A stretch of DNA of 64,000 bases. Origin: Marinobacter lipolyticus SM19 (lineage in GTDB: Bacteria; Pseudomonadota; Gammaproteobacteria; Pseudomonadales; Oleiphilaceae). Location: contig NZ_KE007326.1 of NCBI RefSeq assembly GCF_000397065.2, positions 260,124 through 324,123 on the forward strand, read 5' to 3'. Made by a program: the position numbers and the translations under genes. Positions 1 to 64,000 of the stretch are shown here, piece by piece. Positions within the stretch are counted from its first letter, which is position 1, and the number at the start of each line of letters is the position of its first letter. A model generated the notes under the pieces. It made no database searches. It was not told where the DNA came from and saw only the letters and a program-made list of their open reading frames with translations.

Positions 1-1131
1 GACAGCAGTTTTCTTGCCATGTGGCGACTCTGGTGGTTCGGCGACGCCCTCGGTCTGATGATACTCACGCCATTGCTGGTTACGTTTTGCCATGCCATTA
101 AGTACCGGTTGGTGTCCGTCAGGGCCTCGAAACTGGCAGAACTCACCCTGCTTTGGACTGGAATGATCCTCACCGGCTCTAATGCGCTGATTGACTCCAA
201 CATCAATGAACTGCATTTCCATCTGACGCCAATGTTACTCCTGCCCTTCGTGGTGTGGGCTGCAACCCGATTCAATACCGCTATTGCCGCCAGCACAACG
301 GCCATCATTGCCTGGATGGCCACGGGCTATCTGGTCAGCGGGATACACCCCTATGCAATCACTCTTCCTCAGTTTGCTGTCTGGCAAACTCAGGAATATC
401 TGGCCATTGTCAGCGTAATTTCTATCGGTTTGTCCGCTCTGATGCACGAACTGCGTGACCAGAGGCATCGCCTCGAATCCGCGACGGAGACTCTCAGATA
501 CCAGAACGAACAGCTGGAGGAGAAGGTCCGGGAGCGGACTCAATCGCTGGAACGGGCCAATGCCGAGCTGACGAGCTTGAATTCTCAACTGAAAGAATTG
601 GCATCCACAGATCATTTGACCGGTATAGCGAACCGCAGGCAATTCCATGAAGCGGGTGAGCGGGAGTTGCACCGCCTGAAACATGACCAGGGCAAAGCCG
701 TGCTGATCGCACTGGACCTGGATTATTTCAAGAGCATCAACGACCAGTACGGGCACGAAGCGGGCGACAATGTCCTCAGGCAGACGTTACCGCCGGTAAA
801 AAACAATATCCGGCCATCGGATCTCTTTGCCCGGGTCGGTGGAGAGGAGTTTTTAATATTTCTCACGGATGTGGAAGAAGCCACCGCAGTCAGAATTGCT
901 GAACGGATTCGAGAACACATTGCCGCTACCGATATGGAGGTGCCTTCCGGAACAATCCGCATAACGGCAAGCCTGGGCGTCGCAAAGTGGGACCAGACCT
1001 GCGATCTGAAGACGCTTATCAATCGTGCAGACATTGCGCTCTACCAGGCCAAACGCGAGGGCCGTAACTGCACTCGAACCTACACGACGGAGACAGAAGA
1101 CGGTGACCAGATGGCCCCGGGACCGGTGTGA
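1..1131 (+). CDS. Diguanylate cyclase with MASE1-like membrane sensor (5' partial)
   Basis: The frame is open from base 1 and the first Met (base 19) lies inside what reads as the end of a MASE1 membrane sensor domain (GDALGLMILTPLL), so the true start is upstream of the window. Several hydrophobic segments fill the first ~130 residues. A charged coiled-coil linker follows (about residues 145-195), then a GGDEF domain beginning at DHLTGIANRR. The active site reads RVGGEEF, an intact GGEEF variant, and RPSD lies five residues before it, matching the inhibitory I-site RxxD. The protein is therefore expected to make c-di-GMP at the inner membrane in response to an unknown signal, with product feedback. 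It stops at a TGA at 1129-1131 and is convergent with the crotonase gene. Confidence 0.88.
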   Translation, partial: DSSFLAMWRLWWFGDALGLMILTPLLVTFCHAIKYRLVSVRASKLAELTLLWTGMILTGSNALIDSNINELHFHLTPMLLLPFVVWAATRFNTAIAASTTAIIAWMATGYLVSGIHPYAITLPQFAVWQTQEYLAIVSVISIGLSALMHELRDQRHRLESATETLRYQNEQLEEKVRERTQSLERANAELTSLNSQLKELASTDHLTGIANRRQFHEAGERELHRLKHDQGKAVLIALDLDYFKSINDQYGHEAGDNVLRQTLPPVKNNIRPSDLFARVGGEEFLIFLTDVEEATAVRIAERIREHIAATDMEVPSGTIRITASLGVAKWDQTCDLKTLINRADIALYQAKREGRNCTRTYTTETEDGDQMAPGPV

Positions 1132-1173
1132 GCCACCGGCCACCGTTTCCTCAACAACAGAGAAGAGTCATCG

Positions 1174-2028
1174 TCACTCAGAGAAAAGATCCTTAACAGG
1201 AAACAAGCCCTCATATTCCGGGATCTGTTTCTGGGCCTTGGCCTGGAAAGTCTTCATCATGTCACCTGGCCGGAACATCCCCGCCTGCCAGGTCGCCATG
1301 TACTTCAGGCTGTCTTCCACGCTGTGATCGCGACTGTAGTTCAGCATTTCCTTGCAGCCTGTCACCGCCAGGGGTGAGTTCGCGGCAATCTGCCGCGCCA
1401 CGGTCATAACGCCCTCCAGCATGGCCTCCTGGTCGTCATACACTTCATTCACGAACCCCAGCGACTTGGCCTCACCCGCCGATAGCTTTCGGCCGGTATA
1501 GGCGAGTTCCCGCACCACACCCTGCGGCATCAGTTTAGGCAGGCGTTGCAACGTCCCCACATCGGCGGTCATGCCCAGCTCAGTTTCCTTGATGGTGAAA
1601 TAGGCATCATCAGTGCAGTAACGGCTGTCGGCCGCACATATGAGATCAAGCGCACCACCGATGCAGCCTCCGTGAACGGCGGCAAGCACCGGCAAACGCA
1701 CTTGTTCCAGAGAGGTCAGGGTATCCTGAAGCTGCAGGACCACTCGGCGGAGGTTCTCCGCCATACGGCCAGGATCACCACTCATGGGCACGGATTTGGG
1801 ATCACTGAACACGCCCAGGTCCATACCTGCAGAGAAGTGCTTGCCGGTCGACGAAATCACGATCACCCGCGCGTCCGTGTTGGCCTCGATGTCCTGCATA
1901 CACCGGGGCAGTTCCAGCCAGAACGCCTTGTTCATGGAATTCAGCGCTTCGGGGCGACTGAACTGCACATGAGCGATGTAGTCGGATACCTCAACGGAAA
2001 AACTCTGGTAGGTCGCAAGCTCTGGCAC
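1174..2028 (-). CDS. Crotonase family, delta3,5-delta2,4-dienoyl-CoA isomerase-like
   Basis: This is a 284-residue enoyl-CoA hydratase/isomerase fold protein. The oxyanion-hole region reads FSAGMDL and GGCIGGALDLI. The segment ETELGMTADVGTLQRLPK closely matches mammalian ECH1. The three acidic residues that ECH1 uses (Asp in GGxxDLI, Glu in KExxLG, Asp in ADVGT) are all present, which favours dienoyl-CoA isomerase over plain hydratase. The role would be moving double bonds during beta-oxidation of odd-position unsaturated fatty acids. The start is GTG at 2028, with AAGGAG six bases upstream. A general crotonase with another substrate remains possible. Confidence 0.85.
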   Translation of the reverse strand: MPELATYQSFSVEVSDYIAHVQFSRPEALNSMNKAFWLELPRCMQDIEANTDARVIVISSTGKHFSAGMDLGVFSDPKSVPMSGDPGRMAENLRRVVLQLQDTLTSLEQVRLPVLAAVHGGCIGGALDLICAADSRYCTDDAYFTIKETELGMTADVGTLQRLPKLMPQGVVRELAYTGRKLSAGEAKSLGFVNEVYDDQEAMLEGVMTVARQIAANSPLAVTGCKEMLNYSRDHSVEDSLKYMATWQAGMFRPGDMMKTFQAKAQKQIPEYEGLFPVKDLFSE

Positions 2029-2136
2029 AAGGCACTCCTTATATCGGGATCGGATTCAGGTCTGGAGCAGATTAAACCATGTTGCCGTCCCATTCACCCA
2101 CCTTTGAAGACTCAGTCCGTGACGCCGGCCCCGATC

Positions 2137-2466
2137 TCAGTGTTCCCGGTTCGGCCCACCGGGGGGCATGACCACCCACTCGGGATCCTCAAACTCACCC
2201 AGCGGCCGGATTTCCACAAATGGCGCCGCGCTGAGGATAATATCGGTGATTCTGGGGTCCTTGTCGGATTCCATTGCATCACGCGCCGCTTTGCTATCCC
2301 AGCTCGCAATGGCGATCAGCGTATTGGGGTCATCAATCTTCCGATGCAGTTCCGTGCCCCTGGCGCCGGGGGCCTGCTGGATCAACTCACTGGCCCGCAC
2401 CCACGCATCCGCATAGTCCTCAGCCGAGTAACCTTCCTTGATACGAACTTCAAACATGTACTTCAT
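2137..2466 (-). CDS. Small ABM-type (dimeric alpha/beta barrel) protein
   Basis: A 109-residue protein starting MKYMFEVRIKEGYS. The start is chosen because GGAGG lies four bases before this ATG; an upstream in-frame ATG seven codons earlier has no such site. The pattern (FEVRIKEG near the N-terminus, then GARGTELHRKIDDP and IAIASWDSKAARDAM) fits the antibiotic biosynthesis monooxygenase/dimeric ferredoxin-like fold. Members include heme-degrading and quinol monooxygenases as well as many proteins of unknown role. It lies about 110 bases upstream of the crotonase gene on the same strand and may be co-transcribed. No catalytic residue can be assigned. Confidence 0.65.
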   Translation of the reverse strand: MKYMFEVRIKEGYSAEDYADAWVRASELIQQAPGARGTELHRKIDDPNTLIAIASWDSKAARDAMESDKDPRITDIILSAAPFVEIRPLGEFEDPEWVVMPPGGPNREH

Positions 2467-2487
2467 ACATCCTCCGTTCCGGAACAA

Positions 2488-2731
2488 TCGTCACGTGCCC
2501 CGGTTTATGCCTATACAAAATAGCTTTGCATTCAACCGCCAATGGGGTACAGTGAATCCCGTTGGAAAGATAGAGCAAAGCATTTCATCAATAAGACGCA
2601 TCTCTGTTGTAACAAGTAGTGCATCGTCCTGTTTTTGACCACGCCAGTCTTTTGTTTCCGCATACCGCTGATCAGTCATCATGTCGATGATCTGACAGCA
2701 CATAAAATGATTGAATTCAGGATAGTTAAAT
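2488..2731 (+). promoter_or_regulatory. Promoter/leader region of the cold-shock gene
   Basis: About 240 bases without a convincing gene precede the cold-shock ORF. TTGCAT (2526-2531) and TACAGT (2548-2553), 16 bases apart, form a weak sigma70-like promoter that would give a transcript leader of about 170 bases. Long structured leaders are characteristic of cspA-family genes, where they control mRNA stability and translation at low temperature. The promoter assignment is inference; no clear cold-box was identified. Confidence 0.35.
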
Positions 2732-2938
2732 ATGTCTACTGTTACCGGTACTGTTAAGTTCTTCAACGAAGCAAAAGGCTTTGGCTTTATCACTCGTGAA
2801 GGCGGCCCGGACGTTTTTGTTCACTACAGCGCCATTCAGGGCGGCGGCTTCAAGACTCTGGCAGAAGGCCAGCAGGTCGAGTTCACCGTCACTCAGGGCC
2901 AGAAAGGTCCTCAGGCGGAAAACGTGACTGGTCTGTAA
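2732..2938 (+). CDS. Cold-shock domain protein (CspA family)
   Basis: A 68-residue single cold-shock domain protein, the usual family length. RNP1 reads KGFGFI and RNP2 reads VFVHY, the aromatic nucleic-acid-binding patches of CspA proteins. It starts [16 protein letters not shown], typical of the family. These proteins bind single-stranded RNA/DNA and act as RNA chaperones in the cytoplasm. The gene stands alone, with a long leader upstream and a strong intrinsic terminator 16 bases after the stop. Which paralogue (cspA, C, D or E) cannot be told from the sequence. Confidence 0.96.
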
Positions 2939-2954
2939 AACAGCCCACGCACAG

Positions 2955-2983
2955 AAAAAGGCAGCTTCGGCTGCCTTTTTTCG
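2955..2983 (+). terminator. Intrinsic terminator after the cold-shock gene
   Basis: A perfect 11-bp stem (2955-2965 pairing with 2970-2980) closes a TTCG tetraloop and ends in a T6 run. The A-rich left flank makes it potentially bidirectional, so it could also serve the convergent SDR gene. Confidence 0.93.
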
Positions 2984-3018
2984 TTATTCATCGCCCATTC
3001 CGTGCGCGCGAAATCAGA

Positions 3019-3690
3019 TTACCAAGGCAATAACTCCCCATTGCTGTGCCAGAATGAGCCGGAGTTATCCAGATTCAGTTCCTCAATTCTCTCAGCCAGG
3101 CCTTTTGCCGATTCAGCTGGAGTGATCAGTCCGCCGAAATTCACCATGCGGGTTTTGACATAGCCGGGGTGTAACTGGGCGACGGCGATGCCTTTTGGTT
3201 GCAGGTCCACCGCCAGGGATTTTCCAAAGGCATTCAGTGCGGCCTTTGACGCCCGGTAACCGTAACGACCACCTGAGTCATTGTCGGCAATAGAACCCAT
3301 TCGACTGGTTATGTTGGCAATCTTGCCGCCGTAGGGAATCTGCCCCACCAGCGCCTCCGCCACTCGCAGCGGCGCATAGGCATTGATTTCCATCTGCGTG
3401 CGGATGGAGTCGAAGTCGATACTGCCCAACTTTTCATCCTGCAACAGACCGGCGTTATTGATCAGCAGGTCAATGGTCTGGCCGTCCAGTTCTTTGACCA
3501 GCTTCTGGATACCGGCATCCGAGGTCACATCCACACCTTCGATGACTTTCGCAGCCGTCTCCTGCAATTCCGCTGAGGCCTCACGGCATACACCAATCAC
3601 CTGACACCCTTTACCGGCGTAGTGTCGAGCCAGCTCAAGACCAATACCACGGTTGGCTCCAGTAATAACGACTGTCTGATTCTCTGGCAT
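3019..3690 (-). CDS. Short-chain dehydrogenase/reductase
   Basis: A 223-residue classical SDR. It shows the NAD(P)-binding TGANRGIG motif at the N-terminus, NNAG in mid-protein, and the catalytic YxxxK as YGYRASK with an upstream Ser in NITSRMGS. The start is the ATG at 3690, with AGGAGG eight bases upstream; a longer frame exists but lacks this site. The length and the TGANRGIGLELARHY opening resemble the C-factor-like SDR subgroup. The substrate is unknown. It is divergent from the PanE-like gene. Confidence 0.85.
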   Translation of the reverse strand: MPENQTVVITGANRGIGLELARHYAGKGCQVIGVCREASAELQETAAKVIEGVDVTSDAGIQKLVKELDGQTIDLLINNAGLLQDEKLGSIDFDSIRTQMEINAYAPLRVAEALVGQIPYGGKIANITSRMGSIADNDSGGRYGYRASKAALNAFGKSLAVDLQPKGIAVAQLHPGYVKTRMVNFGGLITPAESAKGLAERIEELNLDNSGSFWHSNGELLPW

Positions 3691-3812
3691 ATTCTTTTCC
3701 TCCTGCGGACACATGCATTCAGGCATGAGAGTATGGCATCACTCGGGCAAGCGGGCCAAAATAGCGACGCTTCCATGAAAACAACAAACGGTATCAGGAT
3801 AAGGCTTAACTT

Positions 3813-4838
3813 GTGACCGAAACCACTTTCCGAATTGTCATTTTTGGTGCCGGCAGCGTCGGCTGCTATCTGGGCGGCCGGCTGCTGTCTGCCGGTGTTG
3901 ATGTGACCATGGTTGGGCGGCCCAGAATGCGTGAGGTACTACAAACCAACCCCCTGGTGGTGACCGACTATGAGGGCTTCAGCTTTCGCAGCCAGCTTGC
4001 CGGAAACCAGTACGTAACTTCCGCCGAAGCTGCCCGGCAGGCGGACCTGGTTCTGGTCACAGTGAAATCCGCAGCAACTTCCGAGGCCGGCAGTCAGCTC
4101 GCTCCCTGGGTGCCTGCGGGCGTGCCGGTAGTCAGCCTGCAGAACGGAATCTCCAACGCTTCACACCTTCAGGAGGCGATGCCGGAAGCCACCGTGCTGG
4201 CCGGTATGGTGCCGTTCAATGTGTTACAGCAGCAGCCGGGCCATTTCCATCAGGGCACCGAGGGCCATCTGATGGCAGATAAGCATCCGTCACTCGAACC
4301 CGCCCTGCCCTGGTTTGCCAAGGCAGGATTACCGCTGGAACTGAGGTCCGATATCGAATCGGTTATGTGGTCCAAGTTACTGCTGAACCTGAACAACCCG
4401 GTCAACGCACTGTCAGGAGTCCCCCTGCTGGAGGAGCTCTCACAGCGGGACTATCGCCGCTGCCTTGCCCTGGCGCAACGTGAAACGCTGCAACTTCTGA
4501 AGGCCGCCGGCATCCCTACTGTCAAACTGACCGCTCTGCCAATGAACCTGATTCCGCCACTGATGTCGACGCCGGACTGGCTGTTTACACGGCTGGCCAA
4601 ACAGATGCTGACCATTGATCCCGTCGCCCGTTCCTCCATGTGGGAAGACCTCCAGGCCGGACGGCCAACGGAGATCGACTGGATCAATGGCGAAGTAGTG
4701 AAACTGGCGGAACGACTGGGCAAGGATGCACCGGTCAACCGGAAGTTGGTGAAGCTGATGCATCAGCGTGAGAACCAGCCACGGGACTGGAACGCCGCTG
4801 AACTACTGAACGCATTACGGGACAGTAGACCGTGCTGA
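3813..4838 (+). CDS. 2-dehydropantoate 2-reductase family (PanE-like)
   Basis: A 341-residue ketopantoate reductase family protein. The Rossmann motif reads IFGAGSVGCYLGGRL. A family Lys occurs in MWSKLLLNLNNPVNALSG and a family Glu in the stretch GRPTEIDWINGEVV, both recognisable from PanE. PanE reduces ketopantoate to pantoate with NADPH on the route to CoA, but many genomes carry several paralogues of uncertain substrate, so the exact role is open. It uses a GTG start at 3813 behind an AGGATAAGG-like site and overlaps the next gene by seven bases, suggesting translational coupling. Confidence 0.85.
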   Translation: MTETTFRIVIFGAGSVGCYLGGRLLSAGVDVTMVGRPRMREVLQTNPLVVTDYEGFSFRSQLAGNQYVTSAEAARQADLVLVTVKSAATSEAGSQLAPWVPAGVPVVSLQNGISNASHLQEAMPEATVLAGMVPFNVLQQQPGHFHQGTEGHLMADKHPSLEPALPWFAKAGLPLELRSDIESVMWSKLLLNLNNPVNALSGVPLLEELSQRDYRRCLALAQRETLQLLKAAGIPTVKLTALPMNLIPPLMSTPDWLFTRLAKQMLTIDPVARSSMWEDLQAGRPTEIDWINGEVVKLAERLGKDAPVNRKLVKLMHQRENQPRDWNAAELLNALRDSRPC

Positions 4839-5692
4839 TCTATGCCATCTTCGCCATAACATTGATCGCACTGAGCATTTTCTACCTGTTCTTCTACCGG
4901 CAATGGCGTCGCGAACGGGCACTGCAAGAACCTTTTCCGGGCCAGTGGCGACAACTGCTGACTACCCAGGTGCCGCTGTACCACAGACTTTCCGAGTCAT
5001 TACAACGACAACTTGAACAACGGGTGCAGCTGTTCCTCGCGGAAAAAACCTTCTATGGCTGCGACGGTTTTGACGTGGATGACAGGGTCCGGCTCACCAT
5101 TGCCGGCCACGCCTGCCTGTTGATACTGGCCCGCGACTATACCGATTTCGATGATGTCCGCAGCATCCTGGTGTATCCGGACGCCTATCACGTGAGAGAT
5201 GTGGAAAACGATGGCATGGTGGTGAGCGTCAGCAACCAGATTCGCGCTGGTGAAGCCTCCAGCCGTGGCCAGGTGGTACTGGCCTGGGCGGAATGCGAAG
5301 AAGGGGCGGTCAATCCACACGGCGAACACAATGTTATTCTCCATGAATTCGCACACCAGCTTGATTACCTCGACGGCACTGCCGATGGTGCCCCTCCCCT
5401 TAGCGGCGAACAGGCCAGACAGTGGAAGCAAACCATGACCCGCGCCTACGAGCACCTGCGGCACTCCCTCCGGCACCACCAGCACAGCTGGCTTGATCCT
5501 TACGGCGCAACCGAGCCCGCCGAATTCTTTGCGGTACTGACAGAAGCCTTCTTTCAACAGCCCCAACACCTGAGCGACGAGCAGCCCGATGTGTATCGGG
5601 CCCTCTGCGGGTTCTACCGCTTTGATCCGCTCAGGGACGTGTCCGGTGATCAGGCTGCGCCTTTTGAAGCCCACCCGAAAACTTATCACTGA
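4832..5692 (+). CDS. mtfA: Zinc metallopeptidase, MtfA-like (M90)
   Basis: A 286-residue protein with one N-terminal membrane anchor (about residues 3-22) and the metal site HEFAHQLDYLDG, an HExxH zincin motif matching MtfA/M90 peptidases. E. coli MtfA binds the glucose repressor Mlc and has aminopeptidase activity; E. coli MtfA is soluble, so the N-terminal segment is a difference. The GTG start at 4832 overlaps the end of the PanE-like gene. The last 62 bases overlap the 3' end of the convergent LysR gene. Confidence 0.85.
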   Translation: MLIYAIFAITLIALSIFYLFFYRQWRRERALQEPFPGQWRQLLTTQVPLYHRLSESLQRQLEQRVQLFLAEKTFYGCDGFDVDDRVRLTIAGHACLLILARDYTDFDDVRSILVYPDAYHVRDVENDGMVVSVSNQIRAGEASSRGQVVLAWAECEEGAVNPHGEHNVILHEFAHQLDYLDGTADGAPPLSGEQARQWKQTMTRAYEHLRHSLRHHQHSWLDPYGATEPAEFFAVLTEAFFQQPQHLSDEQPDVYRALCGFYRFDPLRDVSGDQAAPFEAHPKTYH

Positions 5693-6554
5693 GGAAGTCC
5701 ACCAACGCCCTGACCTTGGGCGCTACAAACTTGCGCGTGGGATAGATGGCGTAGATCCCCAGCTCCATGGAGCGGTACTCCGGCATCACTTCCACCAGCG
5801 AACCGGTGGCCAGGTCCGCGCCCACCAGAAAATCCGGTTGCAGGATAATACCTTGATGGCTGAGCGCTACGGCACGACAGGTATCGCCGTTGTTGGTATT
5901 CAGCCAGGGTCGAATACGAACCGATACAGCACCATGCGGTCCCTCAAATTGCCAGTCGTGACGCGTTGCCAGATTACTGTAGGCAATAATCCGGTGTTCA
6001 GACAGTTCCGACGGGTGCCAGGGCGTGCCATGAGTTGCCAGGTAATCCGGTGAAGCGCAAAGTAGTATGCGGGTAGATGCCAGATTGCGACTGATCAGTG
6101 TGGAACTGGGCAGGCTGGCTATACGGATCGCCAGGTCAAAGCCTTCCTCAACGATATCTACAATCCGGTCGGCCAGGTTGATGTCCAGCTGGACATCCGG
6201 GTGCCGTTGATGAAACTCCCCCCACAGCGGCCCAAGATGACCAATGCCAAAACTCACGGGCACATTGATCCTCAGCAGCCCGCGGGCATTACCACTGCGG
6301 GAATCCAGTTCGGCTTCGGCCTCCTCAACATCTGACAGTAATTCCTTGCATCGAAAATAGAAGACCTCCCCCTCATCTGTCAGCGACAGCCGACGGGTTG
6401 TGCGATGCAGCAACCGAACGCCCAACCGCGTTTCCAGGTCGTTTACATACCGGGATACCGCTGCTTTAGAGACCCCCATCCCCTCGGCTGCTCCGACAAA
6501 ACTTTTGGCATCGACCACCGACACGAAGGTTTGCATCTCCAGTAGCTTATCCAT
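5631..6554 (-). CDS. LysR-family transcriptional regulator
   Basis: A 307-residue LysR regulator. The N-terminal winged helix-turn-helix is clear (MQTFVSVVDAKSF, then AAVSRYVNDLETRLGVRLL and HRTTRRLSLTDEG), followed by a substrate-binding-like effector domain. It is divergent from doxX and the extradiol dioxygenase gene, so it is the natural candidate regulator of that pair. Its last 62 bases overlap the mtfA-like gene on the other strand, encoding a charged C-terminal tail. The effector is unknown. Confidence 0.93.
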   Translation of the reverse strand: MDKLLEMQTFVSVVDAKSFVGAAEGMGVSKAAVSRYVNDLETRLGVRLLHRTTRRLSLTDEGEVFYFRCKELLSDVEEAEAELDSRSGNARGLLRINVPVSFGIGHLGPLWGEFHQRHPDVQLDINLADRIVDIVEEGFDLAIRIASLPSSTLISRNLASTRILLCASPDYLATHGTPWHPSELSEHRIIAYSNLATRHDWQFEGPHGAVSVRIRPWLNTNNGDTCRAVALSHQGIILQPDFLVGADLATGSLVEVMPEYRSMELGIYAIYPTRKFVAPKVRALVDFLSDKFSGGLQKAQPDHRTRP

Positions 6555-6665
6555 TGTTTCATTTTCCGAGACAGTTAATATTATTTTTCTATATTTATCC
6601 CATTTTTATTAACGCGTAAAGTTCACACCATGGTTTAACAACGAACCCACACAGGAGAGAAACCA
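6555..6665. promoter_or_regulatory. Divergent LysR/doxX promoter region
   Basis: An AT-rich stretch inside otherwise GC-rich DNA. GTTAATA (6574-6580) and TATTAAC (6607-6613) form a spaced inverted repeat between the two divergent starts. A LysR-type operator would be expected here, but no consensus can be proven by eye. Confidence 0.35.
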
Positions 6666-7106
6666 ATGAACAACCAATTGATCAAGCGCGTTTTTGCTAC
6701 CAACTCAAGCTGGGGAGCCCTGGCTCTGCGCATCCCCGTCGGCATCATCTTTGTAGCCCACGGCGCCCAGAAGCTGTTTGGCTGGTTTGGCGGCTACGGC
6801 CTGGAAGGTACCGGTCAGTGGATGGATTCCATCGGCCTCAGCCCCGGTTACCTGATGGCGCTGATGGCCGGCGGCGCGGAATTCCTCGGCGGCCTGGCAC
6901 TGATCATCGGCCTGCTGGTTCGGCCCGCCAGTGCGGTCCTGGCCTTTGCCATGCTGATCGCGATTTTCAGCGTTCATATCGGTAACGGCCTGTTCATGAG
7001 CAACAACGGCTATGAATTTGGACTTGTATTGCTGGCCGTGTCCGTATCGCTGATCTTCAGCGGCGGTGGCCGGGCTTCCGTAGATGCCCTGCTTGCCCGC
7101 CAGTAA
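6666..7106 (+). CDS. DoxX family membrane protein
   Basis: A 146-residue protein with four predicted membrane segments and the family signature around RIPVGIIFVAHGAQKLFGWF and AGGAEFLGGLALIIGLL. DoxX proteins are small inner-membrane proteins. Some associate with quinol oxidases or oxidative-stress systems, but most are uncharacterised. CAGGAGAG sits seven bases before the ATG. It is followed after 41 bases by the extradiol dioxygenase gene and is probably co-transcribed with it, under the divergent LysR gene. Confidence 0.9.
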   Translation: MNNQLIKRVFATNSSWGALALRIPVGIIFVAHGAQKLFGWFGGYGLEGTGQWMDSIGLSPGYLMALMAGGAEFLGGLALIIGLLVRPASAVLAFAMLIAIFSVHIGNGLFMSNNGYEFGLVLLAVSVSLIFSGGGRASVDALLARQ

Positions 7107-7147
7107 GACTGGACGAAACCATCAACCTGCGCCGAAAGGAGTGTGAC

Positions 7148-7954
7148 ATGAAGACATTGCCAAGCCTGTTCGTCTCCCATGGCGCACCCACGTTTGCCCT
7201 GGACCCTGGCCTCGCCGGCCAGGGTCTGGCTGAGTTGGGGCGCACGCTGAGTCATCCAAGCGCCATACTCGTGATATCTCCTCACTGGATGACACCCGGT
7301 GTGCAGGTTAGCACCGCAATTCAGCCGGAGACTATCCACGATTTTGGCGGATTTGATCCTGCCCTTTACGACATCACATACCCTGCCATTGGCCAACCTG
7401 AGGCCGCTGCCCGCGCCCTGGAACTGCTGTTACAGGCAGGCTGGCCGGCAACCGCCAACCAGCACCGGGGGCTCGACCACGGTGCCTGGGTACCCTTGCT
7501 GCACCTGTTCCCTCGAGCCGACGTACCGGTCTTTCAGGTGTCCATGCCACTGGATCTGGATACGGATTCGGCCTTTCAGCTTGGGCGCGCCCTGTCACCG
7601 CTGGCCGACGAGGGCGTACTGATCGTCGGGTCAGGTAGTCTGACCCACAATCTCTATGAGTTCCGTAACAGACACGAAGACAGCGAAGCCTACGCCAGTG
7701 AGTTCTCTGAATGGATCCAGCGTGCCGTTCTGGATGGGGATCATCACCGCCTCCTTCACGCTCTGGAACTGGCACCCCATGCCCTGCGGGCACATCCGAC
7801 CACGGAACACTTTTTACCACTGCTGATCGCACTCGGTGCAGCCAACGCCTCCAATGAGGCTGGCGTTATTGAAGGCGGCATCCAACATGGGGTACTGGCC
7901 ATGGATTCTTTTGTTTTTGGTCCCTGCCCCGGCATCAGAATCGGAAACCAATAG
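7148..7954 (+). CDS. LigB/DODA-type extradiol ring-cleavage dioxygenase (YgiD-like)
   Basis: A 268-residue class III extradiol dioxygenase. The expected metal-binding histidines are seen in LFVSHGAPTFAL, VISPHW, GLDHGAWVPL and GSLTHNL, the pattern of 4,5-DOPA dioxygenase/YgiD proteins (about 260-270 residues). The reaction would be O2-dependent meta-cleavage of a catecholic substrate in the cytoplasm; the natural substrate is unknown. AAAGGAG lies eight bases before the ATG. It follows doxX, a common pairing. Its 3' end overlaps the convergent AhpD-like gene by 20 bases. Confidence 0.9.
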   Translation: MKTLPSLFVSHGAPTFALDPGLAGQGLAELGRTLSHPSAILVISPHWMTPGVQVSTAIQPETIHDFGGFDPALYDITYPAIGQPEAAARALELLLQAGWPATANQHRGLDHGAWVPLLHLFPRADVPVFQVSMPLDLDTDSAFQLGRALSPLADEGVLIVGSGSLTHNLYEFRNRHEDSEAYASEFSEWIQRAVLDGDHHRLLHALELAPHALRAHPTTEHFLPLLIALGAANASNEAGVIEGGIQHGVLAMDSFVFGPCPGIRIGNQ

Positions 7955-8378
7955 CCATCCGGTTCCAACTGTTGATTTGCAGAATCACAGCAGTCAGGCT
8001 CACCAGCTCAACGTCAGTGAAGTTACCACTGACTTCCCGATAAACCTGATCGCTGACCGGTTTGTGAGCAATGTCTGTCAGGACTTCAGCCCAGCCCAAA
8101 GCAGAGCGTTCCCTGGCAGAAAATTCAGATGCCTCGCGCCAGGCTGACAACACATCAAGCCGCGACTGTTGCTCTCCGTCCCTGCGGGCTTCATCGTTAT
8201 GCATTCGTAGGCAGAACGCACAACCATTGATTTGTGAAACCCGCACATTAACCAGGTGTATCAACGATGGATCGAGACTGCCTGCGGCGCCCTTCCCCAA
8301 TTCAAGCAGGCCCTTGGGGATAGCCGGCTGAAGTGTGTAAACCCTATCTCTGGATAACCGTTTGTTATCGTGTTGCAT
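7935..8378 (-). CDS. Carboxymuconolactone decarboxylase/AhpD-like protein
   Basis: A 147-residue protein with the AhpD-type redox motif CAFCLRMHNDEAR (CxxC followed by His) and the supporting SALGWAEVLTDIA segment. Members act as alkylhydroperoxidase-like disulfide reductases or decarboxylases; the intact CxxC favours a redox role. The gene lies 53 bases downstream of an AraC-type regulator on the same strand and may be controlled by or co-expressed with it. Confidence 0.88.
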   Translation of the reverse strand: MQHDNKRLSRDRVYTLQPAIPKGLLELGKGAAGSLDPSLIHLVNVRVSQINGCAFCLRMHNDEARRDGEQQSRLDVLSAWREASEFSARERSALGWAEVLTDIAHKPVSDQVYREVSGNFTDVELVSLTAVILQINSWNRMAIGFRF

Positions 8379-8431
8379 GGCGTCTGGCCCCTCTGAATTT
8401 GAATTCCAGGGAACACACTAATGGGCCGCAC

Positions 8432-9244
8432 TTACGTGGACTTGTATATCTGCGACAATTTTCGCGCCCGGTACTGGCCTGGCGTTTGATGGGTCACGCG
8501 GGAGAACTCGCGGACAAAATGAGGATGGTCAAAATAATCACAGGCCTGGGCGATATGACTCAGCGACAGGTCTGGCCGGTTCCGCAATAAGGCACGGGCC
8601 ATTTTCACCCGCAGGATTCTGGAAAGTTGTCCCGGGGACAACCCGGTTTCGAGACGAAAGGCCCGCTCAAGCTTGCGGCGCTGGATACCTTGCCGGCTTA
8701 ACACATCCCTGAGTATCCGCGGATGCTCCGGGAAATGATCAAGCCACCGTTGAATGATGGCGTATCGGGATTCCATCGTCTTCGCCCCGGTGAGGAATAG
8801 CCGGTCCAGTACGGCGAATGGTTCCACTGTGAACGGGCGTCCTTTCAGGCGCTCCATGAGCACATACAACGCAGGGTGGTCCTGTTCATCCAGGGGCTGA
8901 TCAAGGTCTTCTGCAGAGACACCCAACAGAGCGAATGCCCCACCGGGCCGGAACCGCACAGATAAACAGTGTCGGGGATCATGGAAGTTCGCCTGGCACA
9001 GTTGGTTACTGAAACTCAGGCGCAGCCCAACAACCTCCCCGTGGAACAATGCGAAGGACAGGGTCGACCCGCCATCCGGGTACAGGTTAAACGACTGGCG
9101 TTTGCTGCCCTCAGATTGACCGTGGATGCTGTAGTACAGTTCAATCCAGGGTTGCAGCCCTGAATGTGGCCTGGCCATCCGGAAGGACAGGCCCGACAGG
9201 TCAGCTGGCCGAATCCCTATTGGCTCTCTAAACAATTGATCCAT
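8432..9244 (-). CDS. AraC-family transcriptional regulator
   Basis: A 270-residue protein with a C-terminal double helix-turn-helix: GLSPGQLSRILRVKMARALL, then SLSHIAQACDYFDHPHFVRE, ending HQTPGQYR as in AraC/XylS proteins. The N-terminal ~150 residues resemble a DUF6597-type sensing domain (PHSGLQPWIELYYSIHG) but are not assigned with certainty. The Shine-Dalgarno sequence before the ATG is weak. It lies upstream of the AhpD-like gene on the same strand, a frequent arrangement for oxidative-stress functions. Confidence 0.9.
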   Translation of the reverse strand: MDQLFREPIGIRPADLSGLSFRMARPHSGLQPWIELYYSIHGQSEGSKRQSFNLYPDGGSTLSFALFHGEVVGLRLSFSNQLCQANFHDPRHCLSVRFRPGGAFALLGVSAEDLDQPLDEQDHPALYVLMERLKGRPFTVEPFAVLDRLFLTGAKTMESRYAIIQRWLDHFPEHPRILRDVLSRQGIQRRKLERAFRLETGLSPGQLSRILRVKMARALLRNRPDLSLSHIAQACDYFDHPHFVREFSRVTHQTPGQYRARKLSQIYKST

Positions 9245-9269
9245 TGCTCAATGCACCGCCCCTCACATC

Positions 9270-9509
9270 TCATCGTCCGTCGCCCTTCACCCCCAACCGG
9301 TCCAGGTAGACGTGAAGCTCCTCTTCACTGATATTCACATACTCCAACACCCGCCCGTACAACATCACCGTGGGCACGTTGCGCCCATTCAGTTCACGCT
9401 GGGTTTCATGCAGTACATACAGAATAATCCGTTCCGTGCGCGTCAGGCCATCGCGAACATCGGGAATGACTTCCGAAAAGTCTGTGTATGAGGGAAATGT
9501 TTTCGACAC
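9270..9509 (-). CDS. Conserved-looking small protein, function unknown
   Basis: A 79-residue acidic protein with no motif I recognise. It uses a GTG start three bases after the stop of the Tag-like gene, so translation is probably coupled to it. The sequence is amphipathic and helical (TRTERIILYVLHETQRELNG, then YVNISEEELHVYLDRLGV), suggesting a small folded cytoplasmic protein. The only functional hint is its position in a two-gene unit with a DNA repair glycosylase. Confidence 0.7.
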   Translation of the reverse strand: MSKTFPSYTDFSEVIPDVRDGLTRTERIILYVLHETQRELNGRNVPTVMLYGRVLEYVNISEEELHVYLDRLGVKGDGR

Positions 9510-9512
9510 CTG

Positions 9513-10178
9513 TCACCCCACCGAAAAAGACAGAATGCGGGACAGATGGCTGAAGGGCAGTCCCGTCTCCCGATGCCAGGCAGTAAACGCCTGCTGCGCC
9601 TGAACCAGGGCTTTCCTGGTTCCAGGCGTCGCATCCAGCAGTTCTTCCCGCCGCAGCCCAGCGACCACGTCCGGTGACAGGATAAAGCCATCCCAGCCTA
9701 CTTGGCGCAGGAAGTATTGGGCGGTATTGCCCCCCAGGCGAGCACCATTGCGCTTGAGCCAAAGCAACAACCCCACCTGGTCGTCTGACGGCCAGCAATC
9801 CAGGAACGCCCCAAAGCTGCCATGCTCGCGGGCGGCATCTACAATCATCCGGGCGTTCTCCGGCACCGTGCGGATTTTCTGCATGTTCCGCACAATGCGC
9901 TCATCCTGCGCCAGGTCTTCCAGAACTTCTGGTGGAACCTGCTGCCAGTAGAGCGGGACGAAGCCCTGGAACGCCGACTCAAAGCCCGGCCACTTGTTCT
10001 CGATCACCCGCCAGACAAACCCCGCCTTGAACACGCAGCGGGTAATCTCGGACAGATAACGATCATCAGCCATCGCTTGCAGCTCCCCGGGCTCGGCCAC
10101 CCTTGGCAAAAGCGAACGTAGCGCGACCTCTCCTCCCTTGCGGGCAGCGGCCTGGTCATAAATTCTGGAAAAAGACAT
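9513..10178 (-). CDS. DNA-3-methyladenine glycosylase I-like protein
   Basis: A 221-residue protein resembling the Tag/COG2818 family: GFVWRVIENKWPGFESAFQG corresponds to the SWxxxLxKRxxFRxxF region, and RIVRNMQKIRTVPENAR to the IRxxxKIxAxxxNA region of Tag. Tag removes 3-methyladenine from alkylated DNA. The N- and C-terminal zinc ligands of E. coli Tag (Cys and His) are not evident, so this is a divergent branch that may act on another lesion or be non-catalytic. Confidence 0.72.
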   Translation of the reverse strand: MSFSRIYDQAAARKGGEVALRSLLPRVAEPGELQAMADDRYLSEITRCVFKAGFVWRVIENKWPGFESAFQGFVPLYWQQVPPEVLEDLAQDERIVRNMQKIRTVPENARMIVDAAREHGSFGAFLDCWPSDDQVGLLLWLKRNGARLGGNTAQYFLRQVGWDGFILSPDVVAGLRREELLDATPGTRKALVQAQQAFTAWHRETGLPFSHLSRILSFSVG

Positions 10179-10263
10179 GGATTATTTTCCGGGAATCAGG
10201 TTGTCGGGCTCAAGTGATCTGGTCCACTATAAAGGAAACAGAACTGTTCAGGGAGCCACGCTT

Positions 10264-10446
10264 ATGCCACTCATAGGATGGGTCATTATCCTGCTTGCCC
10301 TGGGCCTGATCGTCGGCAGCCTGTTTCTGCTGCGAGACAGCGCCAATACGATGCATATCTCCGAGGAAAAGATGAAAAAAATCCAGGCGCGCAAGGCAGA
10401 AGTTGAAGCCGAAGAAAGCGCCGAGGACAGGGAAGACTGGCCCTGA
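10264..10446 (+). CDS. Small membrane protein, DUF2897-like
   Basis: A 60-residue protein with one membrane helix (PLIGWVIILLALGLIVGSLF) followed by a charged, acidic tail ending EDREDWP. This layout fits the DUF2897 family of gammaproteobacterial mini membrane proteins. AGGGAG lies eight bases before this ATG, which is preferred over an upstream ATG that overlaps the divergent glycosylase start. No function is known. Confidence 0.75.
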   Translation: MPLIGWVIILLALGLIVGSLFLLRDSANTMHISEEKMKKIQARKAEVEAEESAEDREDWP

Positions 10447-10461
10447 CCGCCACGCCATCAA

Positions 10462-10974
10462 TTATGATTGGTGTCCGTGCATGTCCATTGTCTCTTTTTT
10501 CATCGGCTTACTTGTGCCATCCAGCGGCTGAACATTCAATTCAACGTCCATATTCTCTGCCCCCTCAAAAGTCACCGTCAGCGGAATACTTTCCCCTTCC
10601 TTCAGAGGGCCCTTCAGCTTCTCCAGCATCAGGTGATAACTGTGGGGCTCAAGTTCCACGGTTTCGCCGGCAGGGATCATCAAACCGTTTTCCAACGGCC
10701 GCATGCTCATCACGCCGTCGGTCATACGACTTTCATGGATGGATACCCTCTTGGCTCTGGGGGTCATGGCGCTGGTAAATCTGATATCGCTGGTTCCGTT
10801 GTTGGTAATCGCCATATACCCAACGCCCATGGGCGTACCCGGTGGTGTGGGACGACTCCAGGGATGCGCTATTGTGACCTCCCCCTGAGTGTATTCGTGA
10901 GCCAGGGCAGGTGTCGTCATCAGGGCACTGCAAGCCAGCAACAAGGTACCGGCCAAACGGGTGGTTCTTTTCAT
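10462..10974 (-). CDS. Periplasmic copper chaperone PCu(A)C
   Basis: A 170-residue exported protein. The signal peptide MKRTTRLAGTLLLACSALM ends at ALA-HEY. The copper site of PCu(A)C proteins is present: His in VSIHESRM, Met in GVMSMRPL, then the HxM pair in SYHLMLEKL. PCu(A)C hands Cu(I) to the CuA centre of cytochrome c oxidase. The C-terminus adds a Met/His-rich tail (MDMHGHQS) that could bind extra copper. The start is chosen at the signal-peptide Met; an upstream extension has no leader character. Confidence 0.92.
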   Translation of the reverse strand: MKRTTRLAGTLLLACSALMTTPALAHEYTQGEVTIAHPWSRPTPPGTPMGVGYMAITNNGTSDIRFTSAMTPRAKRVSIHESRMTDGVMSMRPLENGLMIPAGETVELEPHSYHLMLEKLKGPLKEGESIPLTVTFEGAENMDVELNVQPLDGTSKPMKKETMDMHGHQS

Positions 10975-11088
10975 GGTGTCTCGCACAGGTTGTGGTTTTG
11001 AATCGATAGCGGCCATTCGGGTTGAAAGTGTTGCTTTCATTTTCCCCGAAGGCAAGGGGCATGATGACGCATCTCTTTCTGTGTGGGC

Positions 11089-12198
11089 TCAGGGCAACCG
11101 TAGCGATTCCATCATCGCAGTCAGAAAGCGCGCAGCCTCACCGCCTGTCGCCGCCCGGTGATCAAAGGTAACGGACAAAGGCAGGATGCGACGAATGGTC
11201 GCACTCCCCTTGTAGGGCACCACTTTCTCGCGGATGGTGCCAGCGCCCACGATGGCGACCTGAGGAGGGGTTACGATGGGATTGGCATACTGACCGGTCA
11301 TGGTGCCGAAGTTGGAGAGCGTAATGGTCGCACCCTGCATTTCCTTCGGCGGAATCTTGCGGGTGGCAACCGCCTCACGCAGGTTCTCCAGGCCTTTGCG
11401 CAGGTCTTTGAGGGATCGGTGGTTCACGTCCCGCAGTACCGGCACAAACAGGCCGTCCGGCGTATCCACGGCAATGCCCACGTGCACTTCGCTCAGCAGC
11501 CGGCGGCTGAGATCGTCACCATTGAACCAGCAGTTCATCGCCGGCGATGCTTCACATGCGGTCGCGATCGCCTGTACCAGGCGCATGGTGATGTCGGTAC
11601 CTTTCTTCCAATCACCAATATCCACATCCTCATAGATGGACACCGGGACTACCTGGGCATGGGACAACGCCATGTTTTTGGCCATGGTTCGACGGGTACC
11701 CCGCAGGGGCTCCGCCTCCCCCATCTGTTTCTGGTGGCTGGCCTGCCGGTGCACATCGTCGTTGGTGATCAGGCCGCCCGGACCACTGCCCTTGATCTGC
11801 TCCAGACTAACGCCCAATCGCTCCGCCAGAGCCCGTACGCCAGGAGTCGCACGGTGGGACCGGGCGCGCTTGCTGGACGGTGCGGCGCCGACAATAAATT
11901 GATCCTGCCCTGAGCCAGACTCGGTTTTTTTCAGCTCACCCACCACGGTGCCACTGTCGTCTCCTTCGCCCTCGTATGCCAGAAGCGGTTCGCCGGTGTG
12001 AATAATGTCGCCGGGCTCACCAAACAATTTGGCGATAATACCTGCTTCGGGAGACGGCACTTCCACGATAGCCTTGGCGGTTTCGACGCTGACCAGAACC
12101 TGATCCACGTTTACTGAGTCCCCCACCTTCACATGCCATTCGACAATTTCGGCTTCGGGGAGGCCTTCGCCCAGATCCGGGAGTTTGAAGTACTTCAT
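11089..12198 (-). CDS. 2-oxoacid dehydrogenase E2 (dihydrolipoamide acyltransferase)
   Basis: A 369-residue E2 component. The N-terminal lipoyl domain carries the attachment Lys in VSVETAKAIVEVPSPEAG, followed by a peripheral subunit-binding domain (ATPGVRALAERLGVSLEQIKGSG) and the catalytic acyltransferase core. The active-site segment reads TFDHRAATGGEAARFL, with the His of the DHR motif present; the usual following DG is replaced by TG. It overlaps the E1beta gene by four bases. It transfers the acyl group from E1 to CoA. Acetyl (PDH) or branched acyl (BCKDH) specificity cannot be settled by eye. Confidence 0.9.
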   Translation of the reverse strand: MKYFKLPDLGEGLPEAEIVEWHVKVGDSVNVDQVLVSVETAKAIVEVPSPEAGIIAKLFGEPGDIIHTGEPLLAYEGEGDDSGTVVGELKKTESGSGQDQFIVGAAPSSKRARSHRATPGVRALAERLGVSLEQIKGSGPGGLITNDDVHRQASHQKQMGEAEPLRGTRRTMAKNMALSHAQVVPVSIYEDVDIGDWKKGTDITMRLVQAIATACEASPAMNCWFNGDDLSRRLLSEVHVGIAVDTPDGLFVPVLRDVNHRSLKDLRKGLENLREAVATRKIPPKEMQGATITLSNFGTMTGQYANPIVTPPQVAIVGAGTIREKVVPYKGSATIRRILPLSVTFDHRAATGGEAARFLTAMMESLRLP

Positions 12199-13220
12199 AG
12201 GGCGATCACCTGCTCCACCGCTTCGACTATATCTTCTACATGAGGCAGATAGGCCTGCTCGTTACGGTAGTAAGGCATGATGGTGTCGTAACCGGTCACC
12301 CGCACGATCGGCGCCTGCAGATCCAGGAAGGCAGCTTCGGCAATGGAAGCCGCGATCTCCGCCCCTACTCCGCCGTTGCGACAGGCCTCATGCACAATCA
12401 CCGCCCGACCGGTTTTGGCGACGGAACACAACAGGGTTTCACGGTCCAGAGGACTAATGGTGGCGACATCAATCACCTCGGTGGAAATGCCCTGCTCCGC
12501 GAGTTTGTCAGCGGCCTGCAGGGTTTCCAGTATGGACGCGCCCCAGCTGATGAGGGTGACGTCGTCGCCCTCCCGCAGGGTGTAACAGGTATCCAGCGGC
12601 AGCGCTTCGCCATTGTCGGCAACGCTTTGGGTCACCGCACGGTAGATGCGCTTGGGTTCCAGGAATACCACTGGGTCCGGATTGCGGATGGCCGCCAGAA
12701 GCAACCCGTAGGCCCGTTGCGGCGAGCTCGGAATCACTACCCGCAGGCCGGGCACATGGGCAAACAACGCCTCGGTGCTCTCGGAATGATGCTCCGGTGC
12801 ATGGATACCACCGCCAAACGGCGCGCGATACACCAGCGGGCAATGCAACCGGCCGCGGGTACGATTGCGCATACGCGCGGCGTGGCTGACGATTTGCTCC
12901 ATACCGGCGTAGATAAAGCCCATGAACTGAAACTCCGCCACCGGACGAAGGCCCTGGGTGGCCATACCAATGGCCGTGCCGGCGATCAGGTTTTCCGCCA
13001 GCGGTGTGTCCATCACCCGTTTGAATCCAAAGCGCTCCTTCAGGCCAACAGTGGCGCGAAACACACCGCCATTGGTGGCGATGTCTTCTCCGAGCACCAC
13101 GACATGTTCATCGTGTTCCATTTCCCAGGCGAGGGCCATGTTGACGGCCTCCACCAGGGTCACCTCCTTCACCTCACCCGCTTTCTGTTTGTCCACGGCT
13201 TTCTGGGCGGACGCATTCAT
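12195..13220 (-). CDS. pdhB: 2-oxoacid dehydrogenase E1 beta subunit
   Basis: A 341-residue transketolase-like E1 beta subunit. It shows the typical VTLVEAVNMALAWEMEHDEHVVVLGEDIATNGGVFRAT opening region (read at the N-terminus), the AEFQFMGFIYAGMEQI segment, and the C-terminal VEVIDVATISPLD-like turn. With E1alpha it forms the thiamine-diphosphate decarboxylase of a pyruvate or branched-chain 2-oxoacid dehydrogenase. Four-base ATGA overlaps on both sides mark a tightly coupled operon. The symbol follows common usage and is not proof of pyruvate specificity. Confidence 0.88.
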   Translation of the reverse strand: MNASAQKAVDKQKAGEVKEVTLVEAVNMALAWEMEHDEHVVVLGEDIATNGGVFRATVGLKERFGFKRVMDTPLAENLIAGTAIGMATQGLRPVAEFQFMGFIYAGMEQIVSHAARMRNRTRGRLHCPLVYRAPFGGGIHAPEHHSESTEALFAHVPGLRVVIPSSPQRAYGLLLAAIRNPDPVVFLEPKRIYRAVTQSVADNGEALPLDTCYTLREGDDVTLISWGASILETLQAADKLAEQGISTEVIDVATISPLDRETLLCSVAKTGRAVIVHEACRNGGVGAEIAASIAEAAFLDLQAPIVRVTGYDTIMPYYRNEQAYLPHVEDIVEAVEQVIAL

Positions 13221-14311
13221 GCGCCACCTCCCTGCCCGGACCGGGCACGATGCTTGTCGGCAAGGCGGTCACGCTGATCGTGCAGGGCCGCCGGCAGGGT
13301 TTCAAACAGGTAATCCATCATCGCCGTGGGCGGTTCCGGCTCCATTGCCAGATATTCCTCGACGGCCGTTTCCACGGTTTCCCGACAGTCGGCCTGCAGT
13401 TGTTTTTCCTGATCCGCATCCCAGTGCCCACTGTCGTGCAGATAATTCTGCAGGCGTTTGACGCCGTCCTTCTCCCAGGCTTTTTTCAGCTCCTCCGCAT
13501 CGCGGTATCGGGTCGCATCATCGGCGGTTGTGTGATCCCCAAGACGATAGGTTACCGCCTCGATCACAGAGGCCCCCTTGCCTCCATGTGCCCGCTCCAA
13601 CGCATACTCAATGGCTTCGGTTACTGAAAAGTAGTCGTTGCCATCCACGATGTGTCCCGGCAAACCGGCACCGATGGCCTTCTGGGCAATGGTTTCGGCC
13701 CCGCACTGGATGCTGCGGGGCGTGGAGATCGCCCACTGATTGTTGATCACCACGAACACCACCGGCAGGTGCCAGGCGCCCGCCAGATTGATGCTTTCCA
13801 GAAAATCTCCTTTCGAGGTACCGCCGTCCCCAACACAGCACACCACGGCCCGATCCTCGCCACGAATCCGGAAGGCCGACGCCACGCCCACGGCATGACA
13901 ACACTGGGTGGCAATAGGAACGGCAATGGGCAGGTCTTCCCGGCAGTTTTCCCAGGAACTGCCCCGTTCATCCCCACCCCAGTACAAAAGCATCTCCTTC
14001 AGGCTCACGCCTCGCAGGATATGCGCCGCCTGATCCCGGTAGTACGGCACCAGCACATCGGTTTTCGCCATACTCTGGCCAACCGCCGTTCCGATCACTT
14101 CATGCCCAAGGACAGAGGGATAAGTGCCACATTTACCGGTGCGCTGCAGGGCAATCGTCTTGGAATCAAAGGTGCGGATCAGCACCATATGGCGGTAGGC
14201 AGCCAGAGTGCGATGGAGATCCCTGGCCTGGGTCGGCAGGTCGCCGAGTGGCTTGCCGTGATCATCCAGATAACGTGTGCTATCCACATGGAACTCGTGG
14301 AGCTCTTTCAT
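13217..14311 (-). CDS. pdhA: 2-oxoacid dehydrogenase E1 alpha subunit
   Basis: A 364-residue E1 alpha subunit with the thiamine-diphosphate motif GDGGTSKGDFLESINLAG ending in VINN. The phosphorylation-loop-like segment reads YRLGDHTTADDATRYR. It decarboxylates a 2-oxoacid and transfers the acyl group to lipoyl-E2. AGGAGG sits five bases before the ATG. It is the first gene of the E1alpha-E1beta-E2 operon, which has no E3 gene, so lipoamide dehydrogenase must come from elsewhere. The HTTxDDxxRYR pattern occurs in both Gram-positive-type PDH and BCKDH, so substrate is uncertain. Confidence 0.88.
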   Translation of the reverse strand: MKELHEFHVDSTRYLDDHGKPLGDLPTQARDLHRTLAAYRHMVLIRTFDSKTIALQRTGKCGTYPSVLGHEVIGTAVGQSMAKTDVLVPYYRDQAAHILRGVSLKEMLLYWGGDERGSSWENCREDLPIAVPIATQCCHAVGVASAFRIRGEDRAVVCCVGDGGTSKGDFLESINLAGAWHLPVVFVVINNQWAISTPRSIQCGAETIAQKAIGAGLPGHIVDGNDYFSVTEAIEYALERAHGGKGASVIEAVTYRLGDHTTADDATRYRDAEELKKAWEKDGVKRLQNYLHDSGHWDADQEKQLQADCRETVETAVEEYLAMEPEPPTAMMDYLFETLPAALHDQRDRLADKHRARSGQGGGA

Positions 14312-14425
14312 CCCATCCTCCTTGCACAGAGCGCCCTAAGGCACTCTGTTTAATATTTAGACGATGGTTATGAATAGTTCAATTTCAGGCAGGAGCGTAC
14401 GGGTTATTTGCTATTTCGACGCCAA

Positions 14426-14941
14426 TCAGTCATTCCACTGACGATTCTGATCCCCCTGCCTGAGCAGCCAGTAGGTAACACCAAGGGATAACGTAGTCGC
14501 GGCTATCCCGAATATGTACATGGGGGTCAGCGTTTCGAAGTCCAGAACGATGACTTTTCGCGCAATGGCCATCAGCGCAGTGGCAACCACCAACTGCACC
14601 GGAAAGACATTGGTACCAAGGTAAAGCCGGATATTAATGAAGATTTCCACGGCAATCAGTACAGCCATAAAGGCACCGAATGTGTAGAAAATATCATTGA
14701 TATCAAGCAACAGAAGCGGGGGCGTAACCAGCCTGTCATAAATGATGTAGATGACATCTCCGACACCCCAGAGGATGACGGCGACCATCAGCACAGCAAG
14801 CACCCGAATCGCAAACCGTATGATACGGTGAAGGCCCCGGAAGAGAGGATCGGGAAAATCGACCGGGAGCTCCTGATGCAATTCGTACCGCCGCTCGGTG
14901 GACGATTGCGGCGGCGTCACATCCTCTTCTTGCCCAGCCAT
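14426..14941 (-). CDS. PsiE-family inner-membrane protein
   Basis: A 171-residue protein with four hydrophobic helices after a polar N-terminal ~35 residues, and the segment NIRLYLGTNVFPVQLVVATALMAIARK, typical of the phosphate-starvation-inducible PsiE family (the motif is read across the middle of the protein). The family function is unknown. GGGAGAG precedes the ATG. It lies between the E1alpha gene and yjdM on the same strand. Confidence 0.82.
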   Translation of the reverse strand: MAGQEEDVTPPQSSTERRYELHQELPVDFPDPLFRGLHRIIRFAIRVLAVLMVAVILWGVGDVIYIIYDRLVTPPLLLLDINDIFYTFGAFMAVLIAVEIFINIRLYLGTNVFPVQLVVATALMAIARKVIVLDFETLTPMYIFGIAATTLSLGVTYWLLRQGDQNRQWND

Positions 14942-14979
14942 TCACACTCTCCCTGAGGCCCCTGAAGTTTCTGCGTAAT

Positions 14980-15318
14980 TCAGGCTTTTTTCACAAATTC
15001 GGACTTCAACTTCATAGCACCAAATCCATCGATCTTGCAATCGATATCGTGGTCACCATCCACCAGACGAATATTTTTGACTTTGGTACCCACCTTGACC
15101 ACGGAGCTGGAGCCTTTGACTTTCAGGTCCTTGATCACCGTCACGGTGTCGCCATCCTGAAGCTCGTTCCCGTTAGCGTCACGGATAACAGCACCAGCCT
15201 CTGCTTCGGCGGCTTCCGCCTCACTCCATTCATGCCCACATTCCGGGCATACCAGCTGAACCCCGTCTTCGTAGGTATATTCGGATTGGCACTTTGGGCA
15301 GGGGGGTAGCTGGGACAT
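14980..15318 (-). CDS. yjdM: YjdM/PhnA-like zinc-ribbon protein
   Basis: A 112-residue protein with an N-terminal zinc ribbon (CPKCQ and CPECGHEW, two CxxC pairs) and the C-terminal PhnA domain containing [19 protein letters not shown] and [15 protein letters not shown]. This is the YjdM family, historically called PhnA, whose link to phosphonate use is not supported biochemically. It is cytoplasmic and of unknown function. AAGGAA lies eight bases upstream of the ATG. Confidence 0.92.
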
Positions 15319-15389
15319 GGAGCGGTTCCTTAAATGATGTAAAGAGCAGGCAGTTTACCAGAAACCACCACCCACGGAGGCGGAAACCG

Positions 15390-15986
15390 CTAATCTCCAG
15401 GCGAAACCCGCGCCAACACAGACGGATTCCCCGACAACGGCAGGGCAATGATCACCCCCTCATTCGACGCCGGATACACATCCGTGAGCCGGGTGATATT
15501 GACCTGGTGAGACACCAGAATGACAGGCGCACCCTCGTCCAGATTATTCACCAGTGCAATGGTCTGTTTCGTCGCCATACTGCCGTCCTCGCGATTGCTG
15601 AAAAAAGAATTCAGGGAAGGCCACTCCATCACCGTTCCCATATTCATTTCCCTCGCAGTCTCTTTGCAACGGCACCACTGACTGCTGAACACCCGAGCCT
15701 GCCGGATTCCCTGTTTTCTCAAAAAAGGCTTCCAGGCCCGGGCCTGCTCCCGCCCCTGTTCGTTCAGGTTCCGCTGGGTGCTGCAGTCCTCAAGATCAAA
15801 GTTGTCCGGATCCCCGGTGCCGGGTGCGAGGGCATGACGAAGCATCAGGACTGCCCGACCGTCCCGTAAAGCCTCCCAGGCGTCTGAATCACTAGCTCGT
15901 GCAGAGTTTGTAGCAACTAGAGTCAGCACAAGCGCTACGGCGAACATGACTTTGGAAGAAGCATGCAATCTCATAAGCTTACTCAT
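15390..15986 (-). CDS. Exported histidine phosphatase family protein
   Basis: A 198-residue protein with a signal peptide (SKVMFAVALVLTLVATNSARA) and a histidine phosphatase core. The first catalytic motif reads LMLRHALAPG (RHA instead of the usual RHG) and the second His is in LVSHQVNITR. It would act in the periplasm on a phosphorylated substrate that is unknown. Two nearby starts are possible (15986 and 15974); neither has a strong ribosome site. Upstream lies hairpin element A. Confidence 0.8.
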   Translation of the reverse strand: MSKLMRLHASSKVMFAVALVLTLVATNSARASDSDAWEALRDGRAVLMLRHALAPGTGDPDNFDLEDCSTQRNLNEQGREQARAWKPFLRKQGIRQARVFSSQWCRCKETAREMNMGTVMEWPSLNSFFSNREDGSMATKQTIALVNNLDEGAPVILVSHQVNITRLTDVYPASNEGVIIALPLSGNPSVLARVSPGD

Positions 15987-16040
15987 TCGTTAGCCCGAAG
16001 TTGGAACATTGGCCGCGGAGATATCCCCACAGCTTGATCG

Positions 16041-16146
16041 CACCATTGGGAGGGGCTTTCCAAAAATGTTGGAGGCCCGGGAAGGCCGGAAACAAGCGCA
16101 CATGGATGTGCTCGTAGCGGTTTTTGGAAAGCCCCTCCCAATGGTG
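16041..16146 (+). repeat. Long hairpin element A (26-bp perfect arms)
   Basis: Arms 16041-16066 and 16121-16146 are perfectly complementary over 26 bp. The 54-nt loop holds a GGCC-CGGGAA-GGCC mini-hairpin and the palindrome GCACATGGATGTGC (16098-16111) followed by TCGTAGCG. The loop matches element E closely, while the arms are different. It sits between two divergent genes (the histidine phosphatase and the YaiI-like gene). This is one of five such elements in the window. Confidence 0.92.
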
Positions 16147-16258
16147 CCAGCCCGCGAAAGCTGCAGTCTTATCAAATAATACGCGGACCAAACCTACCAG
16201 GCTCACAACAACAAAAGGTAAACTTCACCCCAGAACCAAATCGACGAAGGAACCAACC

Positions 16259-16711
16259 ATGCCAATCTGGGTCGACGCCGACGCCTGCCCCGTACCCATC
16301 CGGGAAATACTCTGCCGCGCCGCTACCCGCTGGCAGATCGACACCACCTTTATCGCCAACCACGCCATCAGCCTGCCCCCAAGTCCCTACATCAAACGCA
16401 TGCAGGTTCCCCAGGGCTTTGATGTCGCGGACAATGAAATCATGGATCAGATGAGCTCCGGCGATCTGGTCATTACCCAGGACATTCCGCTGGCCGCCGA
16501 AGCTATCGACAAAGGCGCGGATGTCTTCAACCCTCGTGGCCAGGCTTTCACCAAAGAGAATATTCGCCAGCGCCTGGCCATGCGTAATTTCATGGAAGAA
16601 ATGCGGAGCGCCGGACAGGTCACGGGTGGTCCGGCCCCGTTCAGCCAGACCGATCGCAAAGAATTCGCCGACAAGCTGGACCGCTGGCTGCAACGCAACA
16701 CCCGCAAGTGA
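16259..16711 (+). CDS. YaiI/YqxD (DUF188) family protein
   Basis: A 150-residue protein with the family opening IWVDADACPVPIREIL and the acidic, nuclease-like motifs GDLVITQDIPLAAEA and FNPRGQAFTKENI. DUF188 proteins have a PIN-like fold and unknown function. The ATG at 16259 has GAAGGA seven bases upstream, so the longer open frame that runs back into hairpin element A is not used. It is followed after 71 bases by the ABC exporter gene. Confidence 0.93.
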   Translation: MPIWVDADACPVPIREILCRAATRWQIDTTFIANHAISLPPSPYIKRMQVPQGFDVADNEIMDQMSSGDLVITQDIPLAAEAIDKGADVFNPRGQAFTKENIRQRLAMRNFMEEMRSAGQVTGGPAPFSQTDRKEFADKLDRWLQRNTRK

Positions 16712-16782
16712 TAATGATTCTGTTTTAAAAGACTTGAGAATCCGCTACCCTTGCCGCTTTTCTGGCGCAAGCGGAGCGGATC

Positions 16783-18573
16783 ATGACACAGCATTTCACC
16801 AAAGCCACCAGCAGTTTTGCCGCCCTTGGTCGCTTGCTGCGCTATGCCAGAGGGTATCGGCGACAGATCATTGCGGCCACTGCCTGCTCCATCATCAATA
16901 AGCTTTTCGACATTGCTCCGGAAATCCTTATTGGTATCGCCATTGATGTGGTGGTCAACAAAGAAGAGAGTTTTGTGGCTGGCCTGGGGTTCGAAACCGC
17001 CCAGGAACAGATCACCATTCTGGCCGTTCTGACCTTCTTTATCTGGGCCGGGGAATCCCTGTTCGAGTATCTGTTTCAGGTTCTCTGGCGCAACCTGGCC
17101 CAGCGCCTGCAATCGGACCTGCGACAGGATGCCTACGAACATGCCCAGCGTCTGGACATGAGCTTTTTCGAGGCCCGCAGCTCCGGCCAACTGGTCGCCA
17201 CCATGAACGACGACGTAAACCAGTTGGAACGCTTTCTGGACGGTGGTGCCAACGCCATGATTCAGGTGTTGGTAACCGTAGTCGCCGTCGGCGCCGTGTT
17301 CTTTGTACTGTCACCGCTGATTGCCCTGCTGGCGTTTACCCCGATCCCCCTGATTGTCTGGGGAGCCTTCTATTTCCAGCGTAAAGCCGGACCACTGTAC
17401 GCAGATGTGAGGGAGAAAGTAGGCGACCTCTCCAGCCGTCTGGCCAACAATCTTGGCGGCATCGCCACCATTAAGAGCTTCACCGCTGAACAACGCGAAG
17501 CTGAACGCCTGAAAGCCAGCAGCGAGGCATACGTGGAGGCCAATCGCCAGGCCATCCGTATCAGTTCCGCTTTCATTCCTGTTATTCGCATGGCAATCCT
17601 CGCCGGCTTCCTCGCCACCTTCACCGTTGGCGGCATGATGGCACTGGAAGGCACTCTCAATGTCGGTGCCTACGGCGTGCTGGTGTTCCTGACCCAACGC
17701 CTGCTGTGGCCACTGACCGGCCTGGCGGAAGTTATCGACCTGTTTGAGCGTGCCATGGCCAGCACGCGGCGGATCCTGGACTTGCTGGCAGAACCGGTCC
17801 ATGTGCGGGACGAAGCTGACACGCCTCTGCCGGAGCCGGTTCGCGGCAGCGTCAAATTCAACAATGTGAGCTTCCACTACCCTTCCAGCGGTGCCGGTAT
17901 CACCGGTATCAGCCTGGACGTGCCGGCCGGAAATACCTTGGCACTGGTCGGCGCAACTGGCTCCGGGAAATCCACCCTGATCAAGCTGTTGCTGCGTTTT
18001 TACGACCCGACGGAAGGTACGATTCAAATCGATGACAAGCCGATACAATCAGTCAGCCTGAAATCACTGCGGAACGCCATCGGCCTGGTCAGCCAGGACG
18101 TCTACCTGTTTGAAGGCACCATTCGGGACAACCTGGCCTACGGCAGGCCCGGCGCCAGCGACGAAGACATCATCGACGCCGCCCGTACCGCTGAAGCCTG
18201 GTCCTTTATTGAAGCCCTGCCCAACGGACTGGATACCGAGGTGGGTGAGCGTGGTGTCCGCCTGTCCGGCGGCCAGCGTCAACGCCTTTCCCTGGCCCGC
18301 GCGCTGTTGAAAAATCCACCGATTCTGGTTTTGGACGAAGCCACCAGCGCGGTGGACAACGAAACCGAGGCGGCCATCCAGCGGTCTCTGAAGCGCATCG
18401 GCCATAACCGTACGGTGATTATGATCGCCCATCGACTCTCCACCATTGTGGACGCGGACACCATCGCAGTTGTGGAGAACGGTAAGGTCGTGGAAAAAGG
18501 CAGCCATCAGACGCTGCTGGACAAAAACGGCGCCTACGCCGCCCAGTGGCGGGGGCAGACCGGACAGGCCTGA
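16783..18573 (+). CDS. ABC exporter, fused membrane and ATPase domains (MsbA-like)
   Basis: A 596-residue half-transporter. Six membrane helices lie in residues ~1-320, with an ABC exporter linker (RQDAYEHAQRLDMSFFEARS). The nucleotide-binding domain has Walker A GATGSGKST, signature LSGGQRQRLSLARALL, Walker B ILVLDEATSAVDN and the switch His in IAHRLSTI. It would work as a homodimer in the inner membrane exporting lipids, drugs or a siderophore. It directly precedes the iron-siderophore uptake genes and a candidate Fur box, which raises the possibility of siderophore export, but the box lies after its own coding region. Confidence 0.93.
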   Translation: MTQHFTKATSSFAALGRLLRYARGYRRQIIAATACSIINKLFDIAPEILIGIAIDVVVNKEESFVAGLGFETAQEQITILAVLTFFIWAGESLFEYLFQVLWRNLAQRLQSDLRQDAYEHAQRLDMSFFEARSSGQLVATMNDDVNQLERFLDGGANAMIQVLVTVVAVGAVFFVLSPLIALLAFTPIPLIVWGAFYFQRKAGPLYADVREKVGDLSSRLANNLGGIATIKSFTAEQREAERLKASSEAYVEANRQAIRISSAFIPVIRMAILAGFLATFTVGGMMALEGTLNVGAYGVLVFLTQRLLWPLTGLAEVIDLFERAMASTRRILDLLAEPVHVRDEADTPLPEPVRGSVKFNNVSFHYPSSGAGITGISLDVPAGNTLALVGATGSGKSTLIKLLLRFYDPTEGTIQIDDKPIQSVSLKSLRNAIGLVSQDVYLFEGTIRDNLAYGRPGASDEDIIDAARTAEAWSFIEALPNGLDTEVGERGVRLSGGQRQRLSLARALLKNPPILVLDEATSAVDNETEAAIQRSLKRIGHNRTVIMIAHRLSTIVDADTIAVVENGKVVEKGSHQTLLDKNGAYAAQWRGQTGQA

Positions 18574-18583
18574 TCATTATAAT

Positions 18584-18603
18584 ATTGATAGTAATTCGCA
18601 TTT
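18584..18603 (+). promoter_or_regulatory. Candidate Fur box upstream of fhuC
   Basis: ATTGATAGTAATTCGCATTT resembles the gammaproteobacterial Fur consensus (AATGATAATNATTCNCATT style). It sits about 50 bases upstream of the siderophore ATPase start and shares ATTCGCATT with the box before the TonB receptor, suggesting iron-dependent repression of the uptake operon. Confidence 0.65.
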
Positions 18604-18655
18604 AGATTATTCTTCAGGCCCTAGGAATCCATCTCAAAGAACGAAGGGAGTCTGT

Positions 18656-19429
18656 ATGTCTGCGTTCTTCAAAGTATCCAGCCTGGGTGTAGATATTGGC
18701 GACGCCGGCATACTGCGCAATATCAACCTTGAGTTTCGCGAAGGCGAAGTCACTGCCCTGCTTGGACACAACGGCTCCGGCAAGTCCACGCTGCTGAAAG
18801 TTCTGGCCCGCCAGTTATCACCATCCTCTGGCGAGGTCAGCGTACTGGGCACTTCGTTTAACAGTACGGGTGCCCGTGAATTTGCCCGCATCGTAGGCTA
18901 CCTTCCCCAACACCCCCCTGGGACCGATGGACTGACGGTACGCGAACTGGTGGCTCTTGGCCGCTACCCATGGAGAGGACCTCTGGGGCGCTATAACGAA
19001 GACGATCACCAGTTGATCGATCAGGCGATTGACGACACCGGACTCCGTCACTTCCAGCATCGTTCCGTCGATACCCTCTCAGGAGGTGAACGCCAGCGCG
19101 CCTGGATCGCCATGCTGCTGGCGCAACAAACCCGGTGCCTGTTACTGGACGAACCCATCTCCGCCCTGGATGTGAAGCACCAGGTAGAGACTCTACGCCT
19201 GGTACACCGCCTGGCCGAAGAGCGGGAGTTAACGGTGATCGTAGTCCTTCACGACGTGGATCTCGCCGCCCGCTTCTGCGACCGATTGGTGGCTCTGAAA
19301 ACCGGAGAGTTCGTTGCAGACGGAAGCCCACGCGAGATTATGGATTCCGGCATTCTCGAAACCATTTACGGTGTGCCCATGGGCGTGATGGAGCGGGCGC
19401 CGGGGCAGTGGGTCTCCTATGTTCACTAA
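18656..19429 (+). CDS. fhuC: Iron-siderophore ABC transporter ATPase (FhuC-like)
   Basis: A 257-residue ATPase of the iron-siderophore/B12 uptake class. Walker A is LLGHNGSGKST, the signature is LSGGERQRAWIAMLLAQ, Walker B is CLLLDEPISALD and the switch His is in VVLHDVDLAARFCD. It powers the FhuB-like permease. GAAGGGAG lies six bases before the ATG. Its 3' end overlaps the binding-protein gene by 11 bases, so the uptake genes form one operon behind the Fur box. Confidence 0.93.
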   Translation: MSAFFKVSSLGVDIGDAGILRNINLEFREGEVTALLGHNGSGKSTLLKVLARQLSPSSGEVSVLGTSFNSTGAREFARIVGYLPQHPPGTDGLTVRELVALGRYPWRGPLGRYNEDDHQLIDQAIDDTGLRHFQHRSVDTLSGGERQRAWIAMLLAQQTRCLLLDEPISALDVKHQVETLRLVHRLAEERELTVIVVLHDVDLAARFCDRLVALKTGEFVADGSPREIMDSGILETIYGVPMGVMERAPGQWVSYVH

Positions 19430-20351
19430 CCCCCGACTGTTTCACCTGATCACCGCCCTGTTTTTGAGCATGCTACCAACACTGGCCGGCGCCGGTACCT
19501 GGCAACATGAACAAGGCACCCTCACCCTCGACGAGCCCCCAAAACGGGTGATTACCCTGAACTGGGCGGCCACCGAAACCCTGTTACTCCTGGGCGTTAC
19601 GCCTGTCGGTGTGGCGGATCGGGATGGTTACTCAGTCTGGGTCAAGGAACCGGCCCTCCCGGACGGCGTACACGATATCGGCGCCCGGGTGGCACCAAGC
19701 CTGGAGGCCATCGCTGAATTGAAACCGGATCTGATTGTGACCAGCTCGGAAATGGCGCCGGCCGCACAACTGTTGGAACGAATAGCGCCCACCTATGTGA
19801 TCAGTGCTTACCGGGAAGAAAGCCAGCCGTTCGACAAGGCCCGGGAGATGCTACTGACACTGGGTGAGATGCTGGATCGCGAGGAGCGCGCGCGCGCCAT
19901 CCTGGCGGACATAGAGCAGACTCTCGATACCCAGCGCCAACGACTGGAAAAGGCAGGATTGACCGACAGGCCCGTGGCCCTGGTGAACTTTCTGGACGAT
20001 CGACATGTGCGGATCTACGCACCGAACGGCCTCTACCAACGCGCCCTTGACGGGCTTGGATTGACCAACGCCTGGTCACGGAAAGGCAATTTCTGGGGGT
20101 TTTCGGTAGTCGGGCTCGAGGCTATCGCCCCTTACCAGGACAGCCGCGTCGTGGTTATTTCCCCAACGCTGCCTGGCCTGTCCGATAATCTGGCCAACAG
20201 CCCTTTCTGGACCTATCTGCCGCCGGTAAAGCGCGAACAGATCTATCAGATTGATGCCACCTGGCCATTTGGCAGTGTATTTCCGATTAAACGGCTCGCG
20301 AAACAGCTGACCGATAGTTTGCTGGAAGGAGGCTCCGACAATGTACGCTGA
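19419..20351 (+). CDS. fhuD: Periplasmic siderophore-binding protein (FhuD-like)
   Basis: A 310-residue class III solute-binding protein. A signal peptide (LITALFLSMLPTLAGAG) is followed by two lobes with family motifs: PPKRVITLNWAATETLLLLG, the APSLEAIAELKPDLIVTSS region, and a long bridging helix. It captures ferric siderophore in the periplasm and delivers it to the FhuB-like permease. It overlaps fhuC upstream and fhuB downstream by about 11 bases on each side. The chelate (hydroxamate or other) cannot be predicted. Confidence 0.92.
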   Translation: MFTNPRLFHLITALFLSMLPTLAGAGTWQHEQGTLTLDEPPKRVITLNWAATETLLLLGVTPVGVADRDGYSVWVKEPALPDGVHDIGARVAPSLEAIAELKPDLIVTSSEMAPAAQLLERIAPTYVISAYREESQPFDKAREMLLTLGEMLDREERARAILADIEQTLDTQRQRLEKAGLTDRPVALVNFLDDRHVRIYAPNGLYQRALDGLGLTNAWSRKGNFWGFSVVGLEAIAPYQDSRVVVISPTLPGLSDNLANSPFWTYLPPVKREQIYQIDATWPFGSVFPIKRLAKQLTDSLLEGGSDNVR

Positions 20352-22371
20352 CACCTCCACCCTGCCTTTGGCACGTCCAACCATTCCGGCCACACTGCCG
20401 ATTGCAGCGGTTATTCTCTGGCTCGGCGCTCTCTTCGCCAGCGCCACGCCCTGGCTGAATCAGTTGGACCCAATCGCAATACTTTCCGCATTCTGGACAT
20501 TCAACCCTGATCAGTATGCATCGGTGCTTGCCCATTACAGCTGGGCACCCCGCGTGTCCATTGCCATGCTGATTGGCTGTGGTTTGGGGTTGGCGGGGGC
20601 CGTTACCCAGCAGATCCTCGGCAACCCGCTGGCGTCCCCCACCACGCTCGGTGTCGAAGCCGGTGGTCAGTTTGGTGTGACCGTAGCCACTTTGTTTGCG
20701 CCGGGCCTGCTTGCGTTCAGCCCGGATCTCGCCGCCATCGGGGGCGGTTTACTGGCCATCGGGCTGGTGATTGCGCTGACCTGGCGCCTGGGCTTTTCAC
20801 CGGTGACGGTCATTCTCGCAGGGCTGGTGATCACCTTTTTCCTGGGCGCCATGAACATGGCCTTTCTGCTGCTTAAGGGAGAATGGCTCGGCAACCTGTA
20901 CATCTGGGGAGCTGGCTCCCTGGTACAGAATAACTGGGGTCCGTTTATGGATCTCTGGCCCCGGGTCCTGGTGCTCGCAATCCTGATGTTACTGCTGATG
21001 CGACCGTTACAATTGCTCCAGCTGGGGCAGGCATCCGCCAGCTCACTGGGGGCCCGTGTAGGGCTGATCCGTGTGTTGGCATTGTTACTGGTGGTATTGA
21101 TGAGTACCACCGTGGTCAGCCGGGTCGGGGTCGTCGCTTTTATCGGCCTCGCGGCGCCGGTACTGGCCCGGCTCCTGGGAGCACGCACCCTGGGCAGCCG
21201 CTTGCTTTGGAGCACGGTGATGGGGGGCGGCCTGCTGCTGTTGGCGGACACCCTCGCACATTGGGCGTCGACATGGGGTGACGGTTCCCTGGTCCCGACA
21301 GGAACCACAACAGCGCTGATCGGTGGCCCCGTTATCCTGCTGGCCCTGCAAGGCCTCAGGAATACCCACCACATGCCCGGCCAGGAATCGAGCCCGGCCG
21401 GCTTCCAGCCCAAACGACGCTCACCGGTCATAATCAGTGGCGTCATCGTCACCCTGCTACTGGCCACCATCGTCATCTCAATGGGCTGGTCTCCGGGACT
21501 GGACGGCTGGAACTGGACCCCCATCTCGCAATGGCATGAAGCCTGGGTCTGGAGAGGTCCGAGACTGCTGGCAGCGACCCTTGCAGGTGTTGCCCTGGGA
21601 CTGGCGGGCACACTGATTCAACGCATGACAGGCAACCCCATGGGAAGTCCGGAGATGCTGGGCATCAGTGGTGGCGCCGCCCTGGTCATGGTGATGATTG
21701 TATTGTCCGGCCTGGAAGTCGGACGCGCGGGGCAGCTTGGCGCGGCCACCCTCGGCGCCGCAGCGGCACTCGGTTTACTCATCCTGCTGGCACGAAAGCA
21801 CCGTTTCGCCGGCAACCAACTCCTTCTGGGTGGCCTGGCGCTGTATGTATTCATGGACGCAGGCCTACGGCTGGTCATGGCCTCTGGCGGCACCGTGGCG
21901 GCTCAGCTTCTGAACTGGATGTACGGCTCCACCTGGCTGACGTCCGAAAACGAAGCCTTTGGCCTGATGGCATTCATTGTTCTGATCTGCGGTCTTCTGT
22001 GCCTGGTGGTGCGTCCGCTAACACTGCTGCCGCTTGGTGATACGTCCGCCTCGGCGCTGGGGTTACCGGTTGCCAAGGCTCGCCTGCTACTCCTGTTGGT
22101 TGCCGCCGTACTAACTGCATCAGCTACAGTGGTGATCGGCCCCCTGAGCTTTGTGGGCCTGATAGCACCTCATCTCGCCCGCGTACTCGGCCAGCAGACA
22201 GTCGGCCGTCAGATGATTGTGGCCGCCCTGGTCGGCGGGCTTCTGCTGGCTGCTGCCGATTATCTGTCCCGTATTGTGGTTTACCCTGGCCAGCTACCAG
22301 CCGGATTACTTGCAGCGCTGGTCGGCGGTGTCTACTTCCTGTGGGGGCTGAGTCGTCATGGCCGTGCCTGA
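20341..22371 (+). CDS. fhuB: Siderophore ABC permease, double-length (FhuB-like)
   Basis: A 676-residue permease made of two fused FecCD-type halves, the layout specific to FhuB. Each half repeats the family motif: GCGLGLAGAVTQQILGNPLA in the first, then GVALGLAGTLIQRMTGNPMG in the second, plus paired GLAAPVLARLLGA and GLIAPHLARVLGQ segments that contact the ATPase. About twenty membrane helices are expected. GGAGG precedes the ATG. It overlaps the fhuF-like gene by 14 bases. Confidence 0.95.
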   Translation: MYADTSTLPLARPTIPATLPIAAVILWLGALFASATPWLNQLDPIAILSAFWTFNPDQYASVLAHYSWAPRVSIAMLIGCGLGLAGAVTQQILGNPLASPTTLGVEAGGQFGVTVATLFAPGLLAFSPDLAAIGGGLLAIGLVIALTWRLGFSPVTVILAGLVITFFLGAMNMAFLLLKGEWLGNLYIWGAGSLVQNNWGPFMDLWPRVLVLAILMLLLMRPLQLLQLGQASASSLGARVGLIRVLALLLVVLMSTTVVSRVGVVAFIGLAAPVLARLLGARTLGSRLLWSTVMGGGLLLLADTLAHWASTWGDGSLVPTGTTTALIGGPVILLALQGLRNTHHMPGQESSPAGFQPKRRSPVIISGVIVTLLLATIVISMGWSPGLDGWNWTPISQWHEAWVWRGPRLLAATLAGVALGLAGTLIQRMTGNPMGSPEMLGISGGAALVMVMIVLSGLEVGRAGQLGAATLGAAAALGLLILLARKHRFAGNQLLLGGLALYVFMDAGLRLVMASGGTVAAQLLNWMYGSTWLTSENEAFGLMAFIVLICGLLCLVVRPLTLLPLGDTSASALGLPVAKARLLLLLVAAVLTASATVVIGPLSFVGLIAPHLARVLGQQTVGRQMIVAALVGGLLLAAADYLSRIVVYPGQLPAGLLAALVGGVYFLWGLSRHGRA

Positions 22372-23173
22372 ACCGGAACTCCGGCTTTGGCCGGAGCATT
22401 ACCGTCACCTGCTTGCCGAATCCGGACTGGACCGGGATGCTGAGCTGGCCGGCGCCCTACAGCCCGAAGATATCAACCGAACGGCCTTGTTCTCACTGGC
22501 ACAAGGCCTTCGGGACCCAGAATTATTACGCCAGCAGGTTCGCACTGACTATCCCGATGCACAGGATAACCGCGCGGTCACCGCGCGGTTATCGGTGCTG
22601 CAGCAGGATCTTGCCCTGAACATTATCGCACCGCAGACCTTACGGCTATTCCTGCACGGGAAAGCGCCTCAGCCGGATCCTGAAAGGATTTTTCTAGGTG
22701 CATTACGCCCAGGGGAACAAACGTCACCACGCTGGTTTCTGGCGGCCAATGCAACTCCTGTCGACGTTTGTGAGTTTGTCAGTGGCATGGAAGCACAGGT
22801 GAATGCCTGGTACCCGGTCTTTCGGCAATCACTTGGCGTCAGTCCTGGCGCTTACTGGAGCAGTGTTGGTCTGGGCCTGGGGGCACCTTTTTCCGTGGTC
22901 TGGAATCGTGGGGAACCGTCAGCCGTATGCCAGCTTGCGCAGGCATGGCTGAACCAATTCGAGTGCGATGCCAACCGCTTTATTGACTGGATACCCGCCG
23001 AGTTCAGCGGGCAATCATGCGCAATTCCTCAGCGCAAAGGCTGCTGCCTGAAGTATCTGTTACCGGAAGGGGGGTACTGCGGAACCTGTGGTATCTATCG
23101 AAAGGAACGTATGGCAACACTCAGCCACCAAAAGCCGAGCTCAACACCAGGCCAATGGCGACCAGGCCTATAA
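22358..23173 (+). CDS. fhuF: Siderophore-iron reductase (FhuF-like)
   Basis: A 271-residue protein whose C-terminus holds the FhuF iron-sulphur motif CCx10CxxC (GCCLKYLLPEGGYCGTCGIY). FhuF proteins are cytoplasmic or membrane-associated 2Fe-2S reductases that release iron from hydroxamate siderophores by reduction. It is the last gene of the fhuC-D-B-F operon and is translationally coupled to fhuB. Its last 53 bases overlap a small ORF on the opposite strand. Confidence 0.92.
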   Translation: MAVPEPELRLWPEHYRHLLAESGLDRDAELAGALQPEDINRTALFSLAQGLRDPELLRQQVRTDYPDAQDNRAVTARLSVLQQDLALNIIAPQTLRLFLHGKAPQPDPERIFLGALRPGEQTSPRWFLAANATPVDVCEFVSGMEAQVNAWYPVFRQSLGVSPGAYWSSVGLGLGAPFSVVWNRGEPSAVCQLAQAWLNQFECDANRFIDWIPAEFSGQSCAIPQRKGCCLKYLLPEGGYCGTCGIYRKERMATLSHQKPSSTPGQWRPGL

Positions 23174-23231
23174 GCAGCCCGGAACTCGCGGCTATTTTTA
23201 ATCCTTCAATCATTTCCTGCTCGGGTGTCAT
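23121..23231 (-). CDS. 36-residue membrane mini-protein
   Basis: Reading the minus strand gives ATG at 23231 and TGA at 23121-23123, encoding a 36-residue peptide. It starts MTPEQEMIEGLK, has one membrane helix (AASSGLLIGLVAIGLVLSSA) and ends FGG. An unusually good ribosome site (GGAGGGCAGGG) lies directly upstream. It is downstream of the TonB receptor on the same strand, after a stem-loop, and overlaps the 3' end of fhuF. I do not recognise a family. Such mini membrane proteins often bind and modulate a transporter, but here that is only inference. Confidence 0.6.
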   Translation of the reverse strand: MTPEQEMIEGLKIAASSGLLIGLVAIGLVLSSAFGG

Positions 23232-23298
23232 TCCCTGCCCTCCCCTCAGCATCTGATCAGAATTTCGTATATCGATCTTTTACCATGGCCGAGTGTAT

Positions 23299-23326
23299 GC
23301 CGGAGCAGGAATACCCCTGCTCCGGC
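23299..23326 (-). terminator. Stem-loop after the TonB receptor gene
   Basis: A perfect 11-bp GC-rich stem (23299-23309 with 23316-23326) lies just past the receptor stop codon. There is no T run on the minus strand, so it may be an mRNA 3'-end stabiliser or processing site rather than a full intrinsic terminator, leaving room for read-through into the mini-ORF. Confidence 0.55.
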
Positions 23327-23332
23327 TGACTG

Positions 23333-25510
23333 TCAGTACGTCCAGGCAACTGTCAGGTTGGCATTGGCCGGTGCTCCGTAGAAACCCTGGGCCGAGGCGC
23401 CAAACTTCTTGAGACTCTCGATGTATTTCTCGTCAGTGACGTTGTTCACATTCAGAGTCGCATTCCAGTTACGGGCAAAGTCATAGCTGGCCATCAGGTC
23501 CAGAACCGCGTAGCTGCTTTGTTCGGTGACAATTGCGGAACCCGAATTCGGACCAACCGTGGCGATTCCCTGGTCCTGACTGATGCCTGACTGCCATCGC
23601 ACCTGACTACCCAGTTCAAGGCCATTCACGCCGGGCACCTTCCAGGTACCGCGCAATTGCGCCAGATGTTCCGGAATAAATTCCCGTGTCGAGTTTCCGT
23701 CCGCATCTTCAATGTTGACCCAGGTATAGCCGGCAAACAGCTGTATTCGGTCGGTCACATCACCCACGAACTCCAGCTCAACACCTTCGCTGCTGATACC
23801 GTCCACGCCACGATAGAAGGTATCGACACCATTCTCAAAGGTACCGTCGGCCTCGGCCAGATTCTCCTGTTTGGTCCGGAAAATGGCCGCGGTAGTGTTA
23901 ACGCGGTCATTGAGGAACTCACTCTTCAGCCCCAGTTCATAATTCACACCATCAATCGGATCCAGACGATCCCGGTTACTATCCACTTCCGTTTGTGGAG
24001 TGAAGATCTCGGTGTAGCTTGCGTACACAGAGTGATTGCGGTTGAGATCGTAAATCAGGCCTGCGTATGGGGTGTCAATCGCATCATAGCTGGTGTCCTG
24101 ACTATTGCCGTAGTTGATTCCCTCGGCATCCACCCAGGTCAGTCTCACACCGGTGATGGCCGTCAGTCGATCGGTCAGGGACCAGCGTGAAGCCAGATAA
24201 GTGCTGATTTCCTTGTCAGTCCAGTCAGATCCATCCACCCCGGCATCAAATGTCGGTTTGGGATAGTTGCCGTCCCACTCTTCCAGCGGTGGCAATGGAT
24301 CCCCGATGCCCTGACCATAACGTGATTCGTCAACGGTTTCCGAACGTGACCAGGTCGCACCCAACACCAGTTCATGGGTGCGATTGGCCAGTTGGAAAGG
24401 CCCGGTGGCATAGGCATCCACTACCAACTGCTTCACGTTCAGATCATACTGACTGGCGTATGCCATCAGCCCCTCCCCCGTTTCCCGATTGGGGGTACCA
24501 AACTGGTAGAACAGCTCGGACTCACTGTCCTGTTCAAGGCGTAACACAGAACCTTTGGCTTGCCAGCCTCCGCTCAGTTGTTGTTGTAGCTCGATGAAGC
24601 TGTTGTGGTTGGTGTTATCCCAAAAGGACCAGTCAGAGGCTGTGCTGGTGGAACGCTTGAAGTCCGTTGCCGATCCGTCGCTGTAAAACAGCGGCTGGGC
24701 ACCCCATAGCGGACTGTCAGTGTCGGAGGTCTGAGTGGCATGCCCCAGGGTCAACAAGGTCGTCTCGGTGATGTCGGTTTCCACAACACCATAAAACATC
24801 TGCTTCTCGTTGCTGTAACGATCGAGGTAAGAATCCCGATCCTGATATCCAGCGACAACGCGACCACGTACCCTGCCAGACTCGGACACGGAACCGGACA
24901 GGTCAGCGACGATACGGCGATTGTCCCAGGAGCCACCGGTCACGGCCACGGAGGCCTGTGTTTCTGCCGTCGGGCGCTTGCGGATGAAGTTAATTGTGGC
25001 TGACGGGTTGCCGGAGCCGGTCATCAGACCGTTGGCGCCGCGGAGCACCTCAATCCGGTCATAAAATGCGGTATCCAGGTCGCCCTGGACATTGTCATAA
25101 ACCGCGGGCAGGCCAACACCATCGTACTGGAAGTTGTTGATGTCAAAACCACGAGCAGTGTAGTAAGTCCGGTCTGTTTCCACCGATTCTACGGTTACTC
25201 CGGTCGTGCCCTCGAGCACATCGTTCACGTCATCCTGGCCAAAGTCATCCATCTGTTTGCGAGTAATCACCGTCACCGACTGGGGAGTTTCCCTGTGGGA
25301 CAGAGCCATTTTCATGGCGGTACTGGTTGCACCGGCTTTGTAACTGCCAGTGGACTCGGAAGACTCTACCCCCCTGTCTGCAGACACCTGGATGGCCTCC
25401 AGCGTGGTGGTTTCCTGTTCCTGCGCGACGGAAAAACCGGGCAAGCTGGCCCAGAAGATGGCACTGGCCAGCGCTTTGCGGCGAAAGCCGGTGGTCGGGG
25501 ACTGCGGCAT
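23333..25510 (-). CDS. TonB-dependent siderophore receptor
   Basis: A 725-residue outer-membrane receptor. A signal peptide (KALASAIFWASLPGFSVAQ) is followed by a TonB-box-like stretch (TLEAIQVSAD), a plug domain (SVTVITRKQMDDFGQDDVN) and a 22-strand barrel ending in an aromatic residue (TVAWTY), as required for BAM assembly. The plug and the RGANGLMTGSGNPSATINFI segment match the FhuA/FpvA/FoxA ferric-siderophore class. The ATG at 25510 has AGGAG eight bases upstream. It is convergent with the fhuCDBF operon and has its own Fur-like box, so both arms of uptake should be iron-regulated together. Confidence 0.95.
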   Translation of the reverse strand: MPQSPTTGFRRKALASAIFWASLPGFSVAQEQETTTLEAIQVSADRGVESSESTGSYKAGATSTAMKMALSHRETPQSVTVITRKQMDDFGQDDVNDVLEGTTGVTVESVETDRTYYTARGFDINNFQYDGVGLPAVYDNVQGDLDTAFYDRIEVLRGANGLMTGSGNPSATINFIRKRPTAETQASVAVTGGSWDNRRIVADLSGSVSESGRVRGRVVAGYQDRDSYLDRYSNEKQMFYGVVETDITETTLLTLGHATQTSDTDSPLWGAQPLFYSDGSATDFKRSTSTASDWSFWDNTNHNSFIELQQQLSGGWQAKGSVLRLEQDSESELFYQFGTPNRETGEGLMAYASQYDLNVKQLVVDAYATGPFQLANRTHELVLGATWSRSETVDESRYGQGIGDPLPPLEEWDGNYPKPTFDAGVDGSDWTDKEISTYLASRWSLTDRLTAITGVRLTWVDAEGINYGNSQDTSYDAIDTPYAGLIYDLNRNHSVYASYTEIFTPQTEVDSNRDRLDPIDGVNYELGLKSEFLNDRVNTTAAIFRTKQENLAEADGTFENGVDTFYRGVDGISSEGVELEFVGDVTDRIQLFAGYTWVNIEDADGNSTREFIPEHLAQLRGTWKVPGVNGLELGSQVRWQSGISQDQGIATVGPNSGSAIVTEQSSYAVLDLMASYDFARNWNATLNVNNVTDEKYIESLKKFGASAQGFYGAPANANLTVAWTY

Positions 25511-25555
25511 GACTTTTCTCCTGACTTCAGAATGATGAAAAACGGCCACCATCTT

Positions 25556-25575
25556 AATGCGAATCATTCTGATTT
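25556..25575 (-). promoter_or_regulatory. Candidate Fur box upstream of the TonB receptor
   Basis: The plus strand reads AATGCGAATCATTCTGATTT, a close match to the classic Fur operator. It lies 45-65 bases before the receptor start. A second, weaker AT-rich half-site (AAATGATAACTAATAAA) follows. The position also allows control of the divergent sugar dehydrogenase gene. Confidence 0.8.
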
Positions 25576-25692
25576 AAAACAGCAAATGATAACTAATAAA
25601 GGAAAATGAGTGAAAATCGATTACTCGCACATGAGCCTGACAGTGCTATTCTGAACATCAGCACGCCCGGCAACGCACAGAGGACAAGCACC

Positions 25693-26835
25693 ATGGTCGG
25701 AATTGTCAGGATGGCAGCCGCTTACACACTGACCGCAACTACGCTGGGATGTTTGGCCCAAATAGCAATAGCGGGTACCACCACGTTTACTTCAGACAAG
25801 GCAAACTTCAGGCTGGAAACCATTGCGACTGGGCTGGCGCACCCCTGGAGCCTGGCGTTTCTTCCGGATGGCTCCCAATTAGTGACCGAACGTGACGGCC
25901 GATTACGCCGAATAGAGGACGGAGAACTTCAGAGCCTCCCCGTGCAAGGACTACCGGAGCTTGTGGTGTCCGGCCAGGGCGGCCTACTGGACATCATTCT
26001 CCACCCTGATTTTGAAACCAATCAGACATTGTTTCTCAGCTACGCCCACAAGATCAGCCGCAAAGGCATGACCACGCGAGTGGCGCGGGCAACTCTCGAT
26101 GACAACACCCTGTCCAATGTCGAGGTTATCTTTGAAGCTCTGCCACGAGGCACTGCCAGTCACCACTTTGCCGGTCGCATGGCGTTCGACCGTGATGGCA
26201 ATCTGTACATTGCTATTGGCGACCGGGGCGAAATGGACCGCGCCCAGGACACCGATGATGATGCCGGAGGCGTCCATCGCCTGACCATCAACGGCGATCC
26301 AGTACCCGGCAATCCATTTATTGATGATTCCTCGGGCAAAGACACTCTCTATACCTATGGCAACCGCAATATCCAGGGCATGACGACCCACCCCGAGACC
26401 GGCGAAATCTGGAGTCACGAACATGGCCCCCGAGGTGGTGACGAGATCAATATCATCCGCGCCGGCAACAATTACGGCTGGCCGAAAGTGACTTACGGCA
26501 TCGACTACTCGGGCGCAATCATCTCTGACAAAACCACCATGGAAGGTGTGACTGATCCCCTGCATTACTGGGATCCGTCCATCGCCCCCTCCGGTATGGC
26601 GTTCTATACAGGAGACCGGTTCCCGGAATGGCAAGGTGACCTGTTTGTTGGCGCTCTCAAGATGAAAAAACTGGTGCGTCTGAGTATTGAGAATGAAACG
26701 GTAAAAGACGAAGAGGATCTGCTGGAAGACCTCGGCGAGCGAATCCGGGATGTGCGCATGGGGCCAGACGGCGTACTATGGTTACTAACCGACTCTGCCG
26801 ATGGCAAGGTATACCGGTTGGTACCACTCGAGTAA
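25693..26835 (+). CDS. PQQ-dependent aldose sugar dehydrogenase (YliI-like)
   Basis: A 380-residue exported beta-propeller protein of the GSDH/sorbosone dehydrogenase family. A signal peptide (AAAYTLTATTLGCLAQIAIAG) precedes the family landmarks: TGLAHPWSLAFLPDG, VTERDGRLRRI, RMAFDRDGNLYIAIGDRG and SHEHGPRGGDEIN. It would oxidise aldose sugars in the periplasm using PQQ. The ATG at 25693 has GAGGA eight bases upstream and begins the signal peptide, so it is preferred over the earlier in-frame ATG at 25606. It is divergent from the TonB receptor. Confidence 0.9.
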   Translation: MVGIVRMAAAYTLTATTLGCLAQIAIAGTTTFTSDKANFRLETIATGLAHPWSLAFLPDGSQLVTERDGRLRRIEDGELQSLPVQGLPELVVSGQGGLLDIILHPDFETNQTLFLSYAHKISRKGMTTRVARATLDDNTLSNVEVIFEALPRGTASHHFAGRMAFDRDGNLYIAIGDRGEMDRAQDTDDDAGGVHRLTINGDPVPGNPFIDDSSGKDTLYTYGNRNIQGMTTHPETGEIWSHEHGPRGGDEINIIRAGNNYGWPKVTYGIDYSGAIISDKTTMEGVTDPLHYWDPSIAPSGMAFYTGDRFPEWQGDLFVGALKMKKLVRLSIENETVKDEEDLLEDLGERIRDVRMGPDGVLWLLTDSADGKVYRLVPLE

Positions 26836-26844
26836 CCCGCAGTC

Positions 26845-27258
26845 TTAGTGCGGATCGTTGGTTCTCTCGGTTTTCTCAAACTGGGGAAGATCGTCGGTAA
26901 TCTCGAACCAGTCGGATTTGGAGCCCACGAAAACATGCTGGGCTGGCCCCTTTCCGAGCGGCTCGTTGATCACGCCAACACGTAATCGAAGAATGCCGGG
27001 AATCGCATCTACACGACTGTAAAGGTGGCTGCCACACCGATTACAGAAGGCGCGGTATTTTCCGGGGCGAGACTCATATTCCTGCACCTGATCTTCGCCA
27101 CTCAGGAATCGGAAACGCACTTTCTGCACTGGCGCACTGGCGGAAAAGGCACTGCCATGGGCACGACGGCACTGACTGCAATGGCACAAGGCAACCGGAC
27201 CCAGGGGCCCTTCATATTCAAAAGTAATGTCGCCACATAGACACCGGCCAGTCAGCAT
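26845..27258 (-). CDS. GFA/CENP-V domain zinc protein
   Basis: A 137-residue GFA-domain protein. The zinc ligands are visible as CLCGDITFEY, CHCSQCRRAHGSAF and FCNRCGSHLYS, the standard pattern of glutathione-dependent formaldehyde-activating-like proteins. Most members, including this one, have no proven substrate. AAGGGC lies about six bases before the ATG at 27258. The 3' end nearly abuts the convergent sugar dehydrogenase gene. Confidence 0.9.
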   Translation of the reverse strand: MLTGRCLCGDITFEYEGPLGPVALCHCSQCRRAHGSAFSASAPVQKVRFRFLSGEDQVQEYESRPGKYRAFCNRCGSHLYSRVDAIPGILRLRVGVINEPLGKGPAQHVFVGSKSDWFEITDDLPQFEKTERTNDPH

Positions 27259-27381
27259 GATTTGCCCTTTTGTTCTGCCCTGCAGATTGGATGACAGGAG
27301 CGCCATGATACCTGCGGCCCACTTGAAGAACCAGTGCGCGAACACCACATTAAAGACACAGAATTCGCAAAGGAGGACATC

Positions 27382-28191
27382 ATGTCATTCAGCGCACTTC
27401 CAAAGATCGGTATGGGCACGTTTCGCCTCAAAGGTAATGACGCCAGAGACGCGGTGAAGAGCGCATTATCATTGGGTTATCGTCATATCGACACCGCCCA
27501 GGTGTATGAAAACGAAGCGGAAGTGGGCGATGGCATAGTTTCCAGCGGCATTCCCCGCCGCGAAATCTTCCTGACCACCAAGATCTGGCACGACAAACTC
27601 CACGCCAGTGACCTGATCAACAGCCTCCATGACAGCCTGGCACGGTTGAAAACCGACCATGTTGACCTGGCGCTGATTCACTGGCCGTCCCCGGGCAATG
27701 ACGTGCCCATGTCCGAGTATCTCGGCGCATTGCGGGATGCCCAACGCGAAGGGTTGACCAACCACATTGGCATTTCCAATTTCACCTGCGCTCAAATGGA
27801 TCAGGCCAGAGAGATCCTGGAGGATACGCCGATCTTTACCAATCAGGTGGAGGTCCATCCTTTCCTCAACAACCGCAAGGTCATCGAGCACGCCAAAAAG
27901 CTGGGCATCATCGTAACCGGCTATATGCCTCTGGCAGTGGGCAAAGTGATGGAGGACGACACGCTTATCCGCATAGGCAGCCGGCACAATGCCTCACCGG
28001 CGCAGATTGCCATTGCGTGGGCTCTCGCCAGAGGCGTGGTCCCGATTCCCTCTTCCACCCGCCCGAAACACCAGAAAGCCAACCTGGATGCCTTAAAAGT
28101 TGAGCTCAATGCCGACGACATTAGGGCCATAGACGAGCTTGACCGGGGCGATCGTCTCGCCAACCCTGAATTTGCCCCCGACTGGGATTAA
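27382..28191 (+). CDS. dkgB: Aldo/keto reductase (DkgB-like)
   Basis: A 269-residue AKR, nearly the length of E. coli DkgB. The catalytic tetrad is visible as Asp in GYRHIDTAQVYENE (with Tyr), Lys in FLTTKIW and His in LIHWPSP. The cofactor end reads PIPSSTRPKHQKANLDAL. It would reduce 2,5-diketogluconate or small aldehydes/ketones such as methylglyoxal with NADPH. AAAGGAGGACATC gives an excellent ribosome site. Its last four bases overlap the convergent GST-like gene. Confidence 0.88.
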   Translation: MSFSALPKIGMGTFRLKGNDARDAVKSALSLGYRHIDTAQVYENEAEVGDGIVSSGIPRREIFLTTKIWHDKLHASDLINSLHDSLARLKTDHVDLALIHWPSPGNDVPMSEYLGALRDAQREGLTNHIGISNFTCAQMDQAREILEDTPIFTNQVEVHPFLNNRKVIEHAKKLGIIVTGYMPLAVGKVMEDDTLIRIGSRHNASPAQIAIAWALARGVVPIPSSTRPKHQKANLDALKVELNADDIRAIDELDRGDRLANPEFAPDWD

Positions 28192-28958
28192 GCGGCGTAC
28201 GTCGCTTCCAGATACTTCAGGATGGTGGAAGATTCAAATAGCCCCTGGCCGGTGTTGGGGTCCTCCAGATAAGGCACCTGGACACGCTTGTGAACCTGAA
28301 AGAAAGCATCCCGCTTGCCGCCCGGAATCGGAGTATAAGCCCCTGGCTTGATGCGCTGTTTAGCCGGACCAATCTCGGTCCAATGCTCTTTGCCAAGGTT
28401 ATGAAGGGTGTAGGGAATCTCCAGTTCACACAACTTTTCCCGCACCAGACGGGAGAACGGGCTACCCTCAAAACTCCAGAGGTGTAGCGGTTGCTCAGGA
28501 ACCTTAGCGGCACCCGCCCTCAGCCCACGCAATGCACTGGCAGCGGACGCCAGGGACCCCAGGGCCGGCTGGTAGCCTTTAGCACGATAATATCCAGGGA
28601 CTGGCCTGCCGCCGTACTGACGGAACAGGTACTCCACGATAGCTTCGGACTCGTACATCACCTTGCCCGTATTTTCATCCACCAGCAGCGGGAACTGTTG
28701 CTTGCCGCCAAGTGACTCGGCCTCCGGCCGGAACCGCCGGCCCCCTTTTGGACACGGGCGAATCACAACATCCAGGTTCAGGGCCGTCAGAGCCTCCCGT
28801 ACCCGGCGACAATAGGGACAAGCCTCCATATCGTAGAGTACCAGCGGCTTTTCTGGTTGGGGTGCCTGCTTCACAACCAGACAACCACGCCACGCCGTAA
28901 GTGACGAGGTAGCCACCGAACCAAGCACATTGGCATTGTGGACGAGAAAATTGGACAT
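28188..28958 (-). CDS. Tandem GST N-terminal (thioredoxin-fold) domain protein
   Basis: A 256-residue protein with an N-terminal hydrophobic segment and two consecutive thioredoxin-fold, GST_N-type domains. The first starts LVLYDMEACPYCRRVREAL with a glutaredoxin-like CPYC and ends YESEAIVEYLFRQYGG. The second starts LHLWSFEGSPFSRLVREKL (SPFS replaces the Cys motif) and ends LFESSTILKYLEATY. No all-helical GST_C domain follows either, so it is not a classical GST. A membrane-linked glutathione/disulfide function is plausible but unproven. Confidence 0.82.
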   Translation of the reverse strand: MSNFLVHNANVLGSVATSSLTAWRGCLVVKQAPQPEKPLVLYDMEACPYCRRVREALTALNLDVVIRPCPKGGRRFRPEAESLGGKQQFPLLVDENTGKVMYESEAIVEYLFRQYGGRPVPGYYRAKGYQPALGSLASAASALRGLRAGAAKVPEQPLHLWSFEGSPFSRLVREKLCELEIPYTLHNLGKEHWTEIGPAKQRIKPGAYTPIPGGKRDAFFQVHKRVQVPYLEDPNTGQGLFESSTILKYLEATYAA

Positions 28959-29212
28959 GATTCAACCTCAAAACCGATAAGTGTTGGCCGCCATTATCAC
29001 GCAATTGGACAATTTTCCATTGGCTCATGACGCGGTTTCAAAGAAAGCAATCACTCCTGGGGCGACTAACCCACTGATTCCAAAGACACCTTACAACTCT
29101 TCACAAAAATGCAATGCAAACAATGACACTAGTGGCATTTTTTAACGTCATGTAGAGCTTTCCCACATAGTATGATCCGCAAAATTGGGCTATTGTTGTG
29201 GAATAACACACG

Positions 29213-30811
29213 ATGAGTCCGGTCATGTTCGCGTCAACTATACTTCGCTTCCGACAGCCTGTTTCCCGTTGCCTGCACGTATTGTCACAAGCGCGTGGTG
29301 AGCTGCGCGCACAGAATGCGTTTACGGCCGCCACTGTCTCCCTGGCCATGGCTTGCAGTCCGCTTGTCATGGCGGACGACGGAACAACCAAATCCGGAAA
29401 CAGAACCTGGAGCAATCAGGTCAGGGATTACGCCGTTAAGTCCCTGAATAACGAAGACGCCCTGAGCATGGCCGCTATCCCCCTGAATGGGCCGGGCATC
29501 GATCAGTACATCAATGCAGACGCGCTCATGAGCCCGGGCTCGATCATGAAGCTGGTGACCACCTACGCCGCACTGGAAATCCTGGGCCCCACGCATCACT
29601 GGAATACGGATTTCTACACCGATGGCCAACTGGCGGGCAATACACTGGAAGGTAACTTCTACGTAAAATTCGGTGGTGACCCCAAACTGACGCTGGAACG
29701 CTTGTGGAGCACCCTGCGGGAACTCCGCGGCATGGGCATCACCACCATCAATGGGGATTTGGTCCTTGACGGCAATTACTTCGAGATTGCCGGAGGATTG
29801 CCTAGGTTCGACGACAACGGCGACAACCCTTACGCACCGTTCCTGGTGGAACCATCGGGCGTACTCACCAACCTTAACCTGATTCATTTCCAGGTGCGTG
29901 CCGACGAACGGGGCACCCAGGCCTGGAGTGCCCCTGCCCTGAACGACGTGGTCATCGATAACCGGGTGACAGCAACGGTTGAAGGCCCCTGCCCATCCCG
30001 TCGGGGCTTTACCTGGGAACCCGTGTTCCACGCTGACCAGCGGGTCACCGTACGGGTCACCGGCGAACTGCCCCAAGGCTGTCGCACCACCGCGTATTTA
30101 TCACTGCTGCCACACGAACAGTACACTGCGTCTCTGATTCGATCCCTGCTTTCCGAGATGGGAATTTCCGTGGCGGGAGACGGCGTCACAGGCACCACAC
30201 CTGATGATGTCCGCCTGATGCTGAGAACCACCTCCCCGGACCTGGTTACCATGGTGAGGGATATTAACAAGTGGAGCAGCAACGTGATGGCTCGCCAACT
30301 GCTGCTGACCATCGGTGCGGAAAACCGTCAGGAAGACGAACATGATGACCGCGTTGCCGGTATACGCATGATTTACGAGTGGCTGGAAAGCAAGGGCGTC
30401 AATACTGCAGGCATGGTTATCGACAACGGCGCCGGATTGACCCGCCATGGGCGCATCAGTGCGCGCCAGGGGGCACAAATCCTTCAGCATGCCTGGAACA
30501 GTCGTTTTTCCGCAGACTTGATGGCCTCCATGCCGCTAATCGCGATGGACGGAACTATGGCGCGACGACTGCGCAACGCCGGCATGGACGGCCTGGGCCG
30601 GATCAAGACCGGCTACCTGGAAAACGTGCGTTCCATTGCCGGGTATACCCGGGACGAAAGCGATACAACCTGGGCAGTGGTGGGTATGGTGAATACCGAC
30701 CCCGCCTGGAATGGTCAGGCCGTGCTTGACCGCATCCTTTACTCGTTGCACCACCAGCCCCCGGTAGGCACAACTCTTTCCCAGGCAAGCGGTGGCTCCG
30801 AAGTCCGCTAA
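29213..30811 (+). CDS. dacB: D-alanyl-D-alanine carboxypeptidase/endopeptidase (PBP4, S13)
   Basis: A 532-residue exported penicillin-binding protein of the S13 family. The active-site motifs are SPGSIMKL (SxxK), KWSSNVMAR (SxN) and RIKTGYL (KTG), in the right order with a large insert between the first two as in E. coli PBP4. It trims and cleaves peptidoglycan cross-links in the periplasm. The N-terminus is long before the signal-like segment (VSLAMACSPLVMA), and the exact start (29213 or 29225) is not fixed by a clear ribosome site. Confidence 0.93.
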   Translation: MSPVMFASTILRFRQPVSRCLHVLSQARGELRAQNAFTAATVSLAMACSPLVMADDGTTKSGNRTWSNQVRDYAVKSLNNEDALSMAAIPLNGPGIDQYINADALMSPGSIMKLVTTYAALEILGPTHHWNTDFYTDGQLAGNTLEGNFYVKFGGDPKLTLERLWSTLRELRGMGITTINGDLVLDGNYFEIAGGLPRFDDNGDNPYAPFLVEPSGVLTNLNLIHFQVRADERGTQAWSAPALNDVVIDNRVTATVEGPCPSRRGFTWEPVFHADQRVTVRVTGELPQGCRTTAYLSLLPHEQYTASLIRSLLSEMGISVAGDGVTGTTPDDVRLMLRTTSPDLVTMVRDINKWSSNVMARQLLLTIGAENRQEDEHDDRVAGIRMIYEWLESKGVNTAGMVIDNGAGLTRHGRISARQGAQILQHAWNSRFSADLMASMPLIAMDGTMARRLRNAGMDGLGRIKTGYLENVRSIAGYTRDESDTTWAVVGMVNTDPAWNGQAVLDRILYSLHHQPPVGTTLSQASGGSEVR

Positions 30812-30854
30812 GCGGGCCACCGTCCTTCTTTTTCTTTCTCCTTTCTTGCCAACC

Positions 30855-30872
30855 TTTCATGCCGACATGAAA
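30855..30872 (+). repeat. Small perfect hairpin
   Basis: TTTCATG-CCGA-CATGAAA forms a 7-bp perfect stem 44 bases after dacB and ahead of the DUF4398 genes. It has no T tract. It may be an operator or an mRNA-end structure. Confidence 0.4.
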
Positions 30873-31013
30873 ACTGACTGCTAATCTTACCCGTAACAAC
30901 AATGGACGCTTTGGCAAGGGCGTCCGTGCTCGACTCCGGATTATCGCAGTACCTGAGTGTCGATCGTTCGGGTGGGAAGCAAATCCCCATCCCTCACCGG
31001 AAGGAGATAGTGC

Positions 31014-31388
31014 ATGAACAAATATAATTCTACGTTAAGAGCTGCAAGTATCATTGGCATTGCTCTGGCCGTCGGTGGCTGCGCCCGTTCCGGGGAGCGG
31101 CCGGATGCAGAGCTACAAACCGCAGAAGCCTCCATTCAGCAGGCCGTATCCGCGGATGCCAGGGAATTCGACCCGGTCCTCCTGAATCAGGCCCAGAACC
31201 GGGTTGCCGATGCCGAAGAGCTCATCGAACAGGAAAAGTACATTGAGGCCGAACGCCTGCTGGAAAAAGCATCTGTGGATGCGCAGCTGGCAGGTGCGCG
31301 ATCAGAAACAGCCAAGGCCCAACAGGCCGTCGCTGAGATCAATCAGAACATCGACGCTTTAAGAGATCAGATCGAACAACGCCAGTAA
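31014..31388 (+). CDS. DUF4398 lipoprotein
   Basis: A 124-residue lipoprotein with lipobox AVGG-C after a hydrophobic leader, followed by an all-helical DUF4398 region rich in Ala, Glu and Gln (LLNQAQNRVADAEELIEQEKYIEAERLLEKA, read along the chain as repeating helices). AAGGAG lies seven bases before the ATG. The next gene has a related N-terminal domain, so the pair probably arose by duplication. Proteins of this class lie in the envelope, but no function is established. Confidence 0.88.
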   Translation: MNKYNSTLRAASIIGIALAVGGCARSGERPDAELQTAEASIQQAVSADAREFDPVLLNQAQNRVADAEELIEQEKYIEAERLLEKASVDAQLAGARSETAKAQQAVAEINQNIDALRDQIEQRQ

Positions 31389-31415
31389 AGGCCTCAGCTG
31401 AGCAAGGAGATGGAT

Positions 31416-32228
31416 ATGAACAATCGAAACACAGCTCTGGGTTTGGCAGTCGGGATTTCTGTCTTGATGACAGGATGCGCCAGCGCACCCCCAAATAACG
31501 CGATGGTCGACGAAGCAAGAGCCTCCTATGAAGAGATCCAGAACGATCCCAATGTCGCACGCAGCGGAGACCGACAATTGAGGAACGCGCGAGATCAACT
31601 GGCGCGTGCCGAATCGCTGCTGGAAGACGGTGCGGAGACCGTCGATGTCGAGCACGCAGCCTACCTCGCTAACCGACATGCGCAAATCGCCAGAGAACAG
31701 GGGAAACGAGCGCAACTGCAGAGCGAAATCAGGTCCGCCGAGGAGCGCCGTAAGGAGCTGGAATTACAGATGAGCTCCGCCGCGGCTGACGCAGCGAGGC
31801 GCGAGGCTGAACTGCTTCGTGCCCGAATGGCAGAAATGGAGGCCGAGCAGACCGATCGTGGCATGGTCCTGACCCTGGGAGATGTGCTTTTTGATCTTAA
31901 CCGGGCCGAACTGAAGCCCGCCGGAGAGGCAACAATCCGACGTCTTGCGGAATTCATGTCGGAGTACGAGCAGCGCCGGGTACGCATTGAAGGCTACACC
32001 GACAGTACCGGGGAAGCCTCGTACAACCAGGGGCTGTCAGAGCGTCGGGCTGAATCTGTGCGTAATGCCCTGATGGATATGGGGATTGGCGGAAACCGCA
32101 TAGAAACCCGGGGATATGGGGAGGAATATCCCGTAGCGAGCAACAACAACGCTGCGGGCCGCCAGCAAAACCGTCGTGTCGAGATCGTGATTTCGGATGA
32201 CGAAGGCAATATACAGCGGCGAGAGTAA
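31416..32228 (+). CDS. DUF4398-OmpA lipoprotein
   Basis: A 270-residue lipoprotein. The lipobox MTG-C follows a short hydrophobic leader. A DUF4398-like helical region (ARASYEEIQNDPNVARSG) leads into a long coiled coil (about residues 95-145) and a C-terminal OmpA peptidoglycan-binding domain with GDVLFDLNRAELKPAG, IEGYTDSTG and NRRVEIVI. It would anchor the outer membrane to the wall across a helical spacer. The ATG at 31416 has AAGGAG six bases upstream; the ATG at 31410 overlaps that site. Confidence 0.93.
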   Translation: MNNRNTALGLAVGISVLMTGCASAPPNNAMVDEARASYEEIQNDPNVARSGDRQLRNARDQLARAESLLEDGAETVDVEHAAYLANRHAQIAREQGKRAQLQSEIRSAEERRKELELQMSSAAADAARREAELLRARMAEMEAEQTDRGMVLTLGDVLFDLNRAELKPAGEATIRRLAEFMSEYEQRRVRIEGYTDSTGEASYNQGLSERRAESVRNALMDMGIGGNRIETRGYGEEYPVASNNNAAGRQQNRRVEIVISDDEGNIQRRE

Positions 32229-32239
32229 TGTCGCGATCT

Positions 32240-32276
32240 GGCCAGCTACCAACACTGAGTAGCTGGCCTTTCGTTT
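32240..32276 (+). terminator. Intrinsic terminator after the OmpA lipoprotein gene
   Basis: A perfect 10-bp stem (GGCCAGCTAC 32240-32249 with GTAGCTGGCC 32259-32268) is followed by TTTCGTTTT. Confidence 0.88.
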
Positions 32277-32299
32277 TCAGCCACCGGCTCTGACCAATC

Positions 32300-33067
32300 T
32301 CAGACTGTCAGGTAACCACCGTCGGCATTAATGCAGGCGCCGGTGGTGTAACTGGACGCATCCGAAGCCAGGTACAGAACCGTTCCTGCCATTTCACTCG
32401 GATCCGCCACCCGTTTCATCGGAATGTGGGCCATGGCCTGTTTCTTGATTGCATCATTGGTCGTCAGCGCGCTGGCAAACTTGGTGTCCGTCAGCCCTGG
32501 CAACAATGCGTTGACGCGAATCTTCTGCTGCCCCAGCTCCATGGCAAAAGACTTGGTCATGGAAATCACGGCAGCTTTCGTCACCGAGTAAATGCCCTGG
32601 AAGTGGCCAGGGTTAACGCCGTTGACCGATGCCACATTGACGATCGACCCTCCACCGTTTTTCTTCATCAGTTGCGCACCACGGGCACACATGAAGAAAT
32701 ACCCGCGAATATTCACGTCCACGGTTTTCTGGTAAGCCCCCAGATCTGTGTCCTCCACCGGACCAAAATACGGGTTGGCAGCGGCATTGTTGACCAGGAT
32801 GTCCAGCCTGCCGTGTTCTTTCCCGATGTGCTCCCAGATATTCTCGATCTGGTCCATCTCGCCAATATGGCAGGCATAGGCTTCCGCACTGCCGCCGGCA
32901 TCACGAATACTGCTGGCCACTGCCTCGCAGCCTTCGATCTTGCGGCTGCTGCAGATCACATGAGCCCCGTAATCCGCCAGCGTGCGAGCGACGCTCTCAC
33001 CAATACCACGGCTCGCACCCGTAACCAGCGCCACTTTGCCTGTCAGGTCAAACAGTTCCTTGCTCAT
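32300..33067 (-). CDS. SDR, last gene of the acyl-CoA operon
   Basis: A 255-residue classical SDR: cofactor motif VTGASRGIG, NNAA, catalytic Ser in NVASVNGVNPG and YxxxK as YSVTKAA, with the NADGGYLTV C-terminus common in hydroxyacyl or alcohol dehydrogenases. It lies 17 bases after the phosphatase gene. In this operon it is a candidate for oxidising or reducing a hydroxyacyl intermediate. GAGGTGAAT precedes the ATG. Confidence 0.9.
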   Translation of the reverse strand: MSKELFDLTGKVALVTGASRGIGESVARTLADYGAHVICSSRKIEGCEAVASSIRDAGGSAEAYACHIGEMDQIENIWEHIGKEHGRLDILVNNAAANPYFGPVEDTDLGAYQKTVDVNIRGYFFMCARGAQLMKKNGGGSIVNVASVNGVNPGHFQGIYSVTKAAVISMTKSFAMELGQQKIRVNALLPGLTDTKFASALTTNDAIKKQAMAHIPMKRVADPSEMAGTVLYLASDASSYTTGACINADGGYLTV

Positions 33068-33084
33068 GCATTCACCTCAAATTG

Positions 33085-33774
33085 TTATCGGAAGGTCACC
33101 AGGGCGGGGTCTTCCGCTTCCAGATGACTGTAATTATTGAAAACCGCCAGGCTGCGGCGAGCGCCGGAATAGAGGATACGCGAAACGCTGGTATTGGCGA
33201 TCACGTTGTTCATCTCCAGCGCCTTGTGGTCGCTCAGGTGCAACAGGTGTTGGGCAATCACGGCAATGGGGCCGCCGGAGGTGGACACCAGGGTATCACC
33301 GCCATCGGCGTACTCGATCAACTCGTCCAGCGCGGTGGTGACACGGTTTCGGAAGGCCTCCCAGCTTTCAGTGTATTCATTATCGTGATCACCACTGACC
33401 CAACGGGCCATCGCCTTCTCGAACGCCTGCTGGAAGGCGCGGGCGGGCTTGGGAAACGCCGCCAGATCCGTGGCCATACGCTGCCGGTCCGCCCACTCCG
33501 GGCGCAGCCGTTCAACCACCTGCATATGATCAAACTCGTTCAGACCGCTCACCGCCTGCATGTCCGGCAGGGCGTCACCATAACCACTGGCAATCGCTTC
33601 CACAGTTTCCCGATGGCGTTCCATGTTGCCGCCAAATACGGCATCGGGGCGAACCTTGCCCGAGAGCCAGCGGCCGAGCACCCGGCCCTGCTCCCAGCCA
33701 CGGGGCGAAAGCTGATCGTAGTTATCCTTGCCAAAACTGGCCTGTCCGTGGCGGATCAGGTAGATCGTTGCCAT
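33085..33774 (-). CDS. Histidine phosphatase (phosphoglycerate mutase-like)
   Basis: A 229-residue cytoplasmic histidine phosphatase. The phosphohistidine motif is IYLIRHGQASFG. The acid/base Glu lies near LNEFDHMQ, and the second catalytic His appears replaced: the usual SHG motif reads VSTSGGPIAVIAQ. The start overlaps the kinase stop as TAATG, so the two are translationally coupled. Its partner kinase suggests the substrate could be a phosphorylated acyl-CoA or a side product. Confidence 0.87.
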   Translation of the reverse strand: MATIYLIRHGQASFGKDNYDQLSPRGWEQGRVLGRWLSGKVRPDAVFGGNMERHRETVEAIASGYGDALPDMQAVSGLNEFDHMQVVERLRPEWADRQRMATDLAAFPKPARAFQQAFEKAMARWVSGDHDNEYTESWEAFRNRVTTALDELIEYADGGDTLVSTSGGPIAVIAQHLLHLSDHKALEMNNVIANTSVSRILYSGARRSLAVFNNYSHLEAEDPALVTFR

Positions 33775-34838
33775 TACAGATCACTCGCTTCAATCAGCCG
33801 CTGACAGCGCTTCTCAAGGTAATTCGCCGCTTGACCAAAGGCCGCAAAACGCTTGTCTTTGGTCTGACCGTGATAGAAGCGGTAATAGATCTGCTGCACA
33901 ATCACCGCGAGCCGGAAAAGCCCGTAAATCTCGTAGAAATCGAAGTTGTCGACTTTAAAGCCCGACTTCTCCATGTAATATTCCACCACTTCCTTACGGG
34001 TCAGCATACCCGGACGGTGGGTCGGCTGCCGGCGCAGCATCTGGAACGGTCCCTCATCGTCCGCCTCAACCCAGTACGCCAGGCTGTTGCCCAGATCCAT
34101 CAGCGGATCACCAATGGTGGCCATTTCCCAATCCAGCACTCCGATGACTTCAAACGGGTTATCCGGATTCAGCACCACGTTGTCGAAGCGGAAATCGTTG
34201 TGGATGACGACCTGGGCGATGTCCTCGGGCATCTTGTCGCTCAGCCAGCTCATCACGGACTCAAAATCACCCACGTCTTCGGTACGGGCTTTGCGGAAAC
34301 GGTCGCTCCAGCCACCGATCTGACGCTGCACATAACCGGCGCCCTTACCCAACTTGTCCAGGCCTGCGGCTTTGGCATCCACCCGGTGCAAGTCAACCAA
34401 CTTGTCGATCACATTGAGGCAAAGCTTGCGGGTATCCGTTTCGCTCAGCTCAAAGTCCTTCGGAAAATCCTGGCGCAGGATGATGCCCTTCAGACGCTCC
34501 ATCACGTAGAAGTCACATCCCAGAACGTCATGATCATCACTGATAGCCACGATATTCGGCACGTAGGGATACACTGGCTTCAGCGCATCCATCACCCTCG
34601 CCTCCCGCAGCATGTCGTGGGCGGATTTGGCAATCTTGCCGAACGGCGGGCGACGCAATACGTAGGAGCGATCGCCATAATCCACCTGATAGGTCAGGTT
34701 GGAGGCACCACCAGGGTACTGCCGGATATCGGGCTCACCTTGCAGATCCGGAATGGCCTGCTTCATAAAGCGGTCAACGGCGCTGACGTCCAGCTCCTCG
34801 CCTTCGCGGATGTCCACGGCCTGGTCGATCTGGGTCAT
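33774..34838 (-). CDS. APH-type phosphotransferase (ACAD10/11 kinase-domain-like)
   Basis: A 354-residue aminoglycoside-phosphotransferase-fold kinase. The catalytic loop is VVIHNDFRFDNVVLN (HxDxxxxN) and the metal-binding motif is VLDWEMATIGDPLMDL. The N-terminus (ALRRPPFG-like VLRRPPFGKIAKSAHDM) matches the kinase domain found fused to acyl-CoA dehydrogenase in ACAD10/11 and free in LvaA of Pseudomonas putida. Those kinases phosphorylate the hydroxyl of 4-hydroxyacyl-CoA. AGGAGAG precedes the ATG. It lies between an SDR and the phosphatase in the operon. Confidence 0.88.
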   Translation of the reverse strand: MTQIDQAVDIREGEELDVSAVDRFMKQAIPDLQGEPDIRQYPGGASNLTYQVDYGDRSYVLRRPPFGKIAKSAHDMLREARVMDALKPVYPYVPNIVAISDDHDVLGCDFYVMERLKGIILRQDFPKDFELSETDTRKLCLNVIDKLVDLHRVDAKAAGLDKLGKGAGYVQRQIGGWSDRFRKARTEDVGDFESVMSWLSDKMPEDIAQVVIHNDFRFDNVVLNPDNPFEVIGVLDWEMATIGDPLMDLGNSLAYWVEADDEGPFQMLRRQPTHRPGMLTRKEVVEYYMEKSGFKVDNFDFYEIYGLFRLAVIVQQIYYRFYHGQTKDKRFAAFGQAANYLEKRCQRLIEASDL

Positions 34839-34899
34839 TCAGGGCTCTCCTGTCGGTTCATCAATACAGACTTCTTCATGAAAGGGGCAACGGCAACAC

Positions 34900-35718
34900 T
34901 TACGCCTTACCGCCGCCCATCTTGTTCATCCAGCGCTTGCTCTCCTGGTGCATCAGCCAGTCAAAGGCCCAGGGTGCATGGCGCTTGAGCATCCACATAC
35001 GACGCTCCTTGGCATGGGGCAGCACCCAGAAATCCTTCTCCTTAACGGAACGGAAGATATCCTCCGCCACATCGTCCGCGGTGACACTGGAGCGCTTCAT
35101 CAGCTTGTTCACGTTCTGCTGAATACCGGGAATATCCGAACGCATGCTGCTGGTCAGGTTGGTCTGGAAAAACGCCGGACACACGCAACTCACATGGATC
35201 CCGGAATCCCTCAACTCCTGGCTCAGCGTCTCGGACAGGGCAATAACCCCGGCCTTGGTAACATTGTAGCTGTCCATCAGCGGCGCGAGCATCAGACCGG
35301 CCATGGAGGCCACATTCACAAACGCACCAGAACCCTGCTGTTTGAATTGCGGCGTAAACGCCTTGCAGCCACGGACCACGCCCAAAACGTTGATGTCCAG
35401 AATCCACTCCCAGTCCGCCATGGTGGTATCCTCGATGGAGCCTGCAGAGGCAACACCGGCGTTGTTCACCACCACATCAACACCGCCCCACTTCTTGACC
35501 AGATCGTCCCGTACCTTTTCGAAATCGGTCAACCTGCGGACATCACACTCAACAAAATAGCCTTCGCCACCGGCAGCGTTGATCTCTTTCTCAACCTCAA
35601 CGCCCTGCTCCGGGTTGATATCACCAATGCAGACCTTGGCGCCCTCTTTGGCATAACGCAGTGCAATTGCCCGACCCAGGCCGCTGGCCCCACCTGTGAT
35701 AAATACTCTTTGTGTCAT
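34900..35718 (-). CDS. SDR, second gene of the acyl-CoA operon
   Basis: A 272-residue SDR: cofactor motif FITGGASGLGRAIALRYAKEG, NNAG in VVVNNAGVASAG, catalytic Ser in NVASMAGLM and YxxxK as YNVTKAG. The C-terminus has the longer basic tail (HAKERRMWMLKRHAPWAFDW) of the acetoin/short-chain alcohol-like subgroup, which may contact membrane. The ATG at 35718 is chosen because a longer open frame runs back into hairpin element B, which is not coding. It is separated from the dehydrogenase gene by 411 bases holding elements B and C. Confidence 0.88.
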   Translation of the reverse strand: MTQRVFITGGASGLGRAIALRYAKEGAKVCIGDINPEQGVEVEKEINAAGGEGYFVECDVRRLTDFEKVRDDLVKKWGGVDVVVNNAGVASAGSIEDTTMADWEWILDINVLGVVRGCKAFTPQFKQQGSGAFVNVASMAGLMLAPLMDSYNVTKAGVIALSETLSQELRDSGIHVSCVCPAFFQTNLTSSMRSDIPGIQQNVNKLMKRSSVTADDVAEDIFRSVKEKDFWVLPHAKERRMWMLKRHAPWAFDWLMHQESKRWMNKMGGGKA

Positions 35719-35770
35719 GTGTGTTCTCACCGTTGTTTTTTGAGTTTGGATATTTTGCTTTGGTGCATAA

Positions 35771-35879
35771 GCTGGTGCCGGGTAGCCCCTTCCAAAACAC
35801 GCTGTGAATACATCCCTGTACGCTGTGCTCCGCCATCCATGGCTCCGCAACGTTTTGGAAGGGGCTACCCGGCACCAGC
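35771..35879 (-). repeat. Long hairpin element B (28-bp perfect arms)
   Basis: Arms 35771-35798 and 35852-35879 are perfectly complementary over 28 bp. On the minus strand the 53-nt loop reads GCGGAGCCATGGATGGCGG, then ACAGCGTACAGGGATGTATT and CACAGCGT. This matches elements C and D in the loop, while the arms differ. Orientation is opposite to A, C and E. It lies 52 bases upstream of the SDR start within the acyl-CoA operon. Confidence 0.92.
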
Positions 35880-35996
35880 ACCCTGACATCTCAGATAGCT
35901 GATCCAGCCCGTTTAAGACACCCCATAAACTACCGTTATCAGGGCTTGCACCACCTACACAAAAAGCACCCCAGAAGGCGACTCCCAAAGTTTGAA

Positions 35997-36109
35997 GGAG
36001 CCGGCGGGGTGGTGTTTCTGAAAATTTGCGGAGCCATGGATGGCGGAGCAGAAGCGCCACATGGATGTGCCGAAGGAGCGGTTTTCAGAAACACCACCCC
36101 GCCGGCTCC
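35997..36109 (+). repeat. Long hairpin element C (28-bp perfect arms)
   Basis: Arms 35997-36024 and 36082-36109 are perfectly complementary over 28 bp. The 57-nt loop carries both GCGGAGCCATGGATGGCGG (as in B) and CACATGGATGTG (as in A and E), so it links the two loop subtypes. It lies 20 bases past the acyl-CoA dehydrogenase stop and could act as its transcript end. Between B and C (35880-35996) nothing else was recognised. Confidence 0.92.
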
Positions 36110-36129
36110 CGCCACCAAAACCAGAGGTC

Positions 36130-37341
36130 TCAGTTTTTGTACTTCTGCAGTTCCAGCCTAGCCACCATAGCCCGATGAACCTCGTCCGGCCCATCGGCCA
36201 ACCGCAATACTCGAGCATAGGCGAACAACTGCGTCAGTGGGAAATCATCGTCGCTGACGCCAGCCCCACCGTGAATCTGAATCGCCTGATCCACAATGGT
36301 CTGCAGCATGGACGGAATCACCGCCTTGATCATGGAAACTTCCTGAAGCGCCCCGGCGATACCCTTGGTATCCAGCGCCCAGGCACACTTGAGAGTCAGC
36401 AAACGAGCCTGCTCAATCGACATGCGGGCATTGGCGATAATGTCCGGATTGCCACCCAGTTTCGCGATCGGTCGGCCAAAAGCTTCACGACTTGTTGCAC
36501 GCTTGATCAACAACTCCAGAGTGCGCTCAGCGGCACCGATAGCGCGCATACAGTGATGAACACGGCCCGGTCCCAGACGGCCCTGGGCAATTTCAAAACC
36601 ACGGCCGGGGCCGGCAATAAAGGCGCTTTTCGGCAAACGGACATTCTCGAAAGCGACGACACCATGGCCGTAGGGCTCGTCGTATTCACCAAACACCGGC
36701 AGCATGCGTTCAATCTTCACGCCCGGGGTATCCAGCGGCACCAGAACCATCGAGTGGCGACGGTGCTTGGGTGCATCCGGGTCGGTCAGCCCCATAAAGA
36801 TGGCTACCTTGCAATCCGGGTGACCAATGCCGGTGCTCCACCATTTGCGACCATTGAGAACCACGTCATCACCTTCAACAATGGCGGTGGCTTCCATGTT
36901 GGTGGCATCGGACGAGGCAACCGCCGGCTCGGTCATACAGAAAGCGGAACGGATTTCGCCGCTTTGCAACCGTGGCAGCCACTCGGCTTTCTGCTCCTCA
37001 GAGCCGTAATGGATCAGCACTTCCATATTGCCGGTGTCCGGCGCGTTGCAGTTGAAGATCTCCGGAGCAATGAAGCTACGGCCGGTTTCTTCGGCAATCA
37101 GGGCGTAATCGGAATTGAGCAGGCCACAACCGTGTTTTTCGTCCGGGAAGAACATGTTCCAAAGGCCCTGAGCTTTGGCCTTCTCCTTCAGCTCCTTGAT
37201 GATGGGCAGCACCACCCAGCGGTTGTCCAGCGACGCCAGCTCCCGGTGGTACTGTTCTTCAATCGGAAATATCTCGTCCTTCATGAATTGCTTCACGCGG
37301 TTGAGGTAATCCTGCCCCTTTTCGGAAATACTGAAATCCAT
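36130..37341 (-). CDS. Acyl-CoA dehydrogenase, ACAD10/11-like
   Basis: A 403-residue FAD acyl-CoA dehydrogenase. The FAD/substrate motif CMTEPAVASSDATN, the GRKWWSTG segment and the C-terminal IQIHGGAGVSDDDFPLTQLF region are intact. The stretch RVLRLADGPDEVH is characteristic of ACAD10/11 and of LvaC-type enzymes. It would act on a phosphorylated hydroxyacyl-CoA or a normal acyl-CoA in beta-oxidation. GAGGGGACG precedes the ATG. It is the first gene of the operon and is divergent from a LysR gene. Confidence 0.92.
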   Translation of the reverse strand: MDFSISEKGQDYLNRVKQFMKDEIFPIEEQYHRELASLDNRWVVLPIIKELKEKAKAQGLWNMFFPDEKHGCGLLNSDYALIAEETGRSFIAPEIFNCNAPDTGNMEVLIHYGSEEQKAEWLPRLQSGEIRSAFCMTEPAVASSDATNMEATAIVEGDDVVLNGRKWWSTGIGHPDCKVAIFMGLTDPDAPKHRRHSMVLVPLDTPGVKIERMLPVFGEYDEPYGHGVVAFENVRLPKSAFIAGPGRGFEIAQGRLGPGRVHHCMRAIGAAERTLELLIKRATSREAFGRPIAKLGGNPDIIANARMSIEQARLLTLKCAWALDTKGIAGALQEVSMIKAVIPSMLQTIVDQAIQIHGGAGVSDDDFPLTQLFAYARVLRLADGPDEVHRAMVARLELQKYKN

Positions 37342-37460
37342 CGTCGTCCCCTCATTGGTTGAGCACTATCCCACCAGTCTATGATCCAATACACTATTAC
37401 GCGACTGAATTATTCTTATCATTTATCATTAGTCATACTTATTCATGGATCGGTAAAATT
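37342..37460. promoter_or_regulatory. Divergent LysR/acyl-CoA dehydrogenase promoter region
   Basis: AT-rich spacer between divergent starts. It holds an overlapping direct repeat of TTATCATT (around 37415-37430), likely part of the LysR operator and the promoters. The assignment is from position and composition only. Confidence 0.4.
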
Positions 37461-38354
37461 ATGGCCCTGAATCGGCTGGATCTGAATCTTCTGCACGTTT
37501 TCGACACCATCTATCGGGAAGGTAGCCTCACCCGCGCGGCCAAGGCACTGCACCTGACACAACCGGCGGTCAGTCATTCTCTGTCCCGGTTGCGGGAGCA
37601 TTTTGACGATCCATTGTTCACCCGTCAGGGCAACCAGATGATTCCCACACCGCTCGCCCGCCGGTTCCTGGAATCCATGCGGCCGGGGCTGACGCAGATT
37701 CAGGGGGCGGTGAACCAGTTCCACGCCTTTGATCCCGCCACCCAGCGCAAGACCTACTCCCTGGCCTTGCGGGATATTCTGGAATCGACCTTCCTGCCAC
37801 AGCTCATGCAGCGGCTCGATCAGTATCCGGAGCTGGAAATCGTCAGCCAGCGGATTCCCCGGCGGGATATGGAGACCCAACTGGCAGCCGGGAAGCTGGA
37901 TTTTGCGGTGGACGTGCTGTTGCCAGTGAGCAATCAGACCGCCCACGAGCTGTTACGGCGGGACCGATTAGTGGTGCTGGCGAGAGCTGGGCACCCGTTA
38001 GCTGAAGGTGAGCTGACGATGGACAGGTACATTGCCGCCCAGCACGTGCTGGTGTCCTCACGCACTGAGGGACCGGGGATTGAGGATTTCGAACTGTCGC
38101 GTCTGGGCGTGCAACGGCATATACGCCTGCGTTGCCAGCATTACTACGCAGCCTGCCGGGTCGTCGAAGGGACCGACCTGTTACTGACCATGCCGGAAAC
38201 CTACGCGCGGATCATCGCTGAGCGCGCAAACATAAGCATTCTGACACCGCCAGCAGACCTGCCCAGCCTGGATGTACACCTATACTGGCACAAAGCCTAT
38301 GAACGGGAGCCCGCGTTGATCTGGTTCCGCGAACAACTCCGACATATTGCATGA
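37461..38354 (+). CDS. LysR-family regulator of the acyl-CoA operon
   Basis: A 297-residue LysR regulator (from MALNRLDLNLLHVFDTIYRE) with a clear HTH (SLTRAAKALHLTQPAVSHSL, then LREHFDDPLFTRQG) and a NodD/LeuO-like effector domain. The opening MxLNxLDLNLLxxF is typical of the LeuO/NahR branch. The upstream in-frame Met at 37359 lies in the AT-rich divergent promoter region, so the start at 37461 is preferred. By position it should control the acyl-CoA dehydrogenase operon; the effector is probably a pathway acid or CoA ester. Confidence 0.9.
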   Translation: MALNRLDLNLLHVFDTIYREGSLTRAAKALHLTQPAVSHSLSRLREHFDDPLFTRQGNQMIPTPLARRFLESMRPGLTQIQGAVNQFHAFDPATQRKTYSLALRDILESTFLPQLMQRLDQYPELEIVSQRIPRRDMETQLAAGKLDFAVDVLLPVSNQTAHELLRRDRLVVLARAGHPLAEGELTMDRYIAAQHVLVSSRTEGPGIEDFELSRLGVQRHIRLRCQHYYAACRVVEGTDLLLTMPETYARIIAERANISILTPPADLPSLDVHLYWHKAYEREPALIWFREQLRHIA

Positions 38355-38363
38355 GAGTACCGG

Positions 38364-38720
38364 TCAGTAAGCACCGACCAGAGCAAGGAAGCCGAGGAAC
38401 CCGGCCGCAGTGATACCCATGGACAAGACCACGATGCCAAATCCCCACCAGATAGCCGCACCATCGGAAACGGGCACATCATGCCCCCGCAAGGTGCGGT
38501 AGAACGCCCAGGGGCCCAGAATAAACGCACCCACCACGGCGAACACCAGCCCGACACTGATGCCGGCGAACGTCCAGGTAGCCAGCACCGTTGCCCGGTC
38601 GGACACCTGATCCTGAACACCGTGACGTAACAAGAACTTTTTACAGAAAAACAAGATCAGTGCGAACAGGACGATGACAAAGACCAGTCCACCAACAATC
38701 GTAACAATGCGATACAGCAA
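38364..38720 (-). CDS. Small membrane protein, unknown function
   Basis: A 118-residue protein with three hydrophobic segments (residues ~3-24, 48-72 and 88-116). It begins with a TTG codon seven bases after GAGG. I do not recognise a family. The polar loops are short, and the central loop (YRTLRGHDVPVSDGAAIWW) is probably exposed. It lies 20 bases downstream of the EAL gene on the same strand and could be part of that unit. Confidence 0.65.
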   Translation of the reverse strand: MLYRIVTIVGGLVFVIVLFALILFFCKKFLLRHGVQDQVSDRATVLATWTFAGISVGLVFAVVGAFILGPWAFYRTLRGHDVPVSDGAAIWWGFGIVVLSMGITAAGFLGFLALVGAY

Positions 38721-38740
38721 GATGTAACCTCAATGACCAG

Positions 38741-39505
38741 TTAGCCAGGAAAATAAGGCTCAGGAAGGGCCTCGAATGTGGGTCGGGCGAAAAGGTAGCC
38801 CTGATACAGATCAATACCCTGCGACCGCAACCAGGCATATTCGTCTTCAGTTTCAACGCCTTCAGCCACAATCCTGCCGCCCAGTTTTTGCATCATGGTA
38901 ATAATACCTGCCACCACGGCCTGCTTGTTGGGTGTCTGGTGGATATTCCGTATCAGATCCATATCCAGTTTCAGAAGATCGGGAGGGCTGAGCGTCATGA
39001 TGTCGTAGCGGGAATATCCGGCTCCAAAATCATCAATCGCCGTGCTGAACCCCATTCCCTTGTAGTCCTCTATGATGGAGGCAAGGTGTTCTACCGATGT
39101 CAGTTTCTCGTCCTCAATAACCTCAAAAATGATCTTCGAGGTATCAAAATCATAGGTTTTCGCAGCCGCCAACGTGGTGCGGATGCAATATTTAGCCTCA
39201 TACACCGCATTCGGCATGAAATTAATGCTGAGCATGGGCTCCATATTGAGCCTGGAGGCAAGTTTGACCGCTTTCACCCGGCAGATCTGGTCAAACGTGT
39301 ACCTGTTACGCTCATTTACGTTTGCCAGAACACTCATGGCCCCCTCACCGCCCATACCACGAACCAAAGCTTCGTAAGCAAAAACGGTTTTACTCTGTAC
39401 GTCGACGATGGGTTGGAAGGCAAAAGAGAAGGAAAAATCCAACCCCTCGCCACACGCACATTGCTCACATTCAGACTCATCAAACAGAACGGCAGGCCGA
39501 TTCAC
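38741..39505 (-). CDS. Stand-alone EAL-domain c-di-GMP phosphodiesterase
   Basis: A 254-residue protein that is mostly one EAL domain: YEALVRG, LSINFMPNAVY, FEVIEDEKL, AIDDFGAGYSRYD, LLKLDMDLI and AEGVETEDE are all present, so the catalytic and metal residues are intact. The N-terminus is short and carries CEQCAC (three Cys close together), possibly a metal or redox site. The start is a GTG five bases after AAGGAGAGG; an earlier TTG is possible but has no ribosome site. It should hydrolyse c-di-GMP in the cytoplasm. It is divergent from the isopropylmalate-type dehydrogenase. Confidence 0.88.
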   Translation of the reverse strand: MNRPAVLFDESECEQCACGEGLDFSFSFAFQPIVDVQSKTVFAYEALVRGMGGEGAMSVLANVNERNRYTFDQICRVKAVKLASRLNMEPMLSINFMPNAVYEAKYCIRTTLAAAKTYDFDTSKIIFEVIEDEKLTSVEHLASIIEDYKGMGFSTAIDDFGAGYSRYDIMTLSPPDLLKLDMDLIRNIHQTPNKQAVVAGIITMMQKLGGRIVAEGVETEDEYAWLRSQGIDLYQGYLFARPTFEALPEPYFPG

Positions 39506-39689
39506 ATCCTCTCCTTGACTGCCCCTAACGAGCAAATTGATTTACGAATCAATAGACTTTTCCAACTATAGCCTCGAAGCCCTCCCCGGTAAAACGCCAA
39601 TCATTCAAAACTCTGGCATCCCCAATCCACGTGACTACACTGACAGCTACAGTTCTATACGATTCAATAAGCCAACAGGAGCTCGCGGA

Positions 39690-40847
39690 ATGGCCCAGAA
39701 ATCCCGAATCGCAATTACCCCTGGCGATGGCATTGGCCCTGAAGTTGTCGCCGAGGCTGTGCGTTGCCTGGAGACTCTGCGTTCCAGGCACAACCTGAAC
39801 CTGGAATGGACACGGTTTCCCTGGCCGTCCCATGCCTGGCATGAGGAACATGGCGAATCCATGCCGGAAAATGCCCTGGACCAACTCAAAGCATTTGATG
39901 CCATCCTGCTCGGAGCACTGGGTGATCCCGGACCGGTAGATGATCCACAACGTTACCTGTTGCCTGACAGCATTTCCCTGGCACCATTACTGGATATGCG
40001 TAAGGGGTTTGATCAATGGGTTTGTGAACGGCCAGCACGGCTACTTCCGGGAGCGCGCCAGTATCTGGCTGATGAACGCGCCAAAGACATCGACATGCTG
40101 GTCATACGTGAAAATAGTGAAGGCGAATACGTCAGTCAGGGTGGCCGCCTGCGCAAAGGTACCCCCAACGAAGTCGCCACCCAGATGGAGGTGTTCACCC
40201 GTTACGCCACCGATCGGATCATTCGCTACGGATTTGAACAGGCCCGTCTGCGCGCGGGCGAGCGGATGAAACAGGGGCGTACCCGTCAGTTCAAAACCCT
40301 GGATGGCCGCACTTCCGAGAGCCAGGTCTGCATTGTCACCAAGCGCAATGCCCTGCGCTACTGGGGTGATATGTACTCTGAGGCCTTTGAAGAAATCAGC
40401 AAGGAATACCCGGATGTGGCCACCCACCACGAGTTGGTGGATGCCGCCTGCATGAAGTTCGTGCAGTGTCCCTGGGCGTTTGATGTGGTGGTTGCCAGCA
40501 ACCTGCAAGGTGACATCCTGACGGATCTGGCTGCTGTTCTGTCAGGAGGTATGGGGGTTGCCCCTTCATGCAACCTGAACCCCACCGATGCCAAGATGCC
40601 GTCCATGTTCGAGCCCACCCACGGCAGTGCCCCGGACATTGCCGGCCAGGGTCTGGCTGATCCCACGGCCATGCTGTTTACCACCGCGCGCATGATGGAG
40701 TGGCTGGGGCGAAAAGACCCGGCACTGGCCGCTGCGGGCCAGAAGCTGTTTGACGCCGTGGCTGCAGATCTCGCGGAGAACGCCGGAGCGCAGCGTGGTA
40801 CCCATGAAATCGGCACCGCGATCTGCCATCGCCTGGAGAGCAATTAA
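39690..40847 (+). CDS. Isocitrate/isopropylmalate dehydrogenase family (tartrate dehydrogenase-like)
   Basis: A 385-residue NAD-dependent beta-decarboxylating dehydrogenase. Landmarks are ITPGDGIGPEVV at the N-terminus, VIRENSEGEYVSQGGR, the catalytic Lys in VTKRNALRYW and the NAD-binding FEPTHGSAPDIAGQGLADP. The size and the ENSEGEY(V/S)xxGG form fit tartrate/D-malate dehydrogenases (TtuC/DmlA) better than LeuB, but the substrate is not certain. AGGAG lies nine bases before the ATG. It is followed by the class III aminotransferase gene. Confidence 0.88.
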   Translation: MAQKSRIAITPGDGIGPEVVAEAVRCLETLRSRHNLNLEWTRFPWPSHAWHEEHGESMPENALDQLKAFDAILLGALGDPGPVDDPQRYLLPDSISLAPLLDMRKGFDQWVCERPARLLPGARQYLADERAKDIDMLVIRENSEGEYVSQGGRLRKGTPNEVATQMEVFTRYATDRIIRYGFEQARLRAGERMKQGRTRQFKTLDGRTSESQVCIVTKRNALRYWGDMYSEAFEEISKEYPDVATHHELVDAACMKFVQCPWAFDVVVASNLQGDILTDLAAVLSGGMGVAPSCNLNPTDAKMPSMFEPTHGSAPDIAGQGLADPTAMLFTTARMMEWLGRKDPALAAAGQKLFDAVAADLAENAGAQRGTHEIGTAICHRLESN

Positions 40848-40924
40848 TCTTTCTCATTCATTTGAAAAGCGTCTTTTTGGGACTAGGCTGCAAGAGGGAC
40901 TAAATTCACTTCGGGAGGTGCACC

Positions 40925-42184
40925 GTGACCGACCATAAAGGCAAGTTATCACCACTGCTGAAACAGGCGACTGGCATCACCGCAGCCAAGGGCGAGGGTG
41001 CCTATATCATCGATCCGGATGGCCGGCGGTATCTGGATTTCACCTCCGGCATCGGTGTCACCAGTACCGGTCATTGCCACCCGAAGGTTGTGGAGGCTGC
41101 ACAGAAACAGGTTGCCACCATGATTCATGCCCAGGCCACCACGGTGATGAATCCACGGTTGCCGGAGCTGGCGGAAAAATTGGGCGAACTCACCCCGGAC
41201 CCGTTGAATGCGTTCTTTTTCTCCAACGCCGGTACCGAGGTGGCAGAGGGCGCCATCCGTCTGGTGCGACAGGCCACCGGACGTCCGAACATCATTGTAT
41301 TCCATGGTGGTTTTCACGGGCGCACCATGGGCTCCCTTTCACTAACCACTTCCAGCGTCGGACTCCGTGCAGGCGTCAGCCCGATGATGGGTGGCGTTGT
41401 CGTCGCCCCCTTCCCCCACGCCCACCACTATGGCTGGAATCTTGAAGACACGACTGATTTCTGTCTACGAGAGCTTGACCGGATCTTTGTCACCTATTCT
41501 GCGCCCAGGGAAACCGCCGCGATGCTGATCGAACCAGTACAGGGTGAAGGCGGTTATGTACCCGCCAATGCCAGGTTCCTGAAAGGCCTGCGGGAGCGCT
41601 GTGACAAGCATGGCATTATGCTGGTGTTCGACGAAGTTCAGGCCGGATTTGGTCGCAGCGGCCAGTTCTGGGCCCACCAGCACTTTGGTGTAACGCCCGA
41701 TGCCATCATGATTGCCAAGGGCCTGGCCAGCGGTTTCCCGATTTCAGCCCTGGCCGCGTCGGAAGACACCATGGCCAAGGGCTGGCCGGGTTCCCAGGGT
41801 GGCACCTACGGAGGCAACGCGGTGGCAGCTGCCGCAGCCATTGCAACCATTGACGTTATCCGGGAGGAAGGGCTTGTCGAAAACGCCAATAAGATGGGCA
41901 AGCATCTTTGGGACAGTCTCCAGAAATTGAAGAACGACTATCCGGACATGGCTGACGTTCGCGGGATGGGCCTGATGGTCGGTGTGGAAATGCGCCGGGA
42001 CAACGCTCCGGACGGTGATCGTGCAGGCAGGATTCTCAAGGAATGCGAGAAGCGCGGCTTACTGATGCTGCGCTGCGGCCCCTACCAGGAAATCGTACGC
42101 TGGCTTCCGCCGCTGATCGTCAATGAACAACAGATTGACGAGGCGGTGAACATCTTTGAGGAAGCACTGAAAGTAAGCGCCTGA
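40925..42184 (+). CDS. Class III aminotransferase (GABA-aminotransferase-like)
   Basis: A 419-residue PLP enzyme. The family motifs are FFSNAGTEVAEGAIRLVRQ, FHGGFHGRTMGSLSLT, VFDEVQAGFGRSG and the PLP Lys in IMIAKGLASGFPISAL. The sequence is closest in feel to 4-aminobutyrate/omega-amino acid aminotransferases, which use 2-oxoglutarate or pyruvate; acetylornithine activity cannot be ruled out. The start is GTG with GGGAGG six bases upstream. A strong terminator follows. Confidence 0.9.
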   Translation: MTDHKGKLSPLLKQATGITAAKGEGAYIIDPDGRRYLDFTSGIGVTSTGHCHPKVVEAAQKQVATMIHAQATTVMNPRLPELAEKLGELTPDPLNAFFFSNAGTEVAEGAIRLVRQATGRPNIIVFHGGFHGRTMGSLSLTTSSVGLRAGVSPMMGGVVVAPFPHAHHYGWNLEDTTDFCLRELDRIFVTYSAPRETAAMLIEPVQGEGGYVPANARFLKGLRERCDKHGIMLVFDEVQAGFGRSGQFWAHQHFGVTPDAIMIAKGLASGFPISALAASEDTMAKGWPGSQGGTYGGNAVAAAAAIATIDVIREEGLVENANKMGKHLWDSLQKLKNDYPDMADVRGMGLMVGVEMRRDNAPDGDRAGRILKECEKRGLLMLRCGPYQEIVRWLPPLIVNEQQIDEAVNIFEEALKVSA

Positions 42185-42198
42185 CCTGCCCGTTAACA

Positions 42199-42230
42199 AA
42201 AAAGGGGCCGCTGATTCCGGCCCCTTTTCC
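42199..42230 (+). terminator. Intrinsic terminator after the class III aminotransferase
   Basis: An 11-bp stem (AAAAGGGGCCG 42200-42210 with CGGCCCCTTTT 42218-42228) with a T run. The A tract on the left makes it bidirectional, serving the convergent YceB-like gene too. Confidence 0.93.
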
Positions 42231-42242
42231 GTTCTTCCCTGC

Positions 42243-42812
42243 TTACTCTGACATCACGAACTCAAGCCGACCAGGAGCAACCCGGACGTCCATTGGCACC
42301 ATCCCGAACATACGTTGGGCAAGGTCCGTATCGTCCAGGCGATAAACCGGCATGGTTTCCAGCATTTGCGCCACTACCCGCATCACATTGTCGGTCACGG
42401 GCTTGAGATCCCCCTTGAACAGGGGGGAATCAATGCTGCTCTCAAGCAGCTGCAAGCGACGGATATAAACCGCCTTTTCCTCAGCATCATAAACAGGCGC
42501 ACCCTCCACTTTCAGCGCCAGGTCCACCGGTAGCTTGGTCAACAGGGCGTTCAATGCCACCTGCCCCTTGAGGTCTATAACAGCCACATCCCGACCGTCG
42601 GGCCCCAGCGTAATGTCTGCATCATTCAGGCTGAGGCTTAGTGGCGAACCACTTCGCAGTTGTTCCCGGTCGAATTCGGTGACGGCGTCCTGAAAATGGC
42701 GTTCCAGGGTCGCTTCCGAAATCGAGTACGGTGACAGGCTGGCACAGCCACTAATCAGGCTCACCGCCAGAATACAGAGGGCCGACAGAACGGATGATCG
42801 ATTAAAACCCAT
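42243..42812 (-). CDS. DUF1439 lipoprotein (YceB-like)
   Basis: A 189-residue lipoprotein with lipobox LISG-C and the DUF1439 pattern (YSISEATLERHFQDAVTEFD, then GQVALNALLTKLPVDLALKV and a C-terminal RVAPGRLEFVM). It has the SRPBCC/SYLF-like beta fold expected of YceB, an outer-membrane lipoprotein of unknown function. GGAG lies nine bases before the ATG at 42812, which is preferred over an earlier one. Confidence 0.87.
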   Translation of the reverse strand: MGFNRSSVLSALCILAVSLISGCASLSPYSISEATLERHFQDAVTEFDREQLRSGSPLSLSLNDADITLGPDGRDVAVIDLKGQVALNALLTKLPVDLALKVEGAPVYDAEEKAVYIRRLQLLESSIDSPLFKGDLKPVTDNVMRVVAQMLETMPVYRLDDTDLAQRMFGMVPMDVRVAPGRLEFVMSE

Positions 42813-42900
42813 GGATGAATCTCCGGATATGATCATGAATACGAGGGGGTAGCCTATGCTATCGCAACTTCAAGGTAGGTTAAGATTTCGTTAGGAACAG

Positions 42901-43092
42901 TTACCCGTTCTCCGCCTGGGCCTCCACAGTGGGCGTCAGGTCATCGCCCACGATGACCTTCAGCAGAATCGGCTGGCAACAGACCTGGCAGTCCTCCACA
43001 TACTCCTGCTCCCGCACCGATGGGTCAACGCTGATTTCCAGCGTTTCCCAGCAGTACGGACATTGAATGAGAACAGAGTCCAGGGCTGACAT
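42901..43092 (-). CDS. CPXCG-motif zinc-ribbon mini-protein
   Basis: A 63-residue protein with two Cys pairs, QCPYCWETLEISVD and EDCQVCCQPILLKV, the CPxC(G) cysteine-rich family. It probably binds one zinc. Its function is unknown. GAGGTGG precedes the ATG at 43092. It is seven bases downstream of the aminotransferase gene on the same strand. Confidence 0.88.
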   Translation of the reverse strand: MSALDSVLIQCPYCWETLEISVDPSVREQEYVEDCQVCCQPILLKVIVGDDLTPTVEAQAENG

Positions 43093-43099
43093 ATCCACC

Positions 43100-44326
43100 T
43101 CAGAACTGTTGTTTTGCCATCCAGGGTATAATGCGATCGAAGGCTTCTTCCAGCTTCTCGCAGGTGGTCGAGAAACTGATCCTGACCGCATTGGTACAAT
43201 GCTCGCCAAAAGCATCACCAGGGACAACGCAGACACCAGTTTCCTTCAGCATGCGCAGGGAAAGATCCGAGCCATCCACATGGGGCGGCAGATCCGGGAA
43301 GGCAAAGAATGCGCCGCCTGGCTTGTAGCCGGTCAGGTAGGGTGTCTGATCAATCAGCTCAACCACCTTGTCACGGCGCTCGCGATATATATCGACCATA
43401 TCCTTGACGCATTGCTGATCACCGGTCAGCGCCGCGACCCCGGCAAACTGAGACGGCGTGTTGGCCACGGACGTGGTGAACATGTGATAGCGGCGAAGCG
43501 ATTTGATGGCCGCCTGGCTCGAAATAACCCAACCCACTCGCAATCCTGCCATGCTGTAGGTCTTGGAAAAGCTGCTGATACACATGATGTTGTCCAGGTC
43601 CATTGAACAGTTCAGGACGCTGGCAAAGTCATCGTCGTCGAAAATCAGATGGTCGTAGACCTCATCCGCATAGACCTGAACGCCTCGATAAGCACATTCT
43701 TCCAGAATGGTTTCCACCGTGCTGCGGGGATAGACCGCTCCGGTGGGGTTGTTCGGGTTGTTGAGGATCAGGGCAAACGTACGGGCCCCCATGGCACGGA
43801 TCACTTCATCCGGATCCAGCTGATGGTTATTCTCCGCCCGGGTCGGAACGAACTTGACCTCGCCACCGTTCATCCTGATCAGCGGCGCATAGAGCAGGAA
43901 TGATGGGTCAGTCACTATAAACTGCCGTCCCGGCGCAGATGTGGCAGAGATAGCCAGATACATCGCCTCCGTGGCACCGCTGGTGATCAGAATATTATCC
44001 CGGGTCAATCGCCGGTTATAGCGCTTGCCGTAGTAATCACGCAGCGCCACCAGCAGTTCCGGCAAGCCTGCATCCATGGTGTAACCGGTCTGCCCCGCAT
44101 TCAGGGCATCGATGTAAGCATCGATGATGTGCTTGGGCGTCGGCAAATCAGGCTGACCAATGGACAGATGAATGACATCCTTCATGGTGGCCGCCATATT
44201 CACCATACGACGAATGCCAGGAATCGGCACTGCCTGCATGGCGGGGTTCCAGCTGGCCTTGCTCTTGCGATACTTCACTTTCCGCGGCTTGGTCTGGCCA
44301 GTTTCGTTGTTGGCGGCTTCGGCCAT
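43100..44326 (-). CDS. Class I/II aminotransferase (aspartate/aromatic type)
   Basis: A 408-residue PLP aminotransferase. The motifs are LSIGQPDLPTP, ITSGATEAMYLAI, NNPNNPTGAVY, YADEVYDHLIF and the PLP Lys in ISSFSKTYSMAGLRVGW. A basic N-terminal extension of ~25 residues precedes the fold. AGGAGG lies seven bases before the ATG at 44326. It would transaminate an aspartate-like or aromatic amino acid; specificity is not readable. Confidence 0.9.
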   Translation of the reverse strand: MAEAANNETGQTKPRKVKYRKSKASWNPAMQAVPIPGIRRMVNMAATMKDVIHLSIGQPDLPTPKHIIDAYIDALNAGQTGYTMDAGLPELLVALRDYYGKRYNRRLTRDNILITSGATEAMYLAISATSAPGRQFIVTDPSFLLYAPLIRMNGGEVKFVPTRAENNHQLDPDEVIRAMGARTFALILNNPNNPTGAVYPRSTVETILEECAYRGVQVYADEVYDHLIFDDDDFASVLNCSMDLDNIMCISSFSKTYSMAGLRVGWVISSQAAIKSLRRYHMFTTSVANTPSQFAGVAALTGDQQCVKDMVDIYRERRDKVVELIDQTPYLTGYKPGGAFFAFPDLPPHVDGSDLSLRMLKETGVCVVPGDAFGEHCTNAVRISFSTTCEKLEEAFDRIIPWMAKQQF

Positions 44327-44585
44327 AAGAACACCTCCTGCAAACAAGGCAAAAAAGAAGCTACTCATGCAGGTTAGTCAGTAAAGAAGGGAGCGACAAG
44401 GCATAACAACAGAAAGATTCAGGACCTGGATAAGCTGTTGTTTTTCGGCCTCTGAATACCACTGTTTCAGCATCCCGGGTTGACCGCCCGCCACCTGCGA
44501 ACCAGACTGTACAAAACTGGATCGTAACGCCCTACCAAGCGCTCCAGACACCCCCAGACAGCGTTATCAGGTGAGTGGAGGACAG

Positions 44586-45569
44586 ATGACAAAACACAGC
44601 AAACCGGTCGTAACCGTTCTGACTGCCCCGGACGAGCAGGAACCGCCCGGAATGGATGCTCTCCGGGCCAGGGCCACCGTCAGGTTTGCCTGTGACGAAC
44701 CCACGCTGAGAGACACCTTGCCCGGCACCGATGTGATGATGGTCACTGACTTTCGCACGGAAGCCCTGGAAGCGGCCTGGCCATCGGCGGATAAACTTCA
44801 GTGGATACACGCCACTAGCGCCGGCGTCGATGCGCTGATGTTCCCGGCCCTGATTAATGGCGATGTCACGGTCACCAACGCCCGCGGCATTTTTGACCGC
44901 ACGATTGCAGAATACGTGCTCTGCACCATTCTGATGTTCGCCAAGGACTTTCCCCGCTCCATTCGCCTGCAGATGGACCACAAGTGGCAGCATCGGGACA
45001 CAGAACGCGCGCAAGGCAATCAGGTGCTGGTGGTGGGCGCCGGTTCCATCGGTCGCCAGATCGCTCGCCTGGTCAGTGCCATCGGTATGAAACCTCACGG
45101 GATTGCCCGCAGGGCCCGTCATGACGACGCTGACTTTGTCGCGGTACACAGTAACGATGACCTGTTCACGCAACTGGCTCTGGTGGATTACGTAGTCATT
45201 GCCGCGCCACTCACACCGCAAACCGAAGGCCTGTTCGACAGCAAGGCATTCAAGACCATGCGCCCCCACGCTCGGCTGATCAACATTGGCCGCGGCCCCA
45301 TTGTGAAGACCGACGACCTGGTCGATGCACTGCGCAATGGCGAAATTGCCGGCGCCGGCCTGGATGTGTTTGAGGAAGAACCGCTACCGGAAGATCATCC
45401 GCTGTGGGACATGGAGAACGTCATCATGACAGCCCACATGGCCGGAGACTTCATCGGCTGGAAACGCGCCCTTACCGACCAGTTCCTGGAGAACTTTGAT
45501 CGCTGGCATGGCGGTGAGGAGCTGTTCAATCTGGTGGACAAGGAGTTGGGGTACGCCGGGAGCAAGTAG
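44586..45569 (+). CDS. D-2-hydroxyacid dehydrogenase
   Basis: A 327-residue NAD(P)-dependent dehydrogenase of the D-isomer-specific family. The cofactor motif is VVGAGSIGRQIA, and the catalytic triad is Arg in INIGRGPIVKTDDL, Glu in GLDVFEEEPLP and His in VIMTAHMAG. The fold matches GhrA/GhrB-type enzymes, which reduce 2-oxoacids such as glyoxylate or hydroxypyruvate. GGAGG lies four bases before the ATG at 44586. It is followed by element D and is convergent with the desaturase gene. Confidence 0.9.
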   Translation: MTKHSKPVVTVLTAPDEQEPPGMDALRARATVRFACDEPTLRDTLPGTDVMMVTDFRTEALEAAWPSADKLQWIHATSAGVDALMFPALINGDVTVTNARGIFDRTIAEYVLCTILMFAKDFPRSIRLQMDHKWQHRDTERAQGNQVLVVGAGSIGRQIARLVSAIGMKPHGIARRARHDDADFVAVHSNDDLFTQLALVDYVVIAAPLTPQTEGLFDSKAFKTMRPHARLINIGRGPIVKTDDLVDALRNGEIAGAGLDVFEEEPLPEDHPLWDMENVIMTAHMAGDFIGWKRALTDQFLENFDRWHGGEELFNLVDKELGYAGSK

Positions 45570-45577
45570 TCGGGTCC

Positions 45578-45772
45578 GGAGCGGGCGGAAGGGGCGTATT
45601 CCAAAACACGCTGTGAATACCTCCCTGTACGCTCGGCTCCGCCCTTCAGCGCTTATTGCTCCTGCGTCGCGCTAAAGGTCCAGGGCGAGCCGTCCGTGGC
45701 TCGCCCGTGAAGTGCTTCGCACTCCACCCATGGCTACGCACGGTTTTGGAATACGCCCCTTCCGCCCGCTCC
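45578..45772 (-). repeat. Long hairpin element D (30-bp perfect arms)
   Basis: Arms 45578-45607 and 45743-45772 are perfectly complementary over 30 bp. The loop is 135 nt, about 80 nt longer than the other copies. It keeps the shared core (minus strand GCGTAGCCATGGGTGG and AGCGTACAGGGAGGTATTCA) but contains extra nested hairpins, including GGGCGAGCC/GGCTCGCCC at 45684-45706. It lies between two convergent genes and is the only copy in that setting. Confidence 0.92.
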
Positions 45773-45809
45773 TCCGAGTATTTGTCCCAGTTCAGCCCAC
45801 CAGCAAAAC

Positions 45810-45842
45810 GTAGGTCGGATTAGCCGAAGGCGTAATCCGACA
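45810..45842 (+). repeat. GTAG-type REP palindrome
   Basis: GTAG is followed by GTCGGATTA (45814-45822) and TAATCCGAC (45833-45841), which pair, with a GCC-GAA-GGC tip. This is the classic REP/RAYT-target layout of gammaproteobacteria. It sits between element D and the desaturase stop. No RAYT transposase gene is in the window. Confidence 0.85.
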
Positions 45843-45845
45843 ATA

Positions 45846-46925
45846 TCATCTGGCCGCGTATTGCCTCTGCAACGGCAACAAATCAAACACCCGCTCAGGA
45901 TTATTCGGATCCACCAACTCCGTCGACGATTTATAAACCCTCGGCGTGGTGTAAAGCAGCTTCAGCGCCGTGCCATGGGGCATAGCCATATACCGCTCAC
46001 CGTGATTCTCCTCCAGCCACTTCCGCACACGCGGTGCCATGTTGTGCCCCATTTTCGGAAAGAAATGGTGCTCCACATGATGACTGAACCGGAAGTGCAA
46101 TCGATCCAGAACCGGATGGCTGCGCAGGCTCATGGAGTTATCCAGCGGATTATTGGTGGCCGTCTGCGGACGCAGGAAGTGATTGGTAAGGATATACCCC
46201 TGCCCCAGGGCATTCGCCACCATGAACGGTACCAGCACCGTAAACAGCGCCAGAGGACCGGAAATCACCGCAAGTACAGCCCACGCCGCCGTGCAGTAAA
46301 AGGTCTGACGAATCGCCTTGCTGCGATCCATGCCCTGGAACTGCTTGCGACGCTTGGCCTGGAACCACAACACCAACTGCGCATGGAACGTGAACGAATA
46401 AGTCAGGAACAGATAGCTGTACCAGGTACCTGACCCCGGCGCCAGCTTGGTGAACTTCTTCTGCTTGGGGTCGGCTTTATAGCGACGCATGGTCCCGAAA
46501 CTGTCCGGATCCGAGTCACCGGTATTGGTATTACCGTGATGCACCACGTTATGCCACTTACGCCAGAACTCCGGCGGGACAATCATCGGCCCGAACCCCA
46601 GCCAGCCAAAGAAATTCTGCCAACGCTTGCTCATGCCCAGCGCCCCGTGCAACACCTCATGGGCCAGCAGCGCCTGACAGCCAATGGTGTGACCCACCAC
46701 CAGCCCAAGCCCCAGATTTGCATACCACGGCAGCCCCGCCAGCAGAATCGTCACAATCCCGCCCCAGATCATCAGCTGCAACGGCAGAAACCAGATCACC
46801 CGCCAGGTCTGCGCCTCGAAAGTATCCGCAGGCAGCTCCTTCTTCATCCTGTCCCGAAGCTCACGCTCATCGGGTTTCCCAAACACGGCATTTCCCATTG
46901 AATCGGGCTTAACAGCAGCGTTCAT
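45846..46925 (-). CDS. Membrane fatty acid desaturase
   Basis: A 359-residue di-iron membrane desaturase. The three histidine boxes are HEVLH, HNVVHH and HHVEHH, with hydrophobic segments between them, so it is an integral acyl-lipid or acyl-CoA desaturase using O2. The N-terminus is short and has no cytochrome b5 domain, so an external electron donor is needed. AAGGTGACG precedes the ATG. Elements D and REP lie past its stop and element E lies upstream, which places the gene between two members of the hairpin family. Confidence 0.92.
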   Translation of the reverse strand: MNAAVKPDSMGNAVFGKPDERELRDRMKKELPADTFEAQTWRVIWFLPLQLMIWGGIVTILLAGLPWYANLGLGLVVGHTIGCQALLAHEVLHGALGMSKRWQNFFGWLGFGPMIVPPEFWRKWHNVVHHGNTNTGDSDPDSFGTMRRYKADPKQKKFTKLAPGSGTWYSYLFLTYSFTFHAQLVLWFQAKRRKQFQGMDRSKAIRQTFYCTAAWAVLAVISGPLALFTVLVPFMVANALGQGYILTNHFLRPQTATNNPLDNSMSLRSHPVLDRLHFRFSHHVEHHFFPKMGHNMAPRVRKWLEENHGERYMAMPHGTALKLLYTTPRVYKSSTELVDPNNPERVFDLLPLQRQYAAR

Positions 46926-47113
46926 TCGTCACCTTCATTCTGAAAACACAATGGTCCAGCACGCCTATTTAAATTTGAGCGTACAAGTGTGAGCCGAATT
47001 TACAGAAAGAAAACCACAATGACAATGGCATTTAGATGAATATTTTGTGATCAAAAAAATATTTGCGTACACGCGTACTTTCGCAATGAGAAGCCATTAC
47101 CGGGGTTGGAGGG

Positions 47114-47219
47114 GCTGGGCGGGTGGACCTTCCACGGGATCTCTTCGGCCAGGGAAGGCCGAAGCGAAGCGCACATGGATGTGCTCGTAGCGTGCCCGTG
47201 GAAGGTCCACCCGCCCAGC
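47114..47219 (+). repeat. Long hairpin element E (25-bp perfect arms)
   Basis: Arms 47114-47138 and 47195-47219 are perfectly complementary over 25 bp. The 56-nt loop has a TTCGGCC-AGGGAA-GGCCGAA hairpin and GCACATGGATGTGC followed by TCGTAGCG, nearly the same as element A although the arms are different. It lies between the desaturase start and the response regulator terminator. The rest of 46926-47305 is AT-rich desaturase promoter region plus that terminator. Confidence 0.92.
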
Positions 47220-47249
47220 ACCCCACTCCCAAAATAGAGGGCTAAAGAC

Positions 47250-47279
47250 AAAAAAAACGGGAGCCCAAAGGCTCCCGCT
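47250..47279 (-). terminator. Intrinsic terminator after the response regulator gene
   Basis: On the minus strand, CGGGAGCC and GGCTCCCG (47258-47265 with 47270-47277) form an 8-bp stem with a CAAA-type loop, followed by a run of eight T. Confidence 0.92.
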
Positions 47280-47305
47280 TCATAACAAACCGAAAAAGCT
47301 GAACG

Positions 47306-47971
47306 TCAGCTACCAGACAACGACTGATCCGAAGGATCAATCTCCATCTGCTGAATCGCAATCACCGCCTGAGTCCGATTCCGAACCCCCAGCTTCCGGA
47401 ACACCGCCGTAATATGCGCCTTGATGGTCGCCTCCGACACATCCAGATCATACGCAATCTGCTTGTTCAGAAGCCCCTCCGCCAACATACCCAGCACCCG
47501 GAACTGTTGCGGCGTCAGCGACGCCAGCTTCTCGGAAAAATCCGTCATATCCGAATGCATCTGCTCAATCTTGTCCGCCACACCTTTCGGCAGCCAGACA
47601 TCCCCTTCCAGAACCGCCTGGATCGCCTCGGTAATAGTCGGCAGAGGCGCCGACTTCGGAATGAAGCCGGACGCCCCGTAATCGATCGAGCGACGCATCA
47701 CCTGCAATTCCTCCGATCCTGACACAACCACCACTGGCAACCCGGGATATTGCCCGCGCATAAACACGAGTCCGGAGAATCCGTGGGCACCCGGCATATT
47801 AAGATCCAGCAGCACCAGATCTGCATCCGGGTGCGACTCCACCGCCGCCTGCAGCGCCTTGATGCTGTCGACCTCGACTGTTTCCGCATCAGGAACCGCC
47901 TGACTGACCGCCTGCTTCAATGCTGCACGAAACAGCGGGTGATCATCGGCGACGATAATTGTTTGTGTCAT
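47306..47971 (-). CDS. NarL/LuxR-type response regulator (CrbR/ErdR-like)
   Basis: A 221-residue response regulator. The receiver has the acidic pocket VADDHPLFRAAL, the phospho-Asp in LVLLDLNMPGAHG and the Lys in FIPKSAPLP; the LuxR HTH is QQFRVLGMLAEGLLNKQIA and following. It lies 44 bases downstream of acs on the same strand. In Vibrio and Pseudomonas the CrbR/ErdR regulator controls acs, so this is the likely role here. GAGGA lies about nine bases upstream. No partner kinase of the CrbS/MxtR type is in the window. Confidence 0.9.
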   Translation of the reverse strand: MTQTIIVADDHPLFRAALKQAVSQAVPDAETVEVDSIKALQAAVESHPDADLVLLDLNMPGAHGFSGLVFMRGQYPGLPVVVVSGSEELQVMRRSIDYGASGFIPKSAPLPTITEAIQAVLEGDVWLPKGVADKIEQMHSDMTDFSEKLASLTPQQFRVLGMLAEGLLNKQIAYDLDVSEATIKAHITAVFRKLGVRNRTQAVIAIQQMEIDPSDQSLSGS

Positions 47972-48015
47972 TCAACAGATTCCTCACAGGTAAACGGCCT
48001 GATAACAAGCAGGCC

Positions 48016-49962
48016 TTACTTGTTCGCACGACCACTGATCAGGTCATCTACCACACCCGGATCCGCCAGTGTGGAAGTATCGCCCAGCTGATCATGCTCG
48101 TTTGATGCGATTTTACGTAAAATCCGGCGCATAATCTTGCCAGAACGGGTCTTGGGCAGTCCAGGCGCCCACTGGATCACATCCGGCGACGCAATCGGAC
48201 CAATTTCCTTGCGCACCCACTGGACCAGCTCCTTCTTCAGCTCGTCGGTGGGCTCCTCGCCGTGAACCAGGGTCACGTAGACATAGATGCCCTGCCCCTT
48301 GATTTCGTGAGGGTAGCCTACCACAGCTGCCTCGGCGACTTTATCGTGTGCGACCAGGGCACTCTCGACCTCGGCGGTACCCAACCGGTGACCGGATACG
48401 TTCAGGACGTCATCCACCCGACCAGTGATCCAGTAGTAGCCATCCTCGTCACGACGGGCACCGTCACCGGTAAAATACATGCCCTTGTAGGTGCTGAAGT
48501 AGGTTTGCTTGAAGCGCTCATGGTCGCCATAGATGGTGCGCATCTGACCCGGCCAGCTATCCAGAATAACCAGGTTACCCTCGGTTTCACCTTCCAGAAT
48601 GTTGCCGTCGTTATCCACCAACGCTGGCTTGACACCAAAGAATGGTACGGTGGCAGAACCAGGCTTCAGATCAATGGCGCCAGGCAAAGGCGAAATCAGG
48701 ATGCCGCCGGTTTCCGTCTGCCACCAGGTATCCACAATCGGGCACTGGCTGTTACCGATGACTCGATAGTACCACTCCCACGCCTCCGGGTTGATGGGCT
48801 CGCCAACGGAACCCAGCAGACGCAGGCTGTCACGGGTAGTGCCGTTCATGCAGGACTCGCCTTCGGCCATCAGGGCACGGATGGCGGTGGGCGCGGTGTA
48901 CAGGATGTTGACCTTGTGCTTGTCCACCACCTGGCCCATGCGGGAAGTATCCGGATAGTTGGGCACCCCCTCAAACAGAACGGTGGTGGCGCCATTGGCA
49001 AGCGGACCGTACAGGATGTAACTATGGCCGGTGACCCAACCGAAGTCGGCGGTACACCAGTAAATATCCCCATCGTGATAATCGAACACGTATTGGTGGG
49101 TCATGGAGGTGTAAACCATATAACCACCGGTGGTGTGCAGAACGCCTTTGGGAGCGCCCGTTGAGCCCGAGGTGTACAGCATGAACAACGGATCTTCCGC
49201 GTTCATTGGCTCCGCCGGACAGTCCGCTGAAGCGCTCTTCATAAGCTCTTCATAGCTCTGATCACGGCCGTCTTTCCAGGGCACATCGCCGCCGGTGCGT
49301 TTAACCACAATCACCTTTTCGACATCAGCATTGGCTTCGTTGTTCAGAGCCGCGTCTACGTTCTTCTTCAGCGGAATCTTGCGGCCGCCACGTACACCTT
49401 CATCGGCAGTGACCACAAAGCGGGATTTACCGTTGGCGATACGGGCTCCGAGGGCTTCCGGTGAAAAACCACCGAATACAACGGAGTGGATAGCCCCAAT
49501 GCGGGCACAGGCCAGCATGGCAACGCCCGTTTCAACAATCATTGGCATGTAAATGGTGACCACATCCCCTTTTTTCACACCCTGCTCTTTCAGGACATTG
49601 GCGAACTTGCAGGTTTCTTCATACAGCTCGCGATAGGTCACATGACGGGAGTCGGAGGGGTCGTCACCTTCGAAAATAATCGCCGTCTGATCGCCACGCT
49701 TTTCCAGATGACGGTCGAGGCAGTTGGCGGAGGCATTCAGTTCGCCGTCCTCGAACCATTTGATGGAAAGGTTGTCGTAATCGTAGGTGGTGTTTTTGAC
49801 CCTTGAAAACGGCTTGATCCAATCGAGACGCTTGCCATGCTCTCCCCAGAACGCATCCGGGTCCTGAATGGACTGGCGATACATCTCCTCGTACTGTTCA
49901 CGATTCAGCAGCGCGTGCTTGGCCACTTCCGGACTCACCGGATAAACGTGTTTTTCAGTCAT
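48016..49962 (-). CDS. acs: Acetyl-CoA synthetase, AMP-forming
   Basis: A 648-residue acetyl-CoA synthetase, the normal Acs length. The AMP-binding P-loop is [12 protein letters not shown], with later signatures [11 protein letters not shown] and [22 protein letters not shown]. The catalytic, acetylation-regulated Lys is in [15 protein letters not shown]. It activates acetate to acetyl-CoA through acetyl-AMP, feeding the TCA/glyoxylate routes. GGGGGAG lies four bases before the ATG. The following response regulator gene is probably in the same transcript. Confidence 0.97.
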
Positions 49963-50286
49963 TGTGCTCCCCCTATAGTTTAGAGTCTGTTGTCATTATC
50001 GGTTTTTTTAATACAGAGAGTGTCGGGCATCTTGGCCCTGAAGACGGATAGCTGTAGTTCAACATGTGTGCCACTACACAATGAATTAGACTAACGTCCT
50101 AATGTTCCTGAACTTTTCTACGAGATAGCCGCTAAACCCATATGATAACAACGAGTAATCACGTTCCATGAGAGCCCAAGTTAAAGGATAGTCCCGCCAC
50201 AACGAACCGCAAGGTGTCGAGACGGGGTGCCGGGAAGGTGGGAAGGACGAAGGCGCCCGATCGTCGTCCGGGCGCCTGCTGAACCA
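49963..50286. other. Intergenic region: acs promoter and reductase terminator
   Basis: A 324-base spacer. The right part (50251-50277) is the acyl-CoA reductase terminator. The left part (49963-50160) should hold the acs promoter; it is AT-richer than the flanks, but no operator could be read with confidence. No gene is apparent. Confidence 0.6.
50251..50277 (-). terminator. Terminator-like stem-loop after the acyl-CoA reductase gene
   Basis: A perfect 9-bp GC-rich stem (AGGCGCCCG 50251-50259 with CGGGCGCCT 50269-50277) lies 10 bases after the stop. The following minus-strand tract is T/C-mixed (TCGTCCTT), so termination may be partial. Confidence 0.7.
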
Positions 50287-51822
50287 TCAAGCGGCTTGTT
50301 TGCGAGCTTTTGCACTGCGGAGACTGTACAACTTGCGTTCTTTCAGGGCGTACTGATTCAATCCCGCGAGGTGAATCTTGCGCAAATAGAGTGACCAATC
50401 GATCCGACGGGCATCCACCGGAAACAATGCCTGGTCCCGCTCTCCCATCCTGGACGCAAGAGCCTGCAATGAGTCATTGCGGAAAATATAATCCGGAGCG
50501 GTGTAGAAACCGAATATCGTTGCCAGTGACCGGCTGGTATCCAGATTCCGCAACGTTTTAAGCTCCCGGTTCTGCCCCAGCATTCGCATTACCCGGCTGG
50601 TCAGGCTCAACGGCACCCGCATGCCACCGACCACTGCGTCAAACAGCTTGCGATTCACCGCAATGAACGGCTTGCTCGGTTGGCGATAAAACAACTGGTC
50701 ATAGGCCGCGTAATTGGCTTTGGATTCCGCCATCAGGTGATCAATGAACTCCCCCAGGGAAATGGGATTGCTACTACCGCTGCAACACTGGTAAATCCTG
50801 CGCTGCGGAGCCTCAGCCAATGCTTCCGCAAGGGAGAGAATGATCGCATTGGCAACCAGGTCCACCGGGATCACATCGATAATACCGCTGCGCTTGCCCG
50901 GGAACAGCGTTACTTTCTCGCGGGCATAGGCCAGGATAATGGCATCGGCCACCTTGACACCTTCAATCCAACCCGGAGCAGGTTCTTCCAGAGCACTTTC
51001 GATGATGGACGGCCTGACAATGGTCAGTGCACGCTGATCCAGGGCTTTCATCAACAATTGCTCACCCAGCCACTTGGTAAAAGTGTAGGTATCACTCCAG
51101 CCGTAGCGGTTAGCTTCCTGAATCCCCAGATCCACCAGTTTCTTTTCCAGAACTTTGCCGGAGTATCGGGAACGGACGTCGGCAATCTTGTCTTCAAGCA
51201 GCCTGACCAGTTCCTCGATCTCATAGTAACCGGCGGTACTGCGGGGAATGCTTTCGCCGGCAGGTTTGATAACCGACTCTGTCACCTGACCGGAATTCTT
51301 GCCATTCACATAGCAGGTGGATACCTGAATTACCGCCATTTTCCTGTTCCGCCGCGCCAACTCAACCACGTTGTTCAGGCACAGGGTGTTGATGGTGAGC
51401 GCCTTATCCAGTTCTTCACGGAAATTTACACTGGCAGCGGAGTTGATGAATGCATCCGCTTGATTTGCAAGTGTGGTAAAGCGCTCAGGTGTCAACCCGA
51501 ACCGGGGCTTCGTCACTTCGCCGGTAATACAGTGAACCCGCTCTTCAATGAATGCTTCAAAGGCTTCGTTGTCCTCCTGACGCAGCCGTTCAAACACCGA
51601 GGAGGTCGCAATTTCGTGAAAGAACCGCTCACGAGCATTCGGGTGTCGTTTGTTGCCCCGGATCAATAAATGAATACCACCGATATCGGGAACTGCACGA
51701 ATGAGCTTTTCCAGAACCACCTTGCCCAGAAAGCCAGTCGTACCCGTCACAAGGACGTGCTTGCCTCGCAACTGCTCAAGAACGGTTGAAGATAACTCTG
51801 ATGTTTGAAGCTGCTGAACCAT
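50287..51822 (-). CDS. Fatty acyl-CoA reductase, alcohol-forming (wax-ester type)
   Basis: A 511-residue reductase with the FAR layout: Rossmann motif VTGTTGFLGKVVLEKL at residues ~25-40, catalytic YxxxK as YTFTKWLGEQ, then a sterile-like C-terminal domain. The sequence is close to what I recall of the shorter Marinobacter FAR (Maqu_2507 type), which reduces acyl-CoA or acyl-ACP through aldehyde to fatty alcohol with NADPH. Fatty alcohol is the precursor of storage wax esters. AAGGAG lies eight bases before the ATG. No wax synthase gene is in the window. Confidence 0.93.
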   Translation of the reverse strand: MVQQLQTSELSSTVLEQLRGKHVLVTGTTGFLGKVVLEKLIRAVPDIGGIHLLIRGNKRHPNARERFFHEIATSSVFERLRQEDNEAFEAFIEERVHCITGEVTKPRFGLTPERFTTLANQADAFINSAASVNFREELDKALTINTLCLNNVVELARRNRKMAVIQVSTCYVNGKNSGQVTESVIKPAGESIPRSTAGYYEIEELVRLLEDKIADVRSRYSGKVLEKKLVDLGIQEANRYGWSDTYTFTKWLGEQLLMKALDQRALTIVRPSIIESALEEPAPGWIEGVKVADAIILAYAREKVTLFPGKRSGIIDVIPVDLVANAIILSLAEALAEAPQRRIYQCCSGSSNPISLGEFIDHLMAESKANYAAYDQLFYRQPSKPFIAVNRKLFDAVVGGMRVPLSLTSRVMRMLGQNRELKTLRNLDTSRSLATIFGFYTAPDYIFRNDSLQALASRMGERDQALFPVDARRIDWSLYLRKIHLAGLNQYALKERKLYSLRSAKARKQAA

Positions 51823-52081
51823 GCCGGGAACTCCTTCTCAAATAATCTGTGGCCATGAACGCGACGTTAGTGGCCGTCTGCATCTTCCGGTTACAACAAA
51901 AAAGGAAGCACTGAAATAGCCAGTGCATTTAGCGGGCCACTATCCAAAAAAGACGGGATTGATAATTGCACGACTTCGATGACACTGCGGTGACATACAG
52001 CAAATTTACGCTACAAAAAGCAACAAAGATATGACAATAAATACAGGATTCAAATTAACCGAACCAGAGAGGAAAACAGGG
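51823..52081. other. Intergenic region upstream of the acyl-CoA reductase
   Basis: A 259-base AT-rich stretch between two minus-strand genes. It must hold the reductase promoter; no operator, small RNA or small ORF could be supported. Confidence 0.5.
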
Positions 52082-53401
52082 TCAGGAACCGTCCTTGTCA
52101 GCGACCGTCAGCGACCGTAACAGCTGATCCAGTGAGATGTCTGAAGGTAGCTCCTTAAGCGTCTTAACCAGCTGATCCTGCTCACCAAAACGCCCCCTGT
52201 CATAGAACGGAACCAGTGACTCGGAAAGCTCACCCGCTGTATGCTCCCTATTATCCTGGAAGGAAGCTACCTGATCCGCCAGCTGGCGTAGATGAGCAGC
52301 AAATTGCTGGCGCTGAAGTCCTGGCAATCTCTCCCACTCGACAGACGCAAGACCAGCCTGAATAATCTCGATGGTCGCCTCATCCACCGTGCGCCCCACC
52401 AGTGCAAATAAAGCGTTGAATGCTTCATATCGAAGCAATGCGGCATCCTCTTCCCGAGCCAGCAGTTCACCCAACTCCTCTATCAGTTCCAGGCTCCTTG
52501 CCTTCGCACTGACAGGATGTGCTGCGGTGTTATCTGTATCAGAGCGCGCCTTTTTCTGTGGCGCGGCCCGTCGGGAAGCCTCATACCAATACGCCGCAAT
52601 ACCCGCTTTTCGCGGGGCCATCTGCCCCAGGCGCAGGTGAATCATATCCACGAGGGTGTGAAATTGCCGGCAAGACGGGTCCGATGAAGGCATCAGGGCA
52701 ACGGGCCGCTGGTTCAGTACAGACTGCCGCAGGGTTTCATCCCGCCAAACCGCGCCCAGGTAATGGAGTGAAAGCCCCAGATGCCGCTGTGCCGCTAAAT
52801 CCAGACGCTGAAACACAGAGCGGGCCTGACTGGCCCCCTGAGCCATATTGACAAGTACACTGGGCACCCTTTTATAGCCTCGCCGCTGGAGCACCTTGAT
52901 CAGAGAAAAGGCATCCGTCAGCGACGCCGGATCAGGAGTGACCACAACACAGGCCAATTCGGACGCGGCAATCATATGAAGACCGACGGCCTGAAGACCT
53001 GCAGCAGTATCGGTAATGATATAGTCGTACCGGTTTTCCAGCCGGTGCAGGGCCTTGAGAATATCCAGGCTCGCCGCGGTACCCATATCCAGGCATTCCT
53101 GGACACCAGAGGCTCCCGGGACAATATGGAGGTCATGGTCCACAGCCATGATCACATCGCCCAGCACACATTCCCCGGAAATCACGTTGGCCAGTGTCAT
53201 ACGGGGATACTGCCCCAGCATAATGCTGACATTTGCCAGATCCGTGTCACCGTCAAGCAGCAGCACACGGCTCCCTTCCCTCGCAAGGGTCAGCCCAAGG
53301 TTCAATGCCACAGACGTTTTTCCCCCCCCCCCTTTACCGCCAGTAATCGCGACCGTTCGGGGTTGGTTCACTTTATGCTTTGCACCTCGGGAAGCCGTCA
53401 T
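52082..53401 (-). CDS. FleN/MinD-like ATPase with C-terminal extension
   Basis: A 439-residue ParA/MinD-superfamily ATPase. The deviant Walker A is GGKGGGGKTS (normally KGGVGKT) at residues 21-30, followed by LLLDGDTDLANVSIMLG and the FleN-like TDTAAGL. The last ~170 residues have no recognised domain, so it is not a plain FleN (about 280 residues). Eleven consecutive G lie on the P-loop codons (53322-53332). It is divergent from the HDOD-kinase gene. There are no flagellar genes nearby, so it is an orphan; a role in polar placement or signalling is inference. Confidence 0.85.
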   Translation of the reverse strand: MTASRGAKHKVNQPRTVAITGGKGGGGKTSVALNLGLTLAREGSRVLLLDGDTDLANVSIMLGQYPRMTLANVISGECVLGDVIMAVDHDLHIVPGASGVQECLDMGTAASLDILKALHRLENRYDYIITDTAAGLQAVGLHMIAASELACVVVTPDPASLTDAFSLIKVLQRRGYKRVPSVLVNMAQGASQARSVFQRLDLAAQRHLGLSLHYLGAVWRDETLRQSVLNQRPVALMPSSDPSCRQFHTLVDMIHLRLGQMAPRKAGIAAYWYEASRRAAPQKKARSDTDNTAAHPVSAKARSLELIEELGELLAREEDAALLRYEAFNALFALVGRTVDEATIEIIQAGLASVEWERLPGLQRQQFAAHLRQLADQVASFQDNREHTAGELSESLVPFYDRGRFGEQDQLVKTLKELPSDISLDQLLRSLTVADKDGS

Positions 53402-53609
53402 CGCTTGTTATGGGTATCCATAAATTCGGTGGAAGTAGGTCTTAAAAAAACTGTCCAAATTCTACACATATCACAAACTAGTGAACACAACGCTCAAAAT
53501 TTCAGCAATAACAGTTTAATAAATACACGTTATTGTCTAAGCTCTTGATGGACAATAATAATGAACATGTCGTCAGACTACAGCGACACCATGCGCTCAC
53601 AGGTAGCCC
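53402..53609. promoter_or_regulatory. Divergent promoter region of the signalling island
   Basis: An AT-rich 208-base spacer between the ATPase and HDOD-kinase starts. Position implies divergent promoters. No operator is readable. Confidence 0.4.
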
Positions 53610-55589
53610 ATGCAAACAGCCCCGGACATACAGTTACCAAGTCTTCCTGAGGTCACCCTGAGAGCACTGGAAGCCTGTCACCAGGAGGACAGTTACCGCA
53701 AGATCAGTGATATTGTTTCCACCGACACGGCATTGGTTACCCGCGTGCTTGCAGTCGCCAATTCCGCACTTTATGGACCTGCCACACAGTTAAACTCAAT
53801 AGATCACGCCCTGTTGCGCCTGGGCACTCACCGCTTTCAAACCCTATTACTGACCGCAGCCCTGCGCCAAATGTTGCTCGAGCTGGGCGCGGATCAATGG
53901 CAACAGCTGCGGGATTTTTGGCGGCTATCTCTAACCACAGCACTCACCGCACGGGCACTGGCCACGCTCACCCGTTATCCAGAACCTGACCAGGCATTCA
54001 TGTTGGGCATGCTCCACAATATCGGAGAGCTCCTTGCCCTGAAAACACCTCCCGGTGAAACCCGACAATACTATCTTGACCACCAGTGCGATATTGCAGC
54101 GGAGCTGGTCCGATCCTGGGGGCTGGGAGGCATGGCGGAGGATGCCATGCGATACCAGCAAGCTCTGCCTGCAGAGATTCAGGATGCAGGGCATCTGGTC
54201 AAACTGATCAGCCTTGCGACCAGGCTGGCACTGGCGGATGCGGCAGGTATCGCCGCCGCTGGAACGGTCTTCGGTTTGAGCGAGGACCTGACCCTGGAAA
54301 TCAACCGCCGTATTGATCGGGAGGTCACAGGTGTTGCCGAATCTCTCGGCATCCCCCTGAACGATGACTACAAACCTGCGGCAGCCCAACATCAATTGAA
54401 GCAGGCCGTACTTGAGCAGACACTGGTCAGTCAAGTCCTGAAAATGTCGCCCCTTGACGAACTCGGGATAAACGCACTGGCAGAGACCGTTAACAGCCTG
54501 ACCCTGATCACTGGCTTGCAGGCGCTGTGCTTTGGTCGCACGGCCGACGGTCTGGCCCTGTTGTCCGGAACCATCAGTGATATACCCGACCTGAATATCA
54601 CCCCAAACCCTGCCTCCAGCGTTTTGACTGAAGCCTATATCCGACAGACATCCGTTCATCTGGCCGACCGGAATCCAACGGTTCTGGACCGTCAACTGCT
54701 TTCATTATTGCGCTCGCCGTCATTGCTCGCCATCCCCATCGTTACCAAAGCCGGATGCCCCGGCGTGTTTGTACTGGGTACGGACAAAACGAGCGCAGCC
54801 GCTGCCGAGCGCATCGCTAGTCTTTTCACCGACGAAGTAGCCAGCTCCCTGGTCCGCATGGAAACCGGGCATGCCCACACCGGTAACTCGCTGGATACGG
54901 AACTTGCGCAAATTTCGTTGCGCCGTCAGCTTCATGAAGTCACTAACCCGCTAACCATTATTCGCCAATACATCCATCAACTTCGCCTCCGCCTTGACGA
55001 TACCGACCTGCAAAACGATCTGGATGTGATCCGGGAAGAACTGGACCGGGCCGGGGACTTACTGCTACGGATCAGTCGCCCGGATATGGTTGGGGATAAC
55101 GGTAGCCCCGCCTATGCGACGTTGAATCACGAGATCCTTACCCTGAAGGAGCTTCTGGAAGATGGTTTGTTTGGAGAGGAGAACAAACAACTCACGACCT
55201 CGTTGAGCCAACACGACACCGGGGTGGCCGCTTCGCCATCGACCATCCGACAGATCCTTATCAACCTGATCCGCAATGCCGCTGAAAGCCTGGTCGAAGG
55301 TGGTCAGGTAACCATCAAAACGTCAGCGCCCGTCTGGCAGAACGGCCGGACCTGGGTTGAACTTGAAATTTCCGACAACGGTGGCGGCATTCCCGAAAAT
55401 GTCAGGAATGTGTTGTTTTCACCGGTAGCAACCAGCAAAGGGAATGGCCACAGCGGACTTGGCCTGAGCATAGTCAAACAGCTCATAGATGACATGGAGG
55501 GCAGCATCGCTTGCCGTACGGGGAATGAAGGCACGGTCTTCAGGATGTTATTACCCACCGCAGGCAACAAGAAGAATGATAACGATTGA
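53610..55589 (+). CDS. HDOD-domain histidine kinase
   Basis: A 659-residue soluble protein. Residues 1-200 form an HDOD domain (LPSLPEVTLRALEACHQEDS, LVTRVLAVANSALYG, FMLGMLHNIGELLAL). A GAF-like middle follows. A histidine kinase end then has an H-box RRQLHEVTNPLTIIRQY (His near residue 445), N-box INLIRNAAESL, G1 ISDNGGGIPENV and G2 HSGLGLSIVKQL. No membrane segment or receiver is present. Its likely output is the response regulator encoded by the next gene, which starts 19 bases later or overlaps it. HDOD-kinase fusions are known in gammaproteobacteria, but the signal is unknown. Confidence 0.9.
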   Translation: MQTAPDIQLPSLPEVTLRALEACHQEDSYRKISDIVSTDTALVTRVLAVANSALYGPATQLNSIDHALLRLGTHRFQTLLLTAALRQMLLELGADQWQQLRDFWRLSLTTALTARALATLTRYPEPDQAFMLGMLHNIGELLALKTPPGETRQYYLDHQCDIAAELVRSWGLGGMAEDAMRYQQALPAEIQDAGHLVKLISLATRLALADAAGIAAAGTVFGLSEDLTLEINRRIDREVTGVAESLGIPLNDDYKPAAAQHQLKQAVLEQTLVSQVLKMSPLDELGINALAETVNSLTLITGLQALCFGRTADGLALLSGTISDIPDLNITPNPASSVLTEAYIRQTSVHLADRNPTVLDRQLLSLLRSPSLLAIPIVTKAGCPGVFVLGTDKTSAAAAERIASLFTDEVASSLVRMETGHAHTGNSLDTELAQISLRRQLHEVTNPLTIIRQYIHQLRLRLDDTDLQNDLDVIREELDRAGDLLLRISRPDMVGDNGSPAYATLNHEILTLKELLEDGLFGEENKQLTTSLSQHDTGVAASPSTIRQILINLIRNAAESLVEGGQVTIKTSAPVWQNGRTWVELEISDNGGGIPENVRNVLFSPVATSKGNGHSGLGLSIVKQLIDDMEGSIACRTGNEGTVFRMLLPTAGNKKNDND

Positions 55590-55608
55590 GCATAACGGGC
55601 AAACACCA

Positions 55609-57780
55609 ATGAAACCTGCGCACGCTGAACAGCCTTTAAACGCCCCGATGCCCGCACGGGTTCTCGTGGTTGATGATGAACCCAGGCTACTGACCAGCCT
55701 TTGCTCCCTGCTTCGCAGCCAGGAATACAGTGTCACAGAAGCCGCAGATGGTCACGGCGCATGCCAGCTGATCGACAGCCAGACATTCGACCTGGCAATG
55801 CTGGATTTACGCATGCCCGGAATCGACGGGTTCGACGTCATGCGGCACATCGCCTCCCGACAACCGGATTGCGGCGTTGTCGTCGTCAGCGGTGAGAGTT
55901 CCTTTGACGCAGTAAGCCGCGCCCTGCGCCGTGGCGCCCTGGATTATATTCGCAAACCCTTTGATCCGGACGAACTCCTCGCCACCGTTGAGAGCGTGCT
56001 GGAGAAACGGGCCCTGTTGCGCGCCCATGAGCATATCCGCGGACGCCTTGAAAAGTCTGAGGCGTTGCACCGTTATATCGTCAACAGCTCACCGGATATC
56101 GTCTTCATGCTTGATGGCGACGGCCACTTCTGCTTTGTGAACAGCAAGGTCGAATGTATGCTGGGATATCATCCGCAGGAGCTTCGTGGTCGCCATTTCC
56201 GCCACATCATTGATGACCGGGATGTAGCCCGGGGCACCTATGCCCTCAACGCGCCCAATATTTCTGCGGATAACCCCCGTACGCTGGAAGTCCGTCTGAA
56301 AACCCGCGGCAGCCGCCGTGCCAATCGCTACTTTGAAATCACGGCCTTCCCGATAGACCCGGAAACCTGGCCGCAGGCGGGTGCCGACGAACATGGCAAG
56401 CACCGGGAAGCCCGGTACTATGGCACCGCCCGTGATGTGACTGAGCGCAAGGAAGCAGAAGCGTTTATCAATTTCCAGGCCTACCACGATCTGCTGACCC
56501 GTCTACCAAACCGCGCCCTGTTCAAGGACCGGCTGGAACTGGCCATTACCCACGCCCGGAGAGAGAACCAGAAGCTTGCGGTGATGTTTCTGGATCTCGA
56601 TCGCTTCAAGGTCATCAACGACACCCTGGGCCATGCCATGGGAGATCGCTTGCTCCAGGCCGTCACCCATCGTCTTGAGCGTTGCCTGCGCAAGGGCGAC
56701 ACCCTGTCACGATTCGGTGGAGACGAGTTCACGCTATTGCTGCCATCAATCCACAGCCACGAAGATGCCCGAATGATCGCGAAAAAGCTGATCAAGGCGC
56801 TCCGTAACCCGTTCCAACTCGGTGACCATGAAGTGTTTGTCGGGGTCAGTATTGGCATTTCCATTTTCCCGGAAGCCGGGGAAAACATGGACCACCTGAT
56901 ACAGAACGCGGACATAGCCATGTACCACGTTAAAGCCAGGGGCAAAGACGGCTATCGATTTTATTCGGCGAGCATGAGTATTGACTCGGCAAACCGCCTA
57001 ATACTTGAACGGGACCTGCGGTTGGCCCTGGAACGAGAAGAATTACGGGTGTTCTACCAGCCCCAGGTTTGCGCGGCCACCAACCAGGTGGTTGGGCTGG
57101 AGGCGCTGGTGCGGTGGCAGCACCCGGTTCGGGGCCTGCTTTACCCCCGCGACTTCCTGCCGCTGGCAGAGGAAACCAGATTGATCACCCAGGTCAGCGA
57201 ATGGGTGATGAACCAGGCTTTTCAGGATGTAGGACACTGGATTCGTTCCGGCCAGCAGGACCTTCGTCTGGCGGTGAACCTATCGCCCATACAGGTAGAA
57301 CACCCGAAGTTCGTGGAAACTCTGATGAAACAGTTGCGCGCCAGTCATTTCCCGCCACGAAACCTGGAAATCGAGATTACCGAAAACCTGATCATGAATG
57401 ATCTTGAGCAGATCAGCCAGAAGCTCCGGGAACTGGCCGATTTCGGCATTCGAATTGCCATTGATGATTTTGGCACTGGCTATTCGTCTCTCAATTACAT
57501 CCACCGCCTGCCCATTCACACCCTCAAAGTGGATCAATCCTTCGTCAAAGCCATTCGCAGCGGCGAAGAAGGTGCCTGTATCGTCAACGCCATCATCGCC
57601 ATGGCCCATGGCCTCAGGCTGGAGATCATCGCCGAAGGTGTTGAGACGACTGAACAGCTGACGTATCTGAAGCGTCTTGGCTGTCATCAGATCCAGGGTT
57701 TTATCCACGGGGCGGCCCAGCCCGCCGAGGCAATTGAAAACTGCCTGGGACATCTCCCTGCCAAGGCTGCCATGCTCTGA
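55609..57780 (+). CDS. Rec-PAS-GGDEF-EAL response regulator
   Basis: A 723-residue protein. The receiver has VVDDEPRLL, phospho-Asp in AMLDLRMPGIDG and Lys in YIRKPFDP. A PAS domain (YIVNSSPDIVFMLDGDGHF) leads to GGDEF with intact SRFGGDEFTLLL and an I-site RKGD five residues before it. The EAL domain has LEALVRWQHP, EIEITENLIM, IDDFGTGYSSLNY and EGVETTEQL, all intact. It may therefore both make and degrade c-di-GMP under phosphorylation by the HDOD kinase. Starts at 55576 (14-base overlap) and 55609 are both possible; the ribosome sites are weak. Confidence 0.92.
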   Translation: MKPAHAEQPLNAPMPARVLVVDDEPRLLTSLCSLLRSQEYSVTEAADGHGACQLIDSQTFDLAMLDLRMPGIDGFDVMRHIASRQPDCGVVVVSGESSFDAVSRALRRGALDYIRKPFDPDELLATVESVLEKRALLRAHEHIRGRLEKSEALHRYIVNSSPDIVFMLDGDGHFCFVNSKVECMLGYHPQELRGRHFRHIIDDRDVARGTYALNAPNISADNPRTLEVRLKTRGSRRANRYFEITAFPIDPETWPQAGADEHGKHREARYYGTARDVTERKEAEAFINFQAYHDLLTRLPNRALFKDRLELAITHARRENQKLAVMFLDLDRFKVINDTLGHAMGDRLLQAVTHRLERCLRKGDTLSRFGGDEFTLLLPSIHSHEDARMIAKKLIKALRNPFQLGDHEVFVGVSIGISIFPEAGENMDHLIQNADIAMYHVKARGKDGYRFYSASMSIDSANRLILERDLRLALEREELRVFYQPQVCAATNQVVGLEALVRWQHPVRGLLYPRDFLPLAEETRLITQVSEWVMNQAFQDVGHWIRSGQQDLRLAVNLSPIQVEHPKFVETLMKQLRASHFPPRNLEIEITENLIMNDLEQISQKLRELADFGIRIAIDDFGTGYSSLNYIHRLPIHTLKVDQSFVKAIRSGEEGACIVNAIIAMAHGLRLEIIAEGVETTEQLTYLKRLGCHQIQGFIHGAAQPAEAIENCLGHLPAKAAML

Positions 57781-58044
57781 TCGCAGCCTGAATCCCCCGC
57801 CTTGATTCTTCCTCTATCCAGACATTGTCCGACATTCCTATTATAAATGTTGACTTGGTTTGCAAAGCATTTCATTGCGTTACTTTGTGTATCCGGAAAT
57901 GCGCGGTGCTGCACATAATTCCCCCAGCCTCTTCCCTAGAGTGACTTCCACAAGGCGTTGTCGCCGAATAGCCGACGGGCAGTCGAGCCAACAATCACAA
58001 CAACGGTGACAGCATACCCAGGATATGGACAGGCAGCAGTGATC
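57781..58044. other. Intergenic region upstream of the methyltransferase
   Basis: A 264-base spacer. TTGACT at 57850-57855 is a possible -35 element, but no matching -10 is convincing. No gene is seen. Confidence 0.4.
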
Positions 58045-58698
58045 ATGCGCGACAAGTACAAATATATTGGTCCCGTTTACGACTTCCTCAGCAACCTATA
58101 CAGCGGCAAGAACATCCACCGGTGCAAAACCGCCATGCTGGATGTAGAAACCGTACGTCCCGGATCGCACATCCTTTTCGCTGGCGTTGGCCATGGACGG
58201 GATGCCATTCGCGCCGCGGAACTGGGCGCGCAGGTGACGGTGGTTGACCTGTCCGAAACTATGCTGCGCAAGTTCGGTGAAGCCCAGGAGAAAGAAGCCC
58301 CCCACCTGACTATCCGCTGTATCCACAGCGATATCATGAAGGTCGAGGAATTCGAGCAATACGACATGGTCGTTGCCAATTTCTTTCTCAACGTGTTTGA
58401 CGAAGACATGATGGTGCGGGTGCTGGAGCACCTGATCCGACTGGGCAAGCCGGACGCGAAGGTGGTAGTGGGCGATTTCTGCTATCCCACTGGCAATCTC
58501 GTCGCCCGGTTGTTCAAGAAGATGTACTGGTACATGGCTGTCTTCATTTTCTGGCTCTTCGCCAACAATGCCTTCCACAAGATTTACAACTACCCCGAGC
58601 ACATGCAACGCCTCGGTCTGCACGTCACCGAGAAGAAACATTTCAAGTTGCTGAACATGAACTGCTACTGGTCGATCCTGGGTCAGAAACAGGCTTGA
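58045..58698 (+). CDS. Class I SAM methyltransferase (UbiE-like fold)
   Basis: A 217-residue methyltransferase. Motif I reads ILFAGVGHGRDAIRAAELGA and is followed by the acidic VTVVDLSETML; later motifs are YDMVVANFFLNVFDED and KVVVGDFCYP. A hydrophobic stretch (YWYMAVFIFWLFANNAF) near residues 150-175 suggests membrane association, fitting a lipid or quinone substrate. The start at 58045 has only a weak ribosome site, and a GTG two codons earlier is possible. It is followed after 52 bases by the DUF2156-like gene, with which it probably works. Confidence 0.83.
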   Translation: MRDKYKYIGPVYDFLSNLYSGKNIHRCKTAMLDVETVRPGSHILFAGVGHGRDAIRAAELGAQVTVVDLSETMLRKFGEAQEKEAPHLTIRCIHSDIMKVEEFEQYDMVVANFFLNVFDEDMMVRVLEHLIRLGKPDAKVVVGDFCYPTGNLVARLFKKMYWYMAVFIFWLFANNAFHKIYNYPEHMQRLGLHVTEKKHFKLLNMNCYWSILGQKQA

Positions 58699-58750
58699 AC
58701 AGGAACCCTCAGACACACTCTGAACAAGAAAAAACCGGGGGAGCATGACT

Positions 58751-59758
58751 ATGTCAGACCAGATCCTAGCGCTCGATGATATTCGCTCACTGGAGGAAGG
58801 CACGTTCAGCTTTCCTGAGCGGGTGGGCTACCTGAAAAAATTCGGGGACCATTCCCAATCTTTCTCCACGCTTCAGCCGGGCATGAAGTATTTCGACATG
58901 GCCGGTATCGGCTACATCGCCTACATGCGCAAATGGGGTGGCACGTTCGTATTGTCTGACCCGGTCTGCGCCCCGGAACACTTCGCCCAGATACTGGAAC
59001 GGTTCCACAATCGCTTTCCGAACGCCTGCTACATTCAGGTATCCAAACCGGTTGTGGACTTCCTGCACATGCGTTTTGGATTATTTGGCACTCAGTTCGG
59101 CAGTGAGTCCCGCATTGACCTGAAACACTGGACTCTGAGTGGCAAGAAAAAGCAGGTGCTGCGTACAGCCCTGAATCAGGCTGAAAAAAACGGGATCACC
59201 GTGCAAGAGCGGTTCAGTGACGACCATACCCGAGAAATCTCGGACGCCTGGATTCGAACCCGCAAGTGCAAAAGCAAGGAGATCCGGTTCCTGATTCGTC
59301 CCATGGAAATGGAATACCGGGAGAATGAACGTCACTTCTATGCTTACCAGGACGGCAAGGCGGTGGGTTTTATCTATTTTGATCCGGTTTACCGCAACAA
59401 CAACATTGTCAGCTATGTTCCCAATATTTCCCGCGCTAACGCTGATTTCAGACAGGGTATCTTCTATACGCTGATGGCCCACGCCATGGACGTGTTCCGG
59501 TCGGAAGGCGTGCCCTATCTGGATCTCGGACTGATTCCGCTGTCACTGGACCCGGCGACCGAACATCAGGAAAGCCGCCTGCTCAAACGCATATTCCACA
59601 GTCTCTACGAACACGGAAACTTCCTGTATAACTTCAAAGGACTGGAGTTTACCAAATCCCGTTTCCGTGGTGACAATTTCAAAACTTACTGCTGCCACCG
59701 AAGAACCATTCCAGCCCTGGAGTTCCTGGCCATGTTCAAGCTGACCCGGCTTTTGTAA
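58751..59758 (+). CDS. DUF2156 (lysyltransferase/MprF C-terminal-like) protein
   Basis: A 335-residue protein resembling the soluble catalytic half of MprF-type aminoacyl-phospholipid synthases (DUF2156), a double GNAT fold: KYFDMAGIGYIAYMRKWGG, GKAVGFIYFDPVYR, VSYVPNISRANADFRQGIFY and PYLDLGLIPLS. No membrane domain is present, unlike full MprF. It may transfer an aminoacyl or acyl group to a lipid head group, possibly acting with the methyltransferase. GGGGGAG lies seven bases before the ATG at 58751, which is preferred over the ATG two codons earlier. Its last 23 bases overlap murI. Confidence 0.78.
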   Translation: MSDQILALDDIRSLEEGTFSFPERVGYLKKFGDHSQSFSTLQPGMKYFDMAGIGYIAYMRKWGGTFVLSDPVCAPEHFAQILERFHNRFPNACYIQVSKPVVDFLHMRFGLFGTQFGSESRIDLKHWTLSGKKKQVLRTALNQAEKNGITVQERFSDDHTREISDAWIRTRKCKSKEIRFLIRPMEMEYRENERHFYAYQDGKAVGFIYFDPVYRNNNIVSYVPNISRANADFRQGIFYTLMAHAMDVFRSEGVPYLDLGLIPLSLDPATEHQESRLLKRIFHSLYEHGNFLYNFKGLEFTKSRFRGDNFKTYCCHRRTIPALEFLAMFKLTRLL

Positions 59759-60578
59759 CCCCTTCGTCACCGGGCCAATGACCGCGGACTTCATTCGGGG
59801 CCAACCCTGACTGTTTCATATAGCGTCTCAGGCCACTGGGCACTTCCCCGGAAAACAGGGCTGCACGCACTGGACGGTCCGGCATCACTTGCGAGGCGGC
59901 GGCGGAATTGCCCTGCTGCCCAAGCAGCCACTCGGTGCGGCGGGCAATCGCGTCCCCGGAATCCACCCAGAAGCGCACCTCAGGCAGGCACGCCTGAAGC
60001 TCTTCCCGAATCAGCGGGTAGTGGGTGCAACCGAGCACAACGGTATCGACACCCGCCTGTTTAAAAGGCTGCAAGGCCTCGCATAGCAACTGTAGTGGAA
60101 GCTCATCCCCGGCGACCGAATCCTCAATCCACCGCACAAGTTGCGGGTGGCCGATTCGTTCAACCTGACAATCAGCCGCGAATTCCCGGATCAATTTTTC
60201 CAGATAAGGGCGGCGAATGGTTGCGGGCGTGGCCAGAATGCCAATACGGCGGTTCTGACTGCAGGCAGCTGCTGGCTTTACCGCCGGAACAACGCCAACC
60301 ACGGGTATCGATGTCATCGATCGCAAATCGGGCAGCACCACGGTACTGGCGGTGTTACAGGCCACCACAATGACATCACAGGGAAACCGGCGCAGCGCCT
60401 CAGCAATCAACCGCTGACAACGCTGGGTGACTACGGATTCAGGCTGGTCACCGTAAGGAAAACCGGCGTTATCCGCCACATACACCTGTTCGGCGAAAGG
60501 CAGACGCTGCCGGATACAGGCGGACACACTCAAGCCACCGACACCGGAGTCAAACACCAAGATACGTGGCACTGTCAT
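59736..60578 (-). CDS. murI: Glutamate racemase
   Basis: A 280-residue racemase making D-glutamate for peptidoglycan. The two catalytic cysteines are in VACNTAST and GCTHYPL, with the N-terminal FDSGVGGLSV and YGDQP substrate loops. The ATG at 60578 has AAGGG upstream and begins MTVPRILVFDSG; an earlier in-frame GTG is less likely. Convergent overlap with the DUF2156 gene is 23 bases. It lies 19 bases downstream of nudC on the same strand. Confidence 0.95.
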   Translation of the reverse strand: MTVPRILVFDSGVGGLSVSACIRQRLPFAEQVYVADNAGFPYGDQPESVVTQRCQRLIAEALRRFPCDVIVVACNTASTVVLPDLRSMTSIPVVGVVPAVKPAAACSQNRRIGILATPATIRRPYLEKLIREFAADCQVERIGHPQLVRWIEDSVAGDELPLQLLCEALQPFKQAGVDTVVLGCTHYPLIREELQACLPEVRFWVDSGDAIARRTEWLLGQQGNSAAASQVMPDRPVRAALFSGEVPSGLRRYMKQSGLAPNEVRGHWPGDEGVTKAGSA

Positions 60579-60597
60579 AACACCCTTATCTGACACT

Positions 60598-61419
60598 TCA
60601 TTGGTCTTCCCGCTGCTGGCTCAGTTCCCGCGCCATATCCCGGATCAACCGTCCGGCAATGGTGGTTGCCGGGGGAATCGGCGGTAAATCTTCCGGGCCA
60701 TACCAGTCTGCGTCTGCCAGTTCATCTTCCTGGAGAACCAGGTCGCCACTACGGTAATCCGCAAAAAATCCAACCATCAACTGATGAGGAAAAGGCCAGG
60801 GCTGAGATGAGCGATATCGGATATTGGTCACATCCAGGCCGGTTTCTTCCTTTACTTCACGGACAACCGCCTGCTCCAGACTTTCTCCAGGCTCCACAAA
60901 GCCGGCGATCAGACTGTAAAAGTGACGCTTGACCCGGGACGATCGGGCCAAAAGCATACGATTTTCCCTGCGAATGACCACGATGACACAGGGAGCAACC
61001 CGCGGATACCAGGGAATACCACAGGCCTCGCACCACTTGGCACGCTCCAGCGGATGGAGACCGGTGACGTCACCACATCGACCACAATAGCGGTGGTCCC
61101 GCCACCATTGCCAGACCTGAAATCCGGTGCCAAGCATCTCCGCGGGAGCATCTTCCATGATCAGAATCGCGTCCCGCAGGGGGATTATTTCTACTGTTTC
61201 CGGCAGACGATCGGCATCAAGCTCAACCACATAAAGCGGCTCCCCACCCCACTGGCCAAGGCTTACCGGGGCACACCCCGTGATCGCAAATGATTCAACC
61301 TCCTGCCAACGTACCAGCCAGTGGCCCTCACTTCTCACCACACTGTTTCCAGTAATCGCCAGCACCAGATCATCAGATCCCGGGGGCGTAGTTAACCAGC
61401 CTGGCAGCCACGTCGTCAT
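60598..61419 (-). CDS. nudC: NAD+ diphosphatase / NADH pyrophosphatase (NudC)
   Basis: A 273-residue Nudix hydrolase. The zinc ribbon is CGRCGDVTG with CEACGIPW. The Nudix box is GFVEPGESLEQ followed by REVKEETGL, and the NudC-specific SQPWPFPHQLM motif follows. It hydrolyses NAD(H) and removes NAD caps from RNA. The start at 61419 begins MTTWLPGWLTTPPGS with AGGATTC upstream; the open frame extends further but has no ribosome site. It is divergent from plsB. Confidence 0.94.
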   Translation of the reverse strand: MTTWLPGWLTTPPGSDDLVLAITGNSVVRSEGHWLVRWQEVESFAITGCAPVSLGQWGGEPLYVVELDADRLPETVEIIPLRDAILIMEDAPAEMLGTGFQVWQWWRDHRYCGRCGDVTGLHPLERAKWCEACGIPWYPRVAPCVIVVIRRENRMLLARSSRVKRHFYSLIAGFVEPGESLEQAVVREVKEETGLDVTNIRYRSSQPWPFPHQLMVGFFADYRSGDLVLQEDELADADWYGPEDLPPIPPATTIAGRLIRDMARELSQQREDQ

Positions 61420-61581
61420 AAAGAATCCTGAAGCAGAAGGTGGATTTTGCGGTTTTCCGGCGCATTCTAACAGCGGAAAATGTATCACACAGAACACCAC
61501 AGCAGAACGCCGGCACGTCTTTCCGCCCCGCACACAACCAAGTAAACTTAGCGCCTGTTTTGTAGACTGGAGCAACACTTT

Positions 61582-64000
61582 ATGCGAATTTTACAGGCCC
61601 TTCGCAGCCTGATTCTGACTTTTTTCCGCAAGATTCTGTTTCTGTGGGTCAGAACGGATGTCAGTGGTAACAGCCGCGAAGCTCTCGGGCTCGATCCCGA
61701 CAAGCCTGTCTGCTATGTGCTGCAATACAGTTCCATGTCCAGTCGTCTGGTCCTCGAACAGGAGGTTTTGCGAGGCAATCTGCCGGGTGCTGAAGCATCA
61801 CTGCCCGTCAAGAATGGGCCGGTGCATTCGTTTTTCTTCCTCTATCGACGCATTGGCGGCCTCTTCCAGAAACGACAAACCCCGGTACCGACCTCGGAAT
61901 TCAAGGCACTGGTCCGATTCGGACTTGAGCATCCGGAAACCGATGTCCAGATCGTACCGGTATCCCTGTTCTGGGGACGATCACCGGACAAGGAAAAATC
62001 CCTGGTCAAGCTGCTGTTATCCGACACCTGGTCCGTAGCCGGTCGTCTCCAGAAGCTGCTGATCATCATGCTTCACGGCCGTAACACCTATGTCCAGTTC
62101 AATCAGCCGCTGTCCCTGAAACAGGTAATTGAGGAATACCGCCACAGTGAAGAACGAGCCAACCGTAAACTGGCTCGCATTCTCCGCACACACTTCCGCC
62201 GTGTTCGCCAGGCCGTACTTGGTCCGGATCTGTCCCACCGCCGCACGCTGGTGGAAGGGCTGGTGCGTACCCAGGCGGTAAAGGAAGCCATCCGGGAAAC
62301 CGCCCGCCAGGACGACATCCCGCCGGAGAAGGTCCGGGCGAAGGCCTACAAGTACGCTGATGAAATCGCCGCCAGCATGTCCATTGTTACCATACGCTTC
62401 CTGGAGGTGGTTCTGTCCTGGCTATGGAATCGCATCTACAACGGCATCGCCGTCAACAACATTCGGGTTGCCAAGGAAGTCGCCCAGGACAATGCCGTGG
62501 TGTATGTGCCCTGCCACCGTTCCCACATTGACTACTTGCTGCTGTCCTACGTGCTCTACAAGAACGGTCTGATGCCACCACATATAGCCGCTGGCATTAA
62601 CCTCAACATGCCCATAGTCGGTCCCATACTGCGCCGGGGCGGCGCTTTCTTCATGCGCCGGAGCTTCAAGGACAATCCGCTCTACGCCACAGTATTCAAC
62701 GAATACATGCACGTCATGTTCACCCGGGGGTACTCGGTGGAATATTTCGTGGAAGGCGGCCGCAGCCGCACCGGCCGCATGCTCCAACCACGACCCGGAA
62801 TGCTGGCGATGACCGTCCGCAGTTTCCTGCGCAACCACCGCAAACCCATTGTGTTCGTGCCGGTGTACGTGGGTTATGAGAAAGTCATGGAAGGTCGCTC
62901 CTACCTCGGCGAGCTTCGGGGCAAGAAAAAACAGAAAGAAAGCGTTTTTGGCCTGGCCAAGACCGTACGCAAGCTCAGCAACTCCTTTGGCAGGGTCGCC
63001 GTGAATTTTGGCGAGGCCATTCCCCTTGAGGATGTCCTGAACGAGACCCACCCAAGCTGGCGCAACGAAGCTTTTGACGCTGAGTATCGTCCGTCCTGGT
63101 TGCCAGATGCGGTGGACAGGCTTGCCACCCGCGTAGCGGCCAATATCAATGCCTCAGTGGCGGTGAACCCTATTGGCATGACAGCCACCGTGCTGCTGGG
63201 CACCGACCGGCTGGCCATGGACGAAAGCCAGCTTATCCGCCTGATGGATCAGTACGCCAACCTGCTGAAGGCGTTCCCCTATGCCGATACCGTTACCATG
63301 CCCGAGGGCAGTGGTAAGGATTGGGTGGCCTACTGCGAAACGATGGGACTGGTGACCCGCCAGCCCCAGAAACTGGGGGACATCATCGCCCTGGAAGGCA
63401 GCAATGCCATCCTGATGACCTACTATCGCAACAACATCCAGCATCTGTTCGCTTTGCCCTCGCTGATTGCCAGCCTGTTTGAGAACAAGGATTCACTTCA
63501 GCGGGACAAGATCGTTTTCCTGGCCAGCGTTGCCTATCCCTATTTTCAGTCCGAGCTGTTCCTGAAATACGATCCCGATGAGGTGGAAGGTGTCATCAAT
63601 CAATGGATTGACCTGATGATTGAACAGGGTCTGATGGTTGAAGAAGACGGCCGGATCTACCGTCCGGAAGAAGGCACCGACGCCATGTTGCGCCTGCGGG
63701 TACTGTCGCGGTTTATCATTCAGACCCTGGAGCGCTACCACATTGCCATTGGCATTCTGCGCAAGTACGGTTCCGGTCGGATCAGCGCTGCCGAGCTTGA
63801 AGAACAAAGCACACTGCTCGCGGAGCGTATGTCGATTCTGTTTGGATTAAACGCCCCCGAGTTCTTCGACAAGAGCCTGTTCCGCAACTTTATTGCCAAT
63901 ATGCAGAAGAACGGCGTCATCACCACGGATGACAACGGCCTGCTCAGTTATACTGAAGGATTAGACGAGGTGGCGGAAGATGCCCGCCTGGTTCTGAGTG
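61582..64000 (+). CDS. plsB: Glycerol-3-phosphate acyltransferase (3' partial)
   Basis: The frame is open from ATG 61582 (GGAG upstream) to the window end, more than 800 residues, as in PlsB. It starts MRILQALRSLILTFFRKILF. The acyltransferase HX4D motif is PCHRSHIDYLLL and later motifs include FFMRRSFKDN and FVEGGRSRTGR. PlsB transfers acyl groups from acyl-ACP or acyl-CoA to glycerol-3-phosphate at the inner membrane, the first step of phospholipid synthesis. The C-terminus lies beyond the window. Confidence 0.96.
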   Translation, partial: MRILQALRSLILTFFRKILFLWVRTDVSGNSREALGLDPDKPVCYVLQYSSMSSRLVLEQEVLRGNLPGAEASLPVKNGPVHSFFFLYRRIGGLFQKRQTPVPTSEFKALVRFGLEHPETDVQIVPVSLFWGRSPDKEKSLVKLLLSDTWSVAGRLQKLLIIMLHGRNTYVQFNQPLSLKQVIEEYRHSEERANRKLARILRTHFRRVRQAVLGPDLSHRRTLVEGLVRTQAVKEAIRETARQDDIPPEKVRAKAYKYADEIAASMSIVTIRFLEVVLSWLWNRIYNGIAVNNIRVAKEVAQDNAVVYVPCHRSHIDYLLLSYVLYKNGLMPPHIAAGINLNMPIVGPILRRGGAFFMRRSFKDNPLYATVFNEYMHVMFTRGYSVEYFVEGGRSRTGRMLQPRPGMLAMTVRSFLRNHRKPIVFVPVYVGYEKVMEGRSYLGELRGKKKQKESVFGLAKTVRKLSNSFGRVAVNFGEAIPLEDVLNETHPSWRNEAFDAEYRPSWLPDAVDRLATRVAANINASVAVNPIGMTATVLLGTDRLAMDESQLIRLMDQYANLLKAFPYADTVTMPEGSGKDWVAYCETMGLVTRQPQKLGDIIALEGSNAILMTYYRNNIQHLFALPSLIASLFENKDSLQRDKIVFLASVAYPYFQSELFLKYDPDEVEGVINQWIDLMIEQGLMVEEDGRIYRPEEGTDAMLRLRVLSRFIIQTLERYHIAIGILRKYGSGRISAAELEEQSTLLAERMSILFGLNAPEFFDKSLFRNFIANMQKNGVITTDDNGLLSYTEGLDEVAEDARLVLS

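Follow-up and report, generated by a model that had tools for sequence, protein, structure and literature searches.

How do the two arms of a hairpin stay perfectly complementary while their sequences diverge? For RNA stems that remain paired despite sequence change, the question is an old one, and the usual answer is compensatory selection via G.U intermediates. We address it for five long hairpins, A to E, in a 64,000-nucleotide stretch of the genome of Marinobacter lipolyticus SM19 (the window). Judging from the patterns of change described below, one arm is probably copied from the other. Combined with a second proposition, drawn from sequence and predicted folds, that one strand of the loop would offer a dual binding site for CsrA/RsmA, fold-back arm correction forms a joint reading that we regard as evenly poised between right and wrong; singly, each of the two propositions is judged likelier than not.

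Five hairpins in the window

Searching the whole window for inverted repeats (arms of at least 18 nt, at most 300 apart) located all five hairpins where a preliminary description of this DNA had placed them. They are five of the top six of the 14 pairs listed; the remaining top-six pair links parts of B and C, and the other eight, with arms of 18-29 nt, reach 72-89% complementarity. The window contains 86 inverted-repeat seeds of 14 nt within 300 bases; in 50 shuffles that approximately preserve dinucleotides, the average is 0.06 and no shuffle has more than 1. The arm lengths first reported for B to E are exact, whereas the arms of A measure 27 bp, one pair more than the 26 claimed. The features are listed below, the GGA strand being the one whose loops read GGA.

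Element A, 16040..16147, GGA strand +: perfect arms of 27 bp at 16040-16066 and 16121-16147; GGA loops on the + strand within 16074-16087 (GGCCCGGGAAGGCC, not CANGGANG) and 16098-16111 (GCACATGGATGTGC); the flanking genes, one histidine-phosphatase-like (-) and one of the YaiI/YqxD family DUF188 (+), are divergent.
Element B, 35771..35879, GGA strand -: perfect arms of 28 bp; CANGGANG at 35834-35841 and 35811-35818; in the gap of acyl-CoA dehydrogenase (-) and short-chain dehydrogenase (-) genes.
Element C, 35997..36109, GGA strand +: perfect arms of 28 bp; CANGGANG at 36035-36042 and 36060-36067; in the same gap as B, its inverted partner.
Element D, 45578..45772, GGA strand -: perfect arms of 30 bp around a long loop of 135 nt, which holds further hairpins; on the - strand, CACGGACG at 45691-45698 and CAGGGAGG at 45620-45627; the flanking genes, for a D-2-hydroxyacid dehydrogenase (+) and a fatty-acid desaturase (-), are convergent.
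Element E, 47114..47219, GGA strand +: perfect arms of 25 bp; CANGGANG at 47150-47157 and 47174-47181; flanked by the desaturase (-) and LuxR-type response regulator (-) genes.

The common loop core noticed earlier is real: CATGGATG is read from the + strand in A, C, and E and from the - strand in B, and D carries variants of it on its - strand. The arms had been called largely unrelated between copies. They do differ, but the 42 arms from this genome share a weak pattern, in which a G-rich outer part is followed by CCTTCC and then AAAA(C).

A dispersed hairpin family

Elements A to E are members of a dispersed gammaproteobacterial hairpin family, scattered between genes. A genome-wide motif scan gives 43 matches in the Marinobacter genome, the window's five included, and members are found in many other gammaproteobacteria, as an early hunch had it. 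Elements are about 105-115 bp long, with variants near 190 bp, and consist of two small hairpins on top of a long stem (P1). Members were retrieved by the motif of hairpin 1, with at most one mismatch in most scans; divergent members escape, and the conservation of hairpin 1 is inflated by this mode of retrieval.

Each search for orthologs of the window loci took the 30 best-scoring among 124 congeners, and loci counted as lacking an element may include motif-divergent ones. A motif-bearing element with arms of at least 25 bp is present at locus A in 19 of the 28 congeneric loci with both anchors (30 fetched). At locus B, both anchors were found in all 30 loci fetched, and 22 of these hold an element with arms of at least 20 bp. 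The inverted-repeat search reveals orthologs of C, most of which the motif-based finder misses. Element D recurs in the same orientation in at least 5 of 22 anchored loci; one congener (G097) has a short 53-nt loop and near-identical arms, and in another (G127) the element is gone except for a left-arm remnant. Element E recurs in at least 11 of 29. Orientation is constant among the orthologs found for A, B, and E.

The family is apparently undescribed so far. At the gathering score, an Rfam scan of the window returned nothing but cspA and no family matching the hairpins. Scanned at E values up to 10, six loci gave, RNase P in L136 apart, just 18-28-bit matches, all below gathering scores (for example, Ysr224 at 20-24 bits against 70, and Acido-1 at 27 against 50). 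No comparable repeat family appeared among the matches listed from the open-licence literature, and open-licence full text searched with 12-14-mers of the elements gave only unrelated matches, judging by the listing.

Paired change in the arms

Alignment of orthologous loci for compensatory changes reveals arms that differ between congeners and pairing that is kept. Six of 124 ortholog pairs, with arms below 14 bp, were left out. The 75 most similar (pair identity at least 75%) contain 146 double Watson-Crick changes, 75 of them transitions and 71 transversions, against 40 single changes. The two classes are about equally frequent in the remaining similarity bins too (22, 20, and 1 pairs), except in the single pair (2 against 13). 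Arm cells are paired in 99.3% of cases at locus A and 97.5% at locus B, and for the whole structure none of 500 shuffles comes as high. These two alignments hold one loop length each, with 17 members for A and 20 of the 23 listed for B (L083 enters with one of its two elements, and L102 and the C element listed for L092 were left out).

Such strong covariation is what ordinary structured-RNA selection would produce, with compensating mutations keeping a needed RNA stem and no templated correction at work; an excess of G.U mismatches on one strand, described below, speaks for it as well. The kind of change speaks against it. Double changes in RNase P stems from 30 congeners comprise 808 transitions and 0 transversions, and those in the arms of loci A and B 1,145 transitions and 1,168 transversions (every sequence pair is counted, hence the counts are not independent; the RNase P set is the 30 best of 60 matches, with 11 of 101 columns variable and stems more conserved than the arms, and is not rate-matched). 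Transversions outnumber transitions by a ratio of 1.32 at locus A, and the ratio is 0.89 at locus B; double changes as a share of double plus single ones amount to 0.30 in RNase P, 0.89 at locus A, and 0.84 at locus B.

The pace of change bears on the same point. At locus B, double changes reach 0.20 at a four-fold-site distance of 0.31 and 0.33 at 0.48, so that paired change runs at about two thirds of four-fold-site divergence. It is low at the closest distances (0 at 0.11, n=1; 0.07 at 0.23, n=2). In a simple 16-state chain without population tunnelling, selection alone, fitted to the mismatch level, predicts 0.011 and 0.030 at distances 0.31 and 0.48, more than tenfold short. Correction at 50-100 times the mutation rate gives 0.28-0.29 and 0.44-0.46, and correction with weak selection gives 0.20 and 0.35, which fits locus B. 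In addition, alignment shows the loop inverted between congeners at three loci, in one of which the arms differ throughout and replacement is possible. Selection on an RNA stem leaves these inversions unexplained, and we rate it, taken by itself, as a decidedly improbable account.

The preliminary description had offered arm correction or strong selection for pairing as the two ways out. The former is now well supported, by near-neutral paired change at B, by transversions as common as transitions, and by loop inversions, which template switching predicts; selection on pairing alone is not supported. We propose that the DNA folds back during replication and that one arm may then template repair of the other, that is, quasipalindrome correction by template switching. 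Fold-back copying of this kind would be the chief reason why the arms stay complementary, and it would also invert the loop now and then. Copying of arms between loci is unsupported, with best paralog arm identities that round to at most 0.8 in three genomes.

Candidate CsrA sites in the loop

On the GGA strand, the first hairpin, used for retrieval, reads ACANGGANG. The second, unused in retrieval, carries CANGGANG in 265 of 287 elements, against 1% in shuffles. Of these 265, 145 have their two GGAs 18 nt apart and 107 have them 19 nt apart. Predicted folds leave two or more GGAs mostly unpaired in 235 of the 287; in the minimum-energy folds of B and C, the two hairpins are not both formed. 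Published work gives the CsrA SELEX consensus as RUACARGGAUGU and has CsrA bridging sites 10-63 nt apart, with an optimum given as >18 nt (PMC7652899); ANGGA recognition is likewise described (PMC3791407).

The two GGA-strand loops look like a dual CsrA/RsmA docking site. Were the GGA strand transcribed, a CsrA/RsmA dimer would be predicted to use its two hairpins as a dual site, and the stem would keep them in position. The copies might then act jointly as a dispersed CsrA-binding RNA, either a decoy or a local regulator of mRNA ends. The Marinobacter genome has one csrA gene; a CsrA search of 26 element-bearing genomes found no match in one (G332, 98% complete). The earlier reading of the sequence had overlooked the CsrA-like sites.

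Strand asymmetry and gene context

Arm mismatches on the GGA strand comprise 145 G.U against 24 A.C (349 elements including orthologs, not independent), an excess present in every gene-orientation class. Polarised mismatches on this strand are mostly C>T (19 of 36, with G>A 4, A>G 3, and T>C 1), and biased cytosine mutation could therefore make part of the asymmetry. Strand-specific mismatches leave room for an added constraint at the level of RNA or of single-strand DNA.

The orientation of flanking genes is nearly random. Among 215 elements of the genus, 35 are unclassified and 9 were scored inside a gene by a home-made hexamer gene caller trained on the window; the 171 classified copies divide into up+dn+ 55, up-dn- 41, convergent 58, and divergent 17. 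In three genomes, a simple sigma-70-like consensus score for promoters does not favour the GGA strand over the other, and the 10 nt after the GGA strand hold 1.4-1.8 T, against 2.7-2.9 after the other. Near-random orientation together with the missing promoter and T-run signal is odd for an RNA element.

Two further explanations take up these observations. Bidirectional intrinsic terminators with inserted loops would account for GC-rich hairpins and for convergent gaps being commoner than divergent ones; however, no T-run follows the hairpin as in an intrinsic terminator, and 96 of the 171 classified copies lie in co-directional gaps and 17 in divergent ones, so we consider terminators very unlikely indeed.

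The second places the element at the DNA level. Integron attC sites and REP hairpins are recognised by protein as folded single-stranded DNA. The GGA strand could fold as single-stranded DNA for an unknown protein, in which case the CsrA likeness would be coincidental and the arms would still be corrected by fold-back. The lack of gene-orientation bias and of promoter or terminator signal is in its favour, as is the element-bearing genome without a CsrA match, and strand asymmetry suits single-strand DNA as well as RNA. Against it stands CANGGANG, varying at two N positions and spaced by 17-20 nt in 92% of elements. The Marinobacter genome also lacks a Y1 transposase (0 matches to PF01797), which bears out, for this class only, the claim that no transposase is nearby. 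We hold the DNA-level reading to be doubtful, though worth keeping in view.

A possible mobile-element origin

Many dispersed copies could also point to a MITE-like mobile element, by now degenerate, with the arms as its terminal inverted repeats. Genome G385 contains 308 occurrences of one 18-mer, and of 14 copies sampled there, most share, by eye, arms and long flanks, as after amplification. Terminal repeats are conserved between copies of a MITE; Marinobacter arms, by contrast, differ between copies, with a best paralog arm identity mostly of 0.6-0.8 (random 0.46). Copies are orthologous across species, some absences are deletions that left arm remnants (several empty loci, by eye, of some viewed), and element B, the one element compared, has no match in plasmid and phage collections. 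A MITE-like origin is, in our estimation, unlikely.

Implications and comparison with known systems

The family offers hundreds of natural copies and a same-genus RNase P comparison for the old question of paired stems, and here templated correction looks dominant. Its rate becomes estimable: the 16-state model puts it at roughly 50-100 times that of point mutation. If the loops bind CsrA, dispersed repeats would be a new level at which many gammaproteobacteria titrate a global regulator. The fullest version is tentative, and we lean against it as a whole: dozens to hundreds of self-repairing RNA elements per genome would collectively bind CsrA/RsmA, with only the loop sequence selected, while the stem drifts, kept perfect by a fold-back copying that would also turn the loop around from time to time.

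The elements resemble MITEs and stem-loop repeat families in being short, multicopy, and non-coding; they differ in that Marinobacter arms vary between copies. With the REP/BIME elements of RAYT (Y1) transposases, they share dispersed intergenic palindromes and inverted pairs, but the stem is not conserved between copies and the genome has no PF01797 gene; REP/RAYT membership was rejected on both grounds. Like the CsrA-sequestering sRNAs of the CsrB/RsmZ type, they have, by sequence and fold, several hairpins with A(N)GGA in the loop, spaced for bridging by a CsrA dimer. Unlike them, they are dispersed in dozens of copies, a standard copy having two sites and a long perfect stem; no promoter or terminator signal was seen for the GGA strand with the simple score and T count used, and the window gave them no Rfam match at the gathering score. 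Quasipalindrome correction, as set out in PMC8604942 and PMC8794818, shares with the family arms homogenised by paired changes of any type and spacer inversion (three loci here, one with unrelated arms); the difference is that a whole repeat family is involved, in which loops are preserved and arms drift.

Hairpin elements in the window

The window carries five members of a hairpin family of about 105-115 bp (D belongs to a longer variant, near 190 bp), built as a long stem of two arms capped by two small hairpins, and all five have perfect arms, as the preliminary description had reported:

Element A, perfect arms of 27 bp
Element B, perfect arms of 28 bp
Element C, perfect arms of 28 bp
Element D, perfect arms of 30 bp
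Element E, perfect arms of 25 bp

The five elements are far above chance: 14-mer inverted-repeat seeds at most 300 bases apart number 86 in the window, versus a mean of 0.06 and a maximum of 1 in 50 shuffles. They are flanked by ordinary genes (seven neighbouring proteins checked: histidine phosphatase, YaiI/YqxD, short-chain dehydrogenase, acyl-CoA dehydrogenase, 2-hydroxyacid dehydrogenase, fatty-acid desaturase, and LuxR-type response regulator). B and C form an inverted two-element arrangement in one gap, about 200 bases apart, that is frequent in this genome and its relatives (for example at loci L009, L037, L282). Directly past D, at 45810-45841, lies a separate short palindrome (GTAGGTCGGATTAGCC..GGCGTAATCCGAC) that is kept, with variation, in congeners without D and resembles REP-like GTAG palindromes. 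The sole Rfam match at gathering score in the window is a cspA thermoregulator RNA at 2541-2983 (RF01766, 89.9 bits).

A family across Gammaproteobacteria

With at most one mismatch, the loop motif WCATCCMTGTRCGCT has 43 matches in the 4.02-Mb own genome (N runs lie inside three of the loops), and the reversed motif has 0. Perfect arms of 15-30 bp enclose 41 of the 43. Arm sequence varies between copies. Most loops span 52-56 nt, and D is among the copies that have a longer form of about 135 nt.

The suspicion that similar tracts exist in other gammaproteobacteria was well placed, with members in many genera of the class. Of 38 relatives searched, 20 contain a perfect match to a 16-mer from one type of loop, and a class-wide draw of 274 genomes has a loop 18-mer in 27, own genome counted in both. 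In a phylum-wide draw of 398 genomes, the 18-mer occurs in 18, every one of them belonging to this class (137 sampled), and in 0 of the 261 from elsewhere. GTDB contigs scanned for GTGAATACRTCCMTGTASGCT gave at least 118 stretches; titles among the matches listed include Halomonas, Microbulbifer, Alcanivorax, Methylotuvimicrobium, Stenotrophomonas, Sedimenticola, Ectothiorhodospira, Halopseudomonas, Pectobacterium, and Lysobacteraceae, and one match is in a MAG titled Nitratireductor, a non-gammaproteobacterium. Some family members (L203, L217, L220; L162) lie on contigs from MAGs that carry the labels Klebsiella pneumoniae and Nitratireductor, bins that could be mislabelled or contaminated. 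Many of the stretches from the GTDB scan also have long perfect arms, and others have short arms only. We found no description of the family, either in Rfam or among the matches listed in open-licence literature.

A genome taken as Methylotuvimicrobium buryatense 5G has 308 matches to the 18-mer. Most of 14 sampled stretches (L424-L437) have long flanking sequence in common, which points to amplification in this lineage and suggests a MITE-like process; arms are imperfect by eye, and TATACC..GGTATA-like ends lie on the flanks of most sampled copies. In another genome (G097, 4.47-Mb contig C1), the motif is absent from 1.86-2.64 Mb and orientation is nearly one-sided near the record ends, a pattern seen post hoc and perhaps tied to replication.

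Conservation at orthologous loci

For A, B, D, and E, orthologs were sought at each locus in the 30 best-scoring of 124 congeners; the finder relied on the motif, and divergent members can escape it. At A, both anchors are present at 28 loci, and 19 of these have arms of at least 25 bp, in one orientation throughout (9 mismatch-free, 10 with one or two mismatches); of the other nine, one has an 8-bp hit alone and eight have nothing. B has arms of at least 20 bp at 22 of 30 congeneric loci, D a same-orientation element at 5 of 22 (two more have an opposite-oriented element alone), and E an element at 11 of 29. Some of the empty loci inspected still carry part of an arm as a deletion remnant (from D in L334 and from B in L097).

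In gap-free alignments of same-loop-length members (17 sequences for A, 20 for B), standard pairs fill 99.3% of arm cells at A and 97.5% at B; the whole-structure values were matched by 0 of 500 shuffles. Both sides have changed at 16 of 27 arm pairs in A and 21 of 27 in B. Paired positions of the small hairpins are invariant in both alignments, which therefore hold no covariation evidence for them.

Templated correction or selection on pairing

Four close genomes yielded 124 ortholog element pairs, 118 of them compared gap-free. In the 75 whose pair identity is 75% or higher, 1,785 arm pairs are unchanged; double Watson-Crick changes number 146, other doubles 2, and singles 40. The 146 divide into 75 transitions and 71 transversions, and the transition/transversion ratio in the flanks of these loci is 1.6. 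RNase P stems from 30 congeners (out of 60 matches) served as a control evolving as selected RNA, one unequal in rate since these stems are more conserved than element arms. Counted over all sequence pairs, and thus not as independent events, double Watson-Crick changes there are 808 transitions and 0 transversions, singles outnumber doubles (1,859), and double changes stand at 345/457 (transition/transversion) at locus A and 800/711 at B. Transversion-type variable columns are 0 of 11 in RNase P, 10 of 16 at A, and 14 of 21 at B.

Double changes at locus B affect 0.20 of arm pairs in the 17 sequence pairs with a mean four-fold-site distance of 0.31, and 0.33 in the 91 with a mean of 0.48; values are lower for the three closest sequence pairs (0 at 0.11; 0.07 at 0.23). 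We compared these values with a 16-state model, its selection fitted to observed mismatch levels.

Predicted double changes at distances 0.31 and 0.48, with transversion/transition ratio
Selection only: 0.011 and 0.030; 0.16-0.20
Correction at 50-100x mutation rate: 0.28-0.29 and 0.44-0.46; 0.77-0.93
Correction plus weak selection: 0.20 and 0.35; 0.58-0.66

Taken together, the paired-change counts, the RNase P control, and the model predictions indicate that the arms are probably held alike mainly by templated correction, in which one arm templates repair of the other after DNA fold-back. The preliminary description had left correction and selection as alternatives; correction is probable, and selection alone falls far short of the doubles observed at B.

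Mismatch asymmetry and a candidate RNA site

Written for the strand with GGA in both loops, 349 elements (8,425 arm pairs, orthologs counted) have 145 G.U, 24 A.C, and 79 other mismatches; 188 elements are mismatch-free. The G.U:A.C skew is 74:8 in the own genus and 71:16 in mixed-taxa loci, and runs the same way in all gene-orientation classes (14:4, 22:2, 22:1, 2:0). Two readings fit this skew: folding may be required of the GGA strand in particular, or cytosines on that strand may mutate more often. The 36 polarised events (19 C>T, 4 G>A, 3 A>G, 1 T>C among them) are too few to choose, and a smaller polarised set is still richer in C>T.

On the GGA strand, the second hairpin carries CANGGANG in 265 of 287 standard elements versus 1% in shuffles, with GGA-to-GGA spacing of 18 nt in 145 and 19 nt in 107 of the 265. 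PMC7652899 gives the CsrA SELEX consensus as RUACARGGAUGU and dimer bridging for sites 10-63 nt apart, with a stated optimum above 18 nt; in PMC3791407, ANGGA in loops is recognised by RsmA/RsmN. In 89% of these 287 elements the GGA strand has a higher predicted stability than the opposite strand, and predicted folds leave at least two GGAs mostly unpaired in 235. The own genome has one csrA gene. CsrA is found in 25 of 26 element-bearing genomes of the class, a count spanning element-bearing genomes alone and so no association test; the one without a match (G332) has two elements that look genuine by eye. From these motif and folding patterns, the element is plausibly a candidate dual CsrA-type RNA site, a reading we hold somewhat above even odds; that this and templated correction both apply is an even call.

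Several observations speak against a function as RNA. Among 215 own-genus elements, the orientation with respect to adjacent genes is near random (58 convergent, 55 sense, 41 antisense, 17 divergent; 35 unclassified, 9 scored inside a gene), elements of three genomes showed neither a promoter signal, judged by a simple sigma-70-like consensus score, nor a terminator signal, and the two small hairpins do not both form in the minimum-energy folds predicted for B and for C.

Loop inversion and comparison with template switching

A search for matching flanks with opposite loop orientation gave 40 candidates, many of which are confounded by inverted pairs nearby. Alignments at three loci show:

L003/L250 versus L273: arms unlike throughout, so replacement is possible
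L012/L309 versus L288: inner arms similar
L032/L326 versus L221: arms recognisably homologous

Template switching has been proposed, in PMC8794818, as both maker and keeper of RNA hairpins, and bacterial data mentioned in PMC8604942 have transversions favoured by it. In yeast, as PMC8604942 describes, template switching homogenises arms and inverts the spacer, the same two outcomes seen in these elements.
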